Below the pieces are notes generated by a model. That model searched no databases. It worked only from the letters and a program-made list of their open reading frames with translations, and was not told where the DNA came from. 64,000 nucleotides of DNA from assembly GCA_903813345.2 (NCBI GenBank), contig CAIIXF020000007.1, positions 22,307,564 through 22,371,563 on the forward strand. Direction: 5' to 3'. A program made the position numbers and the translations under genes. The stretch comes from Owenia fusiformis. Lineage: Eukaryota; Annelida; Polychaeta; Sabellida; Oweniidae. Of this stretch, positions 1-64,000 are shown in pieces (within the stretch, counting starts at the first letter, position 1; the number at the start of each line of letters is the position of its first letter).

Positions 1-835
1 TCTTCACAAGACTAGATTAAAAGGCAATAAAAGATATTTATATTTACATTTAAGTTTAGTAACCTGTATGTAAAGCCTTTGATTTCAGGACCAAAATGTA
101 CCAAGGAAAGATGCTTTGGACTCAATAAGTAGTGAAAATGTTTAGTATTGAATAACATCATTCATATCGCATTGTAACCTAAAGCAGATGTTGATGCAGA
201 AATGCATGGCATCTCATCCTGCCAAATAACAACAAAAGTCGATTAATAGCATATGATGTTAATTCAGAAAATTAGGTGAACCTGATTAAACTCTTCCCTA
301 ATTAAATGCAAGTGTACCTTGGCAGAGATACAACATGTTACCCACTATTAAATTAAAGTACCCATGAATGATTGTTATGGTTGTCTTTTTCTTAATGTCA
401 AATAGCCTAAATGGAATGAATAAGTTGAAGTTTCCCAAGTATCCATGACAATCAGACATAAATTGAATAGAGTTGAATTGAAAGAGAACTAAAAAATAAG
501 GTATTTGTTTGTTTTACTTAGAAATGTTAGAGAATAACCTTGAAAAGGATGATGTTTTTGGATGGAGAAATAGAGACCTTTTACTCATTCCCACACTGCA
601 GTGTCTGGCAAGGACCAATGTGACTCATTGTATCATATTATCTTCCAGAGCAGAAACCGCATGTTAAAAACATATGTTCAGCATAAACCATCTCTATATC
701 CACATTTTGGCATGTATTTCAATTTAAACAACAGGACTGATTTGAAAACTGCTCCTCTCTCAGTTTTGAATTTGCAACTACAGTGTACTAGTAATATGGA
801 TATAAAAAATTAACCAGATAGTCTTTGAGACTAAT
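1..835. other. Upstream non-coding sequence
   Basis: AT-rich sequence with no ORF that resembles a protein. The open stretch around 601-813 begins with GTG rather than ATG and matches nothing I recognise. No repeat of note was seen. Confidence 0.5.
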
Positions 836-910
836 ATGAGGAGTCAACAGTTTTTGTCAAAGTCTGTCGGATCTTTGGATAACGGCATTGGGTTCTGGTC
901 TCATTTTGAG
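836..910 (+). CDS. Candidate alternative first coding exon (25 codons) of the ARHGAP21/23-like gene
   Basis: Seen: an ATG opens a 25-codon frame that begins MRSQQFLSKSV, ends GFWSHFE, and stops exactly at GAG|GTAGGT, a good donor. The exon ends in phase 0, the phase needed to join the first PDZ exon at 26618. The peptide is hydrophilic with an aromatic C-terminal end, and the composition is less AT-rich than the flanks. Inference: a distal alternative first exon giving one version of the N-terminus before the PDZ domain. Against it: the splice would span about 25.7 kb, there is no homology I can name, and short ATG-to-donor ORFs occur by chance in sequence like this. Confidence 0.35.
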
Positions 911-1526
911 GTAGGTTTACAATTACATACATAGAATATTAGTTGTCAGATTCATGTGCTATTCATTCACAGGACATGTATTTCTATTTTAGCAAAATAT
1001 GTTGTTGGTACTTTTAAAAGATGTCACTGCTAATGTAAAAGCAATGTAACCCTAGTTCTGTTTTTCAGACAAGCAAATGATTACCTTTACCTTTAAATCA
1101 CCCCCTCTTTATTGCCTATATATTATTTATAAGATATAAAGAGGGGGGTTTTTTGTAAGGAAGGTGATATTAGCTTTGGCCCAGAGATTGACTTGGTTGG
1201 GTCTTGTCTCAATTTTGTCACCAAATTTCATTCCTACCCCCACTAACTCGGTAGTTACCCTGAAATCCTAAGCCCATAGCAAGAAAAACAAATATTCAAT
1301 TTTGATGCTGTTAAGATCTTACCGAGACCCAAGGTAGCTGATCTTGGCCTCTCATGGAAGTTTCACAATGAACGAAATGCCAGCTACTTATGAAAGGTTA
1401 AAAATCTGTGACTGTACTTCTGATAGGGTTACTCAGATTTTTGATCAAGCTTATTATATTCCAAGAAGATGAAAGGATTATGTGTGATGTAATTCAAAAT
1501 GAAGCGCTCTTTTAAGTTAGCAAAAA

Positions 1527-1650
1527 TCAACTTTTTTTGTGGATGTGTTCATCATTTGGCGGTTGGCATTCAGAGGTTGGTGTTTGGCAGTCAGCATTTG
1601 TGACAAATGGTAGGTGGTGACATTTTGCATGTTAATGCCTCCTCTTTTCT
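1527..1650 (+). repeat. Dispersed element with TAGGTGGTGACA end (copy 1)
   Basis: The segment runs from AACTTTTTTTGTGGA through GGTTGGCATT and GTCAGCATTTGTGACAAATG to TAGGTGGTGACA and TTTTGCATGTTAATGCC. The same order of words recurs at 26507-26592 (shortened) and 33241-33345, with weaker copies near 3355 and 28836. No ORF is present. It is likely a non-autonomous DNA element. Confidence 0.5.
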
Positions 1651-3767
1651 GTCATGAATACATTTTTTTGAAAGTTATGAATCATTCTTGAATCAACATG
1701 GTAAATACCAAGATCCTTGAGAGTAATCTACTCAGGATTCTGGAAATATATCTTCTTTCATTTCATGTATGCTGAAGACTCAATTAACTTTTTCGGATTC
1801 AACATTGGATTGATATACGTATATTGAACTGTTTTGCTTCGTTTTATTTTATAAAGATGAAGATAATGATGCTAAGATATTTAGTATGATCCTTGTCTCC
1901 TCAATCCACGTGAATCCTTCAAGTGAAGTCACATGGAGTTGACCCCAGAGTCTTGTTTCTCTATTTCTGTCTATGATGTCATTGAAAACCACAAAGCTAA
2001 CCACACTGCATCAGCTCCTTTTTTCATCATCATTTCCTCTAAGATTTGAAAACAGTTTCTTTATTACACAATTTTGTGGTTTTCCAAAGGCGCACTCATC
2101 TGTCATTTATGTAAGGTCACCGCCAAGCTGACATTTTGGTGCGTTCTATTTACCCTGCGTGCAGAGTCTAGTTATAAACTTCCCTCTGCCTAGTATAGAC
2201 TATATTATAGTTTAGCAGCCCCACCCCAAAGAATGGTGCCTGTGACAGCCCGGATAATAAATCATTTCAAATCTACCACGCTGACCCTTTCTCAACCAGG
2301 CAGCGAAGTGGAAGGAACACGTGCTAAATGCGTGCTCATTAACTATGCGGTGATTTCAGAAAAAATGACCATATAGAAAGTCATCCATATTTCGACGACG
2401 AACTCTGATAGGCTTGGGGAGATCAAAGATTTATTGTGAACTGAAAGAGTGAAGACAAAGCTCTCTTTTAAGAAGTGAAGTCAAACGAATGCAAAGGGTA
2501 CGTTTTATTGGAAGCCCTGAAAAGAAAGAAAAGGAGGCAAAATTTTACATTTTCGAAATAGGATTGCTTAGTCCTGCAAACACTTGAAATAGGCTTGAAA
2601 CCCATTTGCATCTTTTGAAAATTGGATTTTGGAGAATTGACAAATATTACAACATTCTTAAATGAGAAATTGGTACTTTGGCGGGTCATTTAGCAGAGAC
2701 AAGACCCTTTCAAACTCAGGTGTGAATAAGCTAATCTCAGTATGTCATCAGCATTTTCCGGAAATTCCATGAATCCAAAGAATAGCTGTTCTTTATTGAA
2801 GCCATCCAAGATCAAAGAAAATATGAAAAAATCAATGATTATTTAATCTCTGAGTCTTTCCATAGCTTGTACCATCCAGTCTATCCAAAAATGACTTATC
2901 CTGAAATGCCAGTTTACCCATGAAACCATTACTTGTCACATGACCTCTTTTGGCCTATTGTAGTAAGGATTCTAGATCATGAATAATGAGAATCATGGTA
3001 CTGGTATGTTTCTTTCTTCTGAAGTACATTCTTGTATGGTTTACCTATATCTTTGTTGATCAGATGTGATGTTCTCCCAGCCCTATGTTGATTTTTCTCT
3101 GACAGAAAGAGCAGAAACCGTCAAAGACATTTAACTCGCAATTAATCCAAGGAAAACATGGAACATATTCAGCATTTTTGGCATTACAACTGATGAAAAG
3201 TGTCTATACAGTTGTTAATGATGTATGCCTATGCCATTCTGGGTAGAATTAATGTTCTGCATGACCCTCCCCCCCCCCGTTCTTAAATTAAATTAAATAA
3301 ATTAAAGAATTGGTTTTTATGTTATCAACATGAAGTGTAACATCATTACATTTTATAGCCAACATTTTTGTGACCAACTTTTGGCATTCAGCAGTCAGCA
3401 TCTGTAACAAATTGTCACATACTGTAACCATTTGCTCTACATTACAAGATTGTAACATTTTATAACATTTTACCATGCTGATCGCTGTCTGTTCATTACG
3501 CACTTCATAACTTTATTTCTTGTATATTCCTCACTTGTTCAGTGTGTTTCTTTATTGTAAACATACCATGTATTGACAAACATGATATTTTGTTTTCCTT
3601 GTGTTTACTTTCCACTTGATTGCCTTAATCTGCTTCTTGTTTTACATCTCCACAAAGGAACTCTGCTGTAGAAGTCTGTTCGATATACGAGTATTTATTT
3701 GTTTCTACTACGGTTCGTCGTGCTTTAAGTTTACCAATTGAGCTTTGCAACTTTTAGTGTTCTTGTG

Positions 3768-3812
3768 CTTGTTTGTTTGTCTGTTTGTTTGTTTGTTCGT
3801 TTCTTTGCTTGT
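3768..3812 (+). repeat. (TTTG)n microsatellite, imperfect
   Basis: A run of TTTG units (TTGTTTGTCTGTTTGTTTG and similar) with a few substitutions. Simple repeat, no coding content. Confidence 0.8.
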
Positions 3813-6800
3813 TTGTTCATTGACAATGAAATAACAAGATACATGTAAATACAAAACATAACTTATCTGAATTGATCTGGTGTATATCAGATTATACCTG
3901 GAGCATATTATCCAAATCGTACAAGGGGAAATTATGTCTCCTTATACATAGATAACATAGCTTCTGTTCACTGGATTCTCATAAAACACTGTCATCCTGG
4001 CAAATTCTCAGTGCATTGTCTATGTTTCTCCTCAGAAATGTTTTGGTATCTTTGACTATGTTCCTCATATATTTTCTGTTTGAGATAACTGGTGATGGAG
4101 CTTGGAATCTTAATGACTTTTTTGGCACAATCGTATCAAAGCATTTATGAACAAATACAGTAGTTCATTAGACGCCAGAATCATTGATACAATTCCTCAC
4201 TTTTGTTACATTTAGAAACATTAACATCTGCACTTATTAACCCTTAGACAATATGATTCTAAGGTGATATTCATCCTCCAAACGTTGACAGATATTAGTA
4301 CAGTCAGAATGTCAGATCTCTAGCAAGTTTACAAAAATACTAGTAGACAGGAGAGGGGGGGGGTATATTTGGTAATTGTTGAGTAATGCAAAAATATATC
4401 CCGTGTCTGGTAGTTGTTGTATATTTTGAATCACTGCTGCGAGAGGAAAGATATTTCACAGAGAATTTTATGAAATATTTTGATGATGCAAAAAATCTTG
4501 AAATTTCTTAAAACTTCAATAACTTGTAAATTTGATCACATATCTCAATTCTTTTTTGGGAAATATAGCTAGATTTGTAAGGAAAACTTGGGAATGCCTT
4601 TGAAAAAATTTCTTCTAACAATTTACTTTTTGCTGCATCTTTCACATTAAAGTGCTAATCAGATAGGCTAATGAGTGGATGGGTATCTATAGACAGATAA
4701 GACAGAGGAGTGGGTTGATCTCAGGTGGAACACAGATGCAAATGAACAGCCTAATGGTAGCAGGGTACAAGTCCGTAGGCAGTTTTTGCCATGGGGATTC
4801 ACTTTTCAAAAGCTTCAGGGGGGTGGTCTTGTTAGCTGCGCAATTCTTTGAAACTTGAGTAATACAAAAATGTTAAAACATGAATCAATTTAATCGAACT
4901 GTATTGATGGTGTAAATTGTAGGCTGTTATGATATTTAGAATCAGAGATTATAGAGAGTGAACATGTCTCTCAGGCTCCTGCCATCTGCCTCAGGAGAAG
5001 ATAGGGCTAATCCTATCATTGCTCTGACTTACCAAAGCCAGACTCTGCTGTTGTGGATCCAGCTTTTAGATAATATATCTCAGATGTAGTTTATATATGT
5101 CTCTTGTTTTCTCTCTTCTAACATTTTGTATTCTGCATCCATTATATAAAAGATTCATTGATCTGTATAAGATAAGCAGAATTCCGTATACTGTCACAAA
5201 ATCATCATTTTTCCTAAATTAGATGCTTTTAATTGGAAAAGACAATTTTCATATTTAGTGTTCTTAAGGAGGTTTAAAATCAATTTTGCCAAAGTAACAA
5301 AGCATGTTTGTATTTTCAAACTGTATGTCTTGATAGTTGTCAATACAACTGTAACGTATGTGATCATCAAAATAAAAATTGGTCTTTGAATGAAATTAAT
5401 ATTATATTATATTATATTAGAATGGTTAGACTTTCACAGTGAAAGTCAGGTCATCCATGCACCTAAACACTTTCATCTGTTTATACTCCAAACATACCAG
5501 TATTCACCTCATAAATCCTCCACTGCCCAAACTTTCAAACAGATAGTAGGAAATATCAGATTTAGAGTGTCTCTGCTTTATTTGTTTTAGCGCAATCAAC
5601 TGTTTGTGCATGTTGTTCCTTTTGGCCACAATTATGGCGGTTTCTAGTCATAAAGGTTGTCATTAGCAACAGCTATCTTCATACACTAAGGATCCAAGAC
5701 AAATCTTCAGATTAAATTGCTGACCACTAAATAATATGTCATGATAGTCACGTTTTAAAGCTCAAAATAAACTAGAAAGGATAGGAAAAATCAAGAAAAA
5801 GATGAGATACAGGTAGAGAAGACACTATGAATTGTGTAGAAATGTAAGAAAATCTGAGATTTTAATCAAATTTTTGAGTGTAAGTAGCAGAATTGGTCTG
5901 ATCAGTTGGAGATTTTTGGCACAGTTTTAGTACACTTTTAAAATAGCATTGTGAGTATCATAGAAACATTGCAGCCTGCTGATGTGTTGTTAAGCGTTGT
6001 TGCATGAGATCTAACACACCACCAATATATGGAAAGATCTTATAAACTTTCCAAACAAAATGGAGAATTTTCTTAACCTGCTGTTAAATGTGAATTGATG
6101 CCTGAATACGCACTGTTCTCAGGTTGACTTATCATTTAGCATAAGGCAGAGGTTGGCATGGATACTACCAATTTGGAATGTGGAGAAAACAATGCGTTAA
6201 TCTATAAATCACTGAAGTGAAACCTGGAGATTCTCTTAACTATTGAAGTATTTGAGTTCAGAAGCCTATAATATCAGGGCTTATGGCAACGCATTTGGAT
6301 TATAAGGCAATTAGGTTATTTCGGGGATGACTAGCATGTTTGGAAATGGATACAGAGACGATGTGAAACAATAAAAGATTTTCAGAATGTTTTGAGTTCG
6401 TAAACTGCAGAATCAGGATATCATGGGATTTTATTGTGAAATTATCTAAAATCCTCTCGGCAGTATGATACATAGCATTGTTTTGTTTAAAATGGAAATA
6501 GAAGTAGAATTTCTAAGGAATAATAGCAACTTCATGATTGTATGTCGTCATAATTTATTAAGATTTCTTAACATTTTTGTAAAAACTCACTTCCTTTATC
6601 AAAATACTAAATAGTCATAATATTAAGTTTTGTTACCAATGTTGGATTATAGAATATAAAGAATTAAAATTTCTAGAAAGCTCATTGTTTCAAGTGGAGC
6701 TAATGGGACATAATCATAATACATGTTGATGTTTAAAAAAAGTTTAATGGAATAAGGAAATATCTTTGAATTTATTGACATATTTCACCATATGAAAACA

Positions 6801-6902
6801 TACTGTGCAGTGTCATGGTGACAGAATACTCAACATTGGGAATATAAGTCATTCACCAGTCATTGGATAATTTTACATTTCATTCTCCATGAGTCTGGGA
6901 TC

Positions 6903-6974
6903 ATGCAGCGATTCTGGGTCGACTACCAGCCCTTAGATGAAGAAGAGTGGCAGGCTTCCCTCGTTAAGTTTCAG
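6903..6974 (+). CDS. Candidate alternative first coding exon (24 codons) of the ARHGAP21/23-like gene
   Basis: Seen: an ATG starts a 24-codon frame beginning MQRFWVDYQPLDEEEW and ending LVKFQ, which runs to CAG|GTAGGC. It ends in phase 0, matching the acceptor phase of the PDZ exon at 26618. The segment is visibly richer in G and C than its surroundings and the peptide is strongly charged and aromatic, unlike random AT-rich translation. Inference: an alternative first exon encoding a short acidic N-terminus. No homologue is recognised. Together with the segments at 836, 19350, 23260 and 26031 it forms a phase-consistent set. Confidence 0.45.
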
Positions 6975-7045
6975 GTAGGCCTTTGATAGTCTTGCATAAA
7001 GCCCATTGAGTAACTACCTCCATTCTGATACTCATCATATATTTC

Positions 7046-7186
7046 TGTTTCACTCCCAATATCACATCCTCCGAACACAGGGCCCCAGACATCATCCACT
7101 AAGTTCCTTCCTTCTTCCAAGAAGAAGGAGGTACGAGTTTTGGAGGCTTGTGTTCGGAGGATGCAATATCAGGACTGAGAAGAAAT
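7046..7186. repeat. Long imperfect hairpin element (TIR CATCCTCCGAACACA)
   Basis: The left arm contains CATCCTCCGAACACA (about 7066-7080) and the right arm its complement, TGTGTTCGGAGGATG-like (about 7149-7163). The similarity extends outwards through ATATCA and TCCTGATATT. A second palindrome, CCTTCTTCCAAGAAGAAGG, lies at the centre. The 60-codon ORF across it merely translates the hairpin. It resembles a foldback MITE. Confidence 0.6.
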
Positions 7187-7576
7187 AAGATGTCATGGTT
7201 TATTAGTATGAACTCCCTCCATAACAGGCTAGCATACTGACCCTTTCATGGGTATTAGGCATGGGGTGCAAAAGCCCCACAGCAGCAGGTAGAAGTCATG
7301 TAATTTATGTAATTTACAGTGAAAACATTTATAAAATGGGTTTATTCAAAAGAGGTAGATTTTGCATTTAATGCCTCTTGCCTTAAAATGAAAGAGCTAC
7401 ATACTACATGCTTATACTGGGTCACGAGTGAGGTAAAATGTAGAGTGGAGACTTGATTCAAAACTAGGCTCTTTAGAAATGTCATATTTATTGAATTTGA
7501 TTGAAAAATATATTACAGGGTTTGTCATAAAACCTTTGATAACCTTTGATAAGATAACATAAACATGTGTGTAAAG

Positions 7577-7624
7577 TCAAGGTCATAAAAAGGTCATTGA
7601 ACCCCAAGGTCAAAAGAAAGGTCA
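7577..7624 (+). promoter_or_regulatory. Cluster of AGGTCA nuclear-receptor half-sites
   Basis: Four AGGTCA half-sites lie within 48 bp: TCAAGGTCA (7577-7585), AGGTCA (7591-7596, a direct repeat with 5-nt spacer TAAAA), CCAAGGTCA (7604-7612) and AGGTCA (7619-7624). TCAAGGTCA and CCAAGGTCA match the extended half-site known for NR5A/FTZ-F1 and ERR receptors, and DR5 is the spacing known for retinoic-acid-type receptors. Function is inferred from motif only. The cluster lies about 600 bp downstream of the candidate exon at 6903 and could simply be a degenerate tandem repeat. Confidence 0.25.
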
Positions 7625-8523
7625 TTGATTTAATACTGATAGGCCTATTGTTAATCAACAGGCCTCTTAAAAATCAGCAGCATTTCTGAAGGTCAATTTT
7701 TAAATCCAAGGTTATAATAAAGGTAATTAACAAAAATCTTGAGATGAAAGTCAAATTTACAGAATGTCAAAAGAAACAACATATGCCAAAGTCATATATT
7801 GTTAATAGCAGTATCACTGTTAAAGGAAGGGTCACTATTCTTCACATTCTTGTTAAATGACCGAGGTCAGTTGTAGTAATTTTACCGAGAGACATATAAT
7901 ATTATTATATGTCACTGTTCCATACATAATGCTGGTGAGAAAGTTCAATCGAAAGAGTAGAGGCTGTGGTTATCACAATGGTTTGAGGTAGGAACAAGTC
8001 AAGACAAGTCAAAATCCAAGAAAATTCATTGATTTTCTGAAGAACTCAAATAAACAAATTTTTCTTCACTAATTCTTCTGCACGAATTAAGCCTGTAAAG
8101 AAATGGAATGTTTTAAATGCGTTTTATCCTCACATTACATTTGCACTTGATAACCCCATATGTCCACATCGTAATTAGCTGACAAATTTTCCATTTCAAA
8201 AGTCAACATGTGATGGAGAAATAGTTTTCTTGGGGATTCTTTTCGACGATTTTTTCTTGCATGTTGTCTCATTTTGACAGAGAGTAGGTCGCACTCTTTG
8301 ATTAAATATTTTAGATTCAAACCAAATAAATTGGCCCAGGCTCATTGACTCAACTGAAAGTATCAAAAATCTCACAGACATTTTATTTTAAGTGAAATTC
8401 ATTTTTCATCCTCATAAAGATGGCATGACAGTTGTCAAGCTAAACCCCAACTGATTCCTTTCCTAGATGGCAGGAGTTGTATGAGTCTAACTGGAAGCAT
8501 TAATGCATCTGAAGATGATAGCC

Positions 8524-8634
8524 TATCTACAAGCCCATGTGACCCCCCCAACCACGCACCTCCCTTTGTGTGAGAAGGTGTGTAGTCAAGTAGTCAGAGG
8601 AGGGGGGGGGTCACAGGGGCTTGTAGCTAGACTA
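8524..8634. repeat. Foldback element with C-tract/G-tract arms
   Basis: The left arm CTACAAGCCCATGTGACCCC pairs with the right arm GGGTCACAGGGGCTTGTAG, including a C run near 8545 and a G run near 8605. An ACCTCCCTTTGTGTGAG / GTGTGTAGTCAAGTAGTC core lies between them. A related element occurs at 20014-20135. No coding content. Confidence 0.6.
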
Positions 8635-11267
8635 GTATCATAATCAAGCTATTGGAAAGGATATTTCTGTATAGCATTGAAGCAGCATAATTATTGTGCA
8701 CCAATTTGAAAATCAATTTGTACATTTGAAAAAATATGAAACATCGAGATATAATTTGACCAGCTTTAGACATTTAACCCCTCCCCTGTCTCTATTTTCA
8801 GATTGGTTAAGTAGATACAACAGGATGAGATGGTTCAAGATATTTCATGCAGGACCATTACCAGAAAAATGAAATGAGAATTTCCAACATATTGAAAAAA
8901 TTCAGGGGAAACCCCTATCTTTTGTAATAAGTCATCATGGTTAATTTTTTCATTATTTGCTAAGATGGTCTTAGTTTCCAATTAAAACCTTTCCCGTCTT
9001 GTGTAATCTGGGATTTCAATAAGCAAGTGAGTAATGGACTGTAGTTTTTTCTATGCATTTCATTACATTAGTTATCCCCCTCCCTCTCTCAGACTACTAG
9101 TAATGTATACTACCCTCTCACTAGGACCAATCATTTGACAATTGATGTTCAACCAATCAAATAGCACTACAAAGAAATGTGAGCATTTGTATAAGGATCC
9201 ATTGATTGACCCTTGTAAAGACTGCATGTTCATTTTTTAAATCAGCTGATTGGTTCATTGAGTTTTTAGGTTTATCTGTTGTATAAAGAGTTCAATCACT
9301 CTTATGATTTTGCAAAGGGTTGTCATGTCAGATGTTGAATGAATTGATGACTTGACAATTGTTGTTTACTCATCTCAACTCTCAATCTATTGTCTATCTT
9401 CTAATAAATTATCATGTTAAAGCAAAATATTACAGTTTGGTTAAAGTACAGTTGGTTGTTGTTGAACTTGCAGTTTCTTGTTTGTTATAATTGCTGTTTG
9501 ATTTATCATCTGATAATATGTCTTCTAGACTCATGTTTTGCTATTAAATGTGACACTTCATCAGATTAACAAAGCCATTTATGATAATTGTGGTATATTT
9601 TCTGCCAAAAACAAGAATTGAGTGTGAGAATCAGACATTTTATTAAAGCATCTACAGGATGTCCAGGAAATAAAGTTTCAAGTACTGTTTAATCTGAAAG
9701 TGGAGTACAGTTGACGTTATAGGATAAGATATTTCAGCATTGATTTCATTTGTATTGTATCAAAGCTCTGCACCCCCCCTCCTGTCTATTTCATTACGCA
9801 GAGTTTTAGGGCATTATTCAGATGAATACAACCTTTCCAAAGCCAGTGGTCTCTAGTTTATTAAATATAGATAGATAGTTGGTTGAGATAGAGTCTTGAT
9901 TCAAAATTGATATACTATATTGGTACTGTTTGTGTGAGGAGAAAGGATGTACAGTTTTTTTCCATTCTGAAATATTCATTCAACACATTTTTGATTTCAA
10001 AGGTATGAAATTTTCCAGAAAGTGAAGTGTGTTTACCATTCATTTTCAAAATCTGATTCACTGATTATTTTTATCTGTCTGGTGATTTAATCCCCGCATT
10101 GACCTATGCTATGGTTACAAATATGTTTATTCAACCCACAAAACTTATTTTGATGGCTATTTTTAGCACAGAAACTGTGTTAAGAGATAGTCTGAAACCC
10201 GAAGTGAAAGATAGTTGATCTAATTGGGAATGATACCTGCCTTTGAAATTCATTTTCTTTTGCTGTGTTTAATAGAGAGGGTCAAACATTCTTCTAGTGG
10301 AGTTGCAGTCTTACTTAACACGTATCAGTGATCTTCACAAGATTTTTTCTCAAGTGGGTGCAAAATTCTCATTTTTCATGATTTTTTCATTTTCAAGTGG
10401 ATTTTCAGGTGGGTGCAAGCCTATTTTCAAAATCTCAGGTGGGTGTTCCGCCTACTTGTTTTAATGCTGGGGAGATCACTGTGTATTGTTAGAATACCAG
10501 AAAATCTGGGCTTCTGTTGATCTCCAGAAGGTTGAAATTGCTGAAAAAGAATATACATACCAGTATGTGTGCAGTTCAGTGCAGCATTGGATGTGCTAAT
10601 CTTGTCTATAAGCTCAAACACAATTAATAAGGAAGTGAGATAAAGTAATGAAATTAATTCACTTCCTTAAAATGTATTGAAATGTTGATAATCCACAACC
10701 TGTATGCCATTCTGACAGTCATCGCATTTCTTTTGTTTTCTATTTGAAATTTTTATATAAAAGAACAGAAGTTTATGAAATCCCATGATGGTCCCCCTTA
10801 TCAAATTTCTATACAATTCACAAGGTTTTACTTGCTCCAACTTATAACCCCTTGAAAGTTGAAGATGCTATAACTAGATGTTTTATGATTCAAGGCTGAA
10901 ATATCACCATTATACTTTTGAGACTACTCCTGATTGGTTTCAGGTATATACTGACATAACATGATGAACTGGTTGGAATGATGAACCAATATCCAATATA
11001 AATATCCGAGATAGAAGAGGAATGTAATAAGCACATACTCTAGGTTTAAACATGGGGTGCATGCATGTTAGAATGGCCTGTGTCTCATATCCAAACAGTG
11101 AGATTCTGGTTCTGATGTGATTTAGCAGCAAATATACATGTAAATATGGTAACATTTTAAAACACTGAGTTCAGTGGTAGGATTTTACTTCTGGATTTCA
11201 GGTACCTTGCTTGTCAGAGCCTATTATGATGTAGATGAAGTTCTCTTTTAAAGAAGCATAACTAAAC

Positions 11268-11454
11268 TACAGTAAATCCTGTCTTAGTGAACACCTCACT
11301 CTAGTGAACACCTGTGTCTAGTAAACACCTTTTCTCAGCACATACTCCATGCATTGACATCTGTATAAAATTACCATTCAGAAATGAACACCTACCTACA
11401 GTGAACACTCTTACGCGGCTCTATAGGTGTTCACTGTATACAGGTTTTACTTTA
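11268..11454. mobile_element. MITE-like element with TACAGTAAAWCCTGT ends and GTGAACAC units
   Basis: The left end, TACAGTAAATCCTGTCTTAG, leads into AGTGAACACCTCACTCTAGT and further GTGAACAC units. The right end, GTGTTCACTGTATACAGGTTTTACTTTA, is approximately the inverted left end. The same architecture is clearer at 51149-51543. There is no transposase, so it is presumably non-autonomous. Confidence 0.5.
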
Positions 11455-11663
11455 TTGGAAAATGTAAATCTTACGATACTATACACTAAGATATGGTCTG
11501 ATAACATAAAGGTATAGGGTGCATCCAAGAATAAACTAAATATGGGATTAGTGACGTAACATATACATTATCATCAAAATTGTACCTTACATTTTCTTGT
11601 ACTTTTATCTGAGAACCTCGTTAGTGGATTTAGATATACAATCCAGAAAAGTATAAGGCTATA

Positions 11664-11981
11664 CTAAAGGATCTCAAACTGAAAATAATGCCAGTGTATA
11701 TGGTATAGGACCCCATATTGACCCCCCCCCACCCCTGTCCTAAGTACCGATGTTACATATAAGATATCATCAAAATTATACTTCACAGTATTTGTATTTT
11801 TACCTGAGAACCTCGTTAGTGGATTAAGGAGCTCAGGTAAATCGTGGAATGTATCTGTAAGGATTATCTCACCTGTGTTTCTGATATCTATATTTAACTC
11901 ATCAAAATTTGATACCATACCTGTCAGAACCAATGATTGTTTGAAACCAATAGGAATTTTAATGTATATTGATGTTAGCAT
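11664..11981 (-). CDS. Unrecognised minus-strand ORF (105 codons), possible exon or gene relic
   Basis: An ATG-initiated frame on the minus strand runs 105 codons. It begins MLTSIYIKIPIGFKQSL and contains FHDLPELLNPLTRFSGK. Composition is balanced rather than low-complexity, and an internal TCAG|GTAAAA could be a donor after NPLTRFS. The DNA around NPLTRFS and the following NFDD is duplicated just beyond the ORF (about 11553-11635 on the + strand), where the frame is broken by stops. No family is recognised. It may be a real exon of a nested gene, a decayed copy, or a chance ORF. Confidence 0.2.
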   Translation of the reverse strand: MLTSIYIKIPIGFKQSLVLTGMVSNFDELNIDIRNTGEIILTDTFHDLPELLNPLTRFSGKNTNTVKYNFDDILYVTSVLRTGVGGGQYGVLYHIHWHYFQFEIL

Positions 11982-12788
11982 GTGTTTATCTATGGTTAAT
12001 GGTTATTCTTCCTGATGTTTTTAATCCTTGTATCTTCCCCTGTTTAAAGTGTCCGTTTTATTTAACACTTTTTATGACTTTTTGAATAAGGGCACCTATT
12101 TATTAAAATTCTGATTCAGATGGGAATTTCGCCATGATGTCAGATTATGTATTTTTTAAGAATTTCTCTTTATTTCATGTTTTTGGGAAATGACAGTCTA
12201 TTAACATAGAATTTTTATCATAGGAATACTCGTATCTGATGTTTCAAAGTAAGTCTGTGAATCTAAGTTTCAATCTCCACCAAGTCGCCATTTTTGAAAG
12301 TTTCAGCGAGGCTGAAGATTGGTCAGTTCGTCACATCGAAAGAATATTGCATCAGATTATATAACCTCAGTTGCGCAAAAATTGGATGAAAACTTTGAAA
12401 TCATGAAACAATAATGTTATAAAATTTGGGCTGTTTTTAAGTGACATATGAATCATATGAAATCTTGATAGGAAGAAGTATGTGATTGGTGTTTTTAAGA
12501 AAGTAATACAGGACTGGACTAATAAAAAGATATAGGTATTAAAGATAAATCAACAAGTCTTCAGGTAGTGAGGATATGAAGAATACTGCATAGATATTGG
12601 ATATATATATCTTTTTATCGACTCTTTAGATGTCATATCATGACATATTAGTCACTTAGGTAGAGCAGTTCTTCCCATTGTCGAGTTGAAGAACTGGTAT
12701 CTTTATCCTGGCTAGAACCATAGACAATTCTAGCCAGCGGATAACATTTATTTATACTTCATTAGAAATTAAAATTATACAGGATACA

Positions 12789-12806
12789 ATGAGCTGGGGA
12801 ATTAGG
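12789..12806 (+). CDS. Weak candidate first exon (6 codons)
   Basis: ATG AGC TGG GGA ATT AGG is followed directly by GTAAGT, a near-perfect donor, and ends in phase 0 as the PDZ exon at 26618 requires. The predicted peptide is only MSWGIR. With six codons, a chance match is the likelier explanation. It is listed because of donor quality and phase. Confidence 0.12.
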
Positions 12807-13799
12807 GTAAGTAAGACTTTATTTACATTTGATGGACTTATTGCTCCTAATGCAAGATCTCATAACTCTTTTTTTCAGTAACAGATTTTTTACAATTGAC
12901 CCAGAACTGTCAGTTTATAATAAATCAAGCTGGGAATAATGGCAGTGATGACCCATGTTTATTTTAACTAATTTGTTAGTGTCAGATTAGCATACTCCCA
13001 GCATATTTCCTCTTCCAGTAATTGAGTACAAAAATGGAAATTGGGAATTATTGCTTTCATTCAAAAGTCCATGAAAAATCATGGAAAGCAATATGATTAC
13101 GAAGAAATGTAAAAATTCTAGGTAGAATAAGAAGACATTATATGTTTAAAAGACTATATAAGTAAATGTTTCATGCTAGCCTGATGTTTACTTACTTGAC
13201 GTACCTTTAGTCAGAAAAAGTAGTTTGAGAAAAAAAATTGTTTAATAATGAATGTGTTAAGATATATGGAATCCTATCAGAAATGTGAAATATATTGTTT
13301 ATCTCTACTACAATGTGATATCTGTATATAAATCAATATAGACAATTTGCTACCTACTCAACTTAATGTGTTCATTGAAATATAGGTGTTCACCTGAGAT
13401 TGGTGTTCACTAGACAGATGTGTTCACTGGAGAAAAGTCTTACATACGCAAGTGTTGCCATACCCAAGTAAACTTCAAAGGTCTTGCTCGATAAAGCATA
13501 AAACCAAACCAGAATGTTTACAGTAACTAGAAGTAGCAACACTTTAAAGTGAAAATCAAACCATCTTAACGTTTCTCAGTTTCTATTATTGTTTCAATTA
13601 CGATTACTGTGCAAGTTTTCTAACTTAAGGCGGCACCACTTCCCTTGTAGATTAAGCGATATCTTTAGTAAATTCCTTACTTCTCTGTAACCTCATTGCC
13701 TTGTAAATTACACCTTTTTGACTTAGTTAATAGATAAGAATATAAACAATCCCTAATTGAAAACTATTGTTATCACAGTGTTAACCACATCATTCTTTA

Positions 13800-13870
13800 T
13801 ACAAGTTGCGTTTGACCATGTTCACTGAGTGCTGACCTCGTTCACTGAGTGCTGACCACGTTCACTGAGT
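13800..13870 (+). repeat. Short tandem TTCACTGAGTGCTGACC
   Basis: Three near-identical 26-bp units built on GTTCACTGAGTGCTGACC. It probably derives from the GTGAACAC-type repeats, a reverse-oriented stretch of which lies at 13376-13435. Confidence 0.6.
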
Positions 13871-13877
13871 GCATTTA

Positions 13878-13910
13878 ATGATTTTGATCTCTCCAGATCT
13901 GAATGGCTCG
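13878..13910 (+). CDS. Weak candidate first exon (11 codons)
   Basis: ATG opens MILISPDLNGS and ends at TCG|GTGAGT, a strong donor, in phase 0 compatible with the PDZ exon at 26618. It abuts a tandem repeat on its 5' side and is very short, so confidence is low. Confidence 0.15.
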
Positions 13911-13931
13911 GTGAGTTCAGAAAATTGTTAA

Positions 13932-13992
13932 CTAAAGAGTGAAGATGAAGCTCTCTTTAAGAAGCGAAGTCGAACAAATGCAAAGGGTACTG
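13932..13992 (+). repeat. GAAGCTCTCTTTTAAG dispersed element
   Basis: It contains GATGAAGCTCTCTTTAAGAA, then GCGAAGTCGAACAAATGCAA and AGGGTAC. Similar sequence lies at about 2448-2505 and 47420-47475, and in opposite orientation at 50996-51055 and 54955-55030. No ORF. Confidence 0.55.
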
Positions 13993-15915
13993 TATTTACC
14001 TCTTTTGAGACTGAATGTTCTGTCTTGTAATTTGTAAAAATAGGTTGAAACTACTATGAATGATCCTATGTATATGAATAAAGAATCACCCGAATTTAAA
14101 CCAAATTTTGGGACCTGTGCAAGAGACTATCATTACATTTTATTTTGCTCATATTCAATAACAAATCATAAAACTCAGTTTTTATTTGTAAAAATAGGTC
14201 GAAACTATAATTATCATTGAATTGATTAGTGAGTTAGTACCGCATGTTGATATTGATATAAATACAAAAGTATGCCTTTGTTAACTTAATAACATTAGCG
14301 GCATAGTAAATATTAAAAATATAACACAGGAATTTACACAATTGATAAGTCATAAATCACTGTAATCTGTTTAGAGCTATTTATTTCAAGTGTATCGTGT
14401 TGTTACTTCATTGGTAATAGGTTGATAAGAATAACTAAAAACAACATTTCAAAGTTCATATTTCCTATTTTAGTAGCTTTAATTGATTTCAAATTATCTC
14501 TAAAAACTATTTCGAATAAGCACTTTGATTTTGAACAAAAATATAGTTTAACGGTATTGTTGAGAAAAGATTGAAGCAGGTTTATAATTGGTTTCATTCT
14601 CCTTAGTCTTTCCTTTTTATATGGTAAGCCCTAACATAGATTACAAATCAACCTGAGACAGGGCTTGCATTAACGGCATCCCGTACATGTTAAGGACTCA
14701 AAAATAATTTGGAGGACGCAAAAATTGAAAATATTTCCGTTTTTTGGACGCAATTTTTTTTAGGTCAATACTACAATGTGTTTACAATGATACCTAACAA
14801 AAACAAATAATTATGATCTCTCACCTTTATTTGAATCGTAAATAAGGCTCAACATGTTGAATATTTACAAATTATCATGGTTCTCTCGAATTTTTTCGAC
14901 TTTGTTTATTTTTAGATTTGAAACCATGACACCCCACAGTTTTTCCTATTCAGAAACAAATATTAGGTTATTCATGAAATAAAATGTATTCATTGTCGAA
15001 TGAAAGAACATGCATTTATTCAGTCCGTACTTAACGTTTACTTCCGTTTTAAATTCGCGGCAAGAAATCAAAAACTGAAAGGTGTTTTGGAAAAAATGCT
15101 TTTAAAATAAAGTTATACCTCGAAACAGGCTAGAAATAAGGGACACACTTTTTTTTCAAAGGACACACTTTTTAAAAAAAATTGCGTCCTTGGGACTCAC
15201 AAATTTTCTAACCTAATGCAAGCGCTGTGAGACAAGGATTTGATGAAAATATCAGTGAAAAGCTAGTATATTTGTTCGAAAATGATGGGAGGAAGGATTC
15301 TGCTGAGGGATTGCTATTCCTAGCATTGCCCTGGTGTTTTTACCCAAACAACCACCCTGTAAAAATAAACATGACAAACCCCATATAGTACATAATTATA
15401 TTCCACATGAAGTACTAGGGTCAGTTTTCTTGAAATCCCCAAAATAAGGTGTCAACAGTCAAAATTGTTATGTGTGAAAAAGCCCAAAAAAATAGATTTC
15501 TCCAAAAATATTTTCAAATCAGCTCAAATCGCATTCTCTGTGTTGTATAGTTATCCTTAAAGATTAAGGTATTTAGTCAATTTAGAGAGAAACCGAATGT
15601 TAGAAGAACATAGTGATCTTTTAATCTTGGGGGTATTTAGTCTACCCCCATAGTTACTGATTGATAGGATTCATCTGAAATTAAGGATCTGCGATTATTT
15701 GGCTATGTTTAAAGATATTTGGAAAAAAGCTATGTAATTTGAAACAAAAGTCTGGGAATTTGACAGAGATAATTCTCAAAATATATCAGTTCTCCTAAGG
15801 GACGTGGTTGGAGTATATGTTTGTTTTTGTTTTTGGTAATCTCACCTATATATTTTAATATGCCTAATTATAATCCTTATTTTTTCTTTAAAATGAGGAG
15901 ACAAAAAAGAATGAA

Positions 15916-15990
15916 CAGGCAAACAGACAAACAAACAAACAAACAAACAAACAAACAAACAAACAAACAAACAAACAAACAAACAAACAT
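15916..15990 (+). repeat. (AAAC)n microsatellite
   Basis: About 18 consecutive ACAA/CAAA units, nearly perfect. Confidence 0.95.
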
Positions 15991-16337
15991 TTAATTAAAT
16001 CACTTTTCGGAACAAAACATTATCATTTTAGCTTAGCTCCTTAAGGTCAGGTTATGAAATCTATTATATAATTTCTAATTAGATATTGCTCATACAATAT
16101 AATACCAGCATTGTTAAATAAATATGGAGCAAATATATGGTTTAATAAACTATCTAGGATACTAGAAATTGTGTTATCAGTCACATGGTATATTTACACC
16201 AATCAGATTCAAGTATTTTACTCAAAGGACTGTAGAATAATGGGATTGATTTAATAGGTATCAGATACCAACTAACATTTTTCACTGACAGAGAAATTAC
16301 AGTTTCCAACTCTTGCAATCCTTCATAATACTTTTTT

Positions 16338-17380
16338 AGAACTTGGTCAGTGCTATAGATGGACGGGATCATTTGTGTTATGCTTGATTAAAAATGCAAA
16401 TCATTGGTCTCGAATTTTCAAAGGAGGCCTTCTGTTCCAAAATAAGGCCTCAATTTTCGATAATAGGCCTCAATTAGAATGATTTTATTTGTTAATGTTT
16501 TCTATTTACAGGAGTTGTGTTAACAGAGAACTAACATGTAGGACTTATCTTTTGACATTTTTGTTGATATAAAAACCTTTTCAATTTCTTGCCTGCATAG
16601 AATATTTCATGCTTAGTCTGTCATTTTCTCTGCAAATTATTTTTTTTGGTGTTTATGCATTATTTGATATGTATATGCCGATTTCACTCTCTCAATCTTT
16701 TCAGAACTTTCCTCCCCTTAAAGTTTTTGGTAGAAAACCCAACCATCCTGTGGTATGTATTTTATGTCTGGTTATATTTCAATATGTATGGTTCCCCTGT
16801 AGTGATCACAATATGGTTTTGTCTAGAGAGGTGCAAGTCTGCAGTATGTAGGTTACTTTTTCAGAACTTGGTCAGTGCTATAGATGGACGGGATCATTTG
16901 TGTTATGCTTGATTAAAAATGCAAATCATTGGTCTCGAATTTTCAAAGGAGGCCTCCTGTTCCAAAATAAGGCCTCAATTTTCGAAAATAGGCCTCAATT
17001 AGAATGATTTTATTTGTTAATGTTTTCTATTTACAGGAGTTGTGTTAACAGAGAACTAACATGTAGGACTTATCTTTTGACATTTTTGTTGATATAAAAA
17101 CCTTTTCCAGTTTCTTGCCTGCATCGAATATTTCATGCTTAGTCTCTCATTTTCTCTGCAATTTTTTTTTTTGGTGTTTATGCATTATTTGATATGTATA
17201 TGCCAAGTTCACTCACTCAATCTTTTCAGAATTTTCCTCCCCTTAAAGTTTTTGGTGGAAAACCCAACCATTCTGTGGTATGTATTTTATTTCTGGTTGT
17301 ATTTCATTATGTATAGTTCCCCTGTAGTGATCACAATATGGTTTTGTCTAGAGAGGTGCAAGTCTGCAGTATGTAGGTTC
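16338..17380 (+). repeat. Two-copy tandem duplication, 525-bp unit
   Basis: AGAACTTGGTCAGTGCTATA occurs at 16338 and again at 16863. Sequence stays nearly identical through GGACGGGATCATTTG, the paired AGGCCT motifs and TGCAAGTCTGCAGTATGTAGG in both copies. Differences are few (single substitutions plus a T-run length change), which suggests recent duplication. The 80-88-codon ORFs inside are the same sequence read twice and are AT-rich and hydrophobic, so I do not treat them as genes. Confidence 0.9.
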
Positions 17381-18683
17381 ACAGGTTCAGAGGTTTAGCG
17401 GTTCTGCCAGTCTATGCAATGCTTTGCCTAAGTGTGCCATGGCCTGTATCTGTCAGGCATTGTTGAAACAAAAACATATGGTTTCTGTGCTGTAATGTTC
17501 CCTGCATACATGTAGTTTTTAGTGAATGGATATAACAAGCCAGGAGAGGCCCAAATAGGAAATGAAATTTGGCACAAAGGAGAATAGTTGCTGCATATTA
17601 TTGCAAAGAAGGCACACCATTGTGGATGATTAGGGTGAAAATAAATAAAGCTTTTGATGCGAAATATTTTTGTTATACAAGTTTAAACTAAAGAGTTTGA
17701 CATTGAGATTATAACATTTGTGGAAGATAGAGCTAAACACAAAGGAATGGGCTTCTAAACTTATGGAGACATTACTTGGAGAAGGGCAGACCACTAACAT
17801 AACATAATAGATTTGTGCGATATTGCGTATTACATGAATATAAGATAATTAAATAACTAGCCTAGTTGCAAACAGAGTGACATACCAGTGATATTTTAAA
17901 GAGCAAATTAGGGGAAGAGTAGAAAAGGAAAGGATTCCATGGAAGATGAATCTGAAACAAACTTGAAATTAGAAAGAAAAGGATCTGATGAGTACAAAGG
18001 AGGGCCATGACCTGGAGTATTGTCTGAACTCATTTGAAGTTGTAATACTATATCATAGTAAACTGACTTACTCTGACTTATTTTTACTTCATATTTCAAC
18101 CATTTTTTACAACTCTTACAAACCATCTTGTTAGTTCATCCATCAAGAATTCTTAAGATACTTTTTAAGTTCAATTGAGTATAACTACAAGTAAAAGAAC
18201 ATTAGAGTCAAGTTTAGGACCCAAGGTGAATTCTTCGCAGCTTATACTATTTTCATCTATCCCGAGGGATTTTATAGTAAATATTCCATAGATGAATATT
18301 GAACTGTGGTATTATTATTACATTAATAGACACAAATAGCTATATACTCATTGAGTATTTATTTTCTCGCTCAAGTGTTCTTATTAAGGACTTACAAGAG
18401 GAGGGTAAACTATTGAAAATCACCCAGAAAGCTCTATGTGGATCAAATACACGACTTAACACTGTCATTTTAAGCTTTAAGATATCCATAAAAAACACAT
18501 AGCCTATCGCTGTTGCATTCCTACATACTGTTCATATGTTTGAAGTACTTTCAAACAGTCATATATATACGTATAGCTAGTAGAGCTAGCTAATATGATA
18601 ACATGTTAGGATGCACAATGCCAGGAAGTAAATTCAAAAACCTGAAGAGATGACCTGAATTTGTGGACTGAGTAACTCTATTG

Positions 18684-19205
18684 GATCTATACAACTGTTT
18701 GAGTAGATCTAAATGTACAGCTGTTGAGCAGATCTAACTGTACAGTTGTTAGAGTTGATCTAACTATATAGTTGTTGGATATATCTAATTGTACAGCTGT
18801 TTGAGGAGATCTAGCTATACAGCTGTTGAACAGATCTAATACAGTTGTTGGAATAGATCTAACTGTACAGTTGTTGGAGTTGATCTAAATTACAGTTGTT
18901 GGACATATCTAATTATACAGCTGTTTGAGGAGATCTAGCTATACAGCTGTTGAACAGATCTAATACAGTTGTTGAAATAGATCTAACTGTACAGATGTTG
19001 GAATAGATTTAACTGTACAGATGTTGGATTAGATCTTACTGTACAGATGTTGGAATAGATCTAACTGTACAGATGTTGGAATAGATCTTACTGTACAGTT
19101 GTTAGAATTGATCTAACTATACAGTTGTTGGAGTAGATCTAACTGTACAGCTTTTTAACAGATCTAAATGTACATCTGCCAGAGAAGAGCTGTACACCTG
19201 TTAAA
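18684..19205 (+). repeat. Minisatellite of about 26-bp units with paired palindromes
   Basis: Some twenty units built on TGTACAGTTGTTGGA plus a TAGATCTAAC-like half. Most units carry two 6-bp palindromes, TGTACA and AGATCT. A multi-unit block near 18776-18860 is repeated almost exactly near 18900-18985, so there is higher-order structure. The array ends shortly before the candidate exon at 19350. Confidence 0.9.
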
Positions 19206-19349
19206 GAAGAATCATTTCAACCTGTTGATTAGGATTGAACTGTACAGCCTATTAGCAAAGTCTTAACTACAACATAATTTGTTGAATAAGAATCTTAACA
19301 ACCTGTAAGAGTGGATTTAACTGACAGCAGATCTCAGAACAGAATCAAA

Positions 19350-19406
19350 ATGTGGTTCGGGGTATACTTCAAAAATGATGACGAGAATCAAACAGTTTAC
19401 ATCAAG
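19350..19406 (+). CDS. Candidate alternative first coding exon (19 codons) of the ARHGAP21/23-like gene
   Basis: ATG opens MWFGVYFKNDDENQTVYIK and ends at AAG|GTTTGT. The donor has G at +5 but is weaker than the others. The end is in phase 0, compatible with the PDZ exon at 26618. The peptide is polar, acidic in the middle and aromatic at the start, much like the candidate at 6903. Inference: a further alternative N-terminus. No homology recognised. Confidence 0.3.
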
Positions 19407-20013
19407 GTTTGTAATATATACATTTATAATTTTTAATTGTAGTTTACGCTTGCTACAATTTTTATTTATACTGTGCCTATTAATGAACACAAAATCTCAT
19501 GTGAAACAAAAAGAACAGTGAAACCCCTAAAATGAACTCTTGGAGTCTGGGAATATCTATCTAGCTATTTGAGATGAGAATTTAACATAGGGGCCAATTA
19601 GAGGAATAAAAATGAGGCCTGTAAAAAGTGTTCAAGTTTATTGGTTTTACTGTAGAATATATTTTGAGTGAAATTGCAAAAAATGATGATATTACATCAC
19701 GAAGCTGATAATTAGCCTTTCACAGAAATTTAATTTAAGAGAACAAGAAACCCTGGGTGATATTTTTCTGCCAGAGGACATTGACATTTGTTCCCAAACA
19801 TTGTATTAAAAGCATGTATCATTATATAATAGAATGTCAGTTTATTGGTAATACAGCTGTCCTGACATATAGGGTTGAACAAATATTGGCAGAATATTAA
19901 ATAATTCACTTTTTTATGCTCGATCTACATTGAATCTTAATATTTGATAGCTGGTATGTGTTTTATTCTACAGTGCCTCAAGGTGCTGGTGTTTTACATT
20001 TTAAGCCTGTAAC

Positions 20014-20135
20014 TAGTTTAGCTAGTTTAGGCCCTTGTGAGCCTCCCCCACTATGCAACTCTCCATGTGAGGTCTGTAGTGAAGTAGTTGAAGGGGGGGG
20101 GGGGGGGGGGGTAACACCTTATAGCTAGTCTAGCT
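20014..20135. repeat. Foldback element with long poly-G arm
   Basis: CTAGTTTAGGCCCTTGTGAG with a C run is followed by GAAGTAGTTGAAG, about 19 consecutive G (20093-20111), and CACCTTATAGCTAGTCTAGC. Order and motifs match the foldback at 8524-8634. The G run is a candidate quadruplex-forming or replication-stalling site. Confidence 0.55.
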
Positions 20136-21690
20136 TTTAACTTAAGGGAGACAAAATTAGGGGTTCTACTTTAAGGTGAGGGGTAGGGGGAAAGGTGGAA
20201 TGGTAGAATCGGATGGCTATCTGAGACAATAGCAATGACCAGGGGAACATGCTGAAAAAAACAAGGAAATATACACATTCATCATACAAATACTTTATTT
20301 TTGTACTAGAGAATAACATAGGTAGGTAGAGAATATTATTAAAATGTCTTCATTAAGTCTCAGTTACATTTGATCTATGTTGGGCATACGGCAGCCATAG
20401 CTTCACAAAATCAAAATAGAAAATCTATATCATATTGCTTATCCTTATACTTTATGCGGCATATTTCTCTCGATTTTGGGAAGCTTAACAGCTGTGGTAC
20501 AGTTGCCGTAGATCAAATGTGACTGAGGCATTCGATTCAGCTTAAAATAATATTTTAGAAATAGTGAAAGGTACCATAGATTTTGCTGCAAAAATACAAA
20601 AAGTAAATGAATTGAACTGTGACACCTAAAGTCAACCGATCTTTATTAATATTAAAACAGTCAGTTTCAAAGAGCGCCAAAATATATGGCATGCAATCTT
20701 TTCAATGAATTCTATACTGATCGTATGAATAAATTCTATGATGAATTTGGCATATATTTTCAGGGCCAATTCAAAGCAAACATTTCCTTATGATATCAAA
20801 GAGCAAATTGAGTTTCTTTAGAACTATTAATATTCTACTATGTATACAATTTCATTGATGGTTCTCCATATTAATTTTTGGAAGGTTCGTATATCGGGAT
20901 GTTTTTATGTTGATCGAAATGTCCTTGAATAGTGTCCCATATAAGGAACATGGCAACCTTTTTTCAATTGTTTAATTTTATGGGGCTATAAAATAATTTT
21001 ATTAGATCTAACATATTGTGTTTTAGTACATTTTCAATGTGCTGTTCATACATATACATCAGTTTATATTTCTATAGTTTTTTTAGTCAACATGTTTATC
21101 ATTTCAGTATGTTGAATTTGTGTAGGGAATAAATGCCATTGGATGGATTCCAGGTATCAAAGGTGCTATGATAAAATGAAGTTCTATTCATTTAACAAAT
21201 TAAATTTTTAATTTTTGAACCCTCACGCTGTTTAGCTCATATGGTGAGCTTTTGCAATCACTCACTTTTTAAACAATTTTGATTTTCCATTCACTTCTTA
21301 TACTTTCTCCCTCAAACTAAATGAGTTAATTTTCCTAGAAATGTAATGTCATCTCTATCAATTCTTTAATTTTCTTCAAGAATCTCAATCTTCTCAATCT
21401 TTATGCTAAATCAGGACATTTTAGTGAATTTATACATGAAATGCTATTTTTTGCTGGTTGATTTGAACATCTAATACAAATGATTGTTATCATTGATTTA
21501 TTGCTATTCAAGTGCACTAATTTCAAAAGGGGCCTTGTTGTCATTTTGGGCAGTTGACCAATCCTTGGTGACAAAATCACTCAAGCTCTCAGTTTGTTGA
21601 CTTAGTCAATTTGGATGGTTCATGTTTGACTGAAAAGCTAAATTAAATTGAAACTTAAATCACCTTTCTGTTGTGATCATACTTCACTTT

Positions 21691-21775
21691 TGAATACCTC
21701 TCGACGGTGAACACCTCTCTACTGTGAACACCTCTCTACTGTGAACACCTCTTTATTGTGAACATTTCATTAATG
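21691..21775 (+). repeat. 17-bp tandem units AGTGAACACCTCTCTAC-like
   Basis: Four consecutive, slightly diverged units of TACTGTGAACACCTCTC. The unit length matches the arrays near 24638 and 30158, which are the same family. Confidence 0.75.
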
Positions 21776-23259
21776 TGAAAATAACTTCATGTGTTTCAAT
21801 GCCCATGAGTAGACATATACAAAGATGAACACCTTGATTTGTGAGCACTGACTTTAAAACCATCTCAGGATGGCATTGGAAAATAAGCATTTTTTGCATA
21901 AGAGCTGTTTCCTTAATTTTTTTCCTTTTTGGTCAAACTGCCGTAGTTGGAGCATGGTGAACAAGATATCTCTGGAATTTGTCCACATATTTTGAATTGT
22001 TATGGATAAAACATTAGTCGATTGGTCATTTGTCCAGCATTGACTCCATATTTGCATCATTTTACTGTTCATAATTTGCATTCAAAACAACAACTATATC
22101 AGTTTGTTTATTCATCCAAAATTTAGTTTCATATTTTCCAACTTTAAATGATGAGCAAATGGGAGAAATATTTCTGTTTGAATCACTACCCTATTTGAAA
22201 CTGTGGGAAAAACACTATGAAAATAAAACCACAAGCTTGAATGTCAAATCAAATTCTTGCTTCTGGCAAATGGTTACTCAGAAAAATTTTAAGGCATTCC
22301 AAGTCAAAACATTGCACTAAATACTCATCTTAACTTTTGTTGATAAGTTGTGATGAGCACGCAAGCTATTGTTATATCAACAACTGAGTAATTTTGTGTC
22401 TAACCCTATATTCCCTGAGGATACAAGCTATATTTTTAAACATATTGCATACCTACTAACATAATTATTCTTCATGTTTAATAGATTCAGGATGGTTTGA
22501 TATTAAAATGAGGAATATAGCTGGACAATGAAACCACAATGGTTCAATTACTGTTTTATATAGGACCCAGCGGATGTTTGGATTAAAGGATAGGGCTTAG
22601 AAATATCTGATCTGAAATCTCTCATTGGTGTCTGGGCGATTGTTCCCAATGGAAATTTAGTTCTTTCACAATGGCTTGGTAGTATGGAGAAATATGTATA
22701 GATGGAGAAAGGTAGCTAATAACTGAAGGAAAAGATGTAATAATATTGTAGGAACCCATATAAAATGAATTGGAAGATTCATATCATATCATATACACGC
22801 AGATGGAAAATAAGATGATGATGGTTCATTCTTCTCGCCTATTGACAGACTGAAATACTTTTGATCTGAACACATTAGCTAAAAATATCCCTCTAAAAAC
22901 CATTAAGAATGAACAATGAGGAGAATCCTGAACTTCAGAATTTTCTTAGCTCCGTTCAGCTTCATTAAATGAAAGCAACTCTGCATTTGTGCTATGAAAT
23001 TTATAAATACATTCGTTATAGTGATGTCAAACAAACTCAAAATATGAATGTACATTTATTAATTAACACGTCAAAACTAGCCCCTTGGAGCTTATTAAAC
23101 AATGTACTTGCTCTAAATATAAGACAATAGTAATGTTAGACTGAAGTAGGACTTAAAAAAAACAGAGCAGCCATGACAACAATGATTGTGTCACATTATT
23201 TGAGCGATAACCATAGCAACCTTAGTGGAAACTCAAATGCTATTGGGCCAGATATAAGC

Positions 23260-23328
23260 ATGGACACCTTAGAGAAAGATGTTGTCTGGTTTTTGGTGTA
23301 CAGTCGGAAATATTCTCACTTAGGATGT
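23260..23328 (+). CDS. Candidate alternative first coding exon (23 codons) of the ARHGAP21/23-like gene
   Basis: ATG opens a 23-codon frame beginning MDTLEKDVVWF and ending SRKYSHLGC. It stops at TGT|GTAAGTAG, a full consensus donor, and ends in phase 0, as the PDZ exon 3.3 kb downstream requires. The region is locally less AT-rich than its flanks. The peptide has a mixed basic/aromatic character and no recognisable domain. Inference: an alternative first exon. Chance remains possible. Confidence 0.38.
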
Positions 23329-23907
23329 GTAAGTAGTTATTAAACCTTGTTATTATAGTTATTTGGTATCATCTTGATTTCCATTTTTAAAATGATACCA
23401 GGAGGAAGGAGCCCAAAACATTTGATGATTCTAAGTTTTTAGCCCCCTTTTCAAAAATGTTCCTCCATATTCCAAGAATTTTCAGCCTAATTTTGGCAAA
23501 CTTATTTAGTCAAAAGTTAACATTTTAGGTTTACAAATAAGTAACTTTGCAAAAGCACACTTTGTCTTTTGGGCTCACTTCGAGAAAATAGAAAAGGGAT
23601 GAACATTGAGGACATAAGGTTTTGTATTCCATACCTTACCTACTAAGGTTCTAGGTAAATAGCGAGCGGAGATATATACTGTATCTAGGGATCTATCACT
23701 GAGGAGCGGGGCGGGATGGATACAGCCTGTATCCATCCCGGTCCCGGTCCTAAAAAGAGAATTCGATTTACTTTCGTTTTTCCTATGCATACAGAAAATA
23801 AAGATTATATTTCAATTTTACGAACGTTGTATATTTTAGCAATTCATTGATCTGGTAAGACTAAGAAAATGCGTATTTTTGAATTTTGGAAATTTATAAG
23901 ACAACAG

Positions 23908-23994
23908 GGTTTATCCCTCGGGAAATATGTATATATCCCTAGGTCCCTGTGGTCCCCCGGGATATACAAATATTTCCCTTGGGATAAACCCTGT
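23908..23994. repeat. Long hairpin (palindrome of about 30-bp arms)
   Basis: GGGTTTATCCCTCGGGAAAT on the left pairs with ATTTCCCTTGGGATAAACCC on the right around a CCTAGGTCCCTGTGGTCCC centre. The arms continue through ATATGTATATATCCC and GGGATATACAAAT. ORFs of 93 codons (+) and 66 codons (-) both run through the hairpin. The + ORF (23869-24150) starts with ATG, has an in-phase GAG|GTATAC, and matches nothing I know. Confidence 0.75.
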
Positions 23995-24637
23995 TTCCAA
24001 AACCTCCCAGTACATAACCCTTTTGTTTCTAATGAGGTATACAATAAATTAAATTTCTTTCACGAGAAAGGCAATGATGTTCTGTATTTAATTAACCCTC
24101 CCGGAAAATTGTTTGGTAACTATGATGTTAAGGTTAATGTTGGGACTTAGAAGTGTGGTGCACTTGCCTGTCATTTACAATGAGGCCAATAATGTTGTCA
24201 TATCTTTGTATAAGATAATCTTTGTCACCTTTACAGATTAAACAATCTTGAGACATCATCAGAACATCATTTCACCAGCAATTTAGGAATCCCTCATACA
24301 AAAGGAGAACTTTATTCTATTTGGTTTTTCATTTGCTTTTCTTTTTTCCATTGTGATTGTGAAATCACCAATTTTGACATTTTTGGTACATAACTGATTC
24401 AATTTTCTCAATGTGAATTGAGATGGAGTACATATTATTTGTGTTAGATTTTAATCTATGTTTATATAAAATTTAAGTTGATTAAAAAATGGATTACCCT
24501 TGTTATTTGATCTGCTTTTGGCTGTGGGGATTAGGGGTAGGATTATTCAGGACATTTTTTCTCAGCTGACTTTGGAGAATATAAATGCAATGTACAATAC
24601 GACCTGTCTTAAGTAGAACATCATTGGTACCTCTAAA

Positions 24638-24706
24638 AAGTGTTCCACTAACAGAAGTGTTCCACTTATAGAAGTGTTCCACTTACAGAAGTGTTCCACT
24701 TTACAG
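24638..24706 (+). repeat. 17-bp tandem units AGAAGTGTTCCACTTAC
   Basis: Four units preceded by CGACCTGTCTTAAGTAGAAC, which echoes the CCTGTCTTAGTGAAC end of the GTGAACAC-type elements. A diverged subfamily. Confidence 0.7.
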
Positions 24707-26030
24707 CTATCAATGTAGTTTTATTAAAATAATACTCTTGGAAGTTTAACATGAAAATGTGTTTTTGTCATTGAATATTTGAACTGTAAAAACAGGAAAA
24801 AATCATTTATGGCCTACCTAATTTAATTCACATTTTAAACTCTCTCCATTCCATCGCTCTGAGGTATATATATCATGAGAGGTTTATTAAAAAATATCAG
24901 GAAGGAAGAATTGACATCCATTTTCATGACCAAGATGTGCAAATGTATTGAACTTCAATTTGTAACCCAATCCTTAAATGAAATGCAAAGTTTGTTAAGG
25001 TTTTAAAAATAAAATATCATAATAAACATAAAAAATAGCAATGGATGTAGAAATATGCTGGTAGGAGGCATGATGTTTTAAACATATCTGCAAGAATCGA
25101 AGGATTTTTATTTGAATTTAAGAGAGAAATGGCAAGAAAAAAGTATGGTCAGAGTTACATTTCTCTTATAAGTCACTTGTTAAGGTCCTGATAAGGTTGT
25201 AGAAATAATGTGTAAATGTAAACTTTACATCAGTGTCAAGAACTTACCTGTAAATGAAATATCAAGGTCAGCATTCTTCAGAATGAGGAAAAGCATGATT
25301 TAAAAGAATCTTTTAAGCAATATATAATATGCAGAGGCATAATTTTCATTCTGGTAATTGAATGAAATAATGAAATGCATGCACGTTTATTGAGATTTTA
25401 AGAGACATTTTGTGAGATAAGTAGATCAGAAAGTTCAGTTCAAACAAGGGTCTGCTTACAATATGTGTGAAAATCAAAGAGAATTCATCATTTCAAGAGA
25501 GGATTAGTCCAAGAATTTTGCAAGAGAATTTCTAAATTAAAATCACATAAAGGACGGGTGAATAGGGGTGTACTATTTATATATAGGGCTCTCAAATATG
25601 TCCTCAATAGAGCGATTTCAATAACATAAAGATAAGACTTTATTTATAATATTCTTAAAAGCGGGAACTTGTTTATAAAGAGTGAGGTTCATGTATATAC
25701 AGTACTTCAGTATACTGGACATTATAGGATAGACTGGCAAAATTTTGAAGTTTTAACCATGTTCAATATGATACAAACCAGTGACTATATATACATGGAA
25801 ATATATTGGCATTATATCCATAGATATTCAAATATTAGATATTCAGAAAGAAAAAAATCTATTCATAACTTGTTCTAGTTCTCTTTTATAAATAAACTTG
25901 AATAACTTGGAGTATACAATTAAATTGCTGTTCATGTAAAGGTTCAAGATGGGAAAACCCTAAAATGCATTTTATACAAGAAGGAATTAAATACTGAAAT
26001 ATTACACGGATTTATAGAAATCAGCTAGAA

Positions 26031-26150
26031 ATGTTTGAATATCCTGATAGTCAGAGGCCATTTGTTGTCTGTAACAAAGTAGAGGCCTCCCAGGATGGGA
26101 GTCTTTTTGAGGAGATTATGTTGGAGCTACAGTCACATTATTCTGCATGG
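26031..26150 (+). CDS. Candidate proximal first coding exon (40 codons) of the ARHGAP21/23-like gene
   Basis: ATG opens a 40-codon frame beginning MFEYPDSQRPFVVCNKVE. It contains GSLFEEIMLELQSHYSAW at its end and stops at TGG|GTAGGT. The exon ends in phase 0 and lies only 467 bp upstream of the PDZ exon acceptor at 26618, with which it would splice in frame. The frame is open upstream to a stop near 25996, so an internal exon without its own ATG is also possible. The peptide is soluble, acidic and coding-like. This is the best first-exon candidate by length, composition and position. Family members have a divergent N-terminus before the PDZ domain, so lack of homology is expected. Confidence 0.5.
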
Positions 26151-26506
26151 GTAGGTGTACAGGTAGAGCATGAGAACATGTTCTAGATATAGTAATCGTC
26201 ATGTGCTCCATATGCCTTATATGCCAAAGCCTACAGTGTTAACTTTACTATAAGTATATTCTTTCATACTCATGGTATGAAATTCAAGATTTAGGGGTTA
26301 CAATTTAATTTTAGTTCAAGAAGTTATACTATAGACACAAGAGCAGTTAGAGCGCCCTTTCTAGTATACTTTTTCTATATGTTTTATTTATTACAAAAGC
26401 ACACAAGGAAAATAACCATGAATGGGTCACTTTAAGAGTGTGTATATACCCAATAAGGAAAAATAAATGGAATGCAAGCCATGGAACTGACTTTTGGATG
26501 TTTTTA

Positions 26507-26592
26507 TGTCACCACCAGGAACTTTTTGTGGACAGTGTTTGGTGGTTGGCATTTGGTGGTCAGACATTTTTTTATGTTAATGCCTTGTTATA
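26507..26592 (+). repeat. TGTCACCACC dispersed element (copy next to the first PDZ exon)
   Basis: It begins TGTCACCACCAGGAACTTTT, continues GTGGTTGGCATTTGGTGGTC and ends TTTTTTATGTTAATGCC. It parallels the copy at 1527-1650 with an internal deletion. It ends about 25 bp before the splice acceptor of the first PDZ exon, so part of that exon's 3' splice region appears repeat-derived. Confidence 0.5.
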
Positions 26593-26617
26593 TAATGTCC
26601 CCCTGTTGTATTTTCAG

Positions 26618-26758
26618 AGTAACAAAGAGAACCAGGTAAACACAGGATGGCCAGGGCCCCGCACAGTCATAGTTCCTCGCACGGAGAATGGCTTTGGCTT
26701 TACTCTGCGTCACTTCATAGTCTACCCACCTGAGTCTGCCATTCAGGCCTTGCAGAAG
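26618..26758 (+). CDS. Rho GTPase-activating protein 21/23-like: PDZ exon 1
   Basis: A 47-codon exon, phase 0 at both ends, between TTTTCAG| and AAG|GTATGG. It encodes [19 protein letters not shown], then [20 protein letters not shown] and SAIQALQK. The GPRTV start, the GFGF carboxylate-binding loop and the [17 protein letters not shown] block are, from knowledge of the family, diagnostic of ARHGAP21/ARHGAP23. These proteins are large GAPs with an N-terminal PDZ, a central PH and a C-terminal RhoGAP domain. They switch off Rho-family GTPases such as Cdc42 at Golgi and cell-junction sites. The PDZ domain binds C-terminal peptides of partner proteins. The upstream open frame (from about 26438) is intronic read-through. 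The sequence alone cannot separate ARHGAP21 from ARHGAP23, and an invertebrate may have a single ancestral gene. Confidence 0.93.
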
Positions 26759-27213
26759 GTATGGAACTTTAAATGTCCCTCAAAATAAAGTCATTCAGGC
26801 AAAGTAACATTTTTTATGTATAAGAATCAGAGAGTAGCCAACAGAGAACAAGCTATGTGAGCATAAGGACCCATGGTACGTTATTTTCAACAATATGCAG
26901 ATTGAGCTTATAAAATGTCCAAAACTGAAAATTTCATGATTTTCCAAAATTGTAAATCCATTCAATGATATGGAAGAATTGATTCAATTGAGACTGCTTT
27001 GGAGCCACGATTTGTCCTTCAGTGAGCGATAATACCTGACTAAAGGCTCTTAAACCAATGGGACATGTTATGCTTTCGAATATATCTTCATAGCATGGTC
27101 TTGCATTTTTGAGATGTGACATGCTGAAATTGAGAGGTCTCAGATTTGTCTCAGTCTTGGATTATGCCTCTGTGAGTCATGCCTTTGAGATCTAATATGT
27201 TTTCTCTTTGCAG
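26759..27213 (+). other. Intron between PDZ exons 1 and 2
   Basis: 455-bp GT-AG intron (GTATGG...TTTCTCTTTGCAG). It has no repeat of note. A minus-strand 62-codon ORF inside it shows no resemblance to a protein. Confidence 0.85.
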
Positions 27214-27247
27214 GAGGGTAGTCTTGATGGGGAATATGATAATGAAG
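27214..27247 (+). CDS. Rho GTPase-activating protein 21/23-like: 34-nt microexon in the PDZ domain
   Basis: Between TTTGCAG| and GAAG|GTAAGT. It encodes EGSLDGEYDNE plus the first base of a Gly codon completed by the next exon (G|GG). It forms an acidic linker between the YPPESAI block and the LEPMDT block, where vertebrate members also carry a variable, Gly-rich acidic insert. The length is not a multiple of three. If it is skipped, the next exon is read GGDVSQGN and then stops, so inclusion is required for the PDZ domain. Retention of the following intron also hits TGA after two codons. Confidence 0.88.
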
Positions 27248-27282
27248 GTAAGTGACCAAATATTTATTATTCATATTAGTGG

Positions 27283-27905
27283 GCAGGGGAGATATTGTTT
27301 GCAGGGGAGATATTGTGGTGGTCAGGGGAGATAATTTCTTCAGGGGAGATATTGTCTACAGGGGAGATATTGTGGTGGTCAGGGGAGATATTGTTGGTAG
27401 GGGAGATATTGTGGTGGTCAGGAGAGATATTGTTGGCAGGGGAGATATTGTCTACAGGGGAGATATTGTGGTGGTCAGGGGAGATATTGTGGTCAGGGGA
27501 GATATTGAGGTGGTCAGGGGAGATATTGTTGGCAGGGGAGATATTGTCTACAGGGGAGATATTGTGGTGGTCAGGGGAGATATTGTTGGCAGGGGAGATA
27601 TTGTCTACAGGGGAGATATTGTGGTGGTCAGGGGAGATATTGTGGTGGTCAGGGGAGATATTGTGGTGGTAAGGGGAGATATTGTTGGCAGGGGAGATAT
27701 TGTCTACATGGTAGATATTGTGGTGGTCAGGGGAGATATTGTTGGCAGGGGAGATGCTGTTGGCAGGGGAGATGCTGTTGGCAGGGGAGATATTGTGGTC
27801 AGGGGAGGTATTGTTGGCAGAGGAGATATTGTTGGCAGGGGAGATACTGTTGACAGGGGAGATGTTGTTGGCAGGGGAGATATTGTGGTCAGGGGAGATA
27901 TGTCA
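27283..27905 (+). repeat. Minisatellite of 18- and 21-bp AGGGGAGATATTGT units
   Basis: About 30 units of CAGGGGAGATATTGT plus TGG, GGT, CTA or GGTGGT. Because the units are 18 or 21 bp, all three forward frames stay open (ORFs up to 223 codons reading RGDIVVV/RGDIVG, or GEILWWS). It starts only 36 bp after the microexon donor. The longest ORF starts at a GTG inside the intron and has no splice connection, so I treat it as non-coding satellite. Confidence 0.9.
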
Positions 27906-28835
27906 CGTAAGCATTATGCATAAATAGTTCAGTGGTAGAACAGAGCACATCGTCGCACATATGGTCTTCACTACATTCAGGGAGCCGGGTGACCAAAGAT
28001 ACATAGCAGGACATGGGGGTGCTTCGAAGTAATGTGAATGTGTGGCATCCAAATAGCACAGGTTATAGAACTGGTTCATTTTTTTTGCTTTGGTTGGTCA
28101 CCATTATTTTCAGTGAACTTCTTAGCTTCGGTGTTTTAGTTGATACAAACCCTTCTTCTGGGTGGCTAAAATTTAAATTGTAAAAAAAACATTGTCATCT
28201 AGAAATGGTGCTATGTTTTTAATACATAAAATTTTTGAAGAGGCATTATACCAAAGGACCCCTTAGGCTCATTAAATAGAAAATTTATGGTTAAATCCAT
28301 AAAATTGGCAAACGGTTCGGTTCAGTTACCCTTCCAAGCCAAGTTCATCTCAATCAATGAACAGACATTCAGAAACAAAATATTTGATTCTACTTATGTT
28401 ATAACATTGTAAACAGGATCTAATTACTCTAAAGGGGGTACCTTGTCCTAGTTACCCTGGGCAAAAAATCACATCTGCTATACTCTTAAAACTAGAGATA
28501 ACCCTTTGATGTACGTAATCTGTGTGTAAGACCTTAAAAGTAACTTATGATCATTCTATATTCTAACTCCCATAAAAGGCCATAAAGGCTGATTTTGAGA
28601 ACTAATAAGCAACAAAACTGTAAAATGATCAGTTGTGGTTAGAGGGTATGTTGGCTATGAAGATTCAGGGTGAACAGGATCTAATTTCACTTGGAAGGGT
28701 ACCATGTCCTAGTCCTTGACTAGCAGACGGTGTACAATAAAACATCTGTATGTGAACCAAGGGTGCAAGATATAGTACTTACCCAGGGGCCTGGACCAGT
28801 TAGCTTTGATATAGTAAAGATGATTTTTATGTCAC

Positions 28836-28950
28836 CTTTAAGTATGTAGGACATTCTGTTATAAACATCATTTTGTGATCATGCAACATTTGGCATCAGT
28901 GCTTGGCATCAACAGTTAGCATTTGGCATCTGTAACAAATTGTTACACTT
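28836..28950 (+). repeat. Diverged TGTCAC-type element
   Basis: TATGTCACCTTTAAG is followed by GGCATCAGTGCTTGGCATCA and GCATCTGTAACAAATTGTTA. It parallels the segment at 3355-3445 (GTCAGCATCTGTAACAAATT). No clear right end. Confidence 0.35.
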
Positions 28951-29999
28951 TGCATTGTAACCATTTGCAATAAGTGTATTCACTTCATGTGTAGAAAAAT
29001 AACTTAACGATTCATCCATATTTCAATTTTGACCAGTGTGCCAGAAATCCTTTTGACCCTCCCTGATATATGAACACTTTTCAAAAGTGAACACCTCTCA
29101 ATGAGAACACTTTTAGCAGGTCCCTTGAGTTTCACTTGAAACAAGTTTTACTGTATGGTATGTCATTCCTAGGCTGTAAACTAAAACCGTAAACCTGACA
29201 CTGTTGCCCTTGATACAAAATTGAGTTGTCATGGTGAACTTTATGTTTTTGTTTTCTTCAATAAATTGACTTTGATAACTTAATAAGCCTGTATGTTAGA
29301 CTGACTTAACATTGTTTTTCCCACTCTTGCTTTTAAAATAACATTTAGTTCTCACATTCAATCCATCCAAATGATTGCCTGGGGTATTATGACTTTTCCT
29401 TAGTTATTTTCACCTCTTTGCTTTGATCAAACATAAAGTATTTGGAAGTTTAATTTTAGTAAAGATTTTTTTTAAATGTGAATGTCAAATTGTAACATCT
29501 TGTCTTGTCTCATCTTAATTTAGCATTTACTTTGAACCGCATAAGCTTCCCCTAATGAGATTGATTCTGAACCTGTTTAAAAGATTCAAGTTAAATCACC
29601 CAGATTTCTCATTTTACCTGCCAACATTTACTAGCCAGATACCTTATTGGTTAACTCAATCACTGATTTTCTCAATCTGTGCCTACCTTAATATCAACCA
29701 GATACCCCTTAAATGATGTGAAGAAGTTAAGGTTGAGAATTATTAGATGTTTGACATTTTATTCAGTAATGTACTTAACTATACAAGATTCTTCTGTCTG
29801 TAATAGTACAATTGTAGGCGTAAAAAAGATAAGATATCTTTAATGTCTCACAAATAGCAGGCAGTTAACCCAATTAGAGCTTATTTAAAGGTACATCTGT
29901 AACTCCACCTATTTCACATTGTAAATGGTTGTGCTAAATATTCAACTTATAAAATCATGTTCCCTTAAAAATATTCTCTTTATGGTGATACACCCTTAC

Positions 30000-30435
30000 T
30001 AATGAATGCTTTTCTGTAGTGAACACATGTCTCTCGTAAACACCTGTGTAGAGAACATCTCCTCTGTTGCGAACACATTTATTCAGTGAAAACTTGTGAC
30101 TATTCAGTCTAGTCACATATTTCTCCTGTGGTTACTAAAGATGTTAGCAAGAGAAATGTGTTCACAAGAGAGAGATGTTCACAAGAGAGAGAAAGGTGTT
30201 CATAAGAGAGAGGTGTTCACAAGAGAGAGAGATGTTTACAAGAGAGAGGTTTTCACAAAAGAAGGGTGTTTACTAGAAAGAGGCGTTCACAAGAGAGAGG
30301 TGTTTACTAGAGAGAGGTGTTCACAAGAGAGAGAAAGGTGTTCATAAGAGAGAGGTGTTCCAAGAGAGAGATGTTTACAAGAGAGAGAAAGGTGTTCATA
30401 AGAGAGAGGTGTTCACAAGAGAGAGAGATTTATTG
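30000..30435. repeat. Foldback array: GTGAACAC units facing GTGTTCACAAGAGAGAG units
   Basis: From 30017 to about 30090 there are several diverged forward GTGAACACMT units. From about 30158 to 30432 there are roughly 15 units of GTGTTCACAAGAGAGAG (17 bp, with AGA insertions), which are the reverse complement of the forward family. The result is an inverted array around a spacer of about 65 bp. The 83-codon ORF reading KREVFTRER is a translation of the array. Confidence 0.8.
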
Positions 30436-31060
30436 GCTCAGACATGCCTTCTGTACAAAATATACAACCATGCATTCAGACTTGGAGAAGTAGCAGTACA
30501 AATAATATTTATGTAATCAGTTTCACAAGATTGCTTAACATTTTTATAATACTGGATTTCTGTCATTTGAGACTGGCGCTATCTCAAAAATAAAATGTCA
30601 TGTTGGCCATGGTTTCGAATGCAAAATTGAGTAGCAAAGTGAAATTAGTCGAGAATTTCGTTTATGGACTTGTTGTGTTTATGCTAAATTTTAAAGATAT
30701 ACCCCAAAACCAGACATTTCGTTGAATTATATAGAGAAAATGAATGGAATTGACATGACCATTTGGAAATTATATTCTGGTGGTATGTTACCTTATTTGG
30801 CTGAGATATCAAAATTCTGACTTCATGTTTAATACTTGTGGTGTGATATGAAATGAATGCTGTGTATGTTTCAATATGAGGCCAGGGGGCCAGACAGTTA
30901 GTGATGAGCCTATATTTCAGGGAGACTCTCAATATATTATTTAATAATCATGCCAATCATATACCCTTCATCAGATTCTCTATTGGCGAATCATAATTCC
31001 CTCTGACTATAACGTTATAGATAATTTTATAATTGGGGCAGATCAGGTACCAATAATTTC

Positions 31061-31450
31061 AAATGTAGCTTTAAAGACCTTATGAGGAAATATTGTAAGC
31101 TTCTCAGGCTGTAGTCAGCTTTCTCAAATGTAGCTTTAATGACCTTATGAGGAAATATTGTAAGCTTCTCAGGATGTAGTCAGCTTTTTCAAATGTAGCT
31201 TTAATGACCTTATGAGGAAATATTGTAAGCTTCCCAGGATGTAGTCAGCTTTCTCAAATGTAGCTTTAATGACCTTATGAGGAAATATTGTAAGCTTCCC
31301 AGGATGTAGTCAGCTTTCTCAAATGTAGCTTTAATGAGCTTAAATGAGGAAATATTGTAAGCTTCTCAGGCTGTAGTCAGCTTTCTCAAATGTAGCTTTA
31401 ATGACCTTATGAGGAAATATTGTAAGCTTCTCAGGCTGTAGTCAGCTTTC
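31061..31450 (+). repeat. 65-bp x 6 tandem array
   Basis: Six head-to-tail copies of a 65-bp unit starting AAATGTAGCTTTAATGACCT and containing GAGGAAATATTGTAAGCTTC and CTGTAGTCAGCTTT. Copies start at 31061, 31126, 31191 and 31256; the fifth has a small insertion. Identity is very high, so the array is young. No ORF spans it. Confidence 0.95.
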
Positions 31451-31957
31451 GCTAAAGAGGGGTTCACTTTTCAAAAAATTCCAGGAAGGTTCAATGCTCA
31501 AAACTGTATGGTTTGAATGGATATTTGACAGAGGTACTTATACCAAAGGCTACTTATACCAAAGCAGAAAATGTATCATGATTTTCTTACTTTATATTCT
31601 TAGTGAAAGATTGAGTTGAAATAAAGCTCTTTTAAAGGGTGACGCATATCGTATAGCAAATCGAACGCTCGTTTCTGGTGTTGCTCACCGTTTAGTATAA
31701 AAGGCCCGATCCCGGAATAATACTCAAGGGTTCACAGGTTCGAGCTCGTTGTGTCAACACCTCTAACTGTTATATAGCATAAGTATATTATAGATCGTCA
31801 CACATTTATAAAAGGGTGATTTTTATTTTGACAAATCAATTCCACATTTATGGGTGAAGTTTCAGGATCTTCTATTTGTGTATAATAAGGAAAAATTGGC
31901 ATCTAAATTTCCCCATAACGTAATAGCACACAGCTTGGCATATGAAATATCCTACAA

Positions 31958-32197
31958 ATGAAACAAAGCAAGACAAACCGGTTTCTAATACAAGGATTTA
32001 TATTGGCTGTTGTACATGTATTCTTTGAACGCAATCACTCTTTGGATAACGTTTTCAAAATCGTTATAAACGGATTACTTTATCCCAAAGACAATTTCAA
32101 TAAACTGGATTTTACAGAACTCCCCTTATTTCTTAAAAATGGACTGATCCAGTTGATTCGCCTGGAGCCGCATTATTTTTTTTATACGGGATGCTAA
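31958..32197 (+). CDS. Unrecognised 79-codon ORF in the intron
   Basis: An ATG-initiated ORF beginning MKQSKTNRFLIQGFILAVV and ending YFFYTGC, with a hydrophobic segment near residues 9-23 and a balanced composition (LDNVFKIVINGLLYPKDNF). No family is recognised and no flanking splice sites are compelling. It could be a transposon relic or chance. Confidence 0.12.
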   Translation: MKQSKTNRFLIQGFILAVVHVFFERNHSLDNVFKIVINGLLYPKDNFNKLDFTELPLFLKNGLIQLIRLEPHYFFYTGC

Positions 32198-33240
32198 TCG
32201 GAACCCTTTAAAGGGTAGAATATAATGGTTGGTCAAGTAAATCATAATTCAAAAATAGCAGGTCCGTATGGCCTTATTAAAGTGGCATGTAAGCTAGGAT
32301 CACCCCTCCCATCCTCAGGCTTATTTAAAGAAAAGTTATGCTGTAATTTCATGCTAATGTAACGTGTATTCTCAGAAATATCAAGCAGTTCAATTTAGAA
32401 ATGCTAGATGCTTTAGTAAATATTACTCTTTTCTTTATAAATAGATGGCAGTGTGAACTGTTTTATACATTTATCTGGTATTTAACAGTCCAATATCCTA
32501 GATGCGAGTAGAAATAATCTTGATTTACGTCAACTGATGTCATATTTGGAATCTACATGTAAAATTACATCTAGAAATGTGGTTTTGAAAAGAGTTTATC
32601 AACTTTGAAAATTTAATTTTCTTTGAAAATGTGACTTCTAGGTCGGGGAGATTCCCCATAGACCACATGTTGTAAAACCACAAAAAGTGAAATATCTTTT
32701 CTTGTGTTGGGCAGATAATATTTTTTTTCTTTTACTGGACATATTTTAATTTGTATAACTATCACATACATAAGGGTAATATGAAAAGTGAACCACTAAA
32801 ACTGATGAATATTCAGGGTTAAGGGAATTTTGTAATACCCTGCCATGTTATTTCCCCCGAATCAGCCACCTGGTGGCGAAACTGGTAACTACCTACTCGC
32901 ATCTGAGTAATTATTAGAGTGTAATATTAAGGAATAGCTTATTTCATGTGGCTGTGTCTGAAACTGTTTTGAATACAGAGATCTGTTCAGAGTTCATATA
33001 TAGGAGAATCTCTGTATGGTGAACATTTTGGTGTTGTATGAAGTATTCAAGCTTGGTGGTGTTCTTAAAGAGGTAGATATATCACATGATATCCAATGGG
33101 AGGAATAACAATAACCTTGAATATTGTATTCATGTATAACGCATAACAGGGGAGGTCCCTGTTAGAGGGTCTTCCGAGAAATATAAACCATATACAATAG
33201 ATTTAAATATATTGATAAGATATAGTCATATTATTGTTTT

Positions 33241-33345
33241 TGTCACTACCTACATTTAAAGTCGTGTTCGGCATTTGACTTTCTACATTCGGTGTCTGTA
33301 ACAAATGATAGGTGGTGACATTTTGCATGTTAATTCTTTGTTATA
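33241..33345 (+). mobile_element. MITE-like element with TIRs TGTCACTACCTA / TAGGTGGTGACA
   Basis: The left end TGTCACTACCTA (33241-33252) is the near-perfect inverse of TAGGTGGTGACA (33309-33320). Inside is TCTGTAACAAATGA, as in other copies. The 3' flank TTTTGCATGTTAAT is shared with the copy at 1527-1650, so the repeat extends slightly past the inverted end. It stops about 25 bp before the acceptor of the next PDZ exon. Confidence 0.6.
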
Positions 33346-33369
33346 TTTTGAAAATGTCTTTATTTATAG

Positions 33370-33556
33370 GGAGGCGATGTAAGCCAAGGAAACTGAGTGC
33401 TTTAGAACCCATGGACACAATCTTTGTGAAGCAAGTAAAAGATGGCGGTCCCGCTCAAATGGCAGGACTTAATACGGGTGATAGAATCGTGTCAGTGAAT
33501 GGGGAAAGTGTAACCGGGAAGACATACTCACAAGTTATTGCCCTCATCCAAGCAAG
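33370..33556 (+). CDS. Rho GTPase-activating protein 21/23-like: PDZ exon 3
   Basis: A 187-nt exon between TTTATAG| and AG|GTGAGT. It enters with two bases completing a Gly codon and leaves two bases (AG) of the next codon, phase 2. It encodes [20 protein letters not shown], then [20 protein letters not shown] and [21 protein letters not shown]. The [29 protein letters not shown] and [12 protein letters not shown] motifs are the middle and second helix of the ARHGAP21/23 PDZ domain. The final PDZ strand (typically a short hydrophobic strand followed by PK-D/E) is missing and must come from the next exon, which I could not find in the remaining 30.4 kb. Confidence 0.95.
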
Positions 33557-33972
33557 GTGAGTCACATTGCAAATTGTTTTTCGTGAAATAATTTACCGCA
33601 TTCTCCCCATTAGATACACACATTTATAAACCCACACAGCTTTTTCCCAATGAGAAATCTTAACAACAAGTGTGTTTACTGGTTTGAAATATCTACCAAC
33701 GGTGCATGTGCATTTTGCAATGTTTTATAGGGTCATAGAGCAAAATGAATTATTTTGGAGCAAACCCTAATCAACTAAACAAACTATTGTCAAGTTTTAT
33801 CTTTCATATTTATATATTACACAAGAGAAATCTTGAATATTACAATCATAATTTCTTGGAAACACGAAATTATATTTTATAAAAATTGCTTGAAAAGTTC
33901 TGAATCTGTAAGGGGTGGTTAGCTATACTTTATGCCAAGTGAATATTTTCCATGAAGGTGCCTCAATCTTAA

Positions 33973-34075
33973 TAGTCTTGCATCCAGCCATTGTATACTT
34001 GTTCGTAAACCACTCCCATCATAACATACACATGGGGATGGAAATAGAGGGAGCCAGAGGCTTGATGCAAGACTA
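33973..34075. mobile_element. 103-bp MITE-like element with TIR TAGTCTTGCAT
   Basis: Perfect 11-bp inverted ends: TAGTCTTGCAT (33973-33983) and ATGCAAGACTA (34065-34075). No coding capacity. The same ends occur at 56943-57040 and, with one change, at 44719-44819. A lone right end is at about 53233-53242. Confidence 0.65.
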
Positions 34076-36651
34076 CATTTTGGACTTCCAAGATCTGAGG
34101 TTTTTATGATTAGAGATCAAATTGGTAAATGAGTATGGCAAGACTAAAAATATATTTTATTTGTTACAAATGAATTTTAGAATGAACTAATCTTAACATT
34201 TATTTATCTTTAAATCCCACTTGGGTAGCAACACAATAGAATTTGCTGTGGTTTATTTTTAAGAATGTATGGTTTTATCAAAAGGAAAGTGCATTATTTT
34301 TCTATTGTTTTTAAAGAATGTACACTTGGCAAGCTATCAAAAACAAGTGAGACATAAATGACCATTGACAGTTTTTGATAGTTTTCATTCCCTAAAAACA
34401 ATATACAAAAATACATGTACCCTTCTCTTGTTACTGTGCATTCTTTAGAATAAAACAATTTATCAATTTTTGTTGCTATCTACATCATCGATCTTATCTT
34501 ACTTACAAATATTCTGCTGTATTCAAATTCAATGTTCTGGACTGGACAGTCACCTGTAGTGCACTGAAGCTAGACTAATTATAGCCCACTCAGTCACTTA
34601 CATCAACTCACACTCATGAGGTCAATGCAACAAACTCTTTTTGCTGTTACAATTAATTGGCTACATAACAACAAATTCTAACCAATAAGAGCCAGGGTCA
34701 TTGTGAACCTGGTTGAAGTTTGCAAAATTCACAGTTTGAATAGTCAATACAAAAAACATCACATTTTTCCAGATTAAAGACCTTTTAACTGTAATATAAT
34801 AGACCCTTTGCCTGTGATAAGAGTCTGTGTGATTTAAGTAAGATAAAGCATTCGAATTCGATTTGATAAGAAATAATAACCTCAGGCCTTCGGCCTTCGG
34901 AGTATTATTTCTTATAAAACCTCATTCTTATGCTTTATCTAGTACATACATACAGAATCTACACTTCCTGCGTATCTGTTACTGTATTAACAACATCCTT
35001 TCAGAAAAACCCATGTTTCCTGTTATATACTGTTCATAGAATCTCACATTTGATTATCATTTTTGGAGTTATTCAAGACCTATTTTCTTTGTTTTTTCTG
35101 CATCATATGGCTCATTAGCACTCAGAGGTAAGATATTGTTGTTTATTGACGTTGTCATTGTGGAGGAATGATACAGTACAAGCCAAAATTAACCCAATTT
35201 CTCTTAACAGTTTCTTTTAACATTGTAAAGTAAGACCTGTCCATGTAGATACTCTGGTCTTGCGAGTCTTAATGTATTAAATTATCTTTAACTGTCATTT
35301 TCGGAATAGAAGGTCAATATATGTGTAGTACATGTATTTGATCTATTTTGGCTTGGACTGTGTGTTATATAGTCAATGATTGTCATTCAATATGGTAATA
35401 GGGTGTGTTTGGTAACAATGACAACTATGGTAACCATTGGAGTAATATTGCCATAGGAACTATACAACATATATCTTGTACAATGGTAATAATAGGAGAA
35501 AATTGATGGATGGAATGTTCTTCAAAAAGTAGGATAACGTGCTTTCGTGGGATGTTTGTTTGGAGTTTTGGTAAAATGATTGTACATGTAGTTATTTTAA
35601 ATAATCTTGATAAAACTTTGATGAAGGTAATACTGTATGTACATGTATATATTTTATTTTGATAATTATTTTGTTTTTCTTAGCCTTTGAGCTTTTCTGC
35701 ATTGACTTAGTTCCCATTCTTCTAAGGGGAAAGTCTCTTGCCTGCTGCCCCTGTATAGATCGCACACACATTTTATGGGGTCGTTTTTATTAAAGCTGCA
35801 TGTTGCACTGTCATGGGTTACTATTATTAAGGGCCAAAGTAAGGACATCAATTTCTAAAATAATTGAACCTAAGATGTAGGTATATGATATGACTAGGGT
35901 TGAAGGGGCATGGGGTACAGTACACATGGGGCATCAAATGTACGTGAGCCAAACTGACATTTGAACATTGTGATGTTTTGGTATTTTTGCACTTTACATG
36001 GAACCAGTATGTCAGTGAGTAGGTGTTCAAGGGAAATTGAGATAGGAGACCATGCTTTTTTATCATCTGGATAAGCTAAACCCACGAGTAAAATTATCGT
36101 AGTCTCATTTTTAATTTCAAAATATTGTCAAAAAGAGTGGAATCAGTGACGAATGGATTAGACAGACATGAGATCAACACTCTGAATTGTATAGAAATCC
36201 CAGAAAATCGTTTGGTTCATTCAAATAAAAGAGAGAAATTATGCGAAATAAGGATGACTCCCGGGATATTTGACGCAATGTGGGGTAAAATTAGATCACT
36301 GTATCAGATAGGGTTACATGTTGCATCATGTTTCCATTCCAAAAAATGATAATCGGTCTCACAATTATCCTTTTTCTGAAACATTTTTCGAACCTCCTGC
36401 ATTTTCTGATAATTTCTAAACATAGTTCAATATTCAGATTTCTCCCACATGAGGTCGTTCTTTGAAAAAAGTTTTTAGTTTTGAAATTTACGCTATATTT
36501 TACTTGGCCAGTCAGGTATGATCTCACATATCTTTTACAACATTGGTTGGTTTCAAATAGTCCCACCCAGAAACATCTAAACAGTCCATCAGCAGACATC
36601 TTTAAAGTCAGCAAAGCTTTGGGTCATCATGTATGATATGAGAGAGATATC

Positions 36652-36728
36652 CTGGTACATAGACATGGTGTTGTCTCATGGTACATAGACATGGTGTAGT
36701 CTCATGGTACATAGACATGGTGTAGTTC
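36652..36728 (+). repeat. Short tandem of CATGGTACATAGACATGGTG
   Basis: Three near-identical copies of a 28-bp unit around TGGTACATAGACATGGTGTA. No coding content. Confidence 0.85.
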
Positions 36729-39700
36729 TACTTGATGGTGACAACTCTTTTTAAATTATGGGCATTTGGACTTATCATACCAACACAGCTTAAAATGAAG
36801 AAGTACCACACAATTGATCTAAAGCGGTGAGTTATGTATTTTATTTTTTTCAATTTATTTACAGATTTCAGGGTTTAAAAGGCAATAATGGAGGGTAATA
36901 GACAATTGAGTTCATATTTTTTATTTATTACATCAATACTGATCTGCCCAATGCTAAGAGTAAATTCTAAGAATTTATCACACTGTAAAGCAAAAAAATG
37001 AGTTCATTCGGGATCTCTTTTGAAGCACTGAAAATATTTTGGAAAATTATTTATATCCAAAAGCACCCATGGTCATGAGCTTCTTCTTTTTTGCTATATA
37101 TAGTGACATCCAGAGTATAAATAGATTGAAGGAATATCTAATATGCTAATTTAATTGAATCCAATGTTTTACTAGATTCACAGTTTATTTTCCATTCTGT
37201 ATGTCAATGGACTTCAGTTATTCTTTAGCTTGAAATAAAAGTGAGTGATTTACTAAATATTTTATTTATTTACTTAAGCGCCAAATCAAAGTGATAAGGC
37301 TTCAAAAAGCACTTGTTTCCAAGTATAATGTTCATTTTCTGTTTCCTGGTCAGTGTTAGTACAAGACTCTTCCATAGAGAGTTATCATCTTCCATCAGTG
37401 CCTCTGAATTCCAGACTACCTGTAAATTAAATATATACCTTCCTTAGCTCACATTTTTAAATTAAAAACAGTTGAAAAACAGAAAACAGTTAGGATCAAA
37501 TAAAAATGAAATTATGAGAATATGAATTATGTCATATTCTCATATATAAAAAGATCGGAAAATTGATGAATTATTTTGCGTCAGAAATGTTGTTGGTAAA
37601 TATGAATTTTTATAATAGGGAGGTGCTGTTTTATAGATTTCCAATTAAATAAGGTTAGCAGCACTGGTCTGGTGGATCATTTGACTTCTCTTTTCAAAGT
37701 GTTGAATCTATTTTTATAATCATAGATCATCTTCTTTAGGTGAAAAGTGTGAACATTGTTCGATTAAATATGAAACATGGGGGAATACTTGTAAAACCAT
37801 TGAATCATTGTGGTTTAAATGTGAAATAGATGAGAATACTTGTAAAACCCTTGAATCATACAAATGTTATTTTTAGTTGACTTAATTAGTTAACTGAAGT
37901 GAGCCAAAAGTACAGATGGTCTTTTATACTGGGATATCATTATATAACTCACAATTCAAAAGGTTGTCTGCATCCCCTATGTGGGAAGGGGTCGGGATTC
38001 TGACAAAGTAATTATTAAGTCAAATTCCCTATCCTGGGGGCAGTCTCAAAGGGAGGGATGAACCTATTCATTAAGGCATAATGTGCTCAATTCAAATTGT
38101 TTAGAAATACACTTACTGGTCCCCCACCAACATTCAACTAAGAGATACCAAGAGAGAGAGAGAGACAGCCACTTGTACAGTCTTAAATTTAGTCCATTTG
38201 ACATGACAACTTGGAGTAACTTTAAATAGAAATTACATCATAGGAAATTGGTAAAGACATCTTGGGGGAAATCATTGTTATAGGACTGATATGCAAATTG
38301 AACACTAATTAGGAAATGAATTAACAAATTTCCTGAAATTAAAATCTACTTCCTTGAATACACATGTGTTTCACCTTTCCTGGGGTTGACCATTTGACAT
38401 TCTGATATATCCTGTTTTCTTGTTTTTGTATTATTTTAGTACACTTCTTTTGTTTTAACGTGGCAAGTATATTTCAAAATTTATTCAGAAAGTATTTGAG
38501 TTCAAAGGAATATATTTGATAATTTCAGAAGTTCATTTTTGAAACTGTGTCCAGTCATGTAAAATGATTCAGCCCATGTTTTAAGATGCAAATGTCTTCA
38601 TCATAAAATATCAATGGGACATTTAAGTTGACAGGAGCTATTCAGGTAGACATATCATTCAGTGAGTAGTTGGTGAAATTGGGATTCTGACACAGATATG
38701 CTATCTTTGGCAACATTCTTCAGAAAAAGGTAAAATGCGTTCTGTATATTTTCAATATTTTAATGACAGTCATATTTACATAATATATACATGTACTGTA
38801 TTATGCAATTTCACATATTTTTCGTGAATAGGGCTTAATGTTATTGTTAGTTAATAGTATATATAATACATACTAATGATGTATATATAATACATACTAA
38901 TGATCATGAAAAACGGTAGAGGGTTATAGTTTTAGGAAACAAATATTTTTCAAATATTTTACTGATAAATAAGACATTCAAGTCATCAGTAATTAAGAAT
39001 AACTTTCATGGTTTGGCTTTTTAAGATCATATGATACATTCATAAATATCAAAGAGAATATTTTGGCAGTAGCTGATTCCATGGATTGCAAAATGTAAAC
39101 CCCTTACCTCTAACAAGGCCCTGTCTTCCGAAGAAAATACACCTAGAATTGAGTCTGTTGTCAGGATAGATGTGGATTAGAGGTAAACTGTACAGCTTTC
39201 CATCCCTGCTACTAATAGCTCTCTGACACTTGAGCCTACCTATAAATATAATGCTAGAGAAGTCTTGTTTTGAATACAGAATAAAGTGGATTACTGCTGA
39301 ATAAGCAAATAATTAGGTACACTGACATACAGTCTTCCCTCCGACTAGAAACTAAATGCAAGCAAATCAGACAGTCTGATTTAGGATTTATCGTTAAATG
39401 AGGGAGAATGGCACGACTGAGTGGCATTTTAAGATAGTGTTTGTCTGCTTGCTTATGGATGGTAGTACTGACCCATGAATAAGCAATGTATGTGGTCACG
39501 CTTGTTTCTCATTTGAACTCAAAACAAAATGATTTTTGCAAAGGATAATAGAGCACTTTGTTTAATACTAAACTCAATAATATACGTACAGTCTGGAAAA
39601 GCAGCCGTTTCAAAGTAGTTATCACAGAAAAGGGAAATAGATATGATGGGAGGGGATTTAAATGGATGGGATTACATTCTTTCAAGAAGCCTCAAGTTTT

Positions 39701-40086
39701 ACATGAAAAACATTCATCGCATATCATTACCATGTATTCAGTGATTATTATTTTGCCATCAAATTCATTTTTATTCATACAAATATTGCCGACAAATATT
39801 TGATTTTTCATCAAGAAATCATTGCAATTTCTCAGATTTCCAAAAGGGCAGTGCAAGGTATGTTACCCATTTGGTCTACTCCAGTGACTCAATTTTAACA
39901 GAAAACTGGTGCTGTTTCCAGTAAAATCCTATGGAAAAGACTACTCTGTCCACTGCTTAAAATTGCAGTCTCTATTGCTTCTTTCACTCATTTTCTCAAA
40001 AACTTTTCAAGTATTTCATTTCTATGTATCTGTACTTATTATGGACATTTTTTTTATGTCTGTATTCATTTTTGACTGTCCATCAG

Positions 40087-40312
40087 GCTATCTTTGGTGG
40101 TATTTGGCATTTGAAAATGGCTCCATCTTGACATTAATTTTTTGGGCTAGGTATGCTCTGTTCTACCTTGGAGTAAAAATAGCCCACCTCCAAGCCAAAG
40201 TATATGTTGCAAGATACCTTCCTGGAACCTCTGGATTGGAAGTTGAACTTTTTTCTGACATTTCTTGGATATCCTGGCTTTATTGGCCACTGTGGGTGTC
40301 GAGTGAACAAAA
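40087..40312 (+). CDS. Exon-like open segment (226 nt), product unknown
   Basis: An open frame of about 75 codons between GACTGTCCATCAG| and CAAAAA|GTAAGT, inside a longer stop-free stretch (39909-40391). The peptide is rich in Trp, Tyr and Leu (YLWWYLAFENGSILTLIFWA, later SWISWLYWPLWVSS) and could include one or two membrane segments. It enters in phase 1, so it cannot follow PDZ exon 3 (phase 2). If real, it belongs to another transcript. A stop-free run this long is unusual but not impossible by chance in 64 kb. Confidence 0.18.
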
Positions 40313-40905
40313 AGTAAGTTGGAATTTTTCCCTAGTTTATATTATTGTTTTGCTCAATTATCACCCACGCAATGTTTGCATGCCTATGTAACTTATAAGG
40401 TCATGAGATTGTGGTGGTTGTGGAGTTATCTCCCTTTTATAAATCACCTGCTTCATATATGCAGTTACTTTAACTAACAAGTACTCATGCATGACGTGTA
40501 TGTCCAGTATGTCCGTCATCACGTATCATAGATGATAAAGATGAATTGGCAAGCCATAGTGTTTATAACGAAATCAAAAATATCGAAAAAATCATTCCAT
40601 TTTTAGCCAAGAAAACTGGTTTAAGGAGGATTACAGTTATAGTTTTGGATGAATCATCATACTATGTTGATGGGTACATATTTTATAGGTTGTTCCTTAT
40701 AGAACACAAAATGCTATGCTAAACATGAAGCATATGAAGCATGCATAGAAATATTCTTGGTATGATCATTCTTATGTCAGGCCCAATTTTAGGAACACAG
40801 GGCAAGATTCTCTATATTTTGAGGAATACACACTTTTCATTTTTATACATCAGTAGAATATTGGAAAAAGCTCTTTCTTGATAAAGGTTATATAATAGGA
40901 TCAAG

Positions 40906-41285
40906 CAGCCCTTGTCTTGACATGATTATATAAAAAGGATAGCATCCCTTGTCTTCACATGGTCATATAAAAAGGATATCATCCCTTGTCTTGACACGGT
41001 CACATAAAAAGGATAGCATCCCTTGTCTTGATATGATAATATAAAAAGGATAGCATCCCTTGTCTTGACATAGGTCATATAAAAAGGATAGCATCCCTTG
41101 TCTTGACATAGGTCATATAAAAAGGATAGTATCCCTTGTCTTGACATGATTATATAAAAAGGAAAGCATCCCTTGTCTTGAAGGAGGTCATATAAAAAAG
41201 ATAGCAGCCCTTGTTTTGACATGATTATATAAAAAGTCTGGCATCCCTTGTCTTGACATGATTACATAAAAAGGATTGCATCCTT
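40906..41285 (+). repeat. 37-bp x 10 tandem array
   Basis: About ten units containing CCCTTGTCTTGACATGATTA and TATAAAAAGGATAGCAT, with small variations. The 98-codon minus-strand ORF (MSKQGLLSFLYD repeated) is only a translation of the array. Confidence 0.93.
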
Positions 41286-42049
41286 GGTATGCTCACCCCT
41301 GGTATTTGCCAATGAGAGATACTACAGTTCCTGACACTGATACGTCTGACATTGATACAGAGACAGGTGTAGCAAAGATGATAAATAATTTGTTCCCAAA
41401 CGGTTTGGTTCAGCTTTCTGGTCCTCTATATATAGGCTATACTGATTCTCTTAGTTATTTTGAGATGTTGGTTTCCTCTGCTCCTATACTTTACAAGAGT
41501 TTGGTTTTGTCTTCACTCTTAATCAGAGTTGATATTATTTGGTCTCACTTGAAACTAGAATATTAAGTGAGGAAATAATTTACACTACATTTTCAGAAAA
41601 TCATTTCAATACATTTCAGAAAATCATTATACTAGATTTTCATAAGGTTAGGGTAGGGCAGATAGACCCTCTTGTTGGATATCTGCTATTAGATTGATAA
41701 AGTTGTTCATTGTTTATATATACAGATCCTTTAACATCAACAAATGAACAAATCAGTTTGTATTATGTAATACTTATCTGAGGTGGAATGTTCAGTAGGA
41801 ATAAGAAGATGGTATTTCTGTAACCAATTTGATTTGATAGAACTTTACATATACCAGAATAGGCAATATATTTAGGGATTTTGTTCCAATTTGTTCCCAC
41901 CATTTCAAATATGAATATACACGATTGTCAATCATTACCAACAACATTGAAAAGATTATGACTTAAAAATGCTTTTGCAACCTTCTCCTAGATGCAAGGT
42001 GCCACACTGGTACTCACATTTGATAATTAGGCAGGTTTTATTTTTTCAG

Positions 42050-42116
42050 TGCTGTCAGAAATGAGGGAGCAGTACACATTCCTTTTGGAAATGATGGGAA
42101 CATTTTTGGAAGTATG
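42050..42116 (+). CDS. Exon-like segment in phase with PDZ exon 3 (speculative)
   Basis: A strong acceptor, GTTTTATTTTTTCAG|, is followed by T, which completes an AGT Ser codon after PDZ exon 3. The frame AVRNEGAVHIPFGNDGNIFG then runs to SM|GTATAA. If the donor is not used, the frame ends at TAA two codons later, giving a truncated protein. The phase fits and GAVHIPFG could form a strand, but the sequence does not resemble the conserved PDZ end of this family. Possibly a rare alternative terminal exon, more likely chance. Confidence 0.12.
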
Positions 42117-42817
42117 GTATAATCTCTAGAATGTGGGACTATATGGTTCTGATTTATTCTATATCTGTTGTGTTGGGGACCACCAATGGCTGAGTTTGTA
42201 TAGAGGCAATGTCCAGCTATGAAATGAAACTGTGAGGGTAACTCACACTGTGTCATAATTGACTGATATTTTTGCCTCATACTGGGTGGAGTCAACCCTT
42301 TGCTAGAGATTGACTCCCACCACTCTTAAAATAAGAGGTACTTTTTGATATAGCCTAATCAGAATATGTAGCTAGAAAATCATAACAGCCCATTTTTGCC
42401 CATACATAAATGCTGCATTCATTAATGCTCCATTTGAGACTGTTGAGATCTCACCAGCATTCAAATTAGGCAAAATCTTTTGCAATACTTAGAGGGTAGT
42501 GTTGCTAACTGATGAAGAAAAGAGTTGTTGAATTAGAATAACTTGGTCATTATCCGGTTCATATTATCATAATGTGTACAAATTCATGGATTGCAGAGGT
42601 TTTTTAAGAGTTATAAAGGTGAATGACTTATGCACGTATACTTACTTATCTCATCTATGAAATTCTATCTGATTAGGTTTGTTATCTGCCTAAACAATTA
42701 ATGCAGTCATACACAATTACTATAAAAGTGTTTGTTAAGGAGAGAGCCAAATTACTAGCTTGGATTTATTTTTCTTATTTCCATTGAGCACTATGTAATG
42801 AGCCAATATTGAAAACT

Positions 42818-43092
42818 CCATCTTATTAGAGACCCCATATTATTGAAGACCCCCATCGCGATAGCCGCACCCCCTTTGTCTTTATCCTTCCGAACGGCAG
42901 ATAAGAGGGGCTCTGGCATACCAGAATGGAAGACCCCATATTGGTAGAGATTCCATATTTTTAAGGACCCCATATTTTTAGAGATCCCATATTATTAGAG
43001 ACCCCATATTTTTAGAGACCCCATGATATTGAAGACCCCATATTGTTAGAGATTCCATTTGAGACCCCATATCATTAGAGACCACATATTAC
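42818..43092 (+). repeat. Degenerate tandem array of AGAGACCCCATATTNTT
   Basis: Some fifteen diverged units of about 15-17 bp (GAGACCCCATATTATTA, GAAGACCCCATATTG, GAGATCCCATATT), interrupted near 42855-42935 by unrelated GC-richer sequence. The interruption suggests an insertion or an older, decayed array. Confidence 0.85.
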
Positions 43093-43463
43093 CAAGTGAA
43101 TTGTTTTTTTCAAATCCTGATCTCATTGGGGCATTAGCACATGGTATCATGGATATAGAAAGGGGCCATAATCATTTTTAGATATTCTCAGTATGTTATA
43201 TTTTTTGTAAAACCCATTTTTAACATATCCAAGCTCATGTGGCTGTATATAAGTTTTATGCCTTGAAAAGTTCACAATCTCAAATGGCTGTTAGGAAAAG
43301 GTCAGATGTATTTTGGAACTGTCAGTCAGTCATGGTAATGAAGATTCTAGTATCTAGTTCATGTTTGTATATATATATAGGCCAGTACCAACTATTTGCA
43401 ATAATTGTTCAATTTGGGCGTGGAGTTGTAGAAGCAGTTTGTGTCAATGATTAGGATAATATC

Positions 43464-43710
43464 CAGGAGGCTGTTTCTCGAAAGTTTCGTTATAAACGAA
43501 TTGTTAATAACAATTGTTCTGTTTCTTGAAAGTTAACGATTCGCGATGACGTCATGATTTTTAACGATTTATTCGTTATCCATGATTGATTTTATGAGTA
43601 TGAATGGGGGTCTCGTTATTCCATTAAAAATGCGGTGTCCATAGAAACTGATCCACGATTCGCTATTAACGATTCGTTAATAACGATAAGTTTCGAGAAA
43701 AGGCCTGCAG
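43464..43710. mobile_element. 247-bp MITE-like element rich in AACGATTCGTTAAT
   Basis: The ends CAGGAGGCTGTTTCTCGAAA and TTTCGAGAAAAGGCCTGCAG are inverted over about 20 bp with a few mismatches. Inside both ends are sub-terminal copies of GTTATAAACGAATTGTTAAT and ATTAACGATTCGTTAATAAC. The flanks share ATAATAT (43456-43462 and 43712-43718), a possible target-site duplication, although the area is AT-rich. No ORF. Confidence 0.7.
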
Positions 43711-44718
43711 TATAATATTTGACCTATAAACCTACCTATCCTGGCCAATTCTGCTTACATAGTGCTTTACAATTGTTTTATATAGGCTCAATCAAAAACC
43801 CTTGATTCATTTTGATTCAGTTCTACCAGCATTAGAAAATGCAAAATACAATTGTCATTATGTACAATACATGCTCCTAGGTTTGACTGTATAAAAAATA
43901 TAAGGAGTTCAAAATTGTTGGAGAATCAGGATTGTGGAAGAAACTGTAGAATAAACATAATTTGTACGTTTTTACAGTTGTTTGATATACTGAACGTTGC
44001 ATGCATTTTCTAAGTGTTTGCCATTGATTGGTTTGTAAATACAGTCACTTTATAATAAAATGCAGGTAATTTGAATTTTTTCCTTTGAAGTTTTGCTTTC
44101 AGTTAGAAATGTCAGTACGCATGCAACATATTGTGACATGTCAGCGGGAAAGTCAGGCATTGGTCAGTTTAAAACTGCAAATTATGGAGCTTAGACAGTG
44201 TTATTATTTTCACAATATTTAGCATGGCAGTCTTTAGACAAAAACATAATTTAGTGATTTGTGAATGATATATCTGGATATGTTGGAAGAATTCTAAGTA
44301 CACTGTATTCTGGTGATAAGGTAGGTGTGAAATTTGAATCTAGTCCTGCATACAGCCCTAGAAGAGTGCTTAGATGTGAGCTTATTTATAGGACAACTCA
44401 GTTGGAAACTTGACAGAAACATAATGAAATGTACTATGACAACTCATTCTTCTCAGCCATGTTCCATCGTGAGATATCACAGCCTTCTCTCAGTTTCCTT
44501 TCTAGTGCATTGCAGAGATGGTCTGAGTATCAGAATGGCCATGTTCTAGTGAAACAGAGACATATGATAACTGTCAGAATGGTTGGAGCCTACCATTTTT
44601 TATAGTTTGATTTTACTTCTTTAAAAGAGCGCTTCATATGCATACAGAGCTGAAATTACAAGGCTATGACATTCAGGGTTATTAAACCCCTGGGTATGAG
44701 CAGTGTTAGGGTATACAA

Positions 44719-44819
44719 TAGTCTTGCTTAAAGACCCTGAACCCCCCCCCCCCTCTACTTTACAACAGCCTGTTGTGAAAATACATTAGGGGGGGGGTCC
44801 AGGGTCTTGAAGCAAGACT
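44719..44819. mobile_element. Foldback element with TAGTCTTGCTT ends and C/G-tract arms
   Basis: The left arm TAGTCTTGCTTAAAGACCCT plus GAAC and a C run pairs with the right arm, a G run plus TCCAGGGTCTTGAAGCAAGA. A short AACAGCCTGTTGTG palindrome lies in the loop. It belongs to the TAGTCTTGCAT group. Confidence 0.7.
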
Positions 44820-45072
44820 GGGTATATGAGCTCAATATAGGAAGTCAACTGACTTATCCTAATGCTTTGTCAAAACTACATAAAAAACACTGGACGTTTT
44901 CCATGATAATCGTCAAACACACCTACTAATTTAAACTTCAATTATTATAGTATATTCCAACATCTCTAATTATAATGTAAATAATAAAGAGAGGAGAGCC
45001 CCTCGATAAGCGAAATGCTTCTGGGCAATCCTCTTAAAATAAATACATTTTAAACAAAAAAAAGAAAATAGA

Positions 45073-45144
45073 TTAGGGGGGGGGTCCAGGGTCTTGAAGC
45101 AAGACTGGGTATATGAGCTCAATATAGGAAGTCAACTGACTTAC
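45073..45144 (+). repeat. Second copy of the right arm plus flank of the 44719 foldback
   Basis: ATTAGGGGGGGGGTCCAGGG through GGAAGTCAACTGACTTA repeats 44785-44857 almost exactly, 288 bp downstream. About 200 bp of unrelated AT-rich sequence lies between. It indicates a local duplication or an insertion with flank duplication. Confidence 0.85.
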
Positions 45145-48100
45145 CCCAGTACCAGGAAATTGTGGTTACTGGTACTCTTTGTGGTGTTTGTGGTTTCAGG
45201 ATGACTGGTCAAGTTAGGGTCACTTTTATATTTAGGGTCATTGAGGTAACTCTCGGAATGTCCCCAAAGATAAACATGTCACTGTGACCTCAGGTTTATT
45301 TCAAGCATTTGATGCTGATGCAACCCTGAAGAAAGTACTTGGTATTTCTTTCATTTTTTTCTTCAATTTAAAGTGCTTATCGTACAATACAAAGATCCAT
45401 TTCTTGCTTTTTGCTTGCTTTATTTGTTTCATGTTTAATATAGGAAAATTGTGAGTTTTAAAGGGTCTTACTCCATTTATGCCAATTATGCCTTCATTGC
45501 TACTTCAGCCTTGTAGCAATGTTTTGGTAGACTGTCCGCAAGATATTGGGCATAATTGAATAATTTTATCATCAGTCATCAATCTAATATTTTAGGATTT
45601 TAATGTACAAAATTGCATTGGGTCGGTTTTCTTGTTTGTTTCCTTGCTTGTTTGTTTTGTTGTTTGGTAAATCAATGTAATACCACTCTTTGAGTCACAA
45701 GCTTTCAGAGTTAAACAATTTTTTAAAGAAATACACAATATGGCATAAGTGTGACATGTGATATGTAAGGTATGACATTAACATAGCTAGAATGACATGT
45801 GACATACAGGAGGGTGTCAATTATTACATATTTACATTTATGTCCAGGGGCAAGTTCAGGTCTTGACCACACATTTAGGGTCAAACAGCATCATACACTA
45901 ATGCTGATAGTGATAGATACACGGCTATTTATTTTACATCAATTTCATAGATATTCACCTATTAGTGAAACATTCATTTAAATGTCATCTTGTTCTTTCT
46001 CAAGTCAATCATTTGATTTCTTACCCTGTGTGCCAAAGCTTAGTAATTATAATCAGGCTCTACATAGAACATAAATGTAGTATTTTTGGAAAATGTTTTT
46101 ATCCATTTCATTTTATATCTTAATTTTGAATGACTTGTAAAGAATTTCTAGCATTTCAAAATTTGAACCCTGTATGCCTTTTTGTTTCATTCCATGTCAA
46201 TTCCCCTCTTTTCACTTTATTTCTTGTTTCAAACATACAGAATGTTTGTGTGATGACATTTTATGGGAAAACCATATCTACATATAGTTGTATGGCCCTA
46301 AATGGCAAAACTAACACTATTAAAAAATGAAATATTTTATCAAACCCTAAAAATGAATCATTAATTGATGATAAAGTATGTTTTGACTTCAGTACAATTA
46401 CTGATCATATCATAAAATTATCCAATCATAATGAATTAATCATACTTTTATCATTTAGAAACTAAGGGCAAAGTCTGGGTTGGTTTATTAAAGCACAAAA
46501 CCCGATGTTACAAGTGTTACAGAGAGTGAAATGCGAAATTAAAGTTTATGAATACTGTTCAATTTTTCATTTTTTGTTTGGAGCCATTATTCAAATTTTA
46601 ACATAACTCATTCTTCAGTATTTCAATTTTTTTTTATAAAAGATGAAATATCAAGATCAGACTGAGGTATTCATCAAACACACTACTGAGGTAAGAATGT
46701 TATTCCATCTTATTCCCTGATGTAGAATATATTTCTTAAAAACAACTAGAATTATGTTTTATTAGATTTAAGATTGTTGATTTCATATATTTCTTTTATT
46801 GACAATTGTATCAAAACATGACACATTAGTCTATGACTGATATTATCCTCCTAGTTCGTCTTTAAATATTAGAGTAATCATGATCTATAATTTTACTCTT
46901 GGAATGTTGAAATATGCATATTACAAATGCATGAATGAAGTTCATCCAAAAATTCACAGATATAACTCCACATGTTTGACATGTGTCGGTTATTAATTAA
47001 AATATCTGAGCATAATTAGATATTGAAGAAATGTTAGGAGTGAATACATGCAGTTATATGGGGAAATAGAATAATATGGAATCGTTATAAGATACATGTG
47101 TTCATGTATGTGATATGTATTTGCATGAGTAAATGTAAATGTAAAAGGCTGTATAGAGGAAATAAGTCTTATGTAAGTCTCTCCCCCCCCCCTCCTCTTT
47201 ACTCCTCACCTTTTAGTGAAGGTGGTAAATTGGGGGAGGGGGGTTCATAAGGTCACAATGTCCACAAGGTACCCTGGGATTCTTTTTTGGTACAATTATA
47301 ACTTACAACTCCAAGAAAACCATTGTCTACTTTTTGATGAAGAATGACTTGCGACCAAATCATAAGTTACGACGTGACGGTTGCAAAAACAGACCCCTGT
47401 GTAAGAGCTTAGTACATAAGGCTAGACGAAGCTCTCTTTTAAATATCTCAATCCAGCTATTGCAAAGGGTACTGTATACACAAGGAGGAAATATGTAAAA
47501 AATTATTTTAAACCCAACCTTTTTACATCTTCATTTTGAAAACATGTTCAAAAATCCGCTTTCTGAAGTAATTAAAATATAACAGATAGCTGTTTAAAGA
47601 TCACAAAAGGGAAGATTTACGGTTTAATTGATTTAGAGCTCTGATGTAAATCTTATAATATAGTGTAGGTTACAGTATAAGTAGCCCACGTGTGATTATC
47701 CCTTTAATTCTTCAGATGATTGAAATCATTCAATTTAATTAATATGAAGTTAAAAATAGTATTTTATAAATGTCATCCGATAGGTTTGCTCCTACGGTGT
47801 ATTGATCTTGTAGTAAAACACCCTCGCAAGGAGAAAGTCCAGTCATCCCGATTGGTTATCATCCGGAAATAACAACACATTACTTTGATTTTATGGAATA
47901 TAATAACACCCTCACTAGTCACTACCTCCCCAAGGTGCGTGTAATTTGTTTTATGAAGAGGGGGGGGGGGGTTACTCAAGAGTTTGATACAAGTCTAGTT
48001 TCTATGCTGTTACAAAGTAAATTGAATTTTTCAGTTGTCTGTTTAAAATGTAACCTTACATCACAATGGCACACATGGGTTATTTATGGGAACTGATAAG

Positions 48101-50995
48101 AGTGTTTCGTCTTCTTCTGTTGTCACTTCTATTGCCATTGTAGAGTGCTTTTATAGACTCATACAGTTTAACTCACAGCTTCAAAAAAGTTATTCAGTTG
48201 AGAAAATGCCTTTATGGATTAACATTGGGCAATAGGTGTTTTCCAGGGGTGTATACTAGACTGATTTAAACAGTCATATGCCTTTTAGATGTCTATAAAA
48301 CACATGCAACATGTGGCAATTACATTGGATTCATTCAATAACCAATAATATCTGTGATTATTCACTATGTAACTACTGTACTATCTTGTACTATTTCTAG
48401 ATCAATTTCGTAGACATATTGGCATGCAATCAAATCCAGGAATATTGTATAGCAAATGTATGAATGGAATATGCGGTGCTGTCTAATGAATTCAATTATG
48501 GCTCTAGATTATTGATACATACTACATATTTGCATTAGAAGATTTGTGATGATATATATAGTGTATTGTGTCTTGTATTTGCATTAAGAGTATAGATACA
48601 ATAACGGATGGATATATTGTTTATTATATGATGTGAAAAGCACTTTAACAACGACTCATATCTATGTTATTTGAAAGAGGATGAAATCATTCAGCAATAT
48701 TTTTAGTATTCAGATTCTGGAAATGTCACGAGAGTCTTGATCTTATATTGAAGATAGAAAGGACTTGAGATGAATTAGCAATGATTTAAATGGTATGTTA
48801 TGAACTATAGACATTTGATAGTATAAACATACAAAAATGTCAGGAACTTCATTGAATTTTTAGTGAGAAATTATGATGAAAAGCATGGCATATCAGGAGA
48901 TTTCTAAGGGAATTGTCAATGTTTACTGATTGGCTAGAGAAGGCCTTGACCTCTGCATGACCCCTATGGTGTATGAAGTAAATCGTAGGAGGTGAGAGTG
49001 ATGATACTCTCATATATTGGATATAATGCCATCATTCACTAGCATATTGCAGTAAAACAACATCAATACCTTAATGGATATATTATTTTCATAAAAGGTA
49101 AGAAAGTTTATTTGATTTGGTTAAACTGTTGTGTATATATCAGTGTATTTTGCTTAGCTACCGGAGGTAATGTTATGCATTTTTGCTACTTAGACATTTC
49201 TATGCATATATAGTGGCCTCATATGTATGTGTATGCACAGATAGTTAGCAGGGACTGTATACTTTGATATAATCAACTGATATTATAAGTGTGATTATTT
49301 AAATCATTTCTTCGTTCATCTATCATCTCAGAGTTTTGTTATAAGGTGAACTAAGCTATAAGGTCGGGGGAATATATTTTCGTCACATTATGACTGTCAT
49401 CTGTCTTTAAATTTTTTTTAAACATTTTTTACAAATAAAGTGAAGAAAAATACAATAAGTAGGGGACGAGACATGGTGGAAAATAAAATGGATTAAAAAG
49501 AATGGAAAGGATTGATTGGGGCCATACCTAGACAAAGATATAGGGGAGCTAGGTAAATGACAAGGGAGTAGCATTGAGCTATTATTATACCATACTATAG
49601 TACCAGTATATAACAGCATTAGACATTGCCTTATTCCCCTCCCTTGTTAACAAGGGAAGGAGACCTAATATTCTGGGAAGGGAAACAGGTATTGACCCTT
49701 ATATAAAATAAGGAGACAGAAATGATGCCTTGGGGCTAGCTTCCATCTTAATCCATGAACTTCAAGGTATTTCATATGATTAGAAGAAATATATATTGAG
49801 AGTGTACCTGTATATTTGGAACAGAATAGCTAGCTTTGCCTTCACAGTGTGTTCAGAATGAATAGTGAGAATTAAGCTCAACCAGAATGACAATTTTGAG
49901 TATTTTTTATCAAAAATTGCCTATCGGACTCAGGTATATTCTACCTGGACATATAGTCAGGTGTATTGAACTTCAAAGTCATATTTTAACGAGCTTACCT
50001 GAAGCCGCGAGGCATATTGATCGTGTTATATTACCTAAGTCTGCATAAATGTCACTCCATCTGATGTTAACCATGGTTATTCCTAGCAATTTCTTACCCT
50101 GATCAACATTGACTGCTTTCTACACTCTAACTATGGAGATGATTGGAGATAGATTTATTATGCACAGATCTTAATATTCTTAAATGTGGTTTTCATGGGA
50201 GTTCAATGTGATATTAATCTGTGTTGCCTACCGGCAGAAAGGTGAAGTGTTGGCTGACTATAGGCTAGAACAAAGGATTATCTCTTATCAGAGTATAGAC
50301 AAATTATAGCTCTGGCAAAGGGTACTCAGGAGTCTCGTGAGGTTTCATTTGTGTTTTTTCATTCTTGAATAAAACCATGATTTGAGATTTTTCATGATGC
50401 ATATTATCCAACACTGGTGGCTTCCCTTTCCTATTATATGAACTCTCTTTACAGGCATGCACCTGTCTCATTTAGTAGTAGTGATTGATCATTATGATGT
50501 AACTGTAATTAAGTTATATAACATTAAGAAAACATGCGTCAACTTTTGTAAGGGACTGCATCAAAAATAGGGTTGTCATTTTCCACATTTAATTTGAGGG
50601 TTGTTGGTTGGACCTAGTTTTGTTGAGAAAACTACATTTTTCAAGCACTTGAAATATGATTGTGTAAAATGGCGCATAAAAAATGTGAACACCCAAGTTT
50701 TTTCAGCAGTCAGCATCTGTTAAAGGGCCTCCCGTATAGGATGTGGACTGGGGGGTAATGTCTGTGACTATGTGTAATTAGTTTCATGTGGAAAAAGATA
50801 TTGCTTTTTGACCAGCCCCCTCAAGGTGTGATGAGAGGTGGTGTGAAGTCATATAGGATGAGTGATTTCAATTACCTGTTGCACAAGATGATATGCGTAG
50901 TATAGCTTATGTCATGTCCGGAAGTAATTATAAGTGTACATGTAATTACATGTGCCTCATAATCAGGTTGTGACTGTTCTACTTTTTCATTGAGT

Positions 50996-51055
50996 TTGAC
51001 TTCACTTCTTAAAAGAGAGCTTCGTCTGTAGTTTAACTAGAATTCTTCACGCAGG
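50996..51055 (-). repeat. GAAGCTCTCTTTTAAG dispersed element, minus orientation
   Basis: On the + strand it reads TTGACTTCACTTCTTAAAAG, AGAGCTTCGTCTGTAGTTTA and CACGCAGGG. The copy at 54955-55030 has the same order (ACTTCTTAAAAGAGAGCTTC, GTAGTTTATAACTAGACTC, GCGCGCAGGG). About 70 bp, no coding content. Confidence 0.6.
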
Positions 51056-51148
51056 GTAATTTATAGCATGGAGATCCAGACTGTCTGAGCCTAGTATATA
51101 AGTAAACATGAAACTCTCTTTTTCAAAACCAAAATCAAACGCAGAATG

Positions 51149-51543
51149 TACAGTGAAACCTGTCTTAGTGAACACCCCTTCTCAGCACATGTTCTACTGA
51201 CTTCTGTATAAAATCGCCTCTCTGTAGTGAACACCCCTTCTCAGCACATGTTCTACTGACTTCTGTATAAAATCACCTCTCTGTAGTGAACACCCCTTCT
51301 CAGCACATGTTCTACTGACTTCTGTATAAAATCGCCTCTCTGTAGTGAACACCTACCTAGAGTGAACACATCTTTGTGGCTCAATATATGTTCACTGTAC
51401 ATACCTCTCTCTCCCTCTCTCTAGTGATGAACACTTGTCCCTAGTGGATACCCTTATCCTCTCCGTAATGAATACCTACCGAGACTAGAGTGAACACATC
51501 TTTGTGGCTCTATAGGTGTTCATTATGCACAGGTTTTACTGTA
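51149..51543. mobile_element. Element with ACAGTGAAACCTGT ends and 59-bp internal tandem
   Basis: The left end TACAGTGAAACCTGTCTTAG and right end CACAGGTTTTACTGTA are inverted counterparts. Inside are three near-identical 59-bp units starting AGTGAACACCCCTTCTCAGC (51167, 51226, 51285), then further GTGAACAC units. It is the best-preserved member of the family also seen at 11268-11454, and decayed near 62150-62550. No ORF. Confidence 0.65.
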
Positions 51544-53089
51544 TTGGAAAGGATATAAAATGAATGAGGATATAATCCAAGAGCCCTCTTGAGAGACATT
51601 CTGATACTTACCACAACTCTTATAAGTCGTACTTCTTGTTAGAAAGGAGATGTGGCTCATATTATATCATAATGTCTCGGAGACACAATGTCAAACTCTA
51701 ATTGCAGAATTTCTTTCATTTATTTTTAAAGTTTGCCATTTATATTCTTCATGCATAACAATAGTTAACTCTTCATTTGGAATCACAGATTGATATCAAT
51801 TTGACCTTGTAATTTTTTTGATGATTTACAAGATAGATCCACTGTTCAGACATAATGTTGGTGCCATTGACATGAAAATATGCAAGTCACATATGTTCAT
51901 TAGTATAAAATTGACATCCTTCAAATTGATATGAATAATTTAGTTGTGTGTTCAAAGTGTTGATCTCCCATAGAGAGAGTAGATAACGAAGATGGCCCAC
52001 AATGGGTATGTATAAAATGAGATGAAATATACTAGAAATAAATGCATTTTTATTAAAGAATCCCTATCCTTCTGCCCCTGAGGCTAGCCTCGTATATTAT
52101 CTCGGTTTTTAAGAAGCAAAAACAAACCATTAAAAGGGATACTTTCCTCTTAGCATAGAATTTGAACCAGCTTGTTTTTTTGTGAATTGATTGAATCTTG
52201 AGAAACTGATATCCAATCTTCCCCCTCCTACAAGTCTGGCAAAAGGTAGCATATGAATGGCAAGATCCATGCTGGTTTATCAGACCCCCTCTTATATGTC
52301 GATCAAGACAAAGGGGGCCTGGTTATCTCCATGGACAAGACCTAATACACAATATAGTGCCAGTGTTGCTCTCTTATTTTACAAGACAACGGTTAATGTA
52401 TGACAATCAATATCGGCTATCTTACTGTTCCCCCTGATATTACTGGCTCAATGGGGAGTCATTACACATTCTCGTGTGACAACATTAGTGTACGTTCTAT
52501 GAGAATCATACACGTCCCTGTCTAAACTCATTCTAATTTTCTATGTGAAAATGATAATTTTGGGGGTGGGGCTCGCTTGTATCAAGAGTTTATATCTTTG
52601 TCAGTTTCTATATCTTACTGATGGCTGAAGTTTTTTCTGCTCTATAGGAATGTTGTTCTGCAAGAGGTCATTATGGCCCTGTTGACAATATTATAAGAGT
52701 AGATGGTTAGTATCGGCAATGTGTACTTTTAATAGCAGGATGTTGACTATGAATTTAAGGCCAACTGATTGAATGAATTTTTGAAATTTTCACATAGCTT
52801 GTTAATTTTGTCAAATTCAAAGTCCAATGTCACATTTGATAAAATTTGTACAAAAATGATATTATTGTGATAAAGCCATGATGAAAAGCTGATGGGATCA
52901 GAGATGATCTTCCATATATTTGTGATTATATTAAAGATAGTAGATCATCCAGGTGTTTATAAATGTGCTGATTAGTTTATTTGAGGCCATGTAGTTAAGG
53001 AGACACATCAATGTTATCCCATTGTCTCCTGTAGGAGAACTAAAATGAGGGAAATAGCATGTATATTCACCTCATTGTTTATATACAGT

Positions 53090-53190
53090 ATATGTATATC
53101 CAAAATACAATATGTATATCCAAAATGCACTATGTATATCCAAAATGCACTATACAAAATGCACTATGTATATCCAAAATGCACTATGTA
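53090..53190 (+). repeat. Short tandem TGTATATCCAAAATGCACTA
   Basis: Five or so units of TATGTATATCCAAAATGCAC (20 bp), one shortened. The ORFs reading CISKMHYVYPK are repeat translations. Confidence 0.85.
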
Positions 53191-54954
53191 CACCTTGTGT
53201 TTGAGAAAGGGGAGGGACAACAGAAGGGTTTGATGCAAGACTTGCAAATCCATTTGTTCCCTTATTGACTGAATAAAGAAAAGTGAGTTATGTATGTAAA
53301 TGTATGTATGTAAGTTACCCTGATTTACAAACAGCTAGCTATACTACCCTCTGACTATTTTGATGATCTTGCAGTTTTATTACTGATATGATCTTATTTT
53401 TGTGGTATTTGATTTGAAAACTATATTTATTTTGGGTAGCTTTATTAGTCAGTACAAAAACTGGTCTTCCTAGAGGCCCAGTAATAATTTTTTTTTTTTA
53501 CAAATGTACAATTAATTTAAAAACATACAAATAGATGTGTTGAACAATTTAATGTTAATTGCACTTTAGTTATTTCTAAGCAGAATTTGTCATACCATGA
53601 TAGCATGATTATCTTATTTCATACTCTGAGTGAATTTATATATGCTTTAAGTATTATCTTTATTCGAAGAGTGTAGATATAGACATGTTCTTCTCAAGAG
53701 TGCAAAGAGTTGACCATGTAGGCCTTGGGGTGTTAAGAATATGCCAAACAAGAGTCTGACCAGCCTGAATTCTTGGATATTTATAGCTATGTGATTTGTT
53801 AGATAAGAACAAGTATTGGTCTTAGAGTATACAACCCATGATTAAAATGTAAAATTGGTCGTGTCAAAGATTTGATTGAGGTATTATTGTTATTTTTTTT
53901 TTCATTGAGAGTAACTGAGCTTTAAATGAAAAATTGACATGTTTGAGTCATACATGTTAGGTGAGGCTTTAAGGAGTCATTTATGTAAGTTAAGGCTTTA
54001 AGGAGGAAAATCCTGGTAGACTTATAATCATTCTCCATGCTTATATAATATCTTGAGTTTCTGTCTAAATGGAGCTTTACCTTCAGACTGGTAAGACTCT
54101 TTAAGCCAATGGGATACTAAACTCTTAAACCAATTTCAATCGCTCACTGATCTTTCACATTGTAAGAGTTAATGGTTCATACACGCTGATTAAATGCAAC
54201 TTTTTGAATGGACAGTTTACATGTTATATTTGTGAATCAATATATTAATACATTTCAAATATTCATTGTGTATTAAGAATGTTTTGAATCAAGGGGAGTA
54301 TTAAGTACACACACAAATTCGTGAAATCGTCGTATAACCTGCAACGGCTTTTCTTGTGAAAGAAATTTTAGTGTGGTCATATTTTGGATTGTACCATAGA
54401 AAAATCAAAGAATAAAGTAGGAATGAACAAGGATACAGTGATTGAAGGTACATAGTTTATTATAAGGAAATCCAAAACATAAAATGGTTTATTTAGTATT
54501 ACTCAATATTAATAGAGGAAATCATAAATCTAGTTATTCATATTGAAATATGCACATTATGTTCATCGTGAAATACATACACGGATTATATATTTGAACG
54601 TGAAGGTGTGAATGATTTAAAGAAAGAAGCTAAGGTGTCAGTTTACTTTAACTAAGATATTACAGATAAATCTAATAGGATTTGTATGCAGTAGTAGACT
54701 TTAACATTGATATGTGAGAAAGATTGATTTTAAAGTTCATAACTGGAAGGTAGGTGCCTGATTTCTCCAAAATAAAAAGTTAACAAAACATGAAATCGTA
54801 TTTCATGTCAGTACATTTTGTTAGATTACGATGCATGTGTGAGTATGGAACATATTGAAGTCAAACAAAAGATTACTATATACATGTGTAACTGGAAATC
54901 AAACAAACCACCATGTGAATTGTGAAAAATGTTCAGTATCATGATTCAGTATAC

Positions 54955-55030
54955 CCTTTGCATTTGTTAGACTTAACTTCTTAAAAGAGAGCTTCGTCTT
55001 CGGTAGTTTATAACTAGACTCTGCGCGCAG
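54955..55030 (-). repeat. GAAGCTCTCTTTTAAG dispersed element, minus orientation (second copy)
   Basis: Same order of motifs as 50996-51055, ending ACTCTGCGCGCAGGG, which carries a GCGCGC core. It differs by scattered substitutions, consistent with an older dispersed family. Confidence 0.6.
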
Positions 55031-56942
55031 GGTAGATTCAGTATGTTCAGGCCAAAAAATTTCAATGAAGTGTTCAGTTTACCTGGTTTTGTTATACACA
55101 AATTGAAAAATATTGTTTTTCACTCTAGAAGCTAGTTATATTTTCATATGAAATGACATGGTTTGTCAACAAATAGACACTGCCATGTTAATGTTTACAC
55201 AAATTCAGATTCAACCTGCTGTGATTAGCTGTTGAATTATAAAACCTAACTGTTAATACAGGTTGATATTAAATCATTGTTTCTTATTTAGATTTTACAA
55301 ATACTGTATAGTATGCTTTAACATCGATTAATTTAGTTTTTTTGCCAAAATTGTTTGGTGCTTTGGCATCATTGGGTAAAGGAATTTCATTTTAAATATG
55401 TTCATTGAAGTATATTTTTTATATCTTTTCATTATTGCCAAAAAATATCACAGTTATTCCTTTCCTCTTAAATACTTTTATTTTATTATTTTATTAAAAT
55501 GAATCAAAATCAATGAATTTTTCAGTGTGTTACAGTTTTGTGTGTTTACTTTATGTCTGAACAATATCTATTTTCTCACTTTTTAATTCTGTAGTTATTT
55601 GAATAGTGAACCGCCATATATTTCATTGGCTGGAGACTTTACAAATGTTTATTTCAATTTTAAACTAAGGGTAAGGTCACTCCAGTCCATTACTACAATA
55701 AAAAAACACAAATAAAAAACTCAGACACTTTCTGAATAAATATTTAAGTTCAATTACTGACCATAAGGTTTAGACCTAAGTAAGTACTGTAAACATATTA
55801 GAAATAATTTGGGTGTAAATATTCAATATAACGTGAAAGTTCATTAAATTATTTAAGTCATTATTGGATTGAAAAAGGATTTAATATACTGTGAACTAGC
55901 ATCACTTAAAGAAATTAGAATCTACATCGGAAAATATCAAAGGTAAAGAGTTCAGTGAATGCCCAGTATATACCTTAGGTTATATACTTAGACTTTAATA
56001 GAAAAACAGAAATAACAAATTACTTGGGTACAGGGAATCCTATGTTGAGTGAGCACTTGGGATTTTGGGATATATTTCATTGACTCTCTGATTTCTTAGT
56101 TCACTTATTGGGCAATTCAGTGTATAATTTATGCATGTATTTTGGTATAAGTACTCTATTATCGTCCACTTGAATTCCTTAGAAATTCAATCTTTTTCTG
56201 TTTTTTCGTTAAGACGTTGTCATTCCTCGATATTTCTTGAACTTTCTGAAGCAGGGTGGGTACTCATTAGGGGGTGGGCACTAAACCCCTCGATTACGGT
56301 AGTTGAAAATACAGCATGACAAAATGTAAAGATATCAGTGTTTTGTCTCATCAGAACAATACCACCAACTCACTCAAGCTCACAGTATAATTAGGGCTGT
56401 GGAAACTGGTAGGTGTAAACTAAAGAATACTTAGAAGCCAACAGAGATGTAAAGTGTAACAGTATATGTAGTACGAAGTGTTCACTGATGCAGGTTTTAC
56501 TGTATATCCAATTAATAATAACGTGCAAGTATTTTGTTTACTAACTTAAAAACCAGGAAGCCAGGTAAATAAATTAGGGTCATAGATACAAGTATAAGGA
56601 CATGATAGAATTAAATTGTTGACATGTGTGAATACATGTAGCTTGATTTCTTATTAGTACAATATAAACCATTATTTCTATTCTTTATTAGCTGTTTTTG
56701 AGGCTTTGGGAATCTTCTATATTTTTGTATGTAGACATTATTTGATCGAAGTGAATATTTAATACCATACATTGAATTTTTACCACTTTACGATCCCACG
56801 AGAAAATATCTAGCGATCCAATATGAATATCTATATTTCTCATATACCTGTAATTGTTTATAGATAGGTATATGTCTATAGTCCTACATCAAACCCATCT
56901 ATAACCCTTAGATCTACCAAGGTAGTATGATATAATGAAGGA

Positions 56943-57187
56943 TAGTCTTGCATCAATACCCTGTATGTACCCTCTCCCCATTTCCCCCCTCTCTCACAAC
57001 CCTGGAAGAAAGGGGGTACAGGCTATTCAATGCAAGACTAATAGAGGGATTAGAGGCTCTACGCAAGACTAGACATCACCCTCTCCCCATTTCCCCCCTC
57101 TCTCACAACCCTGGAAGAAAGGGGGGTACAGGCTATTCAATACAAGACTAATATAGGGATTAGAGGCTCTACGTAAGACTAGACATC
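56943..57187. mobile_element. TAGTCTTGCAT element followed by a 109-bp partial tandem copy
   Basis: An element with perfect TAGTCTTGCAT/ATGCAAGACTA ends spans 56943-57040. A 109-bp unit starting ACCCTCTCCCCATTTCCCCC (56969 and 57078) is duplicated in tandem, so the right half occurs twice. C-rich (CCCTCTCCCCATTTCCCCCC) and GGAAGAAAGGGGG segments form the inner arms. The 67-codon ORF here is a translation of the repeat. Confidence 0.8.
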
Positions 57188-58045
57188 ACACGTTTTACTG
57201 TAGTCAGATGTAGGAGGACAGCCCCAATCATTCAAGGAAGGATATGGCTGTCAGCTGGAACCAGCTTCCCTTGTCAAATATAACCATATTTCTATATCAG
57301 AACATTCACTCCTTTTTCAATATGAAGTTTATTTTTAATTCAATAAGATGAACATTTGAGATATTCCCGTTATATAATTAGTTAACCAAATATTCGCTTG
57401 GAAGTATTTTTTGAGAGCAAGAGTATGGAAATATGAGAGTATGTCTTTACTTTAAAATAATTCTACAAGGGCTTGTCAAAATAACTAAGAAAGAATTGTT
57501 TTTTAGATTTTTTATCTTCCAACCAGACATTGTTATTGTTAACTCAAGGATACAAACGGCAGATTCTCTAGCAGGTACGATACTAACCTGAAGGTTGATA
57601 TCTACTTCCTTCCGAAGAAATTTGAGATTATTGTTATGTGATAAATAGCCATGTATTCCTTTAAATATGCCGTAGAGGTAAATGTTTGCTTCAGAATGCA
57701 GTATAGGTGATTTGGTTCAGAGGTAGACCAGGTATAAGAATATTTAGGAAAGTTAAAAAAAAGTACCTGGTTCAGATTCATAATGAATCAAGGATTGAAA
57801 CATTGGATGGATAATAATGGATATGTGTTAAGGGTCAACAGCTTGTGGATATAAGATCTTGGCCTAGGGAGACCAAAAGGCTTGCTCGAAGAACCAGTAA
57901 AGTACAGACTGACTCTGATGTTGTAATTTTTTATGTGGAGATGTATAGAGTCTTTCTGGATAATTTAGAATATTGAGTAGACTTGAATTGAAAATTGAGA
58001 TTAAAAAGATGCTGAACACTTTTTAATCTAAAAAATGTTCACCGA

Positions 58046-58108
58046 AGGTCATCAGTGAGTCTTAAGAATAAATAATTTAAATATATTATTATAGGCCTGA
58101 GGGATTAT
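58046..58108 (+). repeat. 63-bp direct repeat, copy 1
   Basis: It begins AGGTCATCAGTGAGTCTTAA and ends ATAGGCCTGAGGGATTAT. It is identical over 63 bp to 59834-59896 (offset 1788). It lies 15 bp upstream of the element with 20-bp inverted ends. Confidence 0.93.
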
Positions 58109-58123
58109 CTATAGCTATTCTGT

Positions 58124-59648
58124 ATTCACCTTTCCCCAAAGTCAGCTCATGAATATTATAATTAGCAAATCTGAAATCTCTGACGTCAGAGTAGGGCAGT
58201 TTTTCGCGGGAAAATCTTAACACATTAGAAGTCAATGTAAATCGTGACGGAAAAAGGTTAATTTTATTGTCAAATTATGTTGAGTAGTAATAATATTTAT
58301 GATAAATGTCATGGAATTTAATTACTTATACTCACTTCTATATTCCCCCTTCTTTATATTGTTCTGGGGAATCAAATGAATAGAAAAATATTAATGTGAA
58401 GAGTCCAATATTTCCTGTACATTTTTAAATTACGCCGACTGTACAAAACCCCATGTTTAGTTCTTGACTGTCAAAATGTCAACATCCCATGGTAATCTTA
58501 AGTTCGTGTGATATTTTCTCATGGGGTGAAGAAGGGGATACCGCTTAACCTTGAAGAAAAAGTATTCGACTCTCAAATCTGAGCCAACGGTGCGTTAGTT
58601 TCACTGCGTTCAGGCACCTATTATACCGAGTCATGACAATGTTACTTTTATATCTGCCAAAGAATTTGACAATGGTTACATGAGTGATGACTAATTTCAT
58701 TGAACAATGTTAAAGCCGGGAATGTATGCTTTGAGACAATGCACCAGAGTTGCTTGTTTTACCCACGATCGTCTATTTGAAGAGATTTATCTCTTGAAAA
58801 GCCCATGGGCGTTTTTATCAATATCGATCTTTTTAGAGAATTTTCAGGATATTTTTGGACGTAGACCTACAAGAAACTCCGGCAATTCAAGCCCGTATTC
58901 AGGATTTACCTGGGGGAGCGGTTTTACCAAGGGGGAGCTTTTTTACAGTGTTGGCAAAAAAATCATACGAAAAGTGCTCAGAATTCAGTATGATGAAAAA
59001 GTGCATGATTTTGAAAGAATTTCTGGCCAGGGGGAGGGGGAGCGGCCGCTCCTTCCGCTCACCCCCCACCCCTTGACTACGGGCCTGTAATTAAGCTTTG
59101 AATTGCAATTAAAATGCAAACTACTACAATATGATGCATATTAGTTACTTCAATATATAAATTGACCATGACCAATCGCAAATTATTTGGGCAACCCGAT
59201 GAGAAAAATGCAAGTTGACTCTGACATTTAAAACTGTTCTTCATATATTTTTTATTACTAACATAATGAACTATTTAATTGAAAAATCATGATGAATGTA
59301 ATATATTCCTAATCCATACAGTCGTATTGTTTGAATGATTGTCAATCTTTGGTTTGCGTAGTTGGATTCACTTTGTTAAAAGATGAGCAATCGTATCACA
59401 ATTATTTCTATGGTTTGATATACCGGATGGTGTATTTAAGACACAGCTGAAGACAAAATAGTCAGAAAAATATGTTTCACTTAGTTTTGTTATCATTTTA
59501 TAATGAGATATATTTCACTCATTCGGCGATCGAAATTGTAATTAAAGTTTTGGCGCGAAATGTGCCCTGCTTTGACGTCATTGATTTTCATCGACCAATC
59601 AGCGAAGCGGTCAAATGAGTACACTTTGGACTTTGGGGAAAGGTGAAT
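58124..59648. mobile_element. 1.5-kb DNA element with perfect 20-bp terminal inverted repeats
   Basis: ATTCACCTTTCCCCAAAGTC at 58124-58143 is exactly the inverse of 59629-59648. Beyond the perfect part, diverged inverted similarity continues (TGACGTCAGAGTAGGGCA against TGACGTCAAAGCAGGGCA, then TTTCGCG), giving ends of about 100 bp. No transposase is recognisable, so it is non-autonomous. A 127-codon ORF (58707-59090) has no known homologue and overlaps a separate nested repeat at about 58876-59092 with TTCAAGCCCGTATTC / CTACGGGCCTGTAATT ends. No obvious target-site duplication was seen. Confidence 0.75.
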
Positions 59649-59833
59649 TGGAGAGCATCATACATAGAAGGTAGATATGAACTTTGTAGAACCAAGGAAA
59701 CTATAGTATTGCATAAAGTCCCTGGATTCTACCATGGACATCATCTCCAAAGAGTAATTGAGGTGTGAGGTCACAAGGGCTCGAAGCAAGACTAAAAAAA
59801 TGGTATTAAAATCTATGTTTTCTTGATATCTTG

Positions 59834-59896
59834 AGGTCATCAGTGAGTCTTAAGAATAAATAATTTAAATATATTATTATAGGCCTGAGGGATTAT
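59834..59896 (+). repeat. 63-bp direct repeat, copy 2
   Basis: Identical to 58046-58108. It lies about 185 bp beyond the right end of the inverted-repeat element, so the pair brackets the element asymmetrically. Confidence 0.93.
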
Positions 59897-62149
59897 TTGA
59901 ATTGATTTTAGGACAACATGGTTCTACAGAATCCGCCTGCCGCTAGATCAAATAACAAGGTTAAAAAATAATGACACATTCAGTTATAAAGTAGGCAGCT
60001 ATATGATAACTAAGCACATGTATACCCTGGAATAACACATCATTGTATTTTAAAATGAAAATTGGTGGGGAAAATAGTATAAATAACAAGGAATTGAGTA
60101 CAAGGACCTTACCTCTGATATTATGAATTGTTTAAAAAACTACAACACTGTGATTTGGTAATTCAAATATTCTGAAAGGAGTGGAATATAGCATGATTTG
60201 ATAGTTATTTTAATGCAGGGAAGACTAATACAAGAGATATGATGGGCAAAGTCTACATACTACAGTGTATATTGATAACTTTTGATAATGTGTCTGGCTT
60301 AATTATAAAGCAAAATATACACCTTGTTAATTTAAATTGAAATATTGAAATGACGTTTGTGCCTAACTGATTTATGAAATCAATTTAGAAAGGAATTTTA
60401 CGTTTTTGTAAAACTAATTGATCACAAGTAGTGAGACGCTACTTCAGATTTATGCATCAAGGTAGGTTTTTAAACAGGTGAAAAAAAGAATTTTTTAGAT
60501 TGATTCAGCAAACTGTAGTATATTTCAATGAACAATATACGGTGAATCAATCTTTAAAATCATTGCCAAAAGCCAAAATTAGAAACTTAAACTATGAAAG
60601 GAAACTACAATGTACATGTATTCATACATACGTATATACATGTATGGAGCCATGCTGCACTTGTGCTTAATCCACGGATTAATATAGCATAAATCATTGT
60701 AAAAATAACAACAAACATTATAAACACCATTTAAACCTTTAAATATCTGAAATCTATATGGATAAAAGTTGTGATCTTGTTATTTCTTGAAAAGGAAATT
60801 GATTTTAAGCGATTTGGCAAGAACAAAATTTTGTCTACAGAATATAAAGGTCTAGTTTAGCGTCAGTTTACGCATAGTAAATATCTAAGGACTTGTATTG
60901 CTATATTTTTCATTATGGACTTCACCACAATGGGTAAGTACTTGGATTTTGCTTATTTCTTTAGATGGGTTGTATACTTTTTATTTTGTTGAAACATTTA
61001 TACCTGTAGTTCACATTATTTTGATTATATTCAGACTTTATAGGTTTAAATGTCAAGTGTTATGGCTGTATTCGTTAACATATTTGACGATAAAACTGTG
61101 AGGTCATTCAATTTTGCAATACTGACTCACTTCATTTTGTTTCTAATTAAACAATTTTCATGTAATATTCATCAAAATTATAAGAATTTTTCTATAAATA
61201 ATTGAGATTCGTATTTTGAGCTGGAAGAACATTTAGATATGATACTTAAGATTATTAGTGTGTCATGTAGTATATTGTATAGTCTATAGATATACATGTA
61301 TGTTCAACAATCCTGGTTAGAAAATACCAACAGTTTCAACAACAATATCTTCCTCATTATAAGCATGAACGAAACAGGAATAAGTTTGAATGATATTGGG
61401 AAATTTCAATTTCATACTCTCAGTTATACAAAAATTAAACAATTGGGATTTTAATGAGTCAATGCATGGAATTGATCTTAAGTGAGGTTCTTCAGACAAG
61501 GGGTTTGTGTATCAGCCATTATGTCTGTATCTACATAGGGACTGAGACAGGCATTGATAACAGTTGACACTAGGTTCACTACAAATTGACAGGTGATTTT
61601 CTATTGTTTTAGAGCTTATCCCGCGTATAAGATAATTCTTCACTGATATTTATTTTTCCATATTTTCTCACAGATATATAATAAAATATATTGTCTGATT
61701 ATCTAAGATTCTAAAACAATATTTTTGAGGGTGCATTTTATGTTTATAAGTGCTACTTCTCATATCTCATATAAGATTTGCCAGTATAAGACTGGGCCTT
61801 TGGTATTTTATGTAAAAGGATTAAGTGTTCCTATATATATTTATTATATACAGAATTATACAATCATACATCTTGTTTCTTCTCAATTTTTGCCTATGAT
61901 TGAACTATGTAAGCATACATGAAATGACAAGATAGACTGTGTGCCATGTAATCCAACATGAAATATACATATTACTAGATACTAAGAACATGTGGGTGCA
62001 ACTCTAATTATAAAGATATCTACTTTGAAGTAAGACAGGATTATCAATCATTACTTTATATGGATTCATATCAGCTTATGATGCAATGATCATTTTAAAG
62101 GGGTGTGTTTCATTTGTGGTTTAAACCAGTTATCACTGCCAATATCAAC

Positions 62150-62550
62150 ACCCACCTAAGCTCTACATTCAAACCTTTATACGTGAACATTTCTCTTTAA
62201 TGAATATATGTGATCATTTAAAGGATGTTCCATTAATTTGAATGTTATCAGAGTAACTTCTGTGAATACCTATCAGTTTGAAAACTTCTCGATGTGAATT
62301 GTTCTCATTGCAGTATACACGTACTTGAATCAGTTTTAGTTGTGTTCAGTTGAGATAGGTTTTACTGTAGTTTCCTGTGTTGCTACCTGTCTATCTACCT
62401 GAATGTGACGAAACACTGAGTGGTACTGCCCCAAAAATAATTGTTGAGAAATATGCAGTAAAACCTGTATATTTAGACACCTGTCTAATCTGAACATCTA
62501 TCAATGTGAACACTTTGCCCAGCATCCAAGGAGTTTTCAGATTAGACTGT
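62150..62550 (+). repeat. Decayed GTGAACAC-type elements
   Basis: Scattered GTGAACAT, GTGAATAC and GTGAACACTT units lie here. GATAGGTTTTACTGTAG (near 62354) and CAGTAAAACCTGTATATTTA (near 62457) look like the right end of one element and the left end of another. Considerably diverged. Confidence 0.45.
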
Positions 62551-64000
62551 TTTCAAGCAATTCTAAATTCTCTTTCCTTATGTTAAAGACAGTACTTGCT
62601 TTGTCAAACATAATTTCGATGTACTTGACTCAACAAGAGATCTCTCTGAACATAAAGCTCATGGTATGCTCTACTTTATATAAAACTGCAAATTTGTTCA
62701 ATTCATGAAGTCACATCTGGACTTGGTCAGGGTTTTCTCTCCTGGGCAAGTCAACGAGGGTTTGATATGATAAATCAAAGCTTGTTGGAGAAGGCGGAAA
62801 CCAGGGGTTCATGAAAGAATAATATTTGAAAAATAAAGTTTTACATTAGATTACTTTCATTTCAAACACAATCAAAGGATGATCTGATGAAACGTATACT
62901 TGACTCATTAATTGAGAATATATTGAGTACAAATGCATGTACTTTTCAGTATCTGACACACCAAATTGATTGGTAATTTGTAGGTCGGGTTTATTCTTTT
63001 CATAAAATAATGTTTTTTGTTGACTTCTGACTTGTGGTTTCAAATCTCTTAAGCGAAATGCCATTAAAAATATAGCTATATATGTAATTCTTTTTATTGC
63101 ATTGAATGAACTTGAGATTTACTGGAAGAAACGCTTCAGTAAAAATCTAGAAATATTCGTCCAGTGAAGGATATTAAAAAATAGAATTAACTAGTTGCAC
63201 CATAATATGTTGACGTAACAGAAGTTTTATCTGGAACATCTCTAAGCTCAAGGCGGCGATCATATTTGCAGAATGTCGGCTATTTTTACCTCTTACCTAC
63301 ACAACCTCTAGAACTACCTTGGTATATTCAAATGAACCAGGTGAGGAGGGCCTGGCCATGAAATTGATATTCATATTGGTCATATGAAGAAAATGCATGA
63401 AAAGGGATGAAATCAGAAAAGAATAATTATAATGTTATTATGTGCAGTATAAATCTAGATAAGATATGCAAGATTTGCGGTGATATACAATGCAAGAAAA
63501 ATAAGCAATTTTTGGTATTTTTTTTATCATGAACTCACAGGGAAACTTTTCATAAAATTTTGCTCCATGAATATTTTCTAGTTTTATTCTTTTTCACTTT
63601 CCAGAATTTTTGGTATTAATGCACTTTAACCAAAATGCCGAATTACGAAATAAAATATCAGTGAACTGGATGAAGAAGTTGGTTTATATTAGTAGTAGAT
63701 ATAGCTTGAAGGTTAGCGATGCATAACCTTTGCTAATAAACTTGTGTGGTTTTTGACTTGTCCAAATTGTTTCACGTCTGACGTCTTAAGCAGCAATTGG
63801 CACAATTTGCGTACCTGGATTTTCTGGAAATAAGTTCATTCCTCTAGCCACTTTGCCATTTTGACGTATACTGTACTATATTCGAGCTAATATATGATGA
63901 GGAATTTTGCATAAAAATACATGATGATGACATAATGCTAAGTTCATAGTCAGTGTCTTATTCCAAGAAAAGTACAATTCACTTGTCCTTCATTAGTGGT

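Follow-up and report, generated by a model that had tools for sequence, protein, structure and literature searches.

The window, by which we mean the whole 64 kb stretch of DNA analysed here, holds on its + strand a downstream gene that is, by its sequence, a relative of ARHGAP21/ARHGAP23, with the 5' part of the gene in the window. Translation of this gene most likely begins in an upstream exon ending in phase 0, because the first exon of its PDZ domain (26618–26758) has no in-frame ATG of its own. Within the window, 6903–6974 would be the best candidate for this exon, and a first coding exon at this position is the best-supported statement that we can make, with odds slightly below even. An initial annotation had proposed at least five interchangeable N-termini upstream of the PDZ domain; four of the five segments on which it rested score within the range of control open reading frames, and we tentatively regard these four as mostly chance.

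The PDZ exons of an ARHGAP21/23 relative

The window, with a GC content of about 34%, is DNA of an animal type in which introns are long and minisatellites numerous; no Rfam match at the gathering score and no tRNA was found in it. The PDZ domain of the ARHGAP21/23 relative is split over three exons on the + strand: the first PDZ exon at 26618–26758 (phase 0 to 0), a small 34-nt exon within the domain at 27214–27247, encoding EGSLDGEYDNE(G), with an acceptor of 11.0, and a second large exon at 33370–33556 with an acceptor of 3.9. Their donors score 8.2, 11.5 and 12.2, respectively. The first PDZ exon opens AGT AAC AAA in phase 0, as had been claimed for it, and is preceded by ...TGTTGTATTTTCAG, the acceptor directly 5' of 26618 scoring 10.1.

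A search of the PDB with the three exons joined gave the PDZ domain of human ARHGAP21 (PDB code 2yuy) as the best of 174 matched sequences, with an E value of 4.4e-36 (the second-best sequence had 2.4e-09), in agreement with the gene family first assigned. The joined exons are 74% identical to this domain and keep stretches of 19 and 13 residues of it, and Pfam recognizes PDZ models in the joined protein, with PDZ_6 at 8.9e-12. The gene thus has the PDZ domain near the N-terminus that is characteristic of ARHGAP21/23, a family of which Drosophila RhoGAP19D and Caenorhabditis elegans PAC-1 are members. Compared with ARHGAP21/23, the window has the 5' end of the gene only: a motif search of the window did not recognize the PH and RhoGAP domains, and a human query and a set of motifs revealed no further ARHGAP21-like coding exon between 33557 and 64000. 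The introns of this gene may therefore be more than 30 kb in length.

Candidate exons were ranked by a coding score, which sets an amino-acid composition against the trinucleotides of the window, and by a combined score to which the splice scores are added; this composition and the frequency tables used for donors and acceptors are standard values, the donor table being metazoan. Among 336 internal-exon candidates (arrays removed, acceptor cut of 4), the exons at 26618 and 27214 rank first and third. The exon at 33370–33556 was missed because its acceptor lies under the cut, a partial version of it appearing at rank 8. Two of the three known exons are thus placed at or near the top and one is missed, which gives the scoring a measure of power and a demonstrated failure in one case out of three.

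ATG-to-donor open reading frames upstream of the PDZ domain

In each of the five segments of the initial annotation, all on the + strand, an ATG opens 19–40 codons and reaches a GT in phase 0, as reported. The segment at 836–910 (25 codons, MRSQQFLSKSV, MRSQQFLSKSVGSLDNGIGFWSHFE) ends in the donor GAG|GTAGGT, scoring 9.8, and that at 6903–6974 (24 codons, MQRFWVDYQPL, MQRFWVDYQPLDEEEWQASLVKFQ) in CAG|GTAGGC, which at 10.8 is the strongest donor of the five. Those at 19350–19406 (19 codons, MWFGVYFKNDD, AAG|GTTTGT) and 23260–23328 (23 codons, MDTLEKDVVWF, TGT|GTAAGT) both have weak donors of 4.3, and the 40 codons at 26031–26150 (MFEYPDSQRPF) run into TGG|GTAGGT, with a donor of 7.0. The compatible phase and the donor that each member of a first-exon array should possess are thus found in all five, two of the donors being weak. 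The peptides listed in the annotation are all present, but in an order that does not follow the coordinates. Two further members at 12789 and 13878, described as weaker, open only six and 11 codons, although their donors are good (10.1 and 9.6); the donor of the latter, at 13910, lies inside a dispersed repeat that is also found at 2404–2501 (82% over 98 nt) and, for about 50 nt, at 54952–55001.

Comparison with known proteins identified no relatives of the candidate peptides. No Pfam family was found for six of them at E values up to 1, the 26031 peptide has no match in the PDB at E values up to 5 and the 6903 peptide has PDB matches at 0.88 and above only, with no homologue among them. A search of bacterial, archaeal and viral sequence collections gave no relative sharing the 5' region.

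Counting such reading frames (donor of at least 4.2, 19–40 codons, unique donors) gives 17 in phase 0 on the + strand of the 26.6 kb upstream stretch, against eight and seven in the other two phases and five, nine and three in phases 0, 1 and 2 of the opposite strand. The 30.4 kb downstream stretch holds seven, eight and nine on the + strand and eight, nine and six on the - strand (unscaled, phases 0, 1 and 2), so that its phase-0 counts scaled to length are 6.1 and 7.0. Markov sequences of orders 1, 2 and 3 lead one to expect 7.2, 7.1 and 7.3 (standard deviations 2.9, 2.7 and 2.5), and 17 is reached by 0, 1 and 0 of 60 of them. Nominally, a Poisson model puts the probability at 0.0013, or at 0.003 for a count of 16 in which reading frames repeated in a tandem duplication are taken once; 17 is, however, the maximum among 12 strand, region and phase cells, and a 12-fold correction raises these values to about 0.015–0.04. 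The phase match that had been noted is borne out, and the upstream sense strand has a modest, phase-specific excess, which is suggestive. The five segments account for five of the 17 unique donors, the other 12 being unlisted, and are a hand-picked part of this excess. The annotation's own caution was that chance could yield tens of frames with loose donors; at a donor score of at least 4.2 chance gives about seven, and with looser donors it gives more.

The coding scores point the other way. The 22 upstream candidates of 15–60 codons are no better than 141 controls, drawn from the other phases, strand and region with arrays and known exons removed (medians -5.3 and -4.4; Mann–Whitney P = 0.42). 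In combined score, 26031–26150 is equalled or exceeded by 35 of the 141 controls, 19350–19406 by 38, 836–910 by 41 and 23260–23328 by 64, which places 25–45% of the controls as high as each of these four; the proposal of at least five N-termini is not supported. An array whose members are more coding-like than chance is thus not what is seen; the test is a weak one because the score is compositional. Shuffling the bases of 6903–6974 or of the known exons leaves their scores about unchanged, so that what the coding score measures is almost purely composition, and 836–910 scores lower than most shuffles of its own bases. We conclude that 19350–19406 and 23260–23328 are each indistinguishable from chance, and that 836–910 and 26031–26150 are each an unproven candidate first exon.

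Composition relative to the flanks and the context of the ATG speak for the presence of a few real exons in the set, and against pure chance. The step in GC content over the flanks is higher than in 83 controls for the five listed segments (P = 0.003, the five having been picked by eye) and likewise when the 17 upstream candidates are taken together (P = 0.016), with means of +0.025 for the 12 unlisted candidates and +0.010 for the controls. A step as large as that of 836–910 occurs in six of the 83 controls and one as large as that of 23260–23328 in 24. A purine stands at position -3 of all five listed ATGs, of 71% of the 17 and of 49% of the controls.

Candidates for the first coding exon

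One good candidate survives from the initial set. In a ranking of 65 phase-0 candidates of 15–60 codons on both strands, with arrays left in, 6903–6974 is second with a combined score of 18.2, behind a reading frame inside the minisatellite at 27273–27901; with the minisatellite excluded, it is the top phase-0 ATG-to-donor reading frame of both strands. None of the 141 controls reaches its score, the highest standing at 15.1, and it is matched by two of the 200 Markov sequences of order 2 and by none of the 200 made at either order 3 or order 4. Its GC content is 0.51, a repeat search found no match to it anywhere in the window, and the ATG has an A at -3. Against the candidate stand a coding score that base composition carries, the occurrence of a GC content of at least 0.51 in 72 nt at 1.1% of upstream positions, two further ATGs less than 100 nt upstream and a peptide for which Pfam and the PDB gave no homologue.

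Three unlisted candidates were set aside. The segment at 2233–2349 (combined score 15.0, third of the 65) sits between two dispersed-repeat pieces, 2148–2183 and 2451–2500, which match adjacent stretches of 54952–55037. At 8503–8577 the candidate, whose 8515–8577 version ranks fifth with 13.5, overlaps an inverted repeat (8514–8639), and 7857–7934, the other unlisted candidate whose donor exceeds 9, has a low coding score of -7.8.

The explanation that we prefer, with a confidence that stops just short of evens, is that 6903–6974 is spliced to 26618 and that the remaining four segments are, for the most part, reading frames that arose by chance in AT-rich DNA and happen to stop at a GT. The join would span an intron of 19.6 kb and would place a short acidic, aromatic N-terminal tail ahead of the PDZ domain. 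Two observations on the upstream set sit uneasily with a verdict of mostly chance, namely the count of 17 against about seven and the GC step above that of the controls. One first coding exon is likely, perhaps with one or two more, and an array is unproven.

It is also possible, at a lower probability, that every listed segment is a chance frame. The real first exon would then be found 5' of the window, or would be non-coding with a start that is unseen. Because the introns are long, as the lack of any further recognized exon in 33557–64000 indicates, the first exon could plausibly be more than 26 kb away, and the same reading accommodates the four segments that fall within the controls and the compositional nature of the coding scores. 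It does not account for the position of 6903–6974 above every control or for a phase-0 count over expectation. Against the preferred explanation, too, the true first exon may sit outside the window.

An array of at least three alternative, promoter-specific first exons, each spliced to 26618 in the manner of plectin, with short N-terminal tails that bear no relation to one another and determine the site of GAP action, appears improbable. It would fit the phase-0 sense-strand excess (17 against eight and seven, with 7.1–7.3 expected), the purine at -3 in all five ATGs and the raised GC step of all 17 candidates, and two unannotated transcription start sites supported by CAGE have been described in rat Arhgap21 (PMC9892061). 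Against it stand coding scores that do not rise above the controls and the weak donors of two of the five; moreover, the best two unlisted candidates (2233–2349 and 8503–8577) are associated with a repeat or a hairpin and 7857–7934 has a low coding score.

Two further readings are highly unlikely. In one, 6903–6974 would be part of an internal exon (for example 6909–6974, in phase 0 at both ends) and translation would begin further 5'; the best acceptor nearby, a CAG acceptor-like site at 6909 scoring 3.2, is no bar to this because the true exon at 33370 scores just 3.9, but the acceptors of the exons at 26618 and 27214 reach 10.1 and 11.0 and the A at -3 of the 6903 ATG speaks for a start, so that 6903–6974 is likely, but not surely, an initial rather than an internal exon. 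In the other, no upstream coding exon would exist and the exon would instead extend 5' of 26618 from an in-frame ATG at 26498, the frame being open from 26351 to 26788 with a further acceptor-like site at 26519 (9.7); however, the acceptor at 26618 is strong, the model starting there ranks first and the version extended to 26519 falls 8.9 bits below it.

Known first-exon arrays and the ARHGAP21/23 family

An established array of alternative first exons that encode short N-terminal tails is found in plectin (PLEC; PMC8468861). The plectin isoforms have transcript evidence behind them, as well as patient mutations and knockouts specific to single isoforms, whereas the segments described here are sequence candidates alone. 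Within the ARHGAP21/23 family, alternative starts have been recorded in the form of the novel start sites of rat Arhgap21, and several isoforms are mentioned for C. elegans PAC-1 (PMC13015541); these may or may not differ in a coding first exon. A literature search, weak on subscription papers, turned up no description of an array of coding first exons in the family. If present, an array would at most be a known design, that of plectin, occurring in the ARHGAP21/23 family. Cadherin complexes bring members of the family to cell contacts (PMC7927664), so that variants at the N-terminus would be functionally sensible.

The useful outcome of the present analysis is a single testable junction, from 6974 to 26618, together with a measured chance level for claims of this kind. 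Were an array nevertheless to prove true, a polarity regulator that joins cadherin contacts and Rho-family GTPases would, much as plectin does, have interchangeable N-termini that serve as address tags.

Dispersed and inverted repeats

Members of a dispersed short repeat family, which vary in their interior, were found at 2148–2501, 13898–13990, 50984–51058 and 54952–55037, and this family is perhaps a SINE or MITE. The ATG-to-donor ORFs 2233 and 13878, short frames that run from an ATG to a splice donor, lie inside or adjoin members of the family. Two imperfect inverted repeats, at 8514–8639 (36 nt arms, 86% complementary) and 7050–7178 (38 nt arms, 79% complementary), look like small hairpin elements.

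Tandem and local duplications

A tandem duplication of ∼525 bp occupies 16329–17379, its pieces sharing 89–98% identity, and a 63 nt stretch is present in two identical copies (100% identity; 58046–58108 and 59834–59896) spaced 1.8 kb apart.

Minisatellites

Four minisatellites (11285–11330, 21691–21779, 30148–30425 and 51159–51353) have in common a TGAACACC-like unit, which is present in both orientations. Another minisatellite, consisting of ∼33 copies of an 18 bp unit, lies at 27273–27901, just 3′ of the 34 nt PDZ exon (27214–27247, forward strand). Long open frames of 223 and 208 residues, one on each strand, traverse this array and are produced by the 18 bp repeat.
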